Below, one piece after another: positions 1 to 64,000 of a stretch of 64,000 nt of DNA. Origin of the DNA: Corbicula japonica (taxonomy: Eukaryota > Mollusca > Bivalvia > Venerida > Cyrenidae); contig JAZAYU010000061.1 in NCBI GenBank assembly GCA_038501625.1, forward strand, positions 2,406,303 through 2,470,302, written 5' to 3'. Made by a program: the position numbers and the translations under genes. The notes below the pieces were generated by a model, which was not told where the DNA came from, ran no database searches, and worked only from the letters and a program-made list of their open reading frames with translations. Positions within the stretch are counted from its first letter, which is position 1; the number at the start of each line of letters is the position of its first letter.

Positions 1-230
1 TCTGTGACAACAAGAATGATGACTCCTGTTGACTATTTTTAATTTCCAAATGTAACTTTAACATGAAATGTAATGTTGTCTAGTCTATAACTTGAAAATA
101 CTTGTCCAATTCACTAAATACTTGGAATATATCATCTGCATGAACAAAGCCATCTGTGACAACCAGAATAATGACCCATGTTTAACTTTTTTCATTAATG
201 CCCCTTTCAAATGCAACTAGGGCAACTAAT
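1..230. repeat. Pearl-type satellite fragment (about 1.4 units)
   Basis: Two partial units of the same ~160 bp sequence that is tandemly repeated at 46.0-47.6 kb. Shared landmarks are 'gtgacaacaagaatgat', 'acttggaatatatcatc' and 'gcccctttcaaatgcaact'. The left part runs off the window edge. No coding potential. Confidence 0.8.
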
Positions 231-1454
231 TTTCCAATGAAATCCAAATTCTAATTTTTTCCTAGGTCTGATACAAATTCCTAAAATTGTTATCAGTGAA
301 TTTAAATTAAGACAAGACTTGACCCTTTTGTCCCATGGAGGTATGGCTGTTATCCAATGAACAGTGTAGAATAGGTCTGGAACAATAGTTGCACACTTGA
401 TAAAATGCATGTTTATGGAGTAAAAGGTTAAAGGGAGATATGCAGGGTCAAGCAGGTATACTCGGTAAAATCGTAAACAGATTGATCTATGTAACACTTG
501 CGTGTACTTTTCACTAAACTACATTTCAAACCCTCCAGGAGGAAGTTTTCAGTTAATTTTACCATTTTACCGGACCTGAAAACAATCTGCTGAAGAAATC
601 CCTATACAAAAATACATTCTATATTTAGCGGTCATGGGAATGTCGTGCTTACTATTCGTGGTGGCCCAGGCATTTTGAAACAAATGGTGACGTCAATAAT
701 CAGCAAGGTACACCGAATGCGTATTTTGGTTGAAGTGATCACGTGACAATCCCAAAAACCACAGGTTTTACGCGGGAAATACAAAAAAGCTAACCTATGC
801 GCGTCGCATAGGATAGGCAACACCATTTATATTTCTTTTTTTTAAAAAATAATGGTTTGAAATATTTCGGGTGTAAATCAATATTAGAGCTTCAAATAAT
901 GATATTCAACTGATTAATAACCCTTTTCGCAAATCTGTTTCATTCATCAATCCTGCACATCTCCCTTTAATGTAGGTATGTTTATTTTGCTGAGAGTTGG
1001 TATATAATGAAAGCAAGCCAGTAATTCGTCCACAACTTTAATATCTTCAACTTAAATGCATCTTCTTCCAAAGGCATGCTTGCTGGCAATTTATTCATTA
1101 ACTTTTAAATAAAGGGAGGCAATGGGTTGTGACCTATTAACCAAATGAAAATGATTGCAAAGTACAGTCATATGTAGATTTTCAGCCCACAACTTGAAGT
1201 TGCTGCCTTGCATCATTTTGATTTTACAACATTGTAAAAATGGATGTTGTGACACTAGGTGATATTGGTTGCATTTGAGCCTAAATATTCTGAAATGTTT
1301 CACAAGAATAAATACTTTTCATTCTATTTAAAACAGAGTTAACCATTAATCCCATAGGTTGTGGCTGTTATCATATGGGACAACATTGTAGTTACAGATA
1401 AGCTGATACATTTTTGCTGTCTGATATGGTTCAACACTCTTTGATTCATTAGGT
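231..1454. other. Intergenic, no gene seen
   Basis: AT-rich sequence with only short open frames lacking family motifs, splice context or conserved composition. I see no recognisable gene or RNA here. Confidence 0.6.
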
Positions 1455-1830
1455 TTTTATGTCTCCACGAAGTGGGTGGCATATATACAGTTGCACTCTT
1501 CAATATGTCTGTCCATACGTATGTCCCCCACCCCCAGATCTTGTGGCATGAACTATCTGGCCAATTTCTTTCAAACTTGTACAATTGATCAAGTAGGTAG
1601 ATTTAATGTAGATGATTGAATAGAAAATATTTTTCTTGCAATCATTTTTACCAGAGTTATGGCCCTTTGTTACAAATGTTGTAGCAGTGGGAGCACCAGT
1701 GTACGAGGATACATTCTAGTTTCTGACAAAGAAGCCAAGTTATAGGTTCAGATCTGATGGCACAGAAATGCAGGCTAATCTGGATCTTCACTGTTCGTAC
1801 ATGCGATGCAAGCCCTATATGTGGAGTTAA
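1455..1830. repeat. Dispersed repeat fragments
   Basis: 1455-1725 resembles a common mollusc dispersed repeat ('atgtctccacgaagtggg' to 'agttatggccctttgtt' and an end near 'cattctagtt'). 1735-1830 carries the 'gcaggctaatctgga' motif that recurs near 13,730 and, diverged and inverted, near 16,760. Boundaries are approximate. 1831-2340 has nothing recognisable. Confidence 0.5.
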
Positions 1831-2349
1831 GGGCTAACGGTAGACTTGCATACATGTACTTGATAGCAAAATTAAGTCTACATTTTATACCGAGTCTCAA
1901 TGAAAACGCAGCACTTTATTTTTTTGTTGTTGAATATTTTGGATGTGTGTAAAAGTTAAATTGGCAAAGGTATACGTGTTTTAAAATCAAAAAGTAACCA
2001 ATTGATACATTTATCACACCCGTCAACTGGCAGAGCCAGGAGCGGACGGCACATCCAGGCGCAGAATCGGTAAGTTTTTTCATACTTGACAGCGGTGTAG
2101 TTAATTATCATTTTCGCTTATTTTGATTTACTCTTAGAAATATCGGCTGATTTTAAAAGCCAAATGAATTCTGCACATACCCGTTTATTTCTGAAGCGGT
2201 AGAAGGGATGATAAACATTTATCGCGATTAAAATACGGACGTTAGTGATGAAATCTTGAAGATCTGCGTTTTATAGCAAAATGCTCCATAAATCTGCCAT
2301 TTAGAATTTATTATCACCCCATGGAACAATTCACTAACTTAAGTTGAAT

Positions 2350-3035
2350 GATTTTTCACAAAGTTATGACCCTTTAAATTATTGTATAATAAGATATAGG
2401 ACTAGCGTATTTCATTGTTACCCGATCAAAAGGTCTCAAAGAGTCTACATCCATGTCGACATATGCTCCTATAAAATGGTACAGCACAACATATCGGATT
2501 ATCGGATTACATCCCCTTTCTTTATGCTTTTGTTGTATCTATCCCACACAGGAAGTAAATGAGGATACTCCTCGCTGATAAGTTTTCTTGCGCTGTCATC
2601 AGTCCAGAAGAAGTATGTCCAAGTCACGTGCATTGATGCCAGTTTCTGGGCAAAAACACTGTACACACTTGGTACCATACTGTCTGTCTGTGAATATTTG
2701 ATGTATAATATGCGGAATCCTTGGTTCCCTTCCTTCCACAGTTGGAAAGTCCGAAGTAACTTCCGGTTGAAATGGCGGATAGTAGACAAGTTTGTTAGTC
2801 GTATTCTCAATCCACTGGACATATTTCTCACTTGCCAACAGATCCGATCTGGATCCATTTGAAGTATAATTTTGTTGGAAGATGCCAGGATGATTAATTG
2901 TTGAACGTTGCTGTTTGTTTTTTGAAGCTGATTTCCGTTTAATCATTTGGGTTGACGCCATACCGTATTCAGTTTTTATCAAAGATTTCAATTTCTTGAT
3001 ATGTTGTTCAGGTTGCCGTTCTCGCGAAGTTGAAT
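2350..3035 (-). pseudogene. DXD-type sugar-binding glycosyltransferase pseudogene (Gly_transf_sug / OCH1-like)
   Basis: Read on the minus strand, the segment codes a GT32-like core. An amino-proximal stem region is followed by the IPHIIHQIF motif, then a WTYFFWTDDSARKLI stretch, then RYVVLYHF and the catalytic-type YVDMDVDSLRP (DXD) motif. The family transfers sugars in the Golgi from nucleotide-sugar donors. The frame is broken twice by small tandem duplications: a 4-bp one giving three units of acag (plus 2680-2691) and an 8-bp one (plus 2494-2501 repeated at 2502-2509) just before the RY motif. Ignoring both duplications the frame runs through to about 2360, where it meets a stop inside sequence resembling a dispersed repeat. 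No upstream exon was found; the frame is open from about 3035. A dead or truncated copy is the best reading; assembly error at both sites is less likely. Confidence 0.75.
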
Positions 3036-3521
3036 TTTATTCCACTGACTCACTTTGTTTGCTTCCAATGTTTGTGGTAGGTTTTTAATGTTTTCTTGGG
3101 ATGACCAAATTTCTGTAAAAAATCATTGCAGGTTGCATGGGATGATCGGCAACAGGTTTAATGTATTTTTTATAACAATTTCACCGTAAAACAAAAGTTA
3201 TTAGATAATTTTACTTATTTGAACTAAGTTTAGTTATCGTAAAGCTTGCGGGGAAGGCAAGTGCAAGTCTGGTTTACCATAAAACCACTAAATTCCTACT
3301 GGCTAAAATGTTGAGGTGTCTAAATATTTTATTAGTCAGATTATAAATGAATACTCAGAGTATGTTTCTCGGTATTGCATTCCCGATATTGTTTTAATAT
3401 TTTCGTTTAGTTTGGTTAATGCAAAATTAAGTTATGTTTTGTAGTAAAAACTTGACTTCAAGACATGCTTACTAAGTGTGGAACCACGGTCGTTGATACA
3501 AAAATGTGTACTATAATGTTA

Positions 3522-3606
3522 TTAATCAAGTGAATTCATATTGGCGTTGTTATTGGGCCAAGGGTAGTCATATTGGCCCGAGGCCAATATGAATTCACTT
3601 GATTAA
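3522..3606. repeat. Inverted repeat, possible end of the DDE transposon
   Basis: A 23-bp arm starting at 3522 (ttaatcaagtgaattcat...) is perfectly inverted at 3584-3606, enclosing 'tattgggcc' motifs. Similar 'tattggccca' motifs recur at 5430-5470 beyond the transposase relic, so this may mark one terminus of that element. Confidence 0.5.
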
Positions 3607-4245
3607 TGACAATTTTATTAATTAACAAAATATCCATAGTTCTAGACTTTAAAATTACTAATTTACCGGTCTGAAGAGATGAAGTGTCAGCTCTGATTTA
3701 AATGTTCAATCTTCAATCTACGCTAGTGACCTGGCTGATATAAGCTATCAAGGAGATGCAGATATGAAGGTTGTTTTGTTTTGAATACAAAAACAGCCTG
3801 AACATTACTACACACTGTGGCAGCCAAGTCTCTTGTTTATCCAGTCTGAATTTAGTTTTTTTCCAGATATATCTAAAATAAGTTTACTTTCTGGCTCATT
3901 CCATGCACGATTTCCACATGTATGCTTTGTGTGCGTTCATTCGTGCATCACGCGTGTTTGAAAGCCGATAGTAACAACTAATCTTCTATAACATTTTAAA
4001 TTGAACTATGCATATTCTACAAGAATGTGTCCTCGAATAATAAAAACAAAATAGGTTTAAAATTTCTATGCGTTTACCTTTTTATATGTAGCCAATGTCA
4101 CCAGGGGTCAAGTGCATTTGCACAACGCTATGTCTCCTTCATTCGTGCATCGTGATTGGATGAAAATTAAAACTTGTTTACTGTGATTGGTTGATATATA
4201 TAGTATTTTTGCGTTAAATATAGTATATTGTAAACAGCGGGATTT

Positions 4246-5220
4246 TCAAAATGACCTATGTATTTGGGGCTGTTTGCAAGTTTTATTACTTTTGTTGATT
4301 TCATATATGTGCATTTGCATCATAAAGTCACTTTCTGTTATTGCTTTCCCCCCAAAATCTGGACGCCTGGTTTTGGTTACTACAGAGTCACAATTGTTGT
4401 TAATCTTATCTGACGACAAATTTTCAACAGTACTTGGATCACATTGCTCGCTGACACTGCAGTTGTTATTGTTGTTTTTGCCTGGATGTTGTAACTTCGG
4501 AGCAGATTCATTGAATTTCTGTTTCAGCAGGGACTCCATAGTTTCTGTGGGTTCGGTGTCTTCTTAGAGAAAGACTCAGAAGGAAGTTTCATCTCCAGAG
4601 GCACCTGTACATATATTTAGCAATATAAATATTCTACAAATAATTATGTTTTCTGTTAGCTCTGAATATTTTGTTTTATTTTTAACTAGATTCATTAAAC
4701 TATGAATTTAAGTTTAATAGTTATTATTAATGGTAATCTGCTAAACATATAAACACTATTAATAAACCATTCAATAATTATAATTGTTACTTACCTTAGA
4801 TTTGTCCAGTGGACATACTCCTGCTTTTCTGAAACCTGATGTAATGTTTACTGGAGTCATTGTCTTTAAGTACGCCTTACTGGACAGCTCAGCAATATTG
4901 TATTTTGTGATAACCTGGCCTCTGGTCCTTGCCATGTATAAGTTACATTCGTTGTAGTAAACGCTCTTAAATGGCCCAAAGCAGCCCACATCAAGTGGCT
5001 GAAGAGCATGGCTTGTGTGTGGAGGAAGGACAAATAGTATTATGTTGTTGTTCTTTGTCCATTCCATAATGTCCCATGTGCAGTGCGATGCATGACCATC
5101 AAACAATAGTAAGATGTGCTCTGTAGGGTCCTGTCTTGTGACAACATATTTCAGGAAGTGGTCCTTCAAATATTTCATGAAGATTGTGCTGTTTGACCAA
5201 CCACTATCTGACATAGACAT
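4246..5220 (-). pseudogene. pogo/Tigger-like DDE_1 transposase relic
   Basis: Exon 5220-4795 (minus) codes the catalytic core: LLLFDGHASH holds the second acidic residue, and LPPHTSHALQPLDVG holds the PLD motif of the DDE_1 superfamily, followed by GFRKAGVCPLDKSK. A good donor (AAG|GTAAGT) follows at 4794. An acceptor near 4605 opens a second exon encoding an E/T-rich tail to 4246, but a one-base loss near 4560 shifts the frame. The amino part with the DNA-binding HTH domain and first Asp is absent; beyond 5220 there is only a short hairpin (5257-5311). These proteins cut and paste DNA at TA sites. This copy cannot be functional. Confidence 0.8.
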
Positions 5221-5724
5221 TCCGGAGCCTGGTTATGCACCATGCAATAACTCTGTATGAGAGCCGGCAAATTAAAGCGCTAGCGCGCTTTATGGATTTG
5301 CCAGCTCTCGCGTGCACGTCCAATCTGCATGAACCGCACCAAAGTAAGAATCATTCCTTAAGTGATTCAATCCATATTGGACCAGTTCATTATCCAATCA
5401 GAATCATGCGATCTCATATTGGCTCAGTAAAACCCGTATTGGCCCAGGTTATCTCGTATTGGCCCAGTTGAGATTTCATATGAATTGAGTGCAACCCATA
5501 TAAGGTGGACTGAATTGTACATATTGTGTCAATATCGTTTTAGTTAATTAATAATAAAGTAGATACGCTTATAAAAATGTACAAAAGTGATCAGGCTAAA
5601 AAGGAAACGCATTTAGTAGGCTATATAGCATATTCCATTTTCTAATATCGTGAACCTTTAGAAATGTTTGATTGATAAATAATTATTTTTGAGACATAAT
5701 CTGTGTGTGGCAAACCTAGTCATG

Positions 5725-6898
5725 AGCATTTTGAGGAAAGGCACGCGCAGGTAGTTTTTTTCATCTCGCCATGATGACAGTTTTGTTTATAACTTTCTTA
5801 TTTCTGCACAATTCCTGTAAACCTTATTTTAGTGTATATATTCAGTATATATAGCAGATCTTTTCACAGTGCACAGTTTTCCATGAAAACGAACAAAAAG
5901 TGCACACATACACAGCCACCCACCCACCGGACTGCCGGTACGCAGATTTTCTTTTCCGAATGTTTTCCCACTTGATTACGGATCATGTTATCAGAAAATG
6001 ACGTCCATATTTACAGCGAACAATTGTATCGTTCCATATAGTACTGACCGGCATGTCTTGAACCAATCTGATTGAAACCAACTCCTGAAAACCGCTACGC
6101 TATCAGGATCTGACGACGAGTAACTAAAATGTGCTTTTATCGCTAACCATTTGAATCAATCAGAACGTCGCCTACAAAATCGCAAAAGTGAAAGTAAAAA
6201 TAGTCTTTTAAACCATGGAAAGTGTTGACAGTCTGCGTAAGACATATTTTACTGGAGATATATGTGTTAATGTATTATTGCATTCTTTTCTAATGTAATA
6301 ACATCTTCAGATCATTTGCGAGCGTTAAAAATGATGCTTCCTGTGTTGACATTTCTAAAAATAGTAATCGGGGAAAACCGCTATTACTTAATATGTACAG
6401 TGTCTGCGGGCCGTCATCAGATCTAATATTTTGTTACATCTGACTTTAGTGAGATTGGTCTTGAATCAAAGTAAAGTTTTGTGTTCACAAAGACTGTCTA
6501 TATCAGCGTGTTCCTCATCATTTAATAATATGGTCTAAATCTGCATTTCTTTCCATGCCGTACAGCTCTAGAATAAAAGTTTACACATCATTTGAGTGTA
6601 CTTTGTCCCAAACCTGGATATAAAATAAAAATGTTAACTCCAAAAAAGAAAATAGCACACATTTTGCTTCAAGTGTCGAGTCACGTGTGTTCCTTTCATT
6701 GTTTTTTTTGTGTCAAACTTTTCGTTTTCCATGAAAATTTTGAAAAGATCTGCTTAAATTTGCTATAAGATCTTTTATTCCGATAGTCCATTTACTTTAA
6801 CTTTTTAGGATTACTGTTGTGCAGAAGTTTATAAACAAAAAAAGTCAAAATAGCGAGACGAAAAACGTACCTGTGTGTGTCTTTCCACAAAAATTGCC
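5725..6898. mobile_element. Non-autonomous DNA transposon with long imperfect TIRs (about 1.2 kb)
   Basis: The left end (about 5725-5900) and right end (about 6710-6898) are inverted copies. 'aaaggcacgcgcaggta' matches the complement of 'tacctgtgtgtgtctttcc'; 'gtttataactttct' matches the right-end 'agaagtttataaac'; 'agcagatcttttca' matches 'tgaaaagatctgct'. The interior has no transposase. Exact ends are uncertain. Confidence 0.6.
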
Positions 6899-8250
6899 AA
6901 TTATAAAGTATGCTTTACATTAACATAACAGAAACTACCCCGCATTTATTGTAGAGGATATTTACCATGAACGAGAACTGTTATGAAGAAGTTTGAAATT
7001 CCTATCACGACAACAGTAGACAATACAAGCAGTGTTCTCGTGCGCCGTTTCACTATTACTTAGTTGATGAACACAAGTGGAGTACATTTAAAAAAAAACT
7101 AGAACATGAATGTTAACACGCAAAACATTATAATTATTTCCGATATTATATAAAGTATTGCATATTTTTTATTAATAAAATAGAATAATTCTTTATGACT
7201 GCAGGATATAAGAGTGATCATAATATACGCATAAAACTGCACATTTTTGTACCACATCCTGCCACCAATAAGCATGACTGCTTATCCATAAATCCATAAA
7301 CTTATGGCTTCCGGCGATACTTTACGAGAAAACTTTTCTTATTACGTGCGTTATTTTATACATGTATATAAATTTACTACGAGGCTATACATTTGCTGTG
7401 TGCTATTTTATGCCAATAAAGTTATGTTATATTATGTATGTGATGTTATGTTTCGGGAACACTTGCAAAAACATAACAATAAAATCGCATCGCTGAATCA
7501 TATTCTGTAATGTTATCTTATAATTTTTAGCAGAAAAAATATATATCAAATAACATTTTCCCTTTGTTAAATAGTTATTTATTAATGTGTAATATATGAA
7601 CCTAAAATTATAAAAAAGGAAATGGGAAAAACAATGATTATTTCTTGTTTTTGGAAGCTATGCAAAGGTGTATAAAAATGTGACATGCCTATTATTTTGA
7701 TAATTATAAGGTGTCAAAATGAAATGATATTTTTCTTGCATTTTTCATAATAAAAAATGCTTAATGTTATTTGGTTAATTTTATGATAATTAGAACATCC
7801 GACAATTGTGGAAAGTATTGTGGAAATCTTTATTACAAATTGAATATTGCGTGGTGTCTGGTATGAAATGTATTTCTGGTGTCAAAGTAAAACACCCCAA
7901 CCAGATGAAAAAAGATGCATTACAATATACACTTCAATGTTCCTTCTAGTGCCTACCAGTTTTGTTTAGATTATACAATTTTAATGACATTATAATAGCT
8001 TTAGGCCTACTGATTCAAAATGCAAATAATAATTGCTTTTTTTTCCTTTTTTTTCGGGCCCCTTCACGGGTAATCCCATTTATTTAATATTACACAGATA
8101 ATAATATAATTTAAGCAATGATAACATCAAATAACATTCATAGCAATAAATATCAAATTGATTTAGTTCGTTTCAGTTCAAATTCGAATTCAAATTTAAT
8201 TCAGTTTAGTTCAGTTAATTTAATTTATTCAATTTCTATCGTTCAGATCC
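6899..8250. other. AT-rich intergenic stretch
   Basis: Long A/T runs and short open frames without conserved motifs. Nothing recognised. Confidence 0.5.
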
Positions 8251-8253
8251 GAT

Positions 8254-8460
8254 TCATTCATTCATTCATTCATTCATTCATTCATTCATTCATTCATTCA
8301 TTCATCAATTAATTAATTAATTAATTAATTAATTAATTAATTAATTAATTAATTAATTAATTAATTAATTAATTAATTAATTAATTCATTCATTCATTCA
8401 TTCATTCATTCATTCATTCATTCACTCACTCACTCACTTACGCATTCATTCATTCATTCA
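8254..8460. repeat. Compound tetranucleotide microsatellite
   Basis: An (attc)n block at about 8254-8305 is followed by (aatt)n to about 8386, then (attc)n again to about 8422, short (cact)n, and more attc. The three-part arrangement suggests one tract nucleated inside another by slippage. Confidence 0.95.
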
Positions 8461-9545
8461 GTCAATCATCAAATAATAATTTCAGTTTGACACATATAAT
8501 TTTCAAAACAATATGGTTACCATATTTAATGTACCTTAAGGAATAAAATAAATAGATTATGAAATGTTGAAATATTTCTGAACAAAGTTAATACTTGACG
8601 TTGTATCTTACAAGAAAATATAAAATCATCGTCACACAACAGGAGGTATATCCAAGATGAAAAGTGTTTACTATTTATATTAAAGTGTTGATAAAGGCTG
8701 TAATAATGTCATCTTGGTATTCGATAGAAAGAGATAACTTAAAAATCTTTTTCATAGCAGTAGAAAACAGATCATCAAGAAGCGGGTGCACAATAAGTAC
8801 CCATAGGGATGGCTATTACGTGTTATAAATAGAAGTACCAAATGGAACATAAATATTATCACACTGAGTAAATATGAGCGACTTTTTACGCGCTTGATCA
8901 GATCCAAAAAAAGTCCATTATGCATTGTTATTTTCTTAAGCTTAAGATCCATAGGTAAAAACCTCGTTTTTTTTACAAGCAATAAATGTTTTATTTTCTC
9001 TTGCAAACTTTTTTGAATGCAGTCTTTCGCTCTTATTTTAACCGGTTTGGTATTTTTGAAGTCTTATTATATTGAGACGAGATTTTGGATGGTGGGAAAG
9101 TACCGCCAGTAACATTATTTAGCTAATTCAAGGCTACAACTTTCACCACTGACAGATATGTATTTGGACTCCATACTTTATACTTTGCGTTTAATATTTT
9201 CTAAGAATGGTTGCTTCATGATTTATTTAAGTATATGTAACCTGTCTTAAGCAGCCACCAAAGGGAGTGGCTGCTTAGTACACAGGTGGCTGTTAAAGAC
9301 AGGTGAAAATGAGAACAAAATGTCAGTTTACGGCATATTTAAACTGGCTGTTTAAGGCAGGTGGTTGCTAATGCAGATTTAACCGTGTAGATAAAATGTA
9401 TTTATTTATTGTACGTGATAATTGTATCTGCAAAGAAACCACCATCATAACTATTGACTATGAATGATTTAGATGACTACTCATATAACTGTTGATTTTA
9501 TACTTGCTCTAAATCTGTTCACATAATGTATATAGAATATCATTA
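8461..9545. other. 3' flank of hyaluronidase; small inverted motifs
   Basis: No gene is seen. 9240-9375 contains several copies of a 'cagccacc/ggtggctg' motif in both orientations. On the minus strand an AATAAA-containing stretch (plus 'tttatttatt', 9401-9410) lies about 140 bp past the hyaluronidase stop and could be its polyadenylation signal. Confidence 0.4.
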
Positions 9546-12500
9546 TCAAGTTTTGATCTGGCAAAATTTTCCCGTCCATCCTGCGAAACAAATGCATGAA
9601 TAAGTTGACAAACGGCTATCACATGGTCCTTCACTCTCATCCGAAAGAACTCTGGCATATTCAGAAACGTATGTTCTGTGCAAAATGTATGTGACTAATC
9701 TGAGAATGATGTCTCTAAATATTACTGTCAACAAGTTTGAAAACGACACGGGATCTCTTTCCATCCAAGTTGTTTTAAAACATCTTCCATGTGAACTGCA
9801 CAGTTCTATACTACAAAGTTTGGCATGCTGTGAAACATTTCTCACTAGCGGTCCTAAGCTGAAGTCAAGATAATCTCGCAAATTCTCGCAGTCACTTGGA
9901 GTTTGCAACGATGCAGAGTTCTCCCACAGAACCACACCGTTAAATCCGACCTCTGCCACTTGTTCTATTGTGTTGCGAAGATCTTCCTGCAAACGTAACA
10001 CAATCCGAATAAATAATAGTTGTACTCAGTTCGATGTATCTTTTGCAAAAATGATTGTTTTATTTATATATACACTTCGATAGTGTTTTCAATGATTGAA
10101 CAATGTTCCGGAAGATATGAATATGAAAAATATATATAATAGAGAACAAAAACAAAAACCATCGTACATTTCCGTAAAAGTTCGCCGAGTCTGCATATCT
10201 GTATCTTGTATAAGGGACTATTGGCACATATCTGCCACCATACATGTTCTTGAGCCGACGAGTCTCCTCCAGTGTACCATGCACTTTCCAGTACCGGTCT
10301 AGAGATGTTCCGAAATCTTCTCGGAGGTAAATTGACGGAAAGTATGCCGTACTTATATTGAATAACCAGTCTAACCTATGAAGACAGTAGTCTTTTAAAT
10401 AGTGCAAAAATAAACTTTACGTTAACATTTTGAAAAAAATCCATGATATTAAACAAATGAAACAATCCTGCATGAAAAATAGGCTGAAGTGTAAGGTATC
10501 TATCATTCTTCTATCAACGGTCTTTATTTCTCTCCATTTCAGCTGATTGAGATTTAAGACTGGTCTCCAGTCTGAGTAACATGGCTCTAAGGTTATAAAA
10601 CTGAGCATGGAAAACAGTCTCAAATCTCAAGCATCGGATTGGCTGAAATGGCGAACACTGATCTTGGGCCCAAAGTCTCATTGCAACTGTGGTAAACATC
10701 GCTTTAAGCTTGATAGCAGTTATTCAATTAAGGTAGTCTAACTGTAATGCTTTCCCGCGCATAAATTTGCGACGTCGGCAAACATCGGCTCGCTTTCGGT
10801 GACTTCCGACGCTACTCGTCAGAGCCGATAGTAACCGAAGCGACATCGATTATTGTCGACTGTTAGTGACAGTTAACCGAGTATTCCCGACATTCGAGAA
10901 AAAAGCGCGGGAAATCATTACAGTTAGACTACCTTAATATATTTGTCAATCAAGAGCGATAATGATTTCATTTTCGTATTTATTGCTTGCAACAGTCATG
11001 CAACTGTTTTTTTTTCATTTTAATTGGAAACATGGAACCAGGCCTGCTATGTTGAATATTTCTTCCAGAATATATGACGGATGTTTTCATCCTTTTAAAA
11101 AACAGACAGGTTTCGCCAAATTTTCATATTTAATGTAATGATAACCGGGGTTTTACTCATAATATTTACTTGAAATTGTATCTTTCAGGAAAGTGAAAAT
11201 TACTCAGTTAGTAAGGTGGCAATAAAAAATAATTGTTTTTACCTATTATTTAGAACCTGTGTTTTGTCGTCACATTGTTTTTGTCCTGGCACGTCATTGT
11301 AGCAGTTTGGAAACCCATACATACCCCAGAAGCAAAGTGATCTTAATTCGCTCACTTTTCTTATAGAAGACATAAGAAATTGTCTGAAAACAACAACAAC
11401 AAATGTGAAATTTTTCAAAATGATAGTATGCAAGCTCTAGCGAACACTTTTACGGATATCTACGAGCTCTAGCGGAACTTTAACGGAGACTTGTGAGCTC
11501 TATAGAACTCTTTTATGGACACCTACGAGTTCTAGCCAACACTTTTAAGGACTCTGCGAACTCTGTCGAACACTTTTACGGACACCTGCGAGCTCTGTCG
11601 TTCACTTTTACGGGCACCTGCGAGCTTTACCGAACACTTTTATGACATTCACAAACAAAATGCGTACCCGAGGGACTACCGCCTTGGAACGGTCAGTGGA
11701 AAAAATAATTTGCGCTGGGTGTTTATCAAATTAATGAGATTTGAGACTTGTCTCCAGATTTAGTTTTATGATCTTGGGGACAAGTGTCGTAGATCGATTG
11801 GTGAAATTTCGGGACCATCGTACATCTTGAAATGGTGTGTCGGCATCGCAGTCTATGGCAATGCCTTCTTATATTCTAAAAACATATGAACCTTAGAATT
11901 TCTTAAAACAGTACAAAGGTACATCTCTGTCGAAACAGATCATTTTTTTTAAAACTCTGTCAAAGAACTTGGAAAGAAAAAACCCAAGTTATATTTAATG
12001 GCGTACTTTGAAGCCCTTTCAAACTCCGCTCTGGCTTCCTCTTGGACATGCTTTTCTGACCAATCCGGATGTTGGTTGCGAACGAGGCTTTCAGAGGCCC
12101 GGATGTAAATCTTCTGGTGCTCGTTATAGCCATTTCTTTCAAATATTGGCCGCCATTCCTCCCAGTCTATGACTGCCAGTCCTGAGAAATTCCATGAAGG
12201 AATCATCTGCTCAACGTCCTGCGAGAGCCTCACGAGGTGTGCTTCCAGATCGGCCAGCTGAAATTGACAACATTTTAGACGAAATCTACCGTGATTAGTA
12301 TCATTTTCGCCTGATCCTACAACCTACTGTTGTGATCGGGAACCAGACTTGTTTAGTTTAAACTTCTTTATTTTACATTGATTGTGAAACAAATTATTTC
12401 AGCATATATCAATCACGTTCGGTCTCTTTCGTGGGTTGAAACCAGTACTCATACAAATGATAGATAAAGGCAAATGCGGAAGAATCTCATCCCTGGTAGG

Positions 12501-14123
12501 ATTTGAACACGCAATTCCGACGCGCTACTCGTAGGCCACTTTTGCTCCCGTTGAAAAATGACATTTATATTAGCATTTTATACATAGTAACGTGGCCTAA
12601 AACTGGAGACCAGTCTCCAGTTTTTTTTGCTTGTCATTAAGGTCCAAGATCATAAAACTAAGATTGTGGAGACCAGTCTCAAATCTCAGCATAATAATCT
12701 TAGGCACAGTTCTTAAACTTTGCTAATGTCAGCCAATCAGAGAATGCTATTCAGCCACAGGTTTTATAGCTTGGAGGCTCGGACTGATTTTTTCGCTTAC
12801 CTTCGCTTGCTCTTAAGGGCCTACTACATTCCTCCATATTCATCGATAAAAAGAAAATTATCAAAATCTCAATAACGGCAAAATACCGTTCAATGAAACT
12901 TTGCACAGATGAGTGTTACTAATGCATATTTTGCATATGGTAAGACACGTTAGAACAGTAAAGCAAATAGCGAGATCTAAAAGTTCCTTCAACTTCTAGT
13001 TACATTAATTCACAAAAACTAAACAATAAAAAATCATTTTAAATGCCCACATGAGTAATATGATACTGACAACAATTTCTTGTGTCCACGGGACTTACAT
13101 ATGTAAACTTTATGAGATATTAGTAAAAGTGTGTTTGACCTTCAAATTCCTGGTCACTTCCTGGTCGCGTAAACGGATGACAATCATTGATTTCTCTTTT
13201 AGTAGTTTAAAGTTCTTTACAGAGTACACAACATTTTCTTGCCAGTATCATTACACTCACATGGAAATTTAAAATTTGTATTGCTTAGTTTTTGTGAATT
13301 AATGTAACTAGAATTTTAAGGAATTTTCAGGTCTAACTTTTTTCTTTACTTTTTAACGTGTCTTACTTTAAGCAAAATAAAGATACATAAGTAACATTCA
13401 TTTGTGCAAAGTATCATTGAACGACTTTTTACCGTTATTGAGATTTTGATCATTTTCATTTTATCGATGAACGTGCTGGGGAGGAGTGTAGTAAGCCCTT
13501 AATAACATTTTTACCACAATTTCACCACAGTATTATGGTAAATGTAATACTCTAAAATTGATACGGATACCTTTTATAATCATCTTTCTCCATCCCAACA
13601 TGTTGAATCTAAGAAAACGCGTTCTTTTGTTTTTTTGCCTGACAGCTGTATTTACATTAAAGCTCGTTTAGATCTAAACTGTTTCCTAGATATTTGAAAA
13701 ATGTCTTTATTGACTGTGTGGACCTGATCAGACTGCAGGCTAATCTGGAGATACACTGGTTGCAAAGGCACATAAGCCACATTTTTCATGGTAGTTTACA
13801 GTAGATTTATAAAAACAAGAACCTTACGGCGAAATCAGCATTACCTGAGGTAATCCCGAATGGATGTAATTTCCATCATCGTCTATCCATGGATACAATC
13901 CCAGGCTTGCCTTGTAGAAAATCACTATTTCATTACCTTCGAATCTCTCTTTAGAATTCGCAATGATATCAAAGTAGGACAGATTTAGTTTAATGCCGAA
14001 ATGTTCGCAAACTTCCGTGGGTGAATTCCACACCGAGACAAACGGTATATTTTTCACGTCCAGTCCTAAACCAATTGCTTGGCTGGCCGAAAACGCAAAA
14101 CACAAAGTGACTGGCCAGATCAT
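9546..14123 (-). CDS. Hyaluronidase (glycoside hydrolase family 56), five exons, 439 aa
   Basis: Exons on the minus strand: 14123-13845, 12257-12007, 11383-11243, 10375-10168, 9986-9546. All introns have GT/AG ends, the phases close, and the total is 1320 nt. Residues 1-18 look like a signal peptide. NSPTEVC (Cys39), the catalytic motif DWEEW (Asp124 and Glu126, the acid/base pair of GH56), WGMYGFPNCYN (about 196-206) and a late VLWENSASL segment are all present. The C-terminus (from about Cys356, CSSHGRC, to CICFAGWTGKFC) is the EGF-like module seen in animal hyaluronidases. GH56 enzymes cleave beta-1,4 bonds of hyaluronan or chondroitin. The product should be secreted or lumenal. Length matches vertebrate HYAL and invertebrate homologues. 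Which glycan it prefers cannot be told from sequence. Introns carry MITEs and a minisatellite, but no coding break is seen. Confidence 0.93.
10530..10700. repeat. Foldback repeat fragment (ctcaaatctcaagc family)
   Basis: Carries 'gagcatggaaaacagtct', 'caaatctcaagcatc' and 'gattggctgaaatggcg', shared with the palindromes at 20.8 and 31.5 kb. It lies in intron 3 of the hyaluronidase gene. A diverged relative occupies about 12,600-12,790 in intron 1. Confidence 0.7.
10728..10937. mobile_element. Short MITE with about 30-bp terminal inverted repeats
   Basis: The left end 'aaggtagtctaactgtaatg' is inverted at the right end 'cattacagttagactacctt', each followed inward by a cccgcgc/gcgggaa motif. 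Outer bases are TTA/TAA. The interior is CpG-rich for this region. Inserted in intron 3 of the hyaluronidase gene. Confidence 0.8.
11428..11650. repeat. Minisatellite, about 34-38 bp unit, diverged
   Basis: Six or seven imperfect units built on 'gagctctagcgaac' and 'acttttacggacacct'. Lies in intron 2 of the hyaluronidase gene, next to exon 3. Confidence 0.75.
12480..12552 (-). repeat. tRNA-like SINE head fragment
   Basis: On the minus strand the segment has a B-box-like 'gttcaaatcc' and an A-box-like 'tggcctacgagtagcgcg', as in tRNA-derived retroposons. The arms are too imperfect for a working tRNA. Confidence 0.45.
12813..13502. mobile_element. TTAA-flanked foldback MITE, copy 1
   Basis: Ends are ttaagggcctactacat and its inverse (tgtagtaagcccttaa), with 'catcgataaaa' just inside. 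Almost the whole 690 bp is self-complementary: the arm at 12,960-13,020 (gttacattaattcac) mirrors 13,285-13,320. The TTAA flank is the target choice of piggyBac-type transposases (known of that family). No coding capacity. Located in intron 1 of the hyaluronidase gene. Confidence 0.85.
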
Positions 14124-14289
14124 AATAGCTTAGACATTTAACAAAACATTAATAATATGTTTAGTTTTAATGTTCGCGTTGCTTACATATTTATAAGATG
14201 TGGTTTCCTTTCCGTATTTAGAGTATATCCTCTTATTGGACTTAGACAATTCACTGCTGAAGTGCTACTTGTTAATACCAATTAAACCT

Positions 14290-14420
14290 TACTTAGTAAT
14301 AACATCGCTAACAAGAAAAGTATAACACAGATGTGTTATATGTGAACGACATTTAAGGAAGTTTGATGTTGGGTGCAAGAGTTCATGCAGGTGATGGATT
14401 GTTTTAGTTGATAAAAATTG
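14290..14420. repeat. Dispersed repeat shared with 56.85-56.96 kb
   Basis: 'aacaagaaaagtataacaca' and 'gttcatgcaggtgatggatt' recur in the same order and spacing at about 56,862-56,955. It lies just upstream of the hyaluronidase start codon, so part could act as promoter sequence, though nothing specific supports that. A C-rich homopolymer follows at 14,471-14,488. Confidence 0.7.
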
Positions 14421-14489
14421 TATTTGCCCACATCTTATGGAATACTTAATGCTGATCAAATTTCTAGAATTCCCCCCCCCCCCCCCACC

Positions 14490-15084
14490 CCTAAAAAAAA
14501 GTAATCGGGAAAAATCACCTTAGAAGTGTAAAGCTTTTTGTGGATAATCTCATTACTAATTCTCTTTTTTAAACAGAAAGTACATGTCATAAGAAAAAAA
14601 AACACAATAAAATTTTTAGTAAAAATGTACTTATTTTAATTTGAAAGGCTTTGAAAAAAGCATGGAATATTGTTCTGAAAATAAAATCAGTTTACACGCT
14701 TTATTTTTACCTTTTTGTCAAAAATTTGTAGAAAACCAAAAACGTGGCCTTATTTGAATCAATGTGCTCGCTCGATCGAAATTATTAAAGTGTTTGAGAC
14801 GCATATACTAGTAGGTTACGCTCGACTATTAAATAGGTTGCGTACCACTATTAACATTAACAAACCGTTTACCGCGGTACTCTTAATGAATAATTTCTTT
14901 TGCCAGCGATCGAAAAAAGCGGGCGTTCTAAAACGTATGCGGCGGGGCCTAAGAAACAAAACATTATTCCATTTAGCCTTAGTTACATATTATCTTAAGA
15001 AATTTCAGTGAATGTCATGTGACTAAAGAAATACAAGTACCTACTTGCCTTGAAGATTAGATATAGACCGTATGCGAAAGTTAT
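14490..15084. other. Intergenic, no gene seen
   Basis: A 98-codon open frame (14,715-15,011, plus) has no recognisable domain and no splice partners. I do not annotate it as a gene. Confidence 0.5.
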
Positions 15085-15781
15085 TTAAGGGCCTGCCACA
15101 CTCCTCCCAATTCTATTCATCGATAAAAAGAAAATTATCAAAATCTCAATAACGGCAAAATGCTGTTAAATGAAACTTTGCACAAGTGTATGTTATTAAT
15201 GTATCTTTATTTTACAGATGGTAAGACATATAAGAAAAGTAAAGAAAAATAGCGAGATCTAAAAATTCCCTCAACTTCTATTTACATAAATTCACAAAAA
15301 CTAAAGAACACAAAACATCATTTTAAATGCCCACATGAGTAATATGATACTGACAACAATTTATTGTGTCCTCATGATTTACTTATGTAAACTTTACGAG
15401 ATATTAGTAAAAGTGTGTTTGACCTTCAATTTCCTGGTCGCGTAAACTGATGACAATCACTGATTTCTCTTGTAATAGTTGAACGTTTTTTACAAAGTAC
15501 ACAACATTTTCTTGTCAGTATCATTGCGCTCACGAGGGAATTTAAAGTTATGTTCTGCATCGCCTAGTTTTTGTGAATTTATGTAAATAGAATTCAAGGA
15601 ATTTTTAGGTCTAGCTTTGTTTCTTTACTTTTCTATTTTGTCTTACTGTATGCAAAATAAAGATACATTAGTAACCTTCATTTGTGCAAAGTTTCATTGA
15701 ATGGCATTTTGTCATTACTGAGATTTGATGATTTTTATTTTATCGATGAATAGGATTGGGAGGAGTGTGGCGATGCCTTAA
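15085..15781. mobile_element. TTAA-flanked foldback MITE, copy 2
   Basis: Same family as the copy at 12.8 kb: ttaagggcctgccacactcc at the left, the inverse (ggagtgtggcgatgccttaa) at the right, and internal 'catcgataaaaagaaaatta'. The element is self-complementary along nearly all of its length. Confidence 0.85.
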
Positions 15782-15838
15782 CATTCATCTCACTCATGAA
15801 TTTTTTTTGTATATTATCATCATGTCTTTCCATTCATA

Positions 15839-16244
15839 ATCAGGGTAGCTATACCACGTGACTTTTTGGATGTCGTGCACACACAATATCACTCGCTTCA
15901 GGTACGTTTTTGCTTATTTCTTAGTAATTTCTGGACCGATTTCGATCAAATAACGAGCACGTTCATCGACATTTACTATATATTATCAATCAGCTGCCGT
16001 TTTCTCAAACATTTAAAGACAAATTCACACTTTCAAACAAAATTTGTCTTTGAATGTTTGAGAAAACGGCAGTCGATAGATAATGGAGGTTAAATGTCGA
16101 TGAAAATGATTTTTAACAGGAGTACGGTTTTATCTGATCGAAATCGATCCAGAAATTACTGAGAAATAAGCAAAACCATACCTGAAGCGAGAGATTTTGT
16201 GTGAGCACGACATCGACAAAGTCACGTGGTATAGCCAACCTGAT
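15839..16244. mobile_element. Foldback element, about 405-bp near-complete palindrome
   Basis: Outer arms 'ctataccacgtgac' and 'gtcacgtggtatag' and inner arms 'tgccgttttctcaaacattt' and its inverse are matched in order along the whole element, leaving a short loop near 16,030. Structure of a foldback MITE. Confidence 0.85.
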
Positions 16245-16940
16245 AATCTAGGGGTGGTTATTTTTACCACAAACATGGCATGTAAAGTTTCGCAAGGGTT
16301 CTGCTTTTCTGTGTTTTTTAAAGTCTGTATTTGGGAAACAACTTTTGCCACAAATGTCTCACTCAAAAGCTACCTAGCTCATCTGAAACATAACATTTTT
16401 TTATTATTTTCAACGTATACATAGATCTTGTGTGTTAAAGTGACGCAGCAGCGTTGATTGTTTACAAATTTTAATTCTAAATGTGTTCACAGTCGACAAG
16501 AACACTGGAGTAAGTTTTTACTTAAGAAGGACATACGGAAACTTACTGCAGTTAATTCGTGTGTAAAAATGCAGACTATGACAACAAGAATAAAGTAGGT
16601 TCTGATCGAGATAGCAGTAGTAAAATGGTATTAATATTTACGCACACGGACAAGAATAAACGATATCCATGTAAAATAAAACATTTTAACCCGCTCTTTC
16701 TATTTTTTATTAACCCATTTGCTCTATGAATACGGATCGGCTTATATCGCACGTATGACCAGCGAAAATCCAGATCAGCCTGCACATCCTTGCAGTCTGT
16801 TCAGAATCAAAGTTTTTGCTTTTAGATTTATTAAATTATTTCTGACCAATCTACAAACAGTGTACATCTAACTCCTGATCTGGATAGTAAACGGTATCCA
16901 TAGATTAATTAAAATAATTAATTTTATTACATGTACGATT
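16245..16940. other. Intergenic, 3' flank of the symporter
   Basis: No gene seen. About 16,720-16,810 holds a dispersed repeat ('cagatcagcctgcacatcc') related to the one near 1,770 and 13,735. Confidence 0.5.
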
Positions 16941-16943
16941 TCA

Positions 16944-18803
16944 TTAAAATTCGTCGTTTTTTGTCATAAATCTAGTCATTTCCTCCATCTTTTCTTTGCG
17001 ACTGCTCTCCGTCTCTTTGTCCATACGTACAAACAACTCCTGTATGACATGCTTTCTGAATGAAAACAGGCATCTCTCATCTACTGCAGCTGGTGATTTC
17101 GTGCACAAACTGGTGAGAAATCCCACTGCCAATGATATAACAAATCCAATAAGAGAAAACAGAATGTAGGAAATGCTGTACATGTTTTGTAGAAATGTCA
17201 AGGTCGGTTCATACATAGTTGTGTTGTTTACCGGTGCTTCTATTGTCGTCAATCCGATATTGTAAGACACGTTAAGAAATGAAGTCTGGTGGATAGGCGG
17301 GAGGGACGATGAGCTGTTGACGCTGTCATCGAGACGATAAACATAACACTGGTCGACAGGTCCTTGTGGTAGGTACGGGGAGGATGGTGCTCCTGAAAAC
17401 TGGCTTCCCATATTCAGCCATAAAGACGCCATCATTCCACACAGCGCTCCTATACATAACCCCTTTGTCGTTGCTCGTCGGAACATTGCAGACAGAAGAA
17501 ATATTGCGCTTACTGGTCCGTCCATGCAGCCCATAAAACTCGCAAATACTGCGGTCACCGATCCAGGAACCTGCGATAGAGCGAATGTAAGTCCCATCGC
17601 GATAAATCCGTACACTAAAACCACAACTTTGGAAATTTGAGTTGCTTTGTGCGCATTCATGCCTGGAAATTTGACTTTAATGATGTCTTCATAGGTTACG
17701 GCGGAGAGACTGCTGAGACAAGAAGAGAGGGTGCTGAGAGCTGCACTCGACAGACTGGCGATAAACAGGCCCGGTAACCCAGGCAGCTGATGGAACATAT
17801 CAAGCACCGTAAAAGGCAGAATCTCGTTTATATCTGTAACAATACCCGCACCGAGGATGTCACAACGCTTAGCTACGTAGTAGGCAAATATCGTCGCGCC
17901 TTCAACTGCGGCCATTACTTGGAATAAAGAGTATAAAGGTGCTGAAAATATGTACAGATTTCGAGCTGTACGAACCGTTGGTGTGGAATAAACTCGCTGC
18001 ATTGCTGGTTGCATGTACGCCGTATACAACATAATGCTGAATGTGCCAAACGACGTGTTCCAAAACTGATAGCGAATTCTAGGGTCTATGCGAAAATCCG
18101 CTATACTGAACCTTTCTTTCGCATAGTCAAACACATTAGATGCACCGCCTGCATCTAAAGTTGTCTTGATGAGGACAGATATTATCCCCGTTATCATGAT
18201 AACAAGCTGGAAAACGTCAGTCCATATAACAGCTTTTATACCTCCTACTGATGTATAAACTGTTGTAACCGTTGTATATATCAGTATTGTAGCCCAGAAT
18301 GGTACACCCATTACAACGTCCAGCGCGATACACGTGCCTACTGTAACCGACGCCATGTAGAACAAACTGTACGTCACGCCAGCTGCTAGCGTTACGTAAC
18401 GTAGAACATTGTTTCCGTAACGTAGATTAAAGTACTCATAAACACTCGTCAGCCTTAGAGGATGAAACAAAGGCACAATAAAATATGCTGAAAAAATAAA
18501 AGAAGTTATTGAACCAACCGCGTAGTACGCAATGCCGATACCATAAGCGTATCCCTCCGCTGGAAAACCTAACACCATTAACGACGACTGGAAAGTGACA
18601 ACAAAAGATAACACCACAGGCCATGTTTTAGAAGTCCTTCCTGCCAGAAAGTAGTCCGCCGGTGTGTTCTTCTTTCTTTCTAGAATTGCAAAAAGTATGC
18701 CGATTCCAAACGATATCCCTATTGTTGCGAAGAAAACAAGATAATCGGCCAGTCCAAACACAGCCTTCGTTCTCATTTCAAATTTTCCTTCAAACAACAA
18801 CAT
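16944..18803 (-). CDS. SLC5-family sodium/solute symporter, intronless, 619 aa
   Basis: A single open frame starts at ATG 18803. It codes an SSF/SLC5 transporter with about 13 hydrophobic segments from residue 20 to 570. The SSF signature GGIKAVIWTDVFQ is at 187-199, and LSSAALSTLSS at 351-361 corresponds to the TM8 Na2-site serines. DYFLAGR at 50-56 is the conserved first-loop motif. A Ser/Asn-rich extracellular loop (about 480-530) carries N-glycosylation sequons, and a charged cytosolic tail ends the protein. SLC5 members couple Na+ entry to uptake of monocarboxylates, vitamins, iodide or sugars. The sequence feels closest to the SMCT/SMVT branch, but substrate cannot be assigned. Vertebrate SLC5 genes have many introns, so a 1.86 kb exon suggests retroposition or intron loss. 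Confidence 0.93.
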   Translation of the reverse strand: MLLFEGKFEMRTKAVFGLADYLVFFATIGISFGIGILFAILERKKNTPADYFLAGRTSKTWPVVLSFVVTFQSSLMVLGFPAEGYAYGIGIAYYAVGSITSFIFSAYFIVPLFHPLRLTSVYEYFNLRYGNNVLRYVTLAAGVTYSLFYMASVTVGTCIALDVVMGVPFWATILIYTTVTTVYTSVGGIKAVIWTDVFQLVIMITGIISVLIKTTLDAGGASNVFDYAKERFSIADFRIDPRIRYQFWNTSFGTFSIMLYTAYMQPAMQRVYSTPTVRTARNLYIFSAPLYSLFQVMAAVEGATIFAYYVAKRCDILGAGIVTDINEILPFTVLDMFHQLPGLPGLFIASLSSAALSTLSSCLSSLSAVTYEDIIKVKFPGMNAHKATQISKVVVLVYGFIAMGLTFALSQVPGSVTAVFASFMGCMDGPVSAIFLLSAMFRRATTKGLCIGALCGMMASLWLNMGSQFSGAPSSPYLPQGPVDQCYVYRLDDSVNSSSSLPPIHQTSFLNVSYNIGLTTIEAPVNNTTMYEPTLTFLQNMYSISYILFSLIGFVISLAVGFLTSLCTKSPAAVDERCLFSFRKHVIQELFVRMDKETESSRKEKMEEMTRFMTKNDEF

Positions 18804-19029
18804 CGTTATACAAACATTTTATGTGGTAGAAGCTCTTGCAGTAAGAAGTTAACAAAACTAAGACATGACCTTGTTTGTGCAACTGAATACGGTTATAATA
18901 ATAAGACACACTTTGTAGCTTTCAAAAAAAGTCGGTCATTAGCATGAATAAGGTTATACTAATTATAGCATTTAAAGAAGCTCGGAGACGGCTGGTGTAG
19001 CAATGACATTCTATCGAGATAATATGCTA

Positions 19030-19325
19030 AAGCAAAAAGTGAAATATGCATATGATGAAATAGCCACATCCAGCCTCCCCACTCATCCAAAAAGTAGAGG
19101 AAAAGAAGAGCATGGTATTACAATAATCAGTTTCAAAATGAACGCCACAAACAATTAACGAAAGAGAGAACCCGATGGGTTAACGCCTTGGAACGGTCAG
19201 TGGCAAAACAATTTCAGTGGCAAACAGGTTCTCCTATCAACACACAAGTACATGTTGTCTTGGTGAAATAACTCAAACCCACCCATCAGCTGAACAATGT
19301 TGCATGCAAAAGCAAGTAACTTTTG
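19030..19325 (+). repeat. SINE-like dispersed repeat ('ccttggaacggtcagtgg' family)
   Basis: Member of the commonest small repeat in the window. Landmarks in order: gaaatatgcatat, cagcctccccac, acaattaacgaa, gagaacccgatgggtt, ccttggaacggtcagtggca, caagttgtcttggtgaa-like and acaatgttgca. Other copies lie at 26.6, 28.0, 34.6, 37.4, 49.4, 54.3 and 59.0 kb, with a short piece at 11.66 kb. Confidence 0.75.
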
Positions 19326-20290
19326 CAGGAAACAAACGGAGAATTTGGGTGGCAGGAAAAATGTTTAAAATAGTTTACTGCTCTTGTACAAAAGCGAACA
19401 CCGACAGATGGGGCGGAATTTTCCGAAGAAAAAACTGCAGTCTTAATGTTTTCTAAAATACTTTAGTATTGTCGACTGAAATTTTAGAAAATACGTTCAC
19501 GACCATTTAAAAATGATAAAAAAAATATCAAAATCTAAAACCTCAATCCTCAATTCGGAAAACAAACATAAGTATGTCCCTTTACTTAACAGGTTAAGTC
19601 TTGAGACTTCCTGTCATAAAACGAAAGTATCACAGTGTGACGGTAATGCATACTATAATAGGGCTAAAGGTCCTTAGCACATCCCTGGATCCCGGCGTGT
19701 TATTGATCTCGGATCCCCGCGGTCATTAACCAAAACCTTACAACAAATATGCTTGCGTTTTACATACACGCAATACAGAACGGTTTCTTAGAGAGATCGC
19801 GAAATAGCAATAAATTCTTAGATCAATCACCGTCATTGTAGTTGTGACAATGATCAGTTACAGACCGTCAAGATGACCAAGACCATGCAGGCATCCGGTT
19901 GTGTCGAGTTGCTTTTTAACTCATCGAGTCAAATTGAAAGGTTGAAAATCGGAATTCCCATATTGACTTCATTCTTCCAATAATCAATCAATATACTTAA
20001 TAGAAGAAGCGAAAACCACGAACCTCCATTTATATTTGGTTCCTTCACTGTTTTATAGTAAATTCCCATAGAACATCCGACCGCCCGAGGGCGAGCCGGA
20101 AACAGTTTCAAGTTTTAGCTTTCCAAAAACTTAGATTAGAACCTTTCTTATTGTAGGGTTAGAGCGATTTAATTCAATGATTCATTTTTATACATGGTAT
20201 TTTGACGGTGAATAATAACTCTTGATTTACTATTTTTGGACTTCATTCCGAAACTCAGTGTTGCTTGTCCTGTAGGCCTAAGGTATATCT
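19326..20290. other. Intergenic, no gene seen
   Basis: Short open frames only, with no motif, splice signal or repeat that I can name. Confidence 0.5.
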
Positions 20291-20291
20291 A

Positions 20292-20527
20292 ACATTGCAA
20301 ATGGCGAAAACTTTAAAAATGAATTTCGGTGGAAATACTCATTGCTACCTAGATTTTAGTGAAGAAATGTATTTATTAAGTGTGTACTTATGTTTGACTA
20401 AATCGAGCTTGCAAACATTAGTACATCCTTAACAAAATACATTTCTTTACTAAAATCTAGGTGGCAATTACTATTTCTCCCAAAATTCATTTTTGAAATT
20501 TTAGCCAGTTTTCGCCATTTGCAATGT
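20292..20527. repeat. Palindromic foldback repeat
   Basis: 'acattgcaaatggcgaaaac' is inverted at the right end, and 'acctagattttagt' with 'aaatgtatttatt' pair internally. A near-complete hairpin. Confidence 0.8.
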
Positions 20528-20796
20528 TTGCGACCCTTTAATACACTGAATAGATAGAAATAATGATTATTCCCGACTGGCAAGTTTTTATTAGTTATTA
20601 CCCTTTCAAACGTTGCCTATAACATGGAAAGTACTTGTATACAAGTAAACATGAAATATGTCATCAATATTTATTAGGTCTCTCCGTGTAACTGAACTTG
20701 GCTGAGCGCGTCATCATGTCATACATGTCACCCAATAATAAAATTATAACGAGTATCCAACAATGCACAAAGGTGTTAGGTAACTGCAGTGCTGAA

Positions 20797-20928
20797 GGTT
20801 ATAAAACTGAGTTTAGAAACCAATCTCAAATCTCAAGCATCTGATTGGCTGAAATGGCGACTGGTCGCCATTTCAGCCAATTAGATGCTTGAGATTTGAG
20901 ACTGGTTTCCATGCTCAGTTTTATAACC
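20797..20928. repeat. Near-perfect palindrome, ctcaaatctcaagc foldback family
   Basis: 'gcatctgattggctgaaatg' and its inverse meet at a centre near 20,865 (gactggtcgcc). Related copies lie at 31.53 kb and, partly, at 10.5 kb. Confidence 0.9.
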
Positions 20929-21038
20929 GGTCATCAGGCCATTGAAATAGACTGTTTGTCAATATCTGCACACCTGTGTCATGTACAGTACACATTGTAT
21001 TAATGTTGTAACTACTAGAGTCACATTTAAGAGTTAAT

Positions 21039-24000
21039 TTAACATCGTCTAAAACATCCTAGCCGTGTGAGGCATGCGCAGTCCTTCTGTTGCCAGCAAG
21101 AAGCACAATAAAGTGATAAAAGCATCGTGGTCACCCGGTTCATTTGATTTTGAAAGGAATCCATACCTGAAGAAATAATAAAAAACATTAGTAAAAACAT
21201 ATACTTGATTTCGTATGTGACAAATGGTAGGCTATCGAATTGCGTTATAATTTTAACTCAGTACTTTGCAGGATATTACAATAATGTAAGTGCCACATTG
21301 GAATACATTTTATTATGAGACTTATAAAATTCCGTCGTTCCGATTGACTGATAACCGATCACGTGTTCACGCGTAAATAGTGATATCAACCTTGAAATGT
21401 ATTGTTTTTGGATTATATTGATCAGTAATTGCACGTTTGGTTTGCTACTGTGATCTGCAGCATTGTGAATGGATATAAATGCTTTCACCTGTCAAATTCA
21501 CTTCTTTTTATATTTTGAGCTGTATGCTATTCACAATATATGCAAAATATAACATGTATTCAGAATATTGTTTGTAATAACAAGGTCTAATCGGTATTTA
21601 TAAAATAACTCAACTTTTTTAAGAAAAACAAACTTATTCAAAGTTTGTGCGCCACCCCACCCGGTAAGCATTTTTGCGTCCCCTTAACTGCTAGCGAATC
21701 ATATATTGCTGTAGGATCTACTCTTCTTATGGAAAACAGACGTGATGTAAGTTGTTGTATACAAACTTGAAAGAACATTTGTTTTATTTCTGGCTTACCA
21801 CTATCAAGTTTAAAACGCGCTATAAGGACCAACGAGGAATAATAAATTGTTTAATTTAATGCAGCATGTTAATATTGTATAGAAAAAGAAAAGACGTATC
21901 CCACATGTAATAGCTTGTCAATGAGCAATTATCCTTGACCTTTGGTGAAGCCATTAACTTACTATCGACTTCCATAACACCGTCGGATGATTGAAAGGGC
22001 AAATCCGGCAGCAGGGATTCCATGGGACTCTGAAACATACAGAACAAGAAATGGGACTGAAACATACAGAACAAGAAATGGGACTCTGAAACATACATGA
22101 CGAAAAATGGGACTCTGAAACATACATAATGAAAAATGGGACTCTGAAACATACAGAACAAGAAATGGGACTGAAACATACATAACGAAAAATGGGACTC
22201 TGACACATACAGAACAAGAAATGGGACTGAAACATACATAACGAAAAATGGGACTCTGAAATTTACAGAACAAGAAATGGGACTCTGAAACATACATAAC
22301 GAAAAATGGGACTCTGAAACATACAGAACAAGAAATGGTACTGAAACATACAGAACAAGAAATGGGACTCAGAAACATACATAACGAAAAATGGGACTCT
22401 GAAACATACATTACGAAAAATGGGACTCTGAAACATACAGAACAAGAAATGGGACTGTGAAACATACAGAACAAGAAATGGGACTCTGAAACATACATAA
22501 CGAGAAATGGGACTCTGAAACATACAGAAGAAGAAATGGGACTGTGAAACATACAGAACAAGAAATGGGACTGTGAAACATACATAACGAAAAATGGGAC
22601 TGTGAAACATACATAACGAGAAATGGGACTGTGAAACATACATAACGAGAAATGGGACTCTGAAACATACAGAACAAGAAATGGGACTCTGAAACATACA
22701 TAACGAGAAATGGGACTCTGAAACATACAGAACAAGAAATGGGACTCTGAAACATAAATAACGAGAAATGGGACTGTGAAACATACAGACCAAAAAATAG
22801 GACTCTGAAACATAAATAACGAGAAATGGGACTGTGAAACATACAGAACAAGAAATGGGGACTTTGAAACATACATAGCGAGAAATGGGACTCTGAAACA
22901 TACATAACAAGAAACGGGAACTACTCTGTTCTATAGGTACGGACTAACGAATATAGCACAAAAGAAATGATACGAGTATATTTAAAACATCCTGATTGAT
23001 GGGCATAACTGTCAATATTAACTCCTTAACAAAACTAGAATCTCATGTTAAGAACACAAGACATTAATATTTATGTCCAATCATAGATTTGAACTTGAAG
23101 TCATGGTTACAAAGATAGTTTATTATGTGCGCATTATACCATGAAATGTTAGTCTTCTGATTCATGAATGGATTGAATAATTACACTGCTTACATTTACC
23201 AAAATATGATTTGTTTTGTCTTAGATGAGGCATTTTTAAAGCTCGAATACACTAGTCAAAAGTTCTAAGTGCACACTTGATAAATGTTGATTTTTCAAAT
23301 TATTTGATTCAATCTTTCAAAATAGTGTAAATTACAATGAAGAAGAATCAATTATCTGTTAAAGCACACCAAAAAAATTATGTCTGCTTAACCAGATTAA
23401 AAAATAATAACATTTTAGCTCACTAATACTCAGAAAGCAATTCTCAAGTTAATTACCACTGCATCGGCCATCATTTTTGGTCGTTTTCTCATCTCTGTAT
23501 ATCTTAAATTTCATGCAGATTTAAAGGAAATACTGTAGTTTGCCATTCCATTGCACTAAAAAAGCTTCCTGTAGCTTTGTAATGGTCTGCTGGGCACGAT
23601 GAGCCAACGCACTCTTCTCTATTTTATCCATAACGTTTTTACAGGATTTCAAGGAGGAAATTACATTTTCTTAAACAATGTTTTGTGCCAAAAGTTTTTG
23701 AATTGTCTAGCAGTTTGGGATGATGCAATTCTCTATGATAAATGTGTAACAGCCTTTCCAAATGAAAAAATGTATTCATTTTGATGAAACTGACCAGTTT
23801 TCGGACACGCTTTTTGACCAAATGAACGTCATTTTCGAATCATCCGATTTTAAAGTTTATTGAATTTCTATAAATTTTAGTTTTAAATTTTTATTTATTG
23901 GACACTTATCCAACAAATGCTACACTAATATTTTCGAGTTTACGTTGTTTTACATAAATATTTAATGACGTAATTGAGTAACGTCAGCGTTCAACGTAAG

Positions 24001-25378
24001 CAACGTTATCAATCTAGAAAATAATATTGTTAAATTTTCTTCTTAAATTAATTAAATATGCAAAAATATGGTATTTCTTTTGCATTTACAAAAACCGTCA
24101 AAATTTTTTAGAACAAATTTGAAGTTGTGCCAGTGAAAATAATTTTGACGGCAATGTATTCGTCTGCTGACGTCAACCGTTCCATGGTTACAATTTGTTG
24201 GTGTGTTTTTCGTGTTTGTCTGGAGTCGGTGAACATGTGAAAAACAAAAACGATTGTGAAAAAATAATTTTTATTGCCGCACGGGGATTACGCATAAATA
24301 GCGTATGCCGACGTGGATGACGTAATACGTAAACCATGTGCACGGTTTTCAAAAAATATTATTGTTTGATCATAATTAACATTGTATCAAACTTTCATTC
24401 AATTAGAATAAGCTTACTTTGAGATATTCAAAATTGAAAAGTGTGCACTTAGAACTTTTGACCTGTGTATATTACTTGTTATTGTTGAACATAATTTAAG
24501 TGAAAAGTGGTGGATAAAATATTAAAAGCCTGTGACGGAAGTTTATCTATTATCTCCTATTTTCCAATAAATGTCCATATATCATTGTAACTAGTTCCCC
24601 TCAAAAAGGAATGCAACTACCAAAATGCTACCTCATATGGCTCTTTTTATATTAAATTCCTATTACAGTAAAGAAACTGGAAAAAAACCATTTCATTTAA
24701 TGACATTAACAGTTTTTCTCAAGCTAAAGAAATACTAAAATAAACTTTAAACAATAAACACATCATTTACTTAAGAAAGAACGACTTTTTTAAGAAATGC
24801 GGTAATTTGATACTACAGTACAGTAGAGCTGGATCTTCAGTTTGGAAGTGTCGAATTCAATCGTATCATTCTTAATTCTGTGTCCAACAATTGTGTTTCA
24901 CTAAGTTGAGGAATTTTTCTACAAAATGATGTCTGGTTTCTATGACAACGGAATCATAAGACTTCCTAAACTTTCTATTCTCATATGTGTTTATATCAGT
25001 ACTTTTTCCAATATCCCAACATTTAAGAATAACGTACATGATCCTTATATGCTCAGTGTTCTTAACTTAATGTCAAATGCTACACGAAATAAAGTAAAAA
25101 AAGAAACTCCGTTACATCTGGCTTTTTATATGGTTCACCTGTTCCTTCCTAACGTACTTGTCCATTTCTGGATATATTGGTTAATAATTTGAAAATTATT
25201 ATTTATAATTTATGAAACAGTATCAAAGAATGGTGATATATTGACAACTGACAAATGGCATGAGGCTTAGTTGGCATAGAGAATAACCGTTTCTAAAAAT
25301 AGCTTAAATACATACCGAATATCCAGCTGAACATAATTTTAAAATCAATAATAAAATTAATACACGCAAGAAGTCCAT
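21039..25378 (-). CDS. Secreted six-cysteine-tail protein, copy 1 (85 aa)
   Basis: Exons (minus): 25378-25316, signal peptide MDFLRVLILLLILKLCSA; 22029-21963; 21166-21039. Phases close at 258 nt with stop. The last exon ends LYCASCWQQKDCACLTRLG then CFRRC and stop: six cysteines spaced C-x2-C-x5-C-x-C-x5-C-x3-C, as in the copies at 35 and 52 kb. Exon 2 keeps MEVDSK-like sequence of its paralogues, but the best in-phase donor (A|GTAAGT, 21962) lies inside the ancestral exon; codons resembling the paralogues' downstream part (LMASPKVKD) now fall in the intron. A 29-bp minisatellite touches the acceptor of exon 2. Function unknown: a small secreted, disulfide-rich peptide, perhaps an antimicrobial, signalling or effector peptide. 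The use of this donor is inferred. Confidence 0.75.
22024..22920. repeat. 29-bp minisatellite, about 31 copies, made of a 3' splice site
   Basis: The unit is 29 bp, with occasional 27-bp units lacking 'ct'. On the minus strand each unit reads as pyrimidine-rich 'ttcttgttctgtatgtttcag' broken across the unit, then 'agtccc'. That is exactly the sequence around the exon-2 acceptor of the adjoining cysteine-tail gene (copy 1). Two variants alternate (agaacaagaaat and ataacgaaaaat, plus strand). The minus strand lacks stop codons in all three frames because 29 is not a multiple of 3, so long open frames here are an artefact. Confidence 0.95.
23250..24467. mobile_element. TA-flanked DNA transposon relic, about 1.2 kb
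   Basis: Terminal inverted repeats begin cac[ta/ag]gtcaaaagttc and include a perfect 24-bp core 'gtcaaaagttctaagtgcac...'. Both ends are flanked by TA, the target of Tc1/mariner-type transposases. Interior frames are short and show no DDE motif. Non-autonomous or decayed. It lies in intron 1 of cysteine-tail copy 1. Confidence 0.8.
24480..25310. other. Intron 1 sequence of cysteine-tail copy 1
   Basis: AT-rich. An 88-codon frame on the plus strand (24,926-25,192) has no recognisable features. Nothing else seen. Confidence 0.5.
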
Positions 25379-25379
25379 T

Positions 25380-26630
25380 TTAGTCATATGAAGTATGAAA
25401 ATACGAAACTCATGAAGACCTGTCACTCGAGTGAACAATATTTCAAGCTAATAAAAGACTGACACTTATTACGTTGGTGATATCATTTGCGTTTATAACT
25501 TCCTAATCACAACAAATATTACAGTCGGAGCGTTCAACGATGTCATCACAATTAACACATAGCGTTACATCATAGTTTATGATTTTATAAATTATAATTT
25601 AAAAATGATTTTTTTGTATACACTATGACAAGATTCTTCGTATGCACATGAGAGAAGAACACTACGGATCTGCTATCGCTTTCACTAAAACATCTCCTAG
25701 TGCAATTAAAGCAATGCATGTTAATTACATTATGATTTATGAATAATAAATATGCCATGTTAACATATGTATTGTGAAAGGTCATAGGCGACATAAAAAG
25801 GCTGTCACGACGTTTTTAATGTTAAAGAATTGGGTCAGTACGATCAATATTTAGAAACATATAATAAGGTATAGTAAGTTACCGATAACGTAACAGATAC
25901 GTGGCAGAAAAATTTTACTGAAATATCTTTCTTTTTTCAGTTAATACTTAAAAAAAATGAATAAATATTGTCATGTTTCTTTTGTGAGAATAACTCTATG
26001 AAAAATTTTTCTTATACGTTATAAGATCATAATTGAATTTTATTTACATGATTGGAATAAACTTTTAAAATTTTATCGGGTTTTCTATGTAATATATATG
26101 TTTCAAATTTGTATAGGTAACTTTTTAAAAATATGTGAACGTAAAAGTTACATTAAAAGAATAAAGTAAAACCTAAAAAAGAACCTGTGTGTTATAATTT
26201 ATGTGTTGTAATCCTGACATATTTACTGTCTGCGCAGTCTGCTGTGTCTCCTTCGTCCATTCTTCCATCCTGCTGTTGCTCAATTTACTCCTGATGACGA
26301 GGTCTCGGTAAGGCCGTCGAGCGCCTGCATATTTTGTACGCAATATGAGTTTATGAAGGTTAATGGGGTAATCTTGTAAAAGAACATAGAAGCTCGGGCT
26401 GTTTCTTTCATCCCTGTAATCGTGTTCTTTTTTTTTAATTTGAGTTGAATCACTAAACCCGTTTATTTATCCATTGTTATCATACAAAATACATATTTTT
26501 TATAAATAAATGTTCAACAATATATGACTAAATTTGTGTTACCTTATTTAAGGTAGAGCATCATATATATATAGGAGTAATCGTGTTTTTGCTGATTTGA
26601 CTCCAGGGGCCTCTGGTTTTCGGTAGGATC
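25380..26630. other. Upstream region of cysteine-tail copy 1
   Basis: Candidate promoter region for the gene starting at 25378 on the minus strand. No confident TATA or other element. An exon-like block with AG and GTAAGG edges (26,236-26,309, plus) has no family match and was not called. Confidence 0.4.
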
Positions 26631-26639
26631 ATCAGTCAG

Positions 26640-26935
26640 CAGTACCAGCCCTTTTGCTTAAAAATGCTATTTGTTTCCTTTGTTTTATATGTATGTGTGC
26701 TTTGCAACATTGTCGAGTTGATGGGTGATTTGGAGTTATTTCACCAAGACAACTTGTACTTGTTTGTTCGTATGAGAACCTGTTGTTGCAAGTGTGAGTT
26801 TGATGAACCCTAGAACCTAGTTTAAGCTTGTCAGAATTGTGGCAAATGTTTTGCCGTGGAGCTTTCCAATGCAGTAACCCCAAAGGTTCTCTTTGTCGTT
26901 AATTTTTTGTGATGTCTTATTTGAAATTGATCTTC
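26640..26935 (-). repeat. SINE-like dispersed repeat, minus-strand copy
   Basis: Inverted copy of the family described at 19.0 kb ('caacattgtcgagttgatgg', 'caagacaacttgtacttg', 'gagaacctgttgttgcaa'). Confidence 0.7.
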
Positions 26936-27994
26936 ATATAAACAAATGTCCTTATTTCCTCTCTACTTTTTTGCTGCTGTGGCAGAGGTTGTGTTTTCTG
27001 AGTGTGGGTATTCCTGATAGGCATATTTCACTTAAAAATTGATCATTTAATCAACTTCTGTTTCCCCAATCACTCTTTCTACTGGGAATATTGTGTTTTC
27101 GGAGTGTAATCCTTCTTGGTTTGCATATTAACATACAATTTAATCAACAAATACGAATGAAATAAACTACAGCGAAATCTCATTGTGTCAAAATTACATA
27201 AGTCGGAACTTTGGTTGTCTGGAAAAAAAATTACGGTCCGTCAAAGTGCGTTATGTTTACATATAATATTTCACCGCTTAAGTCGAATTCGAGTTTAAAA
27301 AATTAAATTTAACTTTAAACCCGTCAGTTGCAATTTGCTTTGTAATAACATAAAGTCAACGTAAGTAGGTAGGTGTGAACAATGAGCGCGGTATCCTCAA
27401 AGCGACAAATAACAATGATAGAGTGTTTATTAAAATGTTCACTCAGTCAAAGCATAATGGATATTAACAAATAATGGTAATTTAAAATATGTGGGCCTAA
27501 AATAAAATATTGTTCGTTTCCCCATCCACGACCGACCCGAAAAAAATTCGCCGCGGCCCAAAAAGTTTTATCGCCGAAATCTAAATGATATTTTTATTTG
27601 GTACGAAAAACCTGGAGAAGAAAATGCATTTATTTGGAATCAGTTTGATTATGAAACCGGATGACTGAATCTTTTGCAGAAAGGCATTCATCTATAATAC
27701 ATGTAAACGTGGTACATGTTTTAATTTTAGAGCTTTGGTTTTCTCCTTGGTGTTATTCCTAGAATATCAATATGTTGATCATTATTCTGAAAAATTAAAA
27801 AAAAAATATTTTGACCTACCTACCTACCCATACTTAATCTGCTTGGGTCGTGATGGGAAAACAAAGAATATTTTAAGTCTTGCCTTAGTGTCATTTCTTT
27901 CAATCATATGATGAACGTGCCTATAAAATGTACCAACATGGGTTCACAAAATCTAATGAAAACAATAACTGATGGAAATAAAGGCAGACTTTGC

Positions 27995-28315
27995 AATACT
28001 AAAAAGGTGAAATATGTATATCAGGAATCGCCACATTCAGAAAAAACAGCCTCCCCACACAGTCAAGAAGAAGAAGAGGTAGATAGCATGGTTTATAAAA
28101 TGATCAGTTTCAAAAGAGACACCACTAACAATTAACAAAAAATGAGAACCCGAGGGGTTACCGCCTTGGAACGGTCAGTGGCAAATCAAATTGATACTGG
28201 GGGTTTAAACCAGGTTCTAGGGTGAACCAACCTCACACTTGTCCCAACAGATTCTCATATCACAAAACAAATACAAGTTGTCTTGGTGAAACCACTCCAA
28301 CCCACTTGAAATTGT
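27995..28315 (+). repeat. SINE-like dispersed repeat
   Basis: One of the more complete members of the 19.0 kb family, running from 'ggtgaaatatgtatatcagg' to 'gttgtcttggtgaaacca'. It contains a 'gggtttaaaccaggttcta' block that may be a diverged tRNA-type B box. Confidence 0.75.
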
Positions 28316-28864
28316 TAACAGTTACAGCTTTGTACTTAGAAGTATATCTTAACAAATTATAATGCCTTTAGACAAACGTGAAGAATTATAAAACTTAGTT
28401 TAACTAATTTATTGTTTTGATGTGTGTTATACAGGATATATTTCGAGTTAAGGTTGTTATAGTTTTGCTTTGGAACATATGATTATGTCCTTTGATATAA
28501 TTACATCTACCTGTACCTCAATTTGAGAGCACTATGGCGTTATTAGTGAAGATTCACGGCAGCTTGGATGTGTCTAACTTTAGATATCCCGACTCAGAAT
28601 CGACGACTTCAACACTAACAGCGAGTTTTAAATGTATAAGGATACAGTTTTTAAAAGAGTAAAACTTATCTGTTGTCATTTATAACAACTATATGCGTAT
28701 AAAAGATATTCCACAATTTTCAGTATTTAATTTAGTATTCACGTTTCTGGCCAGATAAGGTGTCTGATAACCTATTTTTGTATAGTATAATGTGAGTAAT
28801 CAGACCTTAATGACACACTTCTTTACTTATGATTGGTAGTAAAACTCAGGGAACGACCTCAACC

Positions 28865-31800
28865 ATGTCTCTGATTAATGTCAAAATATGGATGTTGGTG
28901 TTAATTGTCCATATCATGTCCTCGTGTTATGCTGTTCCGCTAATAGGCAGAGGTAGGTTCATTCTTCATTTTCTTTTTTGCTTTTTACTAATTCTATTTC
29001 TGTGATCTCTGTGTTCTCCATAATGGCTGATGTTTTTCTGTGTTTTCTGTGTTCTTCTCTATAACGCCCTATGTTTTCACTGTAGTTGGCAAAGACATGG
29101 CACCACAAAATATTCAACACCAAACAACGCAACTGGAGGGCATACTTCGTCTACTTTTCAAAATGGTGGTATCTGAATTTCAATGTTGATGCCCTTTACT
29201 TGTCATTTCTTAAGTTATCAGCAACTCAACAAAAAAGACCTGTTAGGTATTTGTTATCATTCCCTGTCATAAAACACGGCATACAATAAATTCGAAACAC
29301 GAAACATCGACTGAGATAACAACCTTCTTGCAAACTTTGGTGAATTTTCATGAAATGAAAATGCTACATGAAAATAAATATATTTATAAAAGGAAGTGTT
29401 TATTGTCCAATTTTAAATCTTAGTTTTTATAGCCACATAAGAAAATAATTTTTGGGTGTGTTGGGAGACTGTGCCTTCTGGATGTTTACTTGATGTGGCC
29501 ATTCCTACGGAGCCCCTAAGGTGACATTAAGCATATTTTGTTCATTTTCCATACTTTTTTTAAGGATATTATTTCGTTTAAACGAAATATTATTTCGTTT
29601 AAACGAAATGCTATTTCGTTTGAACGAATTAAAATTTCGTTTAAACGAAATACTTTTTACGAATGTTAATTAATATTTCGTTTAAACGAAAATACTATTT
29701 ACGAATGTTAATTCGTTTAACGAATAGTATTTCGTTTAAACGAATTAACATCATTACGTTTAAACGAAATATTAATATGTTTAAACAAAATAATATCCTT
29801 AAAAAGTATGGAAAATGAAAAAAAAAGTATCTAAATGTCACCTTAGGGGCTCCGTACATTCCTGACATTCATATTTCACTTTTTATTACCACAGAAAGTC
29901 CTCCGGCAAACAGTCATGAGTGCGCCTCAACGTACCACGGTCAGTGTATAGACACGTACAAGTACCAGTGTATGGGTATAGCAGTGCCAGGAATCTGTGG
30001 AAGTCTCAGGTTCGTACTCGCGTTATTTGACGACTATCATTGTTCATAAACACAGTTAATCTATTGGACAAGACTGATAAATTCTTCGTCGTTTATAGTA
30101 TGTTCTTAGGTTCTCTTTTCATTATTATCTCCGAAGATCTCTAGTCACAATAACAGGTAACAGTTGATTTCCTAACATTCACGTAACCAGGTGGGAATTC
30201 GTGGCACTCTCAGAACTAAAGCTTGCGAGACTTGATAAAATAAGGTGCTTTGGAATGAATATCGGTTTATGTTCTTCGTCTACCCTCAAAAGAATGTTAT
30301 GATAGTACCCATAGTATTGAGTTCTGTGTTTCCAAAATCTGCATAATATTTTTAATATGGACTAGTAACTGCAATTGACTTCAGGTGGTTTCTGATATAA
30401 AACTTTTATTTTTTCTAACTTAAACCGACCATTACTGTCAATGTTTTCATTGTACGAATGCCATCACAATAGGTCTCGCCTTTTCATAAGATATTCATAT
30501 GATCACTTTATTATGTCAGCATGAATTATATAAATATCACATCCCATTGGGGGAAACAGTACGAAATGTTAACCCGAGAGAAGTAATGTCAACCGAGGCG
30601 TTAGCCGAGGTTGACATTACCTTCTCAAGGGTTAACATTTCGTACTGTTTCCCCCAATGGGATGTGATATTTATTTTATTACACCGAACATTTGTTTTTT
30701 TAGAGATCTTGACTATGACCAAATTAATTGCTTAACATTACATTTTGAGTTCAATGTTTAAAGAAGAGAAAAACCTTCGGATTTCCAAGATATTTATTTT
30801 TAGATCCACGCGAGGGTGACATGATACTGTCGCATATGTGACAGTATACAGTTATTTCATGGATGTGTGGGGAACAGTCAAAATTGTTGTCCCAAGGTAT
30901 CAGGGATGACTTTTGAACTGTTGCCCGAGGCCGAAGGCCGAGGGCAACAGTTCAAAATGTCATCCCTGATACCGAGGGACAACAATTTTGACTGTTCCCC
31001 ACACATCCATGAAATAACTGTTTTATTACCTAATGCCTTCACTTTATAGATAAAACAATATAATCCATAAATATTTCAACTGTATTTTCAAGTAGATTGT
31101 TTAATTCGTCCTCAGATATATCTTGGAAACGGGTTGACATCTTTTATTTCGAAAAACCAGACGAGATTTCGGTTGTTTACAATGGTGTCCTGTAGACGCT
31201 TGATTAGCTAAAAACCGCTACCGTACCTTGGATTGAACTACCAAAATTTACCGAATAGTGGCGGACGATGCGTTTACGGAAATACCCGAAGACGCGGAGG
31301 GCAACAGTTAAAAATGTTGACCGGTCAACAGTTCACTGCGTCGCTGCGCATGTGTGGTAATTTTTGCTGCCTGATTAAACAGTTGAAAATAACGAATTAG
31401 TATTTATTGAAGGCATTAGGTAATAATAGCGATTATCTCCCTGTGACGTCACATTACGCTATATAGTAAACTAATCGCGTGAGGTGTAATAATGTATTAT
31501 ATTGTCTTCGGTTCTATTATCATATGTGCCCAAGGTTACAAAACTGAGCATGGAAACCAGTCTCAAATCTGAAGCATCTGATTGGCTGAAATGACGACCA
31601 GTCGCCATTTCAACCAATCAAAGGCTTCAGATTTGAAACTGGTTTCCAATCTCGAGTTTTATAACCTTCAGCCATGGTTACCGTATTACATCTGTTAGCT
31701 TGGCGAGTATTTATCATTCGCAGTGGTTCGCTTGTATAGTATTATGTTTTTTTTCGGGGCTATTATTATATGGTTACAATGTTACGTGCAGGGTATCTTT

Positions 31801-33046
31801 TCGTAGACTAGTAATATGTCTTTGTGGTTATTATCTCATGGTAACAGTATAAAGTAGGTGTGCTTGTAGAGTATCTATATGTATAAGTTTAAGGGGCTAT
31901 AGTCGTTCCTACTGACCCATGCGACTGCTAAGAATTCTCTATAAACTGATTCTGAAATGATTTTGATTATCAGATGTATATCAAATAAAAACAGAACCCG
32001 TCAGCAATCATCTAGTGTTACTGTCGCTTATCAGCTTTCTACCATATGCGAATTTCAAAGATTACGGTAAATCGAGGATCGTAGAGGTCTGTGGTATTCT
32101 TGTCCAGCAGGGAGAATTTGCACATTTTCTCATAAATTTTGGTATGAGGTCAGAATCGGTAAGAAATGTGACTGAGGTTTAAAGAATACCTGTTTATATA
32201 TGTTTATATGTCCATTTGGAAACGATGGTCATCACACACATTAAATAAGAAACAGCTGTAGAGTCATCACCTTAAACGTTTATTGGCGAAACATGTAACT
32301 GTTGCATGAATGAATATTTATTTCAGTGGTCCTTTTGGAGAACTGACCGGCATGCAGTGTTGTAGCGGTGTTAGTTACGAAATAGGAAGGCGTTAACGTA
32401 AGTATTACAGAAAGTGCTTATAATACAAATTTCACAGAGAAATACAGCTTTACAGTTGAATGCGGTTGCTCGGTTTAATCTATGACGCAAAATTAGAAAC
32501 AAACATGTTGAACTTAACATTCTTAAATAACTGTTACGAATGATGTTAGTTGTTAGTTGAACACTTGTAGTTTGTGCAAAGAAGTGAATCGAGCATGAAA
32601 CCGCTTTTAATTGACGGCCAATTACGTGCTTTATATATTGTGGCGGCGTAAGTTCACTCGTATAAAGACGCAAGAGTAAGAATTCGGTTTTTGACTAGGT
32701 TGCATGCTCTTATAGCTCTTGGAGTACAGCACAAAACACATCTTACGTTAATTAAACTGTATCGTATTAAAAGTTGGTAATACGATAAACAGTTTTTAAT
32801 TCGAATATGAACAATTTATTTTGCTGGCAAAAATTATGGAGAAAAAAGAACGGCAATCTTGTATCTATAATTATTTGTTCGTAAGTTTTACTTGCTGAAA
32901 AACTGTTGATGTAAGAGATGTCCGGATAAACTGTTATTTTTGTTCCGAAAGATGGATGTCGTATATAATTTTCGTTGTGTGTTTTCAGTTTACTGCAACA
33001 GAAGAAGATACTGTGAATGATAAACTATTTAAAATAGCATAATAAA
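28865..33046 (+). CDS. Secreted peptide with bivalve six-cysteine module (90 aa)
   Basis: Coding exons 28865-28952, 29895-30009 and 32327-32396 (stop) are joined by GT/AG introns in phases 1 and 2, total 273 nt. A donor directly after the stop (C|GTAAGT, 32398) and an acceptor at 32988 add a 3' UTR exon with AATAAA at 33041-33046. Residues 1-23 are a signal peptide. The mature chain has six cysteines spaced C-x7-C-x7-C-x8-C-x14-CC (HGQC, DTYKYQC, GICGS, GMQCC). This resembles the short Cys-rich module, ending in CC and similar in spacing to tick carboxypeptidase inhibitor domains, that I associate with bivalve secreted proteins and lysozyme-like enzymes. Alternatives are a defensin-like peptide or a protease inhibitor. 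It is transcribed opposite to the surrounding cysteine-tail genes and unrelated to them in spacing. Function unproven. Confidence 0.78.
29506..29856. mobile_element. Foldback MITE filled with ATTTCGTTTAAACGAAAT palindromes
   Basis: Outer arms 'tacggagcccctaaggtgac' and its exact inverse end the element; the core is about ten head-to-head copies of an 18-bp palindrome centred on the PmeI-type octamer gtttaaac. It lies in intron 1 of the 90-aa peptide gene. Confidence 0.9.
30530..30674. repeat. Near-perfect palindrome (145 bp)
   Basis: The arm 'tatcacatcccattggggga' and its inverse at the right, with 'cagtacgaaatgttaaccc' pairing inside. The loop is near 'aaccgaggcgttagccgagg'. Intron 2 of the 90-aa peptide gene. 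Confidence 0.9.
30850..31020. repeat. Near-perfect palindrome (171 bp)
   Basis: 'cagttatttcatggatgtgt' and its inverse bound the repeat, and 'gaactgttgcccgaggcc' pairs with 'ggccgagggcaacagttc' at the centre. Part of the same stem sequence (gggcaacagtt) recurs at about 31,300, beyond the palindrome. Confidence 0.9.
31532..31669. repeat. Palindrome, ctcaaatctcaagc foldback family
   Basis: Relative of the 20.8 kb palindrome: 'gagcatggaaaccagtctca' paired with 'gaaactggtttcca', centre near 'gacgaccagtcgcc'. Confidence 0.85.
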
Positions 33047-33059
33047 AAAGGTAACTCTT

Positions 33060-34570
33060 GAAAGTAAATTACTGTTAAATCTTTTTATTTCGCGTTGGTT
33101 AAATTTTCTCGTATTTCGCGCTACGGTTTTAGCGCGAAATTCAAACCCAGCGAAATTAAACCATTTAACAGTGTTTCTTTAAAGAAAAATACAGCGAATT
33201 TATGCCCGAACAAATTTGTAATTTACGGGTTTTAAGCGAAAATTAGTCCCTGCGAAATTAAATAATACAGTAGTAGTTCATAAAATGAGACAACACGATG
33301 CTCCTGCGTTAATGAAGCTTATTAACAGGCATCAGAAACACTGGACTGGATTCATCAATTTAATCATGACCTAGTCACCAACAAGTGTTTGAAGAAATAC
33401 CGTAGTATAATTTAATTTCACGGGGATCAAATTTCACGCGGAAACAAATTTAACACAGTATGTGTCATATTATATACGAAACTACTTTACTGTTAAATTA
33501 AATTTAAACGAATTAAAATATTCACTGCCGAAACGTGTCAACATCAACGAACCGTATTATGTAGAACATGAACTATCTTTTCGAAAACAAGTTTTCATCT
33601 GCTTTATAAAGGGCTTAGATTCAGTCAAAGAGTATTTCTGCAATAAAAGAACTTAAACACACGATTAAAACACACATAAACACGTTCTCCTGATCAAACA
33701 TTGAACATAACTGAAATAAAGCATTACTAAAGTACAGTAAAGTGCATCAAAACCGAGCAGTATCGAGCTGAAATACTGCCTGGTTTTCACGCTGCCGAAG
33801 GAAGGGAAATGGCTTGCGGCTCGAGAATGTCATCGATACACACCTCAGTGTTTTTATTGCCTAGCAACAAAACCAATCTGTGTTATGCCGCCCCAAACGC
33901 CTAATCTGCACACACGAATTGACATATCGCTCACTCTTTTCGTAGGAGCACACGCTGTCAACCGTCCGCATGGCTGAGGTTAAAACGAAACTCATCAATT
34001 ACACGGTGGTTAAGCTAATCGGTCTTTTTTTAAATCAAATCTACATCCCCAGACCTTTTTTTTTATAAAGAGAAGGACTTTTAATGATTTGTATGACATA
34101 AAAAATGGAAAAGCAGCTGAAAACTGCAGACAATCACCATAAAATCGGGTGATTATGAAAAAATAATCATTTCCACGGAGAATTAGAATGTTTAAAGTGA
34201 CAGTCCATGATATTTTCTTCATTTATAAAGAAAGATAATACTTTCGCACCGTCAAATATAAAATACAAAAGCTCCGAGTGATAGGGTGTTTTGCTTACGT
34301 TAGACTACGCATGCGTACGCATGTAGTCAGATCGACCTCATTTGCACCTCTCGCGGTGAGGCATCAGCTTTCGTACCTAATAACTATATCCGTGTAGGGT
34401 AAATAAATGAATTAGATTTCTTTGTTCTATTTTGTGTTTCTGTCTGTGGCGTTTTAAATTCTGATACTTGATGCAAAAACTTATTTTTCATTGAAAGTTT
34501 TTACATAATTGATGGAAATTAACTTTAAGCCTTTTACACATGTCACGATATACCAATTTAGTTATGGATT
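33060..34570. other. Intergenic, no gene seen
   Basis: Short frames only. About 33,770-34,000 is richer in CpG than its surroundings, but no gene start could be tied to it. Confidence 0.45.
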
Positions 34571-34579
34571 TAGCTTTAA

Positions 34580-34865
34580 AAAGAAAAGAGGAAAAGAGAG
34601 CATGTTGTTATGTCAATTCAAATAAGACGCCACAAACAATTAACGACATAGAGAACCCTTGGGGTTACCACCTTGGAACGGTCAGTGGCAAAACAAATTG
34701 CCTCTAGGGGTTTAAACCAGGTTCTAGGTTGCACCAACCTCAACCACAACAGGTTCTCATATCATCAAACAAGTACAAGTCCCATAAGCTTATCAATGTT
34801 GCATGCAAAAGCACACAAACATATAAAACATAAGAAGCTAATAGCATTGCAAAGCCAAACGGGCG
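34580..34865 (+). repeat. SINE-like dispersed repeat
   Basis: Family of 19.0 kb: 'acaattaacgacatagagaa', 'ccttggaacggtcagtggca', 'gggtttaaaccaggttcta', 'aggttctcatatcatcaaac'. Confidence 0.75.
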
Positions 34866-35060
34866 AGTACTCGATGATCTATCCGAGACCAGAGTCAAAT
34901 TAGGCAAGAACACGATGACAGGGATAAAAGAAACAAATCGAGCTTCTTCTTGAAAGCATATATTTCTACAATGTGGATGTTTATTTAAGACAAATATATT
35001 AAAGGTAATCAGGCGTGACGAATCTATATTGTTTGACATTTTCTCAGTCCACTTTTTATT

Positions 35061-38000
35061 TTAACATCGTTGGAAGCAGCCTAGTCGTATCAAGCAGGCA
35101 CAGTCCCTCTGAGTCCAGCAATTTGTACAGAACATCGACGAAAGTACCGTGATTATCCTTGAGGTCTCTCTGGGATTGTTGAAGTCCACATCTAAAAAAT
35201 AGAATGGTCATAAAATATAAACATCTCATTTTCTTAAGTCTTTAAAAAGGACTATTTAAGAATACGTATCGTAAAATTATTTGAATACAAGGCAGTCGAA
35301 ACGACAGCAATATCCACCGCCGCATGCAGTAATGTTGGAAAGGTTATGTATGCTTAATTGCAAATTAACAAATATATCTCCAGCAGTTTGGAAGTTATGG
35401 AGCAAATATGAAAGACATGGTTAAATACGAACCTTCAAAGACAACTAGTGACATGAACTTCAGCCGGCCAGGTTGGAAAATGGGTTCTGCACATCATCTT
35501 GGTGGAATGAACGTTTGACTAAAGTTTGATAAAATTCATTGCAGGGGTTCAGAAGATATAAACCGGACACAAAATACATAGTTCAAATCTTCAATGACCT
35601 TCACTTGAGCCAGCCGGGTTGGAACATGGATTCTGCACATCTTGATGGGCTGAACATTTGATAAAAGTTTCATGATATTCATTCTAGGGGTTCAAAAGAT
35701 ATTAACCAGACACAAAATACATAGTTCAAATCTTCAAACATCACTGGTGACCGTGACCTTGAGCTGGCCTGAGGTGGGAACATGGGTTCTGCACATCGTC
35801 TTCATGGGCTGAGCATTTGACTAAAGTTTCATGAAATTCCTTCAAGGGGTTCAGAAGATATGAACCGGACATGAAGTACATGGTTGAAATCTTCAAACAC
35901 CACTGGTGACCTTGACTTTGAGCCAGCCATGTTGAAACGTGGGTTCTGCACATCGTCTTCATAGGCTGAGCATTTTCATGAAATTCCGCCAAGGGGTTCA
36001 GAAGATATGAACCGGACACGAAATACATGGTTCATATCATCAAACATACCAGCCCGGTTAGCTCAGTAGGTAGAGCGTCCGCTTCCGGACTGGGAGGTCG
36101 TGGATTCGATCCCCGGCCGGGTCATACCAAAGACTTTAAAAATGGTAGTAATGGCTTCCCTCCTTGGCGCTCAGGGTTTAAGGGTTAGCATTACGACCGA
36201 TTCGGCGGGTGTCGGTATAGGAGGACCCGCAAGGAGATCCGAAGTCGGACGTGCTGAGCCTGCAATATGGCCGTCTCCTATCTAAAAGCGCAGTACCACG
36301 CTTACACGCCGAAAAGGTGAACGCCAAAAAAAAAATCATCAAACACCACTGGTGACCTTGACCTTGAGCCGGCCAGGTTGGAACATGGGTTCTGCATGTC
36401 GTCTTCATGGGGAGATCATTTGACTAAAGTTTCATGAAATTCCTTCTAGGGGTTCAGAAGATATGAACCGGACACGAAATAAATGGTTCCAATCATCAAA
36501 CACCACTGGTGGTCTTGACCTTGAGCCAGCCAGGTTGGAACATGGGTTCTTCACGTCGTCTTGACGGGGAGAACATTTGAGTAAAGTTTCATGGAATTCC
36601 TTCTAAGGGTTGAAAGTTATGGACCGGACACGGAAGGACGGACAGACGGACGAAGACCATTCCTTTATAATTATTTGAAATTAACGGGTTACCAAAGAGT
36701 AAATAATGCCATATAGAAAGGCGTATATGGAATGACGAAATAGAATAAGTCAGAATCAGACCTATTCGAAGGAGCTGCTTAAACACTGCTCCACACACAT
36801 ATTTACAGGGTTCATCGCCATATGCAAACCATCGTTTGAGATGGATCAACATTTAAAGATAATATGGCGTGGCGTGAGAAGTGGCGTGGGCAGTAATATG
36901 CATTTCCATTACGGCTCATAAACAGGCATAACCAGCAGGGTTTATAATATTTTCATGTTTTATGGACCTTGAAAGCCCGTCGAGAACGGTTCTCATATTC
37001 GTGTAAATACTGAGTCGCACTCAACCCCAGGGTATGCGGCGAGGAACGTAATATGCATTTCCATTAGTGCCCATGAACAGGCTGAATCAAATCGAGTCTG
37101 CAGTATTTTTATTAATTTGTATGATTTGTCTTTATGTAAGGTGGCTTTGTAAGTTACTTTTTCATCTATTACAAAGTTTTATCAAGTTAAGAAAAAGTAA
37201 CACTTACTTTTATTATTCTTGACATATTCCTTGTTATACCAATCCCTGACTTCGGGTAAAGCCATCATTTTATTGTCAACTTTCATCATACCGCTCATCC
37301 TGTCCTTGAATGTTGTAAACTGAGTTTCCTCCAATGCTGGATCCACTGGCACCTGAAACAAACATTTTATCGTACTTTTAAGATGTTTTTTTTTTTAAAA
37401 GTGAAATATGCATATCAGGAATCACCACACTCACAAAACACAAGCCTCCCCATGCATCGAAAAAGAAGAGAGGGGAGAGAGAGCACGTTTGTTATAAGTA
37501 TGTCAATTCAAATAAGACGCCACAAACAATTAACGAAAAAAGAACGCTTGGGTTAAGACATAGCTCTTGAGTTCTTTTTCATTATGTAAGTCGATAACTC
37601 TTCATTGATGATTTTATTGAAAGTTCTTTAACTTTGTTAGAGATCAGTATCTTAAAAACCTAGCAACCACATGATTCAAGAACAGCAACCTACGCTTTGG
37701 AAAGGGATTACTAAAAATTGAAAAAAAAAAATTTTTTTCTGATAAAAAGGAAATTGATACATTCAAATATTTTCTTTTTTATCATGATATGTTATATATA
37801 GTATATAAACGTTATTTACTCCTCTGATTACTATGACACACTCTCTCCTTTTGATGGATCGAAATTGTACTGTTTTGTTAGTGTAAATATTTATTTGCGC
37901 TCAACCCGGGGCTAGGTGTGGTGGGCAGCTTCCATTTCTGAATATGAACAGGCTAGATTAAACCGAGCCTGCAATATTTTCATATTTGTCGTGTTCGGTG

Positions 38001-38401
38001 GCTTTCAAAGATCTCTTTTCATCTATCTCCGTGTTTATTAATTTATTTAATAGTAAGTTAATGCGGTACATGTAAAAATACAAAATTTGAAAAAAAAACA
38101 ACAGGATTACCATCTTTTTACAGAGGGATATAATCCTAATCTGTGACGGATATAATCGTAATCCGTGTAGGATAAAAGAGCGGTGGAGCAGAGGTTTTTG
38201 ACAGACCAGTCAGAGACGTCATCCTAGCTTCAACAAACAAGACTTAACCCTTTACTTCATCAGGTGTTAATTGAAGAATTAAAATGAAATATATGAAGTT
38301 CATACCTGATATTTATCAACGGCAAGTTGTTTCGATCGACGAACTGCTAAACAATTAGCTTTAATTAGAAATAAGAAGATAAATACACGTAAAATCTCCA
38401 T
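35061..38401 (-). CDS. Secreted six-cysteine-tail protein, copy 2 (123 aa)
   Basis: Exons (minus): 38401-38306 (signal peptide MEILRVFIFLFLIKANCLA), 37352-37208, 35191-35061; introns in phases 0 and 1, 372 nt with stop. Exon 2 has no cysteine and carries EETQFTTFKDRM, MKVDNK and LPEVRDWYNKEYV, shared with the 52 kb copy. The last exon reads IITVLSSMF then CTNCWTQRDCACLIRLGCFQ, RC, stop: six cysteines, C-x2-C-x5-C-x-C-x5-C-x3-C. The alternative frame of the last exon is also open, but comparison with the other copies places synonymous changes in this frame. AATAAA overlaps the stop region (plus tttatt, 35055-35060). Exon lengths 2 and 3 (145, 131 nt) equal those of the 52 kb copy, and introns share the same inserted repeats, so the two are a recent duplication. 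Family unknown to me. Confidence 0.82.
35420..36665. mobile_element. Pearl-like element: about 155-bp tandem units plus ACGG-type microsatellite
   Basis: About six units with 'ccactggtgaccttgacctt', 'cacatcgtcttcatgggctg', 'aaagtttcatgaaattcctt' and 'gttcagaagatatgaaccgg', ending in gacggacagacggacg at 36,637-36,652. Pearl elements of bivalves have this order: tandem core, short ACGG microsatellite, unique right end (known). It lies in intron 2 of cysteine-tail copy 2 and is split by a SINE. Confidence 0.8.
36047..36334 (+). mobile_element. tRNA-derived SINE with target-site duplication
   Basis: The tRNA-like head (36,053-36,125) has an A box (tagctcagtaggtagagcg) and a B box (gattcgatcccc) and can form an acceptor-like stem with gccgggt. 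A body of about 180 bp and an A-rich tail follow. The direct repeats 'atcatcaaaca' at 36,036-36,046 and 36,335-36,345 are a clean target-site duplication. The insertion sits inside a pearl-type satellite unit. Confidence 0.92.
37396..37545 (+). repeat. SINE-like dispersed repeat, 5' part
   Basis: 'gtgaaatatgcatatcagga' to 'acaattaacgaa', truncated. It lies in intron 1 of cysteine-tail copy 2 at the position where the 52 kb copy also has one. Confidence 0.7.
37900..38015. repeat. About 110-bp dispersed repeat ('aaccgagcctgcaatatttt')
   Basis: Core 'gcgctcaacccggggctagg' to 'gtgttcggtggcttt'. Other copies: 36,960-37,150, 53,575-53,700 and 54,145-54,255, with inverted pieces near 50,390 and 52,115. 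Two copies flank exon 2 in each of cysteine-tail copies 2 and 3. Confidence 0.75.
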
Positions 38402-39220
38402 TTTCGAGTTCTGTCTATACAACAACTGTATTCTCGTTTCACGACAAAGGTGTGCCACTTGTTTAAACATTAAAGTCTTACGTAAAACCACTTGCTAGTA
38501 GGATTAAACGAAAAATGTTGTTAACAAATGTCATCATTACAATTAAGACATACTGTTGCCCGTGGTTCTAAAATTAGATGACGAGTCCATTAATAATAAT
38601 TTGCAATATGTTGTCATTGTTTCTGTACAATAACAAGATAAATTAATTTATCATGCAACTGAATTATAATACGTAGCATTAAGAGCGATGACACGATACT
38701 TTTACTGTAATATCAGGTCACTGACTTTTAAGCCCGCCTACTTTGACGGCAAATGCTCACTCTTACTATCTTTTAAACTCACCCAGAAAAAAAGCACCAG
38801 TAAGTTAGGTGCTTATAATAATATTTGTCTGATCTTTTTGCAAATTACCACAAAGAAAAAGAAACCATTCGTACTGCGAGAGAGTCTATAAAGCTCCTCG
38901 AAATCAGGCCACAAGAAGACAATTCGGTGACTCAATTCCGTGAAAAAATCAATCAATGTATAGAATTTTAAACATATTTTATGAATAATTTTTGACTAAA
39001 ATTTGGTTTGCTTTTTATTACTTTGTGCTGACGGTGTACTAAATATGTTTACGCCTATGATGTCTACTTCAAGATATTTCGATTTTCGATCTCATCTCTT
39101 AAAAAAATAAAATTACTTTGTTGCTGGTGTCTTATTTCAACTGAATGAACATAGAATACGATAAATATACATGAAGACTGTTCTTCAGTTAAAGTAGCCT
39201 GCTGGAGAATGTAAGTGGTT
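38402..39220. other. Upstream region of cysteine-tail copy 2
   Basis: No further gene or named repeat. It holds the probable promoter of the gene starting at 38401 on the minus strand; no specific element identified. Confidence 0.4.
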
Positions 39221-39224
39221 TGTA

Positions 39225-41046
39225 AACAAGAGATGTCCGAGGAGACAGCGCGCTCGACTATTCGAATCATTTGAAGCAAATGTAATTTGAAGATTAAAAC
39301 AATTACAACTATGGCCAAACATTCATGTGCAATCAGGAAAAGTATTAACAAGTGAATGGGAGAAAGTAATTTTAAATAACAGAAATAATTCCAAAATGTT
39401 CCATAAATATTGAACTAAAAAGGGGAATAACTATGAAATATTTTTGGAAGAGTTAAAAAAACTTGTTAGTAATTTATGATTGGAGAAATTTACTTTTAGT
39501 TCAATATCAATTACTTCAGTAATGTTACAGAAAAAGAACTGAAATGAAGAAAAGCATTACTTGAAAAATCATACAGTAGGTCAAGTGAAAGATTATGATC
39601 ATGGTGAAAATGTTTTTCAAGTTTGAAGTTGATATCTGTATTCGTTTCAAAGTTATGGGCCAAGTGCATAAAAACTTGAAAACAAAATCTATTTTAAAAA
39701 GGACATAAATTTTATAAAATTGTAGCAGAGTTTTGGGTCTTGGTGGTTATGGTAAAGATTATCATAGTTACTATACATGTATATTCTAAGTCTGAAGTTA
39801 ATATCTCATGTTGTTTCAAAGTTATGGATCAAGCGCATAAGTTCAAAAGGGACATAACTTACAGAAATATTTCCGGTAGAGTTATGGGTCTTTTTGATAA
39901 TGATTGAGAAACTGATGTCATACATATATTTCAAGTTTCAAAGTAATATCTCTAGTTGTTTAAAAGTTATGAGAGAATTGCATAAGTGAAAGGGGGCATA
40001 ACTTGAAAAATATTGGTAGTAGAGTTATGGGTCTTTTTGATAATGACATAGATTTTGATGGTGAATATAAATTCTAAGTTTCAAGGTGATATCTCAAGTA
40101 GTTTCAAAGTTAAAGGCCAAGTGCATATTTTGCTTTACACAAAATTTAAGTGAAAAAGGGGCATAACTTGAAAAATATTGGAAGCAGGGTTATGGATCTT
40201 GTTGGTTATGATGTAGATTTTGATGGTGAATATATATTTCAAGTTTCAAGGCAATATCTCAAGTAGTTCCAAAGTTATGAGCCAAGTGCATATTTTGCTC
40301 AACGCAAAATGTGAGTGAAAAAGGGGGATAACTTAAAAAATATTGGTAGCAGAGTTATGGGTTTTGTTGGTAATGATGTAGAATTTTATAGTGAATATAT
40401 ATTCCAAGTTTCAAGTTCATATCTCAAGTAGTTTGTAAGTTATGGACCAAAGTGCATATTTTCCTCAATGCAAAATTTAAGTGAAAAAGGGGCATAACTG
40501 GAAAAATATTGGAAGCAGGGTTATGGGTCTTGTTGGTTGTGATGTAGATTTTGATGGTGAATATATATTTCAAGTTTCAAGGCAATAGTTCAAGTAGTTT
40601 TAAAGTTATGGGCAACATGCATATTTTGCTTAACACAAAATATAAGAAAAAAGGGGTATAACTTGAAATATATTGACAGCAGAGTTATGGGTCTTATTTG
40701 TAATCATGTAGAATTTGATGGTGAATATATATTCCAAGTTTGAAGTTGATATCTCAAGTAGTTTATAAGTTATCGACCAAAGTGCATATTTTCCTTAATG
40801 CAAAATTTAAGTGAAAAAGGGGCATAACTTGAAAAATTAAAATTTATTTTATAAAAAGTTATGGGTCTTGTTGGTAATGATGTAGAATTTGATGGTGAAT
40901 ATATATTCCAAGTTCCAAGTTGATATCATAAGTAGTTTTCAAGTTATGGACCAAAGTGCATTTTTTGTTTAACGGACGGGGACGCCGACGCCGACACCGG
41001 GGGAGTAGGATAGCTCCCATATTCTTCGAATAGTCGAGCTAAAAAG
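39225..41046. mobile_element. Pearl-like element with about 170-bp tandem units
   Basis: The left end 'cgctcgactattcgaat' is inverted at the right end 'attcttcgaatagtcgagc'. The core is about eight diverged units with 'gagttatgggtcttgttggt', 'gatggtgaatatatattcca' and 'aaaaggggcataactt', closing in a ggacgccgacgccgac microsatellite (40,977-40,995). Confidence 0.8.
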
Positions 41047-41199
41047 TGGAAGCCTACAACTTGGTACCTTAAACTGTTTAAGACGACAGGTTTGTGGTTT
41101 ATCTCGATCGGTATGATCTGAAAAAAGGCTCGGCAGAGCATTGCATTACCTAGGACCATATCGGGCTTGTCCAATATAACCCGTTTTAAAGGCAATGAC

Positions 41200-41385
41200 A
41201 TATAGTTTTCTGAGTTTGAGTTTACGAATTAAAAGAAAACTATTTTCCCTTCGGTATAAGTAAGTCACAAACATGTGATTTCGCGCGCTATATGTCATAG
41301 CGCACGGGCTTTCAGTGCATAATGTATAATGTGGTCATTCAGCTTTGCGAGGCGTAACTGGACGGTCATACAATTTTAACAGATT
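41200..41385 (+). repeat. Split direct repeat A1
   Basis: Starts atatagttttctgagtttg and ends caattttaacagatt. Matches A2 at 48036-48219. Confidence 0.93.
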
Positions 41386-41584
41386 ACACGCTCGTTTGTA
41401 ATGACAACGAAAATGGACAAAATGAAAACTTGACCTTGAGAGATTTAATGAATGAAATAAGGCAACAGAGAATTGAGGTACATAATTTTTGAGAAGAAGT
41501 ACAAGGAAATTCGGAATCTGTCTCCTGTGAAGTCAAAAGGCTTAAATAAGAAAGTCAAAGACATTGTTTGGAAGTTCAACGGAA

Positions 41585-41890
41585 ACTAGGTACTATTTAG
41601 TTTAATGAAGATTTGGGTCGAACAAATGTCGCTCCGGGGCTGGTCGTTCTGGTAGCAGTCGTTTTACTTGGGGGAGTTCAGCAAATACAGGCTCCACTTT
41701 CGGATCTCCGACAGGGCGGAATTCTTTTCGTGGCTTCGGCGGCGTTTCCGGTTTCTTCAACGGCACACCCGGTAGCTTCGCCGGAACAGTCGATAACGGT
41801 TTCCAACAAGGTGGCGGAAAATGTTCAGACTCAGGTCCATGCTTTGCCTGGCGATATCGGTCGTATCAGAAGATACTGTTCACGAGTGTA
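41585..41890 (+). pseudogene. Gag-like relic of the YR retrotransposon
   Basis: One frame reads Gly/Ser-rich sequence (SGSSRFTWGSSANTGSTFGS, FRGFGGVSGFF) followed by KCSDSGPCFAWRY, a decayed zinc-knuckle-like segment, as at the end of DIRS-type Gag proteins. A different frame is open longer but has no such character. It ends at a stop within the relic. Confidence 0.6.
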
Positions 41891-42029
41891 GAAGTCAGCA
41901 GGAGCAGTCGGCATTGAGTTTGGAGGAAAACCCGAGTAAAAGTGTGGGAACATTTTTGAAAGATGAATATTTGTTTGACTTTGACAGGTTTACACATAAT
42001 TATTGTAATATGAATATTAAGGACAAAAA

Positions 42030-43794
42030 CATATTTTGTTTGAGGCAGGTTAAGAGAAAACCTGCAATTTTGGAAGGAAATAGGTTCTACAGAATTCATT
42101 TTAGATGTAATTCAGAATGGTTATAAAATTTCTTCCTTTTCCTTGCCGCTCAAAAATTTATTGTAGAGGAAGCTAATAGAAAAATGTCGGGCACAACCGT
42201 ACGTAATTAACCCGTTAAATATTTCTGTACAAAGTTCGGGCAAGAAGCGATTACTGTTAGATTAAAGAAATGTCAATTCACATATATGGAAACAATCTGT
42301 CGGGTTTAAAGAAAGTAGCTATCTCATTTTTACACAAGGGTTGTAGTATGATTAAATTTGATATTACTTCAGCCTATCCTTTTATTGAAATTTATATTTT
42401 GGGTTTTCATAAACAAACAAAGACGGTATACAACTATTTCAAAAGAAATTAATTCTACCGTTCGGTCTTTCGAGTGCATGTTACAATTTTACTAAAGTTA
42501 CCAGGCCTTCTATATCAAAATGGTGGGCTGAAGGAAAATCAGTTTTGACGATAGATTTGGCTGTGCCAAAACCGAAGAAAATACAAAAATTTAAAAGGTT
42601 CCAAATTAAGACCGATTTGCTTTTTCATTCCAAATGCAACGAAGTCAGTATGGGAACCAGTCTAGGTCATAGAATTTTTAAGAACCGTTCTGAATTCTAA
42701 TTTAGGTAATTTATATTCCTACACGGAGGCTTTACAAAGCTTTCCCAACGGTATCAGAGATTTTGTCTTCTTTGAAATTTCACAGAAGGGTGACCGCTAG
42801 AAAAGTGGCAAGTTTAGCTGGTCAACTGATTTCAATGTCTGTCGTCACAGGTCACGTGTTCCAGATCATGACACGTGCATTAAGCATTGACAGCGGCTTA
42901 CTGGGATGCATATATATAGCATTATCCTATGAGAATATTGATCAGATAAGATTTTGGGAAACAAATTTGAAATTTTTAAACCATCAGGATATGTTTGAGT
43001 CAACAAAATGCTCAAAGATTGTGTTTTCAGATGCCAGTAGTTTAGGCTTTGCAGGTTATGAGGTAACTACGATTAACGAATTTCTCACGGAAAGTGAACT
43101 GACGAAGAAAAGTCTAAAACTTCTACATTGAGAGAGTAGCCGTTGACAGTTTTTGCAGGCAATTTCTCATATTTTTGTTCACCAGAAAGTAAAATGGTTT
43201 TCTGACAACAAAGGTGTTACTTCGATTGTGCAAAAATTTCAATGAATATTGAATTGCAGAGTATTGCTTTTGATATATTTAGTTTATGTATCAGGAGCTC
43301 TATAATTCTTGAAATGGAGTGGTTACCCCGAACTTCAAACGAGAGAGCTGATTAATTGTCACGTATCGTTGATTATGATGACTGAGGCATATCTTTTGAT
43401 TTGTTTGATGTTGATCGAAGATCGTTTTTCTGTAAAGTTTGAAGTTGACTGGTTTTCTTCACCACACATCGCCAAGCTTTCGTTTTTTTTATTCGTGATT
43501 TTTAAACGCTTTTTGTCAAGGAGTGGATTATCTGGATGCTTTTTCAGAGTCATGGGGAGAGCAAACGAGATTGTTTGTCCCCCGATTTCTATGATATATG
43601 AAGTGATCAGGAAGATCGAAGCTGATTGTGCCTATGGTGTGATTGTTTTGCCGCTTTGGAAGTCGGCCATATTTTGGCCTTTGATATATCCAAATGAAAA
43701 TTTTATTCCAAACATTCTGTCATGGTTTGATTTGCCAGTCAACAAAGAATTTTACATTAAATGTAAAAACGGAAAATGTATTTTGGTAATGTAG
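42030..43794 (+). pseudogene. Reverse transcriptase / RNase H relic (DIRS type)
   Basis: Spread over several frames. SMIKFDITSAYPFIEI (about 42,345-42,390) is RT motif A. LPFGLSSACYNFTKVTRP (about 42,450-42,510) is motif B. The expected YLDDG of motif C is degraded just downstream. RKVASLAGQLISMSVVTGHV and KIVFSDASSLGFAGYEV (42,790-43,070) are the thumb and RNase H start. VDWFSSPHIAKL, VCPPISMIYEVIRKIEA and VLPLWKSAIFWPLIYP (43,440-43,690) complete the RNase H/C-terminal region. Multiple stops and frameshifts. Confidence 0.85.
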
Positions 43795-44069
43795 ATTAGG
43801 CTTTTCGAATGTTGGCATTGTATTTCGATTTCAGAGTTAAAAAGTAACGGATAAACCACGTGTAGGAGTTGCTCCACTGTTTTATAACTTTAATATCTGA
43901 TTCATTTTAAGAAACGCATGTTTTTAAATACAGATTCATTGTAAAATAAGGAAGTATTCTTCACAGAATAATATCGGCAATAATTGTGTTTCTATTTAGA
44001 TCATATTATGTAAGTGTTGGTGTTATAGGTTCTTAGCTGTATTAAGACGATAACTGTGCAATACATGAA

Positions 44070-44450
44070 GTTTATACGGTGGCATTACCGGCTGTTAAGA
44101 TGACTGCGTCTGTTCAATACATACATTTTATAGTGGCATCACCGGCTGTTAAGATGACTGCGTCTATTCAATACATACATTTTACGGTGGCATCACCGGT
44201 TGTTAAGATGACTGCGTCTTTTCAATACATACATTTCACGGTGGCATCACCGGCTGTTGTAAGACGACTGCGTCTGTAGTATATTCATTACAAGGTGGCA
44301 TCACCGGCTGTTGTAAGACGACTGCGTCTGTCATATATGCATTGTAAGGTGGCTTCACCGGCTGTAAGACGACTTCCTTTGTAGTATATTCATAACAAGG
44401 TGGCATCACCGGCTGTTGTAAGACGACTGCGTCTTCGATACATGTATACA
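44070..44450. repeat. 54-bp tandem array, first block
   Basis: About seven diverged units on 'gtggcatcaccggctgtt' and 'aagacgactgcgtct'. It sits between the RT/RNase H relic and the recombinase relic. Confidence 0.9.
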
Positions 44451-44559
44451 CATAATATACGACAACACCGTTTTCATTTGGATTGTATGTTTACACGTTT
44501 TTAATATTGTCGAACGAGTAATTTTCTGTTGTTTGATTACATAAATTTTATTTTTCAGG

Positions 44560-45890
44560 CTCATAAAAAGGAAATTGATGAATGACCTGAGGTATTGATA
44601 AGCAAGGTTGACCTTCTTTCGGAACTATTGCAGAAATCCAGAGACAATATTACATGTCGAAAGTATGAAAACAGCTTTAATCGCTGGAGGAAATGGGCTT
44701 TTGGATTACAAGGTGGCATTACCGGCCGTTGTAAGACGACTGCGTCTGTAATATATGCATTGTATGGTGGCATCACCGGCTGTTGTAAGACGACTGCGTC
44801 TGTAAATAAATGCATTGTATGGAGGCATCACCGGCTGTTGTAAGACGACTGCGTCTGTAATATATGCATTGTATGGTGGCATCACCGGCTGTTGTAAGAC
44901 GACTGCGTCTGTAATATATGCATTGCATGGTGGCATCACCGGCTGTTGTAAGATAACTGCGTCTGTAATATATGCATTACAAGGTGTCATCACCGGCCGT
45001 TGTAAGACGACTGCGTCTGTATTATATGCATTGTACGGTGGCATCACCGGCTGTTGTAAGACGACTGCGTCTTTAATATATGCATTGTATGGTGGCATCA
45101 CCGGCTGTTGTAAGACGACTGCGTCTGTAATATATGCATTTTACGGTGGCATCACCGGTTGTTGTAAGACGACTGCGTCTGTAATATATGCATTGTATGG
45201 TGGCATCACCGGCTGTTGTAAGACGACTGCGTCTGTTGCATATGCATTATAAGGTGGCATCACCGGCCGTTGTAAGACGACTGCGTCTGTAATAAATTAA
45301 TTGTACGGTGGCATCACCGGCTGTTGTAAGACGACTGCGTCTGTAATATATGAATTCAAGGGTGGAATCAATCCAAATGGGCTTTTTGTAATGGTTTAGG
45401 AAGAGGGGATATTTTTGCAACATTATGAGGAAAACAATGCAAAAAATCAGCTAATAATCTATGCATGTTTGGTCGCTTTTGCAGGTTGTTTTTTATTAGT
45501 TCTGGGCTTCTAAATATTGTAATATTCGATATTATTTTTGACAAGGAGTGCATGGGTATTTTCATGGAAACTAGCTAAACCGATCAATAGAGAGACGGGG
45601 CATGAGTTGTTATAGCACGAACCTTTACACTATTGTGTCACGTTGCAAATGTTGAAATGTTAATACAATGGGCTTGATTAAAGGATAGTGATTATCTTTT
45701 CTGCGATTTGTCTAAAGTAAAGGCGGATTTGTCAGTAGAGCTTGTAGCAAAAAGATGTCTTATTCCAGCGCAGAACGGTATCAAAGACAAATTATATAAG
45801 AGACATTGGCGCTGGTTAAGTGATACCGCAAGGACGGTTATGTGAAGGGTTCGTTGAAGGAAAGACTTTGTTTCTAGCGCTATGTGTTTA
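44560..45890 (+). pseudogene. Tyrosine recombinase relic, split by a 54-bp array
   Basis: The amino part SELLQKSRDNITCRKYENSF followed by NRWRKWAFG (44,615-44,710) matches the start of Ngaro-type recombinases. The array then interrupts it, and the frame resumes at KWAFCNGLGRGDIFA (about 45,375). The far end has NGIKDKLYKRHWRWLSDTAR and then YVKGSLKERL (45,775-45,870), the region of the catalytic His/Trp box and final Tyr in this family. Several stops. Confidence 0.75.
44707..45362. repeat. 54-bp tandem array, second block, about 12 units
   Basis: Unit: gtggcatcaccggctgttgt, aagacgactgcgtctg, taatatatgcattgtatg. Being 18 codons long and stop-poor, it gives open frames on both strands. It is flanked by a direct repeat of recombinase codons ('aaatgggctttt' at 44,692 and 45,376). 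Confidence 0.95.
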
Positions 45891-45963
45891 TAAAAAATGT
45901 TATCTTTATATTTCACAGAAAAACAAGTAAAATTTGTTTCTAAGCTGTCGCTTAGTATTTTTG

Positions 45964-47768
45964 TGTCGCCTGCGGTAGCAGGTAGACACATAGGGATCCT
46001 ATTGTCCGTCGACGTCGTCGTCGGCGTCGTCGGCGTCGTCCGGTAGTCCCCAAGCTTTAACATGAAACTTAATGTGGCCTATAACTTTAAAAGTACTTGT
46101 CCTATTCACTTCATACTTGGAATATATCATCAGCATGAACACAGCGATCCGTGACAACAAGAACGATAACTCCTCTTTCACTATTTTATGAGTTATGCCC
46201 CTTTCAAATGCAACTTTAACATGAAACTTAATGTGGCCTATAACTTCGAAAGTACTTGTCCTATTCACTTCATACTTGGAATATATCATCAGCATGAACA
46301 CAGAGATCTGTGACAACAAGAACCATAACTCCTCTATCACTATTTTATGAGTTATGCCCCTTTCAAATGCAACTTTAACATGAAACTTAATGTGGCCTAT
46401 AACTTTGAAAGTACTTGTCCTTTTCACTTCATACTTGGAATATATCATCAGCATAAACACAGCGATCCGTGACAACAAGAATGATAACTCCTCTGTCACT
46501 ATTTTATGAGTTATGCCCCTTTCAAATGCAAACTTTAACATGAAACCTAATGTGGCCTATTACTTTGAAAGTACTTGTCTTATTCCCTTTATACTTGGAA
46601 TATATCATTACCATAAACACAGCAATCCGTGACAACAAGAATGATAACTCCTCTGTCACTATTTTATGAGTAATGCCCCTTTCAAATGCAACTTTAACAT
46701 GAAACTTAATGTGGCCTATAACTTTGAAAGTATTTGTCCTATTTGCTTCATACTTGGAATATATCATCAGCATGAACACAGCGATCCATGACAACAAGAA
46801 CGATAACTCCTCTTTCATTATTTTATGAGTTATGCCCCTTTCAAATGCAACTTTAACATGAAACTTAATGTTGCTTATAACTTTGAAAGTACTTGTCCTA
46901 TTCACTTCATACTTGGAATATATCATCAGCATGAACAATGCCATCTGTGACGACAAGAACGATAACCCCAGTTTCAATATTTTTAAGTTATGCCCCTTTC
47001 CAATGCAACTTTAACTTGAGACTTAATGTTGCCTATAACTTTTAAAGTATTTGTCCTATTCACTTCATACTTGGAATATATCATCAACATGAACAATGCC
47101 ATCTGTGACGACAAGAATGATAACTCCAGTTTCAATATTTTTTAGTTATGCCCCTTTCAATGCAACTTTAACCTGAAACTCAATGTTGCCTATAACTTTG
47201 AAAGTACTTGTCCTATTCACATCATACTTGGAATATATTATCAGCATGAACAATGCCATCTGTGACGACAAGAATGATAACTCCAGTTTCAATATTTTTT
47301 GAGTTATGCCCCTTTCAAATGAAACTTTAACCTGAAACTTAATGTTGCCTATAACTTTGAAAGTACTTGTCCTTTTCACTTCATACTTGGAATATATCAT
47401 CAGCATGAACAATGCCATATGTGACGACAAGAATGATAACTCCAGTTTAAATATTTTTTGAGTTATGCCCCTTTGAAATGCAACTTAAACATTAAACTTA
47501 ATGTTGCCTGTAAAATAGAAATACTTGTTCAATTCACTTTATACTTTGAATAACTCATCTGCATTTACAAACCAATTTTTGAAGATGATAACTCAGGTTT
47601 CAGTTATTCCCCTTTTAAATGCAATTAAGATGACACATGTGTTCAGTGGTTTAGTATTGAAATCAACTTTAATAAAATATTTTTATTATATATGATTAAA
47701 CATAGGCCCACATTTCAACTTTTTCCATGCAGGCGACACATGTGTTCCGCGGAACACAACATTCTAGT
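45964..47768. mobile_element. Pearl-like satellite element nested in the retrotransposon
   Basis: The left end tgtcgcctgcggtagcagg is inverted at the right end (gcaggcgacacatgtgttcc). A gtcgtcgtcggcgtcgtc microsatellite (46,012-46,036) is followed by about ten ~160-bp units ('gtgacaacaagaatgataac', 'gagttatgcccctttcaaat', 'acttggaatatatcatcagc'). The same unit opens this window at 1-230. Confidence 0.88.
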
Positions 47769-47916
47769 TTGTTTTGTTGACATGATTAAAAATTTTCTAG
47801 AAACATATTACTGTATATTTATGTCTGTTGAATTCGTAATTTGTTTGAATTTTGGAAGTGCTGTTTCATGTTCGTTTAGAATATATATTAATTTTATATG
47901 CCCGTTCTTTAAACTT

Positions 47917-48035
47917 CATGTTGCGCCTCGCAAGTGCTTGTCGTACGACTATCAAATAACAATCTGAAATGTTATTTGTCGTTTGTGTTGCTTTATAAAG
48001 TTAACTAGTTTGTGACGGAATGGTGCGGAAGGGAA
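47917..48035 (+). repeat. Split direct repeat B1
   Basis: catgttgcgcctcgcaagtg to ggtgcggaagggaa. Directly abuts A2 and matches B2. Confidence 0.93.
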
Positions 48036-48219
48036 ATATAGTTTTCTGAGTTTGAGTTTACGAATTAAAAGAAAACTATTTTCCCTTCGGTATAAGTAAG
48101 TCACAAACGTGATTTCGCGCGCTATATGTCATAGCGCACGGGCTTTCAGTGCATAATGTATAATGTGGTCATTCAGCTTTGCGAGGCGTAACTGGACGGT
48201 CATACAATTTTAACAGATT
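48036..48219 (+). repeat. Split direct repeat A2
   Basis: Copy of A1; differs mainly by lacking 2 bp in 'cacaaacatgtgat'. Confidence 0.93.
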
Positions 48220-48366
48220 TTATATGTCATTTGATTATGATAAGTATCAACAAGAAATGTTATTCATTGTTTGATATATTGAGTTTATGAAGAAATTTAA
48301 AGAAAAATTGGCAATGTCATTTCTGTGTTAAGATTGATGGTTTTGTACTATTGTTTCTTGTATGCA

Positions 48367-48485
48367 CATGTTGCGCCTCGCAAGTGCTTGTCGTACGACT
48401 ATCAAATAACAATCTGAAATGTTATTTGTCGTTTGTGTTGCTTTATAAAGTTAACTAGTTTGTAACGGAATGGTGCGGAAGGGAA
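48367..48485 (+). repeat. Split direct repeat B2
   Basis: Copy of B1 with one or two substitutions. Its end marks the retrotransposon's right boundary. Confidence 0.93.
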
Positions 48486-49375
48486 CTGCTATTTTTAATA
48501 TATTGTGCCAGAGTGATTACTGTTTAGTCAATGGTTTTGATGCAAAGAATACTTCATACTTTATTCCAATAACGCAGCAAAATAACACTTTAACTTGTTT
48601 AATAACGTCGTTTATTCTGAAAATACGAGTATATAGAAACAATCGTACCTTTTTATACGCACGTCGAAGACGTGTCGTATTATGGGAACACCGATGGCAC
48701 AGCGATGTCTGCTCAATAACACAAACATTTGTTGACCGATCTTCAACAAACCATGGGGAAATGTTTATGGGCATAATATCTCGGCTAAGTTCGATAACCA
48801 GCCAAATTGCTTCAACTACTTCAGAGTTATGGCCCATTTGGCACTTTTGTTTAATAATGACTTAAAATAATTAGCCTCAAGTGTTAGGTGTTAATGTATT
48901 ATTTTTTGGCATAATTCGGAAGAGTTCACACATGCCTACATCTAATATAATATGAATTTATCTAATTGTCGAGATCAGGGATGAGTTGGATATTATTCAC
49001 CAAGACAACTTGTTTTATATGGCAAACATGTAATATTTGGTAAAATACGGTTTAATTGATCATGTTCATAGAAAATCAAAGCACTGAAAGTACTGATGGT
49101 GGCGTTTTAGAGTGATTGTCATGTAACATCATCTATAGATTGTTTGGAGTTTCCTATTGGAGGAGTATGAAGGAACTTTCGGATGGCAGAGCAAAAGTTT
49201 GCATGCCCGGCTTCTGCTTTATCAAGTTTTTTTACCACGGATTTTCGGGCGGATGCTTATATCCAAGACTAAAGTCATTTTGTGCCAGGAAAAATATATA
49301 ATAAGTCAACCTTTGATTTGAAACTTTAAATTGACAATAAAGAAGTGAACACACATGGACAAATAAAAATACTTT
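48486..49375. other. Intergenic, repeat-derived
   Basis: A 131-codon plus-strand frame contains the 'agttatggcccatttggca' dispersed-repeat motif and is not a gene. 'tattattcaccaagacaact' near 48,990 is a piece of the SINE-like family. Confidence 0.5.
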
Positions 49376-49465
49376 AAAAAATGAAATATGCATATCAGGA
49401 ATGACCACATCCAGCATACACAGCCTCCCCACACAGCCAAAAAGTAGAGAGGAAAAGAGAAACTA
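49376..49465 (+). repeat. SINE-like repeat, 5' fragment
   Basis: 'aaatgaaatatgcatatcag' to 'ccacacagccaaaaagtaga'. Confidence 0.65.
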
Positions 49466-50610
49466 TGATATAGTTGCTATATGCACTTTGATTTGAAACA
49501 ATATTTATTTATTATTAGGAAATAAAAGATATGCAAAAATAAAAATAATATGACTATAAAACAATTAAAAAAATAAGTCAGAGCACTGCATCATATCTAA
49601 TTAAATTGAAACGCTTTAAACGCTTTGGAGTTTCGTCTAAAGTTGCACTTCAAAGCCTTCTTTTTTGTTAGAATGTCATGCTAATTGCCGACTAGCTTTT
49701 TGGAAACTAAAACTTGTTTGAAAACGTACCGTGTGCAAAAAAGTTGCATCGTGGTTAATGGATGATTTTTTTTTGTTCTTTTCGAATAATATGACTATAA
49801 AGCAATTTTATAAAAATTAGGCAGAGCACTGCATCAAATCTAATAAATTTTTAAAACGCTTTAAAAATTCGCCTGAAGTTTACACTTTAAAGCCGTATTT
49901 CATTAATATCCATGCTTATTGTTTAATCAAATATCCCTCAAAATTCTGCATGAATGAAATGCCACACCAAGTTTGAGATAAGCTATCATCACCCCATTAT
50001 TATTCTTGCAATTATCAATGGTAAATGTCCGAATATCCCTTGAATAAGTTATATTTATTATTGTTCCTATCTTGGCTTATCAGTACTAATTACAAGCAAA
50101 GCCCTCTGTTGAAAGCTGATCAGTGTATTGCTATTTGTAAACACATACACTGCTGCGAGATCACCTGTTTACCTAATAACAATTGCGCAGCGCCGTCTAC
50201 CGTCTCATAAACTCAGTGAACTCTCTGGAGGTAAAATGATCGAATTTCACTTTTGGTAACCGCGTTCGACTATATAAGTAGATAGAGACCCAGGTACCAT
50301 TTTGATCATGTGACCAAAATTCAATTGTGAAACACTGGGCGGCGTTTTTAAACGCCACCCAATAATAAAATCCATATTACTGCTCACGCCGCCTAGCCCC
50401 GGATTTAGCGCAACTCAATATTTACAACTGTTACAGTACATATTTGATCCTTTGAAAACAACGGAGAACCAGTAGTGGCAAGTGTGAGGTTGGTGCACAC
50501 TAAAACATAAACTTCCGTTAATCGTTTGTGTTGTTATATTTGCAATTAATCTTTTTATAAACCACTGCTCTGCTTTCCTCTCTGCTTTAAAATTGGCTTT
50601 ATGGGAAGTG
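49466..50610. other. Intergenic, no gene seen
   Basis: Contains an internal duplication: 49,550-49,680 and 49,785-49,905 share 'atatgactataaa(a/g)caat', 'cagagcactgcatca', 'aaacgctttaaa' and 'aaagcc'. Repeat fragments lie near 50,390 and 50,470. Confidence 0.5.
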
Positions 50611-50679
50611 TGTGTGTGTGCGTGTGTGCGTGCGTGCGTGCGTGTGTGTGTGTATGTGTGTGTGTGTGTGTGCGCGCGC

Positions 50680-50730
<51 letters not shown>
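50605..50730. repeat. (TG)n microsatellite with cg interruptions
   Basis: Alternating purine-pyrimidine tract, including gcgcgcgcgcg at 50,671-50,681, about 125 bp; prone to left-handed DNA. Confidence 0.95.
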
Positions 50731-50731
<1 letters not shown>

Positions 50732-50739
50732 CTTTTCCT

Positions 50740-52460
50740 GGTATGCACTTTTCACATTTTAATTAATGGATATATAAATAAATGTTAATTTGGTTAAACA
50801 AGTGAAATAGACAAAGGAAATTCTTGGAAATTATCGTGTTGAATATTTTCAAGTGACGTGTATATTTATGTTATATTAAACGTAATTATATGACTATTCG
50901 TAATGCGGAAGAGTATCATGAATCATGTACACTAACGTTATTATTAACATTATTAACGTCATATGGTATAAAAATACAATCATAATGACGATATTATCTT
51001 GCTGTTAGTTCTTTTTTTTAAGTTATAACAAAACATTATTGTTTGATGTCAACGAAAAGCTAATTTACCAGATACGAAACGCTTTGGTTGCACCTGGTGC
51101 CATTATCTGAAACTTAAATTAGTAGAATACAAAGTCGATGGTTACGCGTTTTAAAGCAGCATGAGCACGATACATGACATAATTTTACTTGATAGTTCAT
51201 TATTTTGTGAGCTTGCATGCTGCTGAATTTAACATTGGCGAGAAGGTGGGTAGGTTTGAGCTTTTTACCTCAAGCAACTTTAGTACACGTTTGTTTATGA
51301 AAACCTTGCAGAGACACTTTGAGGTTGGTGCACAAAAGTACCTGGTTAAGACTCTGAGTGGAAAATCTGCTCTGCTACTGACCGCTTGATGGCGGTAACC
51401 CACTGGTTCTCCTTTTCGTTTTTAATATTTTTTTTGTGACTATCTTATTTTTGCAAATAATCCTTTTATGAACACATGTCGTTTTCTACTATTTCGGAGT
51501 CTGTGTTATCTGGATGTGTGTTTTTCTTTGATGTAAAACATATTTTAGTTTGGTCGCTTGTACGTTTTTTTAAGTTTAAACAAACGACGGAAAAGTCAGT
51601 AACAACTGAGCCCGTGTACTACATGTTTGGGTCATTATATTATTTTGTAAACTACATTTAAATTAATGATATTAATTTTTTGATGGGATGAGGCGAAATG
51701 TACTGTTGACAAGCGCATTATTACAACTAAGGCTGCGGTTTCTTTAGCTTGCGTATGCGTACATTCATATCTATTTTCAAAGTATTGTTGTTTATTTTCG
51801 TAGTGTAGCGAGATAAAATGTTTTATTTGAAACATAAGACACACTGAGGTAGAGTGTATATAGATAGCGTAAAAAATAATGTCAATCACCAATCAAACTG
51901 TAATGTTGGTTGAATAGTCCCCACTCCCCAATACCTCTTTCATAATAATTATAATTAACATAACAAATAAAATGTATTTAAAACAATTTTTTATGGAAAA
52001 GTTATATAAGCGTTTACCATCAAACAGCTTGCAACCACAAAATATCACTGTGCTATTTTAAGTCGATGAAAATTAAACTATTAAAGTCACGGAACAAGAA
52101 ACATGAAAATATTGCAGGCTCGGGTTGACTTAGCCTCTACATTGGCAGTAAAGGATATTACATAAAACTGCCAACAACATATCGCCCCGGGTTTGGAGAA
52201 ACACAATATTTACACAAGTAAACAGTTCAAAGTTTGATCCATCTCAGCATGGAACCTTCCACGTTGTATTTGCAGATGTTAACATGATATAAAGGTTAAA
52301 TCCTATCTTTCATAACATTGACTAGACCAAAATCGGCTACACTTTTGTATGAACAACCTTTATCATAAAAAATATAGAACTAAAAACTGCGAAATATCAT
52401 TTTGAATTCTAGTTTTCTGACAATTGGGTAAACAGTTTGAACATATATTTATAATTTTCT
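50740..52460. other. 3' flank of cysteine-tail copy 3
   Basis: AT-rich, with several open frames of 60-85 codons lacking motifs. 51,300-51,420 holds a diverged SINE-like fragment, and 52,110-52,210 an inverted copy of the ~110-bp repeat. No gene seen. Confidence 0.45.
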
Positions 52461-52469
52461 TCCTCCTAT

Positions 52470-55328
52470 TTAACATTGTTGGAAGCAGCCTAGTCGTTTC
52501 AGACACGCACAGTCCCTCTGGTTCCAGCAATTTGTACAAAACATCGACGAAAGTACCGTGATTATCTGGCCCCTTTCTGCTGTATCGTTCAAGTCCACAC
52601 CTAAAAGAAAGCACAATCTCAATGACACACAAATGAATTCGCTTGCGGAGAGCAGAAAAGAGAAACATGTTTTATTTACGTCTGACCTACATCAGATATC
52701 TGAAACTTTCCTTTACACTTACCAGTTCACACAAGCATATTAATGTCTCCTTCTGTAACCTCTGTTTTTTGTAGAAACAAATATTTATTTTATGTTTTCC
52801 AGCGAATTATAGAGTTTTCTCAGTGAAATAAAAACGGTATTACACTGTTTTGAAACTGTGGAATAACATTTTTTTCACTGAATTTTCCGAACTATTTTTT
52901 TAGCTTGACCTCTCTTTGGTACGCCATTGATGGCACGATGTTTCTTTTGAAAATGATGTAAATTTAAATAAAATAAGATGTTGTTTTTCAGTTTCTTTCG
53001 ATTATAGTGATAGATAAGCCGTTTGAAAAACTTTATTCAGAACTATTTTCTATTGCTTCATCAGTTATGGTTGAAAGTTAAGCGGCTATTGTTTTTTCGG
53101 GCCCTCCACAGGGAACAAGAAACTCTGAGTTTCCAGTTTTTACTGATAATTTTGTAAAGAAAACGTCAAATAAAAATAATTTACACCGTCACAGTTCAAT
53201 ATATAGAGGATATTTGTTTGTTTCATTGAAATATTGATTTTATTTCACTTGTGAACACCAGAAACTGGACTAGCATTTTCACTCGTGGCTACGCAACTCG
53301 TGAAAATATCAGTTTCTGGAGTTCACTCGTGAAAAAATTGATATTTCACTGAAACAAACAAATATCCTCTATATATTGAACTGTGACGGTGTAAATTTCC
53401 ATTATGATTCCTCCCTGTAATAATTCGGGCAATCAATTTATACAACGAAGATAAAATCCTTTTGCAGCACATAAATGTATGATATTATTATCAGCAGTTT
53501 AATCCTGAAAATAGGTCGTAATTGCTTTTTGGCTCAGTGATTTTGCAACACAAATTATATTTGTGAAAATAGTGAGTTGCGCTTAACTCGAGGCTATTCA
53601 GAGGAGACTGTAATAAGCATTTTCAATACTGCTCATGAACATGCTCAATCAAACCAAGCCTGCATTTTTTGATATTTGAAGTCCTCAGTGGTTTTCGTAG
53701 TTACTGTTCTGTGTATTCCTGTATCACTACAAATTATAAAAAAAGTAACTTACGTTTTCCAGTAATGACATATTTCTTGTTGTACCACTCTTTGACTTCC
53801 GGCAAGTCCATAAACTTGCTGTCGACCTTCATGACATCGACCATCTGGTCCTTGAAGGATGTATACTGTGTTTCTGGCAGAACTGGAACCACTGGACGCT
53901 GTAACAAACATTATCATATCAGCATACATTAAACTATGTTATATGCTTGTTTTTTAAACTATGTTATTATGCTTGTTTTTTGTCTATTGTCTTAGGTCGG
54001 CCAAAAGCCGCTATTTGGTGGGGGTTAGGTATTTTGATGAAAACTTAGTTGGAAAACTGACATGAGATACATAAAATATTAGTTTAAATGTGTACAGTTG
54101 TTGACAACATTAAAAATCAGAACAGGGGTAACTAAAGTGTAAATATGGGCGGAACCCGGGGCTAGGCATGGACGGTAATATGCAGTCCCGTTACTGCCCA
54201 TGAACAGGCTCAACCAAACCGAGCCTACAATATTTTGATTGTTGTCGTGTTCGGTGACTTTAAAAAAGGTGAAATATGCATATCAGGAATTGCGACATTC
54301 AGAAAAACAGCATGCCCACACAGTCAAGAAGAAGAGAGAGGGAGAGAGCATGGTTAATAAAACGATCATTTTTAAAATTAGACACCACAAACAATTAACA
54401 AAACTGAGAACCCGAGGGGTTACCGCCTTGGAACGGTCAGTTGCAAATCAAATTGCCACTGGGGGGGGGGGGGGGGGGGGGGGTTAAACCAGGTTATATG
54501 GTGCACCAAAGGTGCCTTTTCCATGTAATTTTAAAAACCCGTGGAGAAATTGCATAAGCCTAGATCAGGGCCTCTCTTCTGTCCAAAGTTTATATGTTCA
54601 TACACAGTAAGTTTGCACTCGCACAGACTCTTAAAGCGGCATAGGAAATTGCCCCCAGCCCACATTAAGGCAATAACCGATTTTTTTCTTCAGAAACGTG
54701 CAGTTGCAATTTCTTGGTTTAAATAGAAAACAGTAAATTTTCTTTGTTTTGAAAGACAAAAAGAATATTTAACAGAAATACTTTCACAATGACCAGGAGA
54801 GTATTCTTGTTGTCATTTTGCTTTAATACGGTGTATATGTCAAACTAGTTCTTTTCAGCGCATATGGCCTGTAAAACATGTTGAGAATTGTTTTAGGCAG
54901 ACAATGACACTTAGAGCTAAACATGCAATTTGAAGATGATAAAAAAAACGTCAACGGGGCAGGGGATAGTTTACTAGTTAAGTCCTGATTGATGTTTTTA
55001 ATGTTTCGGATAACCCTGATTAAATCCATTAAACTAGTCTCGATAAAAAAAATTAACATTCTTTTTGAATATTGTTAAACTCTGAAAGAGGCCTCGGAAA
55101 CTTTCCTCTGCGCCATAACAACAATGGAGCAGAAAGCTTCGGTTCAAACTGGACTTGTACAAACAGGAAAACGGGAAAAAAGAATAACGGTTTCTAAACT
55201 AATTGACTAACTGTTTTAACACTCACCTTATATATATCTACTTCAGGGGCACGTTGAGGTGTTAAACGCACACCTGACGAGCTTATAATAATTGCCAACA
55301 AAATTATAAATTCACGTAAGAAGTCCAT
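52470..55328 (-). CDS. Secreted six-cysteine-tail protein, copy 3 (125 aa)
   Basis: Exons (minus): 55328-55227 (signal peptide MDFLREFIILLAIIISSSG), 53898-53754, 52600-52470; phases 0 and 1, 378 nt with stop. Exon 2: LPETQYTSFKDQM, MKVDSK, LPEVKEWYNKKYVITGK, then R across the junction. The resulting GKR is a possible prohormone-type cleavage/amidation site absent from copy 2. The last exon reads IITVLSSMF then CTNCWNQRDCACLKRLGCFQ, QC, stop. The six-cysteine pattern is identical to copies 1 and 2. Exons 2 and 3 match copy 2 in length exactly. Likely a small secreted disulfide-rich peptide; whether it is released from the exon-2 region by processing is inference. Function unknown. Confidence 0.82.
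53179..53397. mobile_element. Foldback MITE, near-complete palindrome
   Basis: 'aatttacaccgtcacagttc' and its inverse at the right, with 'aggatatttgtttgtttca' pairing inside. Intron 2 of cysteine-tail copy 3. Confidence 0.88.
54262..54530 (+). repeat. SINE-like dispersed repeat with a G homopolymer
   Basis: Family of 19.0 kb from 'ggtgaaatatgcatatcagg' to 'aaaccaggttat'. The usual 'actgggggtttaaacc' has expanded to a run of about 20 G at 54,462-54,483, a likely slippage or sequencing-sensitive site. Intron 1 of cysteine-tail copy 3. Confidence 0.75.
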
Positions 55329-55329
55329 T

Positions 55330-56260
55330 TTCACTTTTCTTAACTAAGGAAAAATACACTTTAAAATACACAGCGGACGAGTAGAAAAACATTTATAAGG
55401 TAATTTCTGATAATTAAGGTCTTACGTAAATATCAAAGTTAATATTAATTTCGTGAGAGGATGAAGCGGGACATGATATAAACAAGTACATACAGCGCAG
55501 TAAAGACACGAGTATCGTTGGCTGCGGTTTCTAAAGTTAGTTGATATGCCCATTAATAATTTGTCGAGAGTTTGTGTAAAGTACAGTGCTTAGATTTGTT
55601 GTTTTATTTAATGCGTCAGATGCAGACTTATTTATCTGTTCGTTTCAGACTTTTCTTGGGTAAGTCTGTTTATTTCTGTTTTTCACAAATATACCGACCG
55701 ATTGGTGCCATTGCACCACTTTTTTTCTGACAGAACTAACAGGTATAAGTTTCACTTTTTGGTAAATATAATACTCCATCGCCATTCGTTATTACTGGTA
55801 CATGCAAAAGCAGGCGAACAGATAAACAAGAAATATCTTTAAAAAAGATAAACGGCGTTGATGGAAAAGATTTATATATACATGTATATAAGAAAGAAAG
55901 AAATACAGAGAGGCAAAGCAGACACAGTTTAGTTATTTTATTTTATTTGTTATAGCTGTCGACGAACCCTCCCTGCTTTCTTAGTATGACTTAGAGATTA
56001 AGCGACCGAATCATGACAACTCATAAATTTATTGAAAGTGTCTTTCAAAAAAATGTTGAAGCTGTTGCAACAATTTCATACAGTGATAACAAGTCGATTA
56101 AAGATACTGAAGCAAAATATTCAGTTTCAATAAAATACCTCGTGTAGAGTGAGAATTCAAGATGAATAAATGTCCTTGAAATTTAATAAATATAAATAAT
56201 AACAGCCTGTTACAAGAGCGAAATCTACAAACTTTTACGTATATTAACTTTAAAAAAAGT
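55330..56260. other. Upstream region of cysteine-tail copy 3
   Basis: Probable promoter side of the gene starting at 55328 (minus). No named element or gene seen. Confidence 0.4.
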
Positions 56261-56263
56261 GTC

Positions 56264-56336
56264 CGTCCTGAGTATTGAACCCGGGGCCTCCGCTTGAGAG
56301 GCGAGAGTGTTAGCCACTACACTACAATAAACTTGT
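56264..56336 (-). repeat. tRNA-Glu-like pseudogene or SINE head
   Basis: On the minus strand: 'gtagtgtagtggctaacac' (A box), an anticodon loop ctctcaa (anticodon CTC) and 'gggttcaatac' (B box), followed by a T run. The T-arm and acceptor stems pair poorly, so it is probably not a working tRNA. Confidence 0.6.
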
Positions 56337-56854
56337 ATTTCGTACTGGAAATTAACAATCACTATCAAAGGAACTAGACAGGAACCAGTAAGAACTAGGA
56401 ATATCTACACTTCTCTTTCGTTTTACACTGTGTATTGTATGCAAGTGTTACCTGACACCCAAGAATATTCCATATAATATTGTATTTAAGCCATCAATAT
56501 TGACTTAACTGGTTACTTAAATCGTAAATATGTTTTTCCTCCAATACAACGCCCACTAACAACCAATCGAATTAATCTATTTGATATTTCCGCTGCATAA
56601 TAATAAAAATCCCACTAGATACCTCTCCACCCTGCTAGATGCCTCTCTGGTGTAAATAGCTACCAATCGAAATAGTTTACTTTAGTATTTCATTTTCCCT
56701 CTGCATAATAAGAGAATACGAGTATTATTTACAACATTTCATTGGTCGAAAAACTAGGTCAAAAGTGAGCTTAGACATCTAACGCCGAAAAAGGTAGCAA
56801 AAATGTAAATTAGAGCAAACGTTTAAGACTTAAATAATCAAGTCCATGATTTTA

Positions 56855-56965
56855 AAATTAACAAGAAAAGTATAACACAGATGTGTTGTATGTGGACGAC
56901 ATTTAAAAGAAGTTAGCTGTTGGGTGTAAGAGTTCATGCAGGTGATGGATTGTTTTTAAACAAAG
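56855..56965. repeat. Dispersed repeat shared with 14.3 kb
   Basis: Second copy of the sequence upstream of the hyaluronidase gene ('aacaagaaaagtataacaca', 'gttcatgcaggtgatggatt'). Confidence 0.75.
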
Positions 56966-57352
56966 AAAGAATTAAGTGATAATATACAATGTATTGATGT
57001 CTTTTATTGGCAAAGGTTATTGAACGTTGATTAGGATGTGCTTGTGTATTACATGTAGTTGTGGAACGCGTTGTATACAAGGAGTGCGGCTTGAAATGAA
57101 ATATACCGGAAATGGTATGGCCTGGGGTTAATGATGAAATTTGTTTGCTGAACATTTACAAGTTTGCAGTAAATATAGTGAATGATTTGAAAACAAACGA
57201 ATTGAACAGTTTTCCTTTTAAATATAATGATAACTAGCTGGAAAATAGTGGAAGAGATGGTTGCTATGGTTACATGCATTATGATAAAGAATTGCCAGAA
57301 CTATATGTGTTGATATGTATTCATTTTAGGATACAAAATAATTTCTCACATT

Positions 57353-57533
57353 TTAAGGATTTACTACACTCCTCCTTGCACCTTTATTGATAAAAAAGAA
57401 AAGCATCAACATTTCAAAAACTGCAAAAATGCCTTTTAATGAAATTTTGCACAAATGAATGTTAATGTTGTTTAGTTTGATAATTTTCTTTTTAATCGAT
57501 GGTCGAACAAGGAGGAATGTAGTGGATCGTTAA
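57353..57533. mobile_element. TTAA-flanked foldback MITE, internally deleted copy
   Basis: Same terminal sequence as the 690-bp copies (ttaaggatttactacactcc) but only 181 bp long: the inner arms are gone, leaving the terminal hairpin. Confidence 0.8.
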
Positions 57534-57576
57534 GAGCACTCAAAATTTCATAAATGTAACTTATTTTTCATTATTG

Positions 57577-57705
57577 TCATTGTAGATTTTCATAAGTAGA
57601 TACTCTACTGAGAGCTATGTAAGCCATTCCTCCTTGTAATATCGTTTTCCCGATATCAACAGCAGCTGAAGATAATGTTAGATCTTGCACTTTGTAGAAA
57701 GTTAC
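57577..57705 (-). pseudogene. PIF1-type helicase C-terminal relic
   Basis: Minus-strand frame VTFYKVQDLTLSSAAVDIGK followed by QGGMAYIALSRVSTYENLQ and a stop. It matches the end of PIF1/Helitron-type helicases, where a HKSQGLTL-like motif V and an MAYVALSR motif VI are conserved. The normal His-Lys-Ser-Gln of motif V is altered to YKVQ and no upstream helicase is visible. It is most likely a fragment left by a Helitron or a retroposed PIF1. Confidence 0.75.
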
Positions 57706-57739
57706 ACCAACATTTACTTTTCATGAAGGAGTTACCTGG

Positions 57740-58985
57740 AAGTTAAAAATTATCATAGCACTAACCACGTTACAATGAATTTGCTCTATATAAACTCAAC
57801 CGTACCTTTCAAAATTGTCCTACCACGTACATGGCAATTTCTTTGGTACTTTCAGGATGAAAATCTATACTAACTTTCTATATTCAGACACAGCATCTTG
57901 ATCCCGTAAACCAGCAGGCTGGGGGATGGGATGGGGGTGGGGGTGAGTCACACTGCAATACCACCTCAAACCAAATTATTCTGAACAACAGAAAAAGACC
58001 TACAAAATGGTTATACAATCATTATTTACTTTATAGACACGAAATCACCTTCTTCTTGTAAAACAGAAACCCACTAGAACCGTCACTTTCAACATCAGAA
58101 ACATTTGTAAACAAAGAACCATTAATTATAGGTCACATTCACGCGCCAAAACCAAGTCACAGGATCGCCAATATTCGTAAACAAAACACAAACTTCAATA
58201 TCTGACAAGAATAACTATCTGAACAATTTCTCTTGCTACATGTACACTCTTTCTATAACTGCTTACAACAATAAACTTTCAATTCGCATATATTTTAATT
58301 AAAAGAAAACACCAACTCATCGATCTACTTATATAATCTATATATATCTATACATAAATTTATTTATATACTCAATTATAAATAGCTTGATCTGGTAACA
58401 CAAAACTCATCGATCTCTTTTATAACCTGGCGCACATTCCCGATCAACCGTGATCTAGAAAACGAAACTATCTAGTAGATGTAGATAACAAAAACTTACC
58501 GCAAACAATCCTATATGACTATATCCACTCGCACTACCTAATCGTGTATACATGCTTTGCGTGCTGAATGCCATCATGAAAAACCAGACGGGTCAGATCA
58601 AAGTTATCACGAGAAATCACAACAATCAATTATCTGACTAAACCTACATGGAACTGCATCTTGGTCATGTAAATATTTTGTTTATATATAAACATAAAAC
58701 GTTTGCATACATAACCTGCGACATAATTTAACAATAAAAGTCCATATAATCAAGCAACATAAAAATACGTTGATATCTTCCCTCTTACTTATCGGATTTC
58801 CTTGGGTAATACCGTACCGTTGTACATACAACATGGTTCCCGATCAGTACTCAACGATCTATATATAAAGCCGGGCCACATGGTACTCAACATTCGCTAT
58901 AAACCTCTATTTAAAGCCGGGCCAATCGCCGGAATAGTTGTACGTTAATAAGGTCATCAAGTTATAGTTACATAGTAATAATATA
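57740..58985. other. Intergenic, no gene seen
   Basis: AT-rich with a small duplication of 'gccgggccacatggtactca' type sequence ('aaagccgggccaatcgccgg') at 58,870-58,935. No gene. Confidence 0.45.
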
Positions 58986-58994
58986 TTATCCAGA

Positions 58995-59400
58995 AAAATA
59001 AAATATGCATATCAGGAATGGCCACATTCAGAAGACACGGCTTCCCCACAAAGTAGCAGATAGTTTCGAGACTGTCCGGACTTGTAAGAAACCATTCCTC
59101 TTAAAGACTTCTCCACTAATTTCTCCGTTTGGCAACTTTAGATTTGCTAACAGAGGGAAAACTTATTTTCCCATATCACTTAAAATGCCTTTGGCCATAT
59201 CACATGAGAGGGAAGTTTTCGAGTAGTTGGTGCAAAATACACCGTGGTGAAGGTCCCACCCACCCCTTCCCACACGCAATCACACGCCAAGTGGTTAATA
59301 TACTTATATATGCTGACCATTCCGAGGTGGTAACCCCTCAGGTTCTGTTTTTTTTGGTGTCCTTTCAGAAATCGCTTGAGACGTATGATCTTTTCTTATC
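58995..59400 (+). repeat. SINE-like repeat, diverged
   Basis: Starts 'aaatatgcatatcaggaatg' and ends in 'gaggtggtaacccctcaggt'. Intervening sequence is only partly alignable. Plus-strand open frames here are not genes. Confidence 0.5.
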
Positions 59401-60170
59401 TCTGCTATCTCGCCTTTCTGGAGACGGTCGATTTTGCTAGGTGAAATTCATGACATATGCAGTTTCTTGTTTATTCGACATCATGTCATGAAGAATAAAC
59501 CACGTCAAACACAGAAACAAACCTTACAATATAACAAGTATAAACATTTCGGAATAAAAAAGGTGTAAATTTCTCCATCATCAGAACCACTTCTGTGCAA
59601 AACTATTGTTACTTTATATTAAAAAAGAAGGTTATACAACCGTATAACAGGGTTAAATTCCGTCGGGTTTCATATGGTTTCATATGGAGGGAAATAACAC
59701 GTAAAATGTTTAAATTTAAATTTGATTTATTTTGTTCAAATTGATAACATCAAATAACAGTAAAGCAATGTTCATATTTGTTTCCGGTATTCCTGTACAA
59801 GGTTTTCACTTGCAAATTTATGTCAAATATAAACTCTATTTCTAAAATGCCGTTAAGACAACTATAGGGGATATCTAAATCTTATCGGTAATAAAATTGT
59901 CAACCGCTTACAAAAATTATAGATGGTCAATTATAAAACTTAGTATCAAACTGAAATTAACAATCAACTTTAGAAACATGAAACACAAACATGTTTAAAT
60001 TTAAGTACAAAAACGTTCTAGAATACAACAGAAAATATCATTTGTGTTAGCTATTATTTTTCAGCATGGCAGCAACCGTCTGCCATAGTAGTGATGATAA
60101 TATTTTATTTGATCAATATGGTCATTGTTTTAAAGAATCGTTAATTATGAATTATTACACAGGCGTCAAA
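59401..60170. other. 3' flank of the fourth cysteine-tail gene
   Basis: AT-rich; nothing recognised. Confidence 0.4.
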
Positions 60171-60171
60171 T

Positions 60172-63100
60172 TTAAGCAACAGCCCCGAAGTCTGATTGCG
60201 AATTAGTGTTTAAGCACCATCTGGCGATGCATGTGATGTCCATTTGTTGCCGGCAAAGAGCACACATCATACTTCCGGCGACGCCTAATATTGCAACTTC
60301 ACTCGTGTCTCTTGTAGCCAAAGGTAAACCAATCCGCTCTGAAATCAAAGAAGAACCTACGATACATATGTGAAATAATTGATCATTGTAATTGGTGATA
60401 AAGGTTTTAAAACTGTCGTAAAATAGTTTTTGCCAATGGTGTATATAGCGTTTTACAAGTCAAATAATCAAGATATAGCTAACCGGTAACATTATACTGC
60501 GTAAAGGTTTCATGAACTATTTTTCAACAACAGTTACAGAATACTATTTTCCAGTTCACTTATGATATTTTTTTGGAAACATGAAACATTTATCGGTTAC
60601 CAATGCCATACAAGGAGTCCCCCGTTTATCAGCGTTATCTATGTAACCTTATCAAGGGGATGTCCCGGTCAGCGTATATGTTAGTGTGTTTGGATTAAGG
60701 TGGGTTGGTGCTGTTTTCGTAGCGTTTGGATTCATAGTCTGAGCCTATAATTATTGATAATATCAACCTCAAGCAACGATTTGATTGCACGAATCCCTGC
60801 CATCATGTGACGTAACGAATCACGTGATGATGATAAATATCATGTGACAATATTATTCCTATAAATATGACGTCGTAAATGCTTATTTATCATTTTTTTT
60901 ATTTTATGGCAATTACGACGTAATATCGCCGAACGCAGTTTTCGTGTCGCATGTTCCGACCGATTTTCAGTCGGTACAATTATCTAAGTTATCTGCAAAT
61001 TTACAACATGACAGGCCTAAATATAGCAATATTTCATTAATATTACTATTATTCTTGCTTCAGACACAAAAATTACTTACATTTTCCAGTTATAATCCAC
61101 GGTAATCCATTTTAATTTCCACCACAGTATTTTTGTATATGCGGTTCTCAGCCGTGTAGACATTGCTCGATTCTGATTGGCTCATGCAAATCATGCATCC
61201 GCCTCATGTTATACAGTACTAATTAGACGAATTACAAATAAATAGATGTTTTTAATAATATAAATCATACTTCCATATATAATCGGACAGAAATATATAT
61301 TTTCTTGATAATTAAAGTTAGCTTACAATAGTTTGATTGTTTTTCTTACTGTTTAAAGGACATAACCTGACTATTGAAAATATTATTTTCGTCTACGAAA
61401 TTTTTACGCAACTGTCAATCAGGAATATGTCAAGTGAAAGTTCTGCATACACAGTACTTGAATATAATTTCTTACCGGATTTAATTCATGTTTACCGATG
61501 ATTTGATGCTTAAAGGTGAATTTTGTTATATATTTTCAGTGCCTAATCATTTAAAGCTGAGATTATGACTTTCTGTAAACTTTTTGTTAAAACTAAATAT
61601 GCGACACGTTTTTGATGCATCGCGTTTAGAGGTAACGCTTGCCAATAAATGAAAAATATAAAATGTCAAAATATTAAATGTTAAAGGTTAGAGAAGCATG
61701 CGTTCCTCTAGATATTTGGAGTAGTGACAATATCAAAGAATGATATATTTTTAACGTTTTCCGATGAACATTGTTTTTATTTGACAGATGTATTTGTTAA
61801 TGAATACTAGCTGAAGCCAGTGGCACGTTATCACTAAAATATTTATTAGTTAGATTAATAATTTAAAAAGTAAAAAAAAAATCTGTAAAAATGTCCGTGG
61901 TTGCAGTGGATACTACTGCGAGGGGAAGTATATACCGCTGATAGAAGTTTTGATCATATTGTGTGAGTTATGTAGTGCTCCAAGTTTACCCAGAGCTATA
62001 TTAACAAACGAGTTACCAGCTCGAGCTTCTGTATTAAGGGCTTGCCACACTCCTCCTAATCCTGTTCATCGATAAAAAGAAAATTATCAAAATCTCAATA
62101 ATGGCAAAATTCCGTTCAATTAAACTTTGCACAAATGAATGTTACTAATGTATCTTGATTTTGCATACAGTAAGACACGTTAGAATAGTAAAGAAAACAA
62201 GCTAGACCTTAAAATTCCTTTAAATTCTATTAACATAAATTCGCAAAAACTAAGCGATACAAAACATAATTTTAAATTCCCACGTGAGTGCAATGTTACT
62301 GACAAGAAAATGTTGTGTACATTGTAAAAAAACTTTCAACTACTAAAAGAGAAATCAGTGATTGTCATCCGTTTACGCGACCAGGAAGCGACCAGAAAAT
62401 TGAAGGTCAAACACACTTTTTCTAATATCTCGTAAAGTTTAGATATGCAAGTCACATGGACACAATAAATTGTTGTCACTATCATATTACTCATGTTGGC
62501 ATTTAAAATGAGGTTTTGTGTTGTTTAGTTTTTGTGAATTTATGTAAATAGAAGTTGAGGGAATTTTTAGATCTCGCTATTTTTCTTTACTGTTCTAACG
62601 CATCTTACCATATGCAAAATAAAGATACAATAATAACATACATTGGTGCAAAGTTTCATTTAACGGCATTTTGCCGTTATTGAGATTTTGATAATTTCCT
62701 TTTTATCGATGAATAGAATTGGAAGGAGTGAGGTTATCCCTTAAAGGCATGTTATTAACTTATTTAAAAAAAAACGAAGAAAATAACTAACTAAAACAAA
62801 AAACATACATGTACTTGGCATCGAGGCAGCGATTATAAATATCTACTAGTAGACATTTAAGAACAACATGTCCATTAAGTAAAGTTCCGTTAAAACTGAA
62901 ACGCTTAATTAGTTTTAGGAACAAGAAATTATACCTTTCAGAGGATCATTTGCGGCGGCGTGATTGTCTACTGGGCGCCCTAGAGATGTTACATAATCTT
63001 CTATAATTGTTGATACTTTCTTCGCGTTTTTGGGCAATCCTGGCGCAATCAGAACCGCCGAACTGAGACTGTCCCGAGCAGTTTTACTGTCAAAAGTATT

Positions 63101-63787
63101 TGTCTGAACAAGAGATATCTGTGTCGTTGTTTCGGTTACGCTGTTAACATTCACCGAATTATTTTCATTTTTATTTTCAGTAATGACAAGAGACAATCCA
63201 GTTTGCATAGTAGAGAGACGGTCCTGATTAATTCTATCATCAAAAACGTTCGATGCCGGCAAAGTTGTTTTTAAAGTTTCCTCAACTATTGTTTTATCAT
63301 AACTTCCATTTATCATAATCGTGTTAGTTTTTATCAGCATTTCAAGTCGACTTTCATTACTCCAAATGCTATTTGTCTTAGGCGAAGAGAGTGTCGTGTG
63401 GTTTGAAAGATCGTCAACGGAGATCGTCGATATCGAATCAAACATTTTTGCGGGTTTGACTTCAGGTTCTACAATAGATATATCCGAGTTCTTTCTCCCA
63501 ATCAGGGCGGCTATACAAGCTGTTCGTATAGTGACATTCTTGATAGAACACGTTGCTAATATTTCTTCCATTGTGTAAGTTATATTGTCGGTTGAATTTC
63601 TCGCCAATGAATTTGTTGTTTTGAACACATCTATGTGATCTGAAGCTTCCTGCAATGGCGAAGGCTTCTCCTCCAAACTCTTAGCTAGATATCCACATAT
63701 CACGCAATAAAAATGGAAAACGATCAACGGCTTGTTAACAATATCCATTATTCTCACAAATGCATTTGTGTAGCAGTTGAAACGCAT
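60172..63787 (-). CDS. Long secreted protein with four-cysteine tail, fourth family member (339 aa)
   Basis: Exons (minus): 63787-62935 and 60338-60172. The phase 1 junction (AAAG|GTATAA ... TTTCAG|AG) closes at 1020 nt with stop. A second ATG at codon 14 (63748) begins a better signal peptide (MDIVNKPLIVFHFYCVICGY). The body is Ser/Thr/Asn-rich with about seven N-glycosylation sequons and one cysteine pair (ATCSIKNVTIRTAC), suggesting an extended glycosylated segment. The last exon codes GSMMCALCRQQMDITCIARW then C and 11 more residues. Aligned to copies 1-3 (SMFCTNCWTQRDCACLIRLGC) it keeps cysteines 1, 2, 4 and 5, the Q and the D, but lacks 3 and 6. The splice phase is the same. Homology rests on this short match, so an additional exon or chance similarity remains possible. 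Confidence 0.65.
60345..62030. other. Intron of the fourth cysteine-tail gene
   Basis: No further exon recognised. 60,790-60,850 has several 'cgtgatga/catgtgac' inverted motifs; otherwise AT-rich. Confidence 0.4.
62034..62744. mobile_element. TTAA-flanked foldback MITE, copy 3
   Basis: ttaagggcttgccacactcc at the left, inverse at the right (ggagtgaggttatcccttaa), self-complementary across its 710 bp. Lies in the intron of the fourth cysteine-tail gene. Closest to the copy at 15.1 kb in its ends. Confidence 0.85.
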
Positions 63788-64000
63788 TAATCCTATTCCA
63801 GGAAAGTAATAAAATGTTTATATTTCGCATTTAAATCAGCTAACGTACGCTAGGATAAACAAGAAGTAATCGAGTTGTAAACAAGCGCATTCAATGTTCA
63901 AAATGGTGTATTACTTAATTAATATTAATGCAGCCTGCAGCAATATTATGATGCTTAATCGTTTTAGGCTCGTTGGTGGGCGTTTGCTGTCGCCTAACGA

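Follow-up and report, generated by a model that had tools for sequence, protein, structure and literature searches.

What kind of protein is encoded by a run of small, cysteine-rich genes on one strand of a clam genome, and does any known family contain it? The locus lies in a 64,000-nucleotide stretch of the Corbicula japonica genome (contig JAZAYU010000061.1, positions 2,406,303 to 2,470,302), referred to here as the window; all coordinates below count from its first letter. An earlier note proposed three complete minus-strand genes whose products end in C-x2-C-x5-C-x-C-x5-C-x3-C, a fourth relative nearby with the same signal exon and tail, purifying selection on the cysteine frame, and a family that matches nothing described.

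The three predicted gene models agree with the sequence at every exon edge. Copies 1-3 are three-exon genes, all on the minus strand, with a GT donor and an AG acceptor at each intron, concordant intron phases (0, then 1) and open spliced frames. Each has a first exon for a signal-like N-terminus (signal peptides were assigned by eye, here and in the fourth gene), one exon in the middle, and a final exon, entered through a phase-1 acceptor, that places the six-cysteine tail, with the proposed spacing, at the very C-terminus. Copy 2 comprises exons at 38306..38401 (signal-like), 37208..37352 and 35061..35191 (tail CTNCWTQRDCACLIRLGCFQRC); copy 3 comprises exons at 55227..55328 (signal-like), 53754..53898 and 52470..52600 (tail CTNCWNQRDCACLKRLGCFQQC). 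These two copies also have the short element TTACGTAA in common in their 5' flanks (38478..38485 and 55422..55429, no strand assigned). Copy 1 consists of a signal-like exon MDFLRVLILLLILKLCSAGYS at 25316..25378 (donor GTATGT), a shortened exon 2 at 21963..22029 and the tail exon CASCWQQKDCACLTRLGCFRRC at 21039..21166. It is the least certain gene, because its exon 2 ends at a GTAAGT donor that falls within sequence translated in copies 2 and 3. A 29-bp minisatellite sits at its exon-2 acceptor. In the 100 kb on either side of the window (500 bases of which are N), the tail profile recognises no additional copy.

The last-exon cysteine frame of copies 1-3 is under constraint. A recount of copies 1 and 2 returned the 13 differing codons, seven of them synonymous, on which the original proposal of purifying selection was based, and pairwise dN/dS over the last 35 codons bears it out. 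Ratios in this frame are 0.14-0.29 (0.339/2.362 for copy 1 vs copy 2, 0.329/1.122 for copy 1 vs copy 3, and 0.104/0.487 for copy 2 vs copy 3), pairwise values that do not demonstrate constraint along the branch of copy 1 itself. The other two frames of the same exon, scored with stop codons skipped, give ratios of 0.98-2.1 (dN 0.169-0.516, dS 0.106-0.430). In exon 2, copies 2 and 3 yield a dN/dS of 0.27/1.29, calculated for their own frame only. An alternative frame of exon 3 that is open in copies 2 and 3 was rejected because the substitutions fit the cysteine frame alone.

The fourth gene is a relative of a different kind. It has a signal-like N-terminus, again by eye, and a Ser/Thr/Asn-rich region in exon 1 (62935..63748, minus strand), a second exon at 61936..62061, and a third at 60172..60338 that encodes a four-cysteine module, CALCRQQMDITCIARWC, with the spacing C-x2-C-x7-C-x4-C followed by further residues. 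The shorter core is thus what it has in common with its neighbours; it lacks the six-cysteine tail, and its N-terminus is unlike the signal exon of copies 1-3. A six-frame scan of the window and its flanks (345,036 residues) meets this core with x4 spacing once, necessarily in gene 4.

The same core is found in six more distinct genes on four other contigs (C17, C75, C96 and C107). With gene 4, seven genes besides copies 1-3 carry the four-cysteine module, spread over five contigs including that of the window, and ten distinct module genes result: copies 1-3, gene 4, C17, C96a, C96b, C96c, C75 and C107. When the copy-3 tail was searched against the genome, all four scored candidates were the three copies and C17 (E 2.62 for C17). 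The gene-4 tail returned eight, namely itself, four C96 places, C17, C75 and C107 (E 0.012-0.21); a C96 query added a fifth C96 place, and a C107 query matched C17, C96 and gene 4 (E 0.11-0.25). Two C69 matches and one C26 match to the C107 query (E 1.0-4.7) were dropped; from their appearance we take them to be B-box/TRIM-type zinc-finger proteins. The open frames of the relatives on other contigs are intact, and 40 kb of contig C17 (500 bases N) hold no module copy besides the C17 gene.

All 11 aligned modules have the core C-x2-C-x7-C-x4/5-C, partly by construction, as one of the two C107 modules (C107a) was chosen by its spacing. Ahead of the module, a phase-1 acceptor is the sole or strongest candidate in 8 of the 11 (copies 1-3, gene 4, C17, C96a, C96c and C107b); it is ambiguous in C75 and C107a, and C96b has no candidate intron there. 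Leave-one-out profiles, from which duplicate C96 places were omitted, recover most members at roughly genome-scaled E values of 9e-8 (gene 4), 1.7e-7 (C17), 2.2e-5 (C96a), 1.3e-4 (C107b), 2.8e-4 (C96b), 1.4e-3 (C96c) and 3.2e-3 (C75). C107a fails with 1.7 bits and is retained only as a possible module.

The bridge between the six- and four-cysteine forms is the harder part of the case. Once gene 4 is added to copies 1-3, the profile picks up C17 (E 3.7e-4); with copies 1-3 alone, gene 4 has an E of 92 and C17 of 2.5. Judged on profile scores by themselves, copies 1-3 are weakly linked to the four-cysteine group: 10.4-13.8 bits correspond to genome-scaled E values of 58-670, and an unrelated B-box-like control reaches 10.1 bits. 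The argument for the link comes from shuffles in which the cysteines stay fixed, from the common phase-1 exon and from the common cluster. Summed over the seven four-cysteine members, the copies 1-3 profile scores 86.6 bits, and none of 2000 such shuffles exceeds 30.6; the sum is still 65.4 bits without C17, which the copy-3 query had itself found. Taken singly, the score of C107b is attained in 97 of the 2000 shuffles, hardly fewer than the 113 for the B-box control (547 for a second control). Outside the module, five subfamily comparisons are reached by 117-874 of 1000 shuffles, which amounts to no match, the sole exception being gene 4 vs C96b (5 of 1000). The sequence evidence supports homology of the module across the ten genes. 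Given the profile score against shuffles and the core found across the genome, the six-cysteine tails appear to be a local derivative of the wider module that has gained two cysteines and a Gly insertion. The proposed family therefore survives as constrained, apparently secreted and tandemly arranged, but the six-cysteine spacing is not its unit.

Structure prediction suggests what this unit may look like. AlphaFold2 models of the copy-3 exon place helices at residues 4-26 and 30-36 with five aligned sequences (mean pLDDT 74.6) and at 5-27 and 30-36 with 11 (71.7), so the larger alignment brought no gain in confidence. A helix-turn-helix fold is thus predicted with moderate confidence.

The reading that we favour, and regard as probable, is a family of apparently secreted bivalve proteins built on one small exon module, a disulfide-stapled helical hairpin that serves as an extracellular ligand or effector. 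The module would span some 20 residues with the spacing C-x2-C-x7-C-x4-C, would follow a hydrophobic stretch and would mostly be entered through a phase-1 intron. After export, the four cysteines (six in copies 1-3) would form disulfide pairs stapling one helix to the other, and the hairpin may then act outside the cell. The remainder of each protein may be a changeable carrier: copies 1-3 have a short spacer, and gene 4 and C17 have long low-complexity regions. The two extra cysteines were presumably gained first, with tandem duplication into copies 1-3 afterward. A ligand role in host defence or reproduction is put ahead of an enzymatic or structural one.

For the libraries searched here, the claim that the family has no recognised match also stands. 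Nothing reaches a curated cut-off in Pfam (sets of four, three and five proteins, and the 11 modules) or NCBIfam (three proteins). Sub-cut-off Pfam matches are TMEM95 for copy 3 (E 0.012, 15.7 bits vs a cut-off of 27), Aldose_epim (11.7 vs 27), Prok-RING_2 (15.3 vs 22.4) and, for gene 4 exon 1, DNA_pol_D_N (18.7 vs 25.6) and two weaker ones. PDB sequences give no convincing match (best E 0.64 and 0.46). In the protein database, which was queried with copies 1-3 and C17, the alignment of copies 1-3 finds nothing at E<=1 among 66 candidates, and the C17 protein nothing at E<=10 among 8000 candidates scored. A control query with the SLC5 gene of the window confirmed that Mercenaria, Ruditapes, Mya and Mactra proteins are included.

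Several known systems resemble the module in part. Scorpion kappa-KTx toxins are two short helices stapled by cysteine pairs, similar in size but different in spacing, and no chain of this type is among the PDB sequence matches. Bivalve big defensins, mytilins and myticins are secreted, cysteine-rich and multigenic, with cysteine spacings unlike that of the module; the members scanned have no above-cut-off Pfam match. The PXRX peptides of conchiferan molluscs are mollusc-specific precursors that likewise have four conserved cysteines and bear P[FM]R[WY], apart from some exceptions in Dreissena (PMC6425005). This motif sets them apart, as it is absent from all four spliced window proteins and all seven frames from other contigs. 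Leech theromacins have eight cysteines, printed as C-X3-C-X2-C-X7-C-X7-C-X9-C-X-C-X10,13-C (PMC12295236); in this pattern they also contain C-X2-C-X7-C, followed by X7 whereas the module has x4 or x5. A literature search for the six-cysteine spacing found none, although sequences printed as bare letters would escape such a search. For the four-cysteine spacing, the matches listed are mostly plant SRS transcription factors, other plant proteins, and iron-sulfur and metal proteins, along with leech antimicrobial and spider venom patterns that are longer and different.

If the proteins are ligands, the setting may be reproduction: gamete or gonad ligands of a broadcast spawner that evolve rapidly by tandem duplication until relatives become unrecognisable, a role we judge unlikely on balance. 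The tandem cluster fits, as do the lack of detectable likeness between copies 2 or 3 and other compared genes outside the module and the absence of database relatives of copies 1-3 despite coverage of four other clam genera. The sub-threshold match that copy 3 has to TMEM95, a protein of sperm-egg fusion, points the same way. However, dN/dS is far under 1, not over, and copies 1 and 2, the gene-4 tail and the isolated tail exon have no Pfam TMEM95 match. Two features define the IST (IZUMO-SPACA6-TMEM95) superfamily: a four-helix bundle that is distorted, and a pair of CXXC motifs, the first on an N-terminal helix, the second in the hinge, linked by two disulfides (PMC9482655). The clam segment resembles the IST hinge in being apparently extracellular, predicted as helical, and cysteine-rich after a helix, and the TMEM95 hinge (PDB 7ux0) is spaced C-x2-C-x6-C-x5-C. 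The model of the tail exon alone has two helices. Gene 4 has two CXXC motifs, the first at residue 15 within its presumed signal peptide. BLASTP against the solved TMEM95 chain gives 22.7 bits (E 7e-4, for that single pair). IST/TMEM95 membership was rejected because copies 1-3 have a single CXXC each and copies 1 and 2 are unmatched, copy 3 being below cut-off.

Equally unlikely, in our estimate, are immune effectors, released as disulfide-stapled peptides that bind or damage microbes. Apparent secretion, cysteine richness, tandem duplication and a tail net charge of +2 to +3 agree with such a role, but the presumed mature proteins of copies 1-3 are not strongly cationic (-2, +5 and +3, with assumed cleavage sites), Pfam scans yield no antimicrobial family, and the relatives with long low-complexity regions are unlike antimicrobial precursors. 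That the tail is freed as a hormone from a peptide prohormone is quite improbable: the signal-like N-terminus, small size, C-terminal tail and a GKR dibasic site that copy 3 has across its exon 2/3 junction suit it, but the site is missing from copies 1 and 2, and the C17 module is internal with a long stretch after it. Chance open frames or decayed pseudogenes, which the partial exon 2 and minisatellite of copy 1 might suggest, are highly improbable given that constraint in the last exon is specific to one frame, that dN/dS is low in exon 2, that three gene models agree and that related frames are intact elsewhere.

Many immune, mucosal and reproductive novelties of bivalves are lineage-specific secreted cysteine families, and short multi-exon genes of this sort are readily overlooked by annotation. 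With the module definition, gene models and list of loci given here, the proposed family can be searched for in other clams and tested with expression or peptide data. A bolder view, which we think rather unlikely, is that the module is a new mobile extracellular four-cysteine hairpin on a phase-1 exon, shuffled and tandemly duplicated among fast-changing secreted proteins of venerid-like clams, and that it may be the recognition end in self/non-self discrimination or gamete compatibility.

Three minus-strand genes of the window, copies 1, 2 and 3 (25378-21039, 38401-35061 and 55328-52470), were reconstructed one exon at a time. All introns are GT-AG, intron phases are identical in the three copies (0 after exon 1 and 1 after exon 2), and each spliced frame is open up to a stop codon immediately 3' of the final cysteine. 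Signal peptides were assigned by eye, and all three proteins end in C-x2-C-x5-C-x-C-x5-C-x3-C. The gene structures and cysteine spacing reported in the earlier note, which described an unrecognised secreted family in a one-strand tandem cluster, are accurate and not due to chance. Exon 2 of copy 1 ends at a donor located within sequence that is coding in copies 2 and 3. A 29-bp minisatellite of ~31 copies occupies 22022-22919; its minus-strand unit carries the copy-1 exon-2 acceptor (TATGTTTCAG) and the first 8 exon bases (AGTCCCAT), so that amplification of the repeat has included the splice acceptor itself. The sequence TTTACGTAAGAC occurs 5' of both copy 2 and copy 3, ~77 bases ahead of the ATG in the former (38478) and ~94 in the latter (55422), and two of the three TTACGTAA sites in the window fall at these places.

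Evidence for constraint on the tail comes from codon comparisons. Over the last 22 codons, copies 1 and 2 differ at 13, with 7 synonymous changes, the same tally as previously reported; copies 1 and 3 differ at 15 (8 synonymous) and copies 2 and 3 at 6 (3 synonymous). Nei-Gojobori estimates over the last 35 codons of the cysteine frame give dN 0.339 and dS 2.362 for copies 1-2 (a dS of ~2.4 being near saturation, on ~23 sites), 0.329 and 1.122 for the pair 1-3, and 0.104 and 0.487 for copies 2-3. The purifying selection claimed for this frame is supported by dN below dS in all three pairs. In five of the six comparisons made in the two alternative frames (stop-containing codons left out), dN is larger than dS; in the sixth the two are nearly equal (0.169 versus 0.173). 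This difference between frames is good evidence that the cysteine frame is coding, the values being pairwise and not specific to the copy 1 branch. Exon 2 of copies 2-3 has dN 0.27 and dS 1.29. In the signal exon, over its first 19 codons, dN and dS are 0.489 and 1.068 (copies 1-2) and 0.439 and 1.738 (copies 2-3); dS was not computable for the pair 1-3.

The neighbouring minus-strand gene 4 (exons 63748-60172) had been presented as a fourth relative sharing both the signal exon and the six-cysteine tail. Neither is common to it; what it retains is a shorter four-cysteine core. Its last exon reads CALCRQQMDITCIARWC, then LNTNSQSDFGAVA, a C-x2-C-x7-C-x4-C module, and lacks the six-cysteine tail. 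Exon 1 encodes a signal-like peptide unlike that of copies 1-3, followed by a long Ser/Thr/Asn-rich stretch, and the protein has 7 N-glycosylation sequons.

Relatives were sought in the 1.07-Gb assembly (1630 contigs), where the window occupies C61:2406303-2470302; counts are lower bounds, with the best candidates scored. The copy-3 tail matched the three copies and one place on contig C17 (E 2.62). With the gene-4 tail as query, 8 of 8 scored candidates matched: gene 4 itself, the C17 place again (E 0.021), four places on C96, and single places on C75 and C107. The four C96 places fall into two pairs, each with identical module frames and 127-128 kb between its members (753180/880599, L033/L034; 758796/887250, L030/L031); either a segmental duplication or a second haplotype that was not purged would explain this. 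A C96 query added one place, and with the identical pairs merged into two genes the C96 cluster comprises three (C96a-c). At least six genes thus lie outside the window (C17, C75, C107 and C96a-c). The C107 query matched C17, C96 and gene 4 (E 0.11-0.25); three other matches, on C69 and C26, had the appearance of B-box proteins and were discarded. A possible second module, CRKCMIAGNWECVAMVC, lies 5' of the C107 module (L036, 929-1174); its spacing is right, but at 1.7 bits it has no profile support. Used as a genome query, the second C107 module found nothing beyond itself among the scored candidates.

Leave-one-out profiles, omitting the tested member and its close kin, recover C17, gene 4, C96a-c, C75 and C107b with E values, scaled roughly to the genome, of 9e-8 to 3e-3. 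Copies 1-3 score 10-14 bits against the profile of this four-cysteine group, barely above a B-box control (10.1), so the plain score is insufficient to join them to it. A shuffle test, in which cysteines were fixed and the remainder permuted 2000 times, does join them. The profile of copies 1-3 gives the seven four-cysteine members a summed 86.6 bits versus a shuffle maximum of 30.6, and 65.4 bits without C17, which was originally found by the copy-3 query. Shuffles matching the real score numbered 0 for C17 and gene 4, 2 for C96b, 6 for C96a, 15 for C75, 34 for C96c and 97 for C107b, versus 113 and 547 for two B-box controls. Of the 11 modules, 8 have a clear phase-1 intron immediately 5' of them, two are ambiguous and one offers no candidate. 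Outside the module, the compared parts of family members do not match, except for a weak match between gene 4 and C96b at the N-terminus (real score reached in 5 of 1000 shuffles).

The description of the family as unrecognised agrees with our searches. Pfam and NCBIfam scans gave no match at cut-off and PDB sequence searches nothing convincing (best E 0.64 and 0.46); copies 1-3 and C17, searched against a protein database, yielded no relatives. Because that database includes clam proteins, the gap points either to a narrow family or to short multi-exon genes missed by annotation. A TMEM95 identity was pursued and rejected; the second CXXC of gene 4 lies inside its presumed signal peptide.

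Elsewhere in the window, an intact, uninterrupted gene for a 619-residue sodium/solute symporter of SLC5 type (16944-18803) is 69-71% identical to three database records and, across 83% of its length, 73% identical to a Ruditapes protein; its top named matches are from Mercenaria and Ruditapes (60-73%), pointing to a bivalve near Veneridae as the probable source. An open frame at 4771-5220 resembles, by eye, what we take to be a pogo/Tigger-type transposase fragment. Long open frames also occur inside two tandem arrays, 159 bp x 9.5 (46055-47564) and 54 bp x 12.2 (44712-45370).

AlphaFold2 predicts that the copy-3 exon forms a long helix joined by a turn to a short one, with helices at residues 4-26 and 30-36 from 5 sequences (mean pLDDT 74.6) and at 5-27 and 30-36 from 11 (71.7), supporting a helical hairpin with moderate confidence. 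The proteins would be exported, and their cysteines may pair as disulfides stapling both helices together in a compact terminal domain, the conserved part on a variable carrier. Since this end is conserved and the carrier varies, a secreted ligand or effector that binds through it would fit better than an enzyme, with gamete-interaction and immune roles about equally likely. A classical prohormone is less likely, as the cleavage site is not conserved and the module is internal in the C17 protein. The original interpretation was partly right, and the observation beneath it real: this is a new family within a known general kind, the small secreted disulfide proteins, and its module is common to genes of several architectures.
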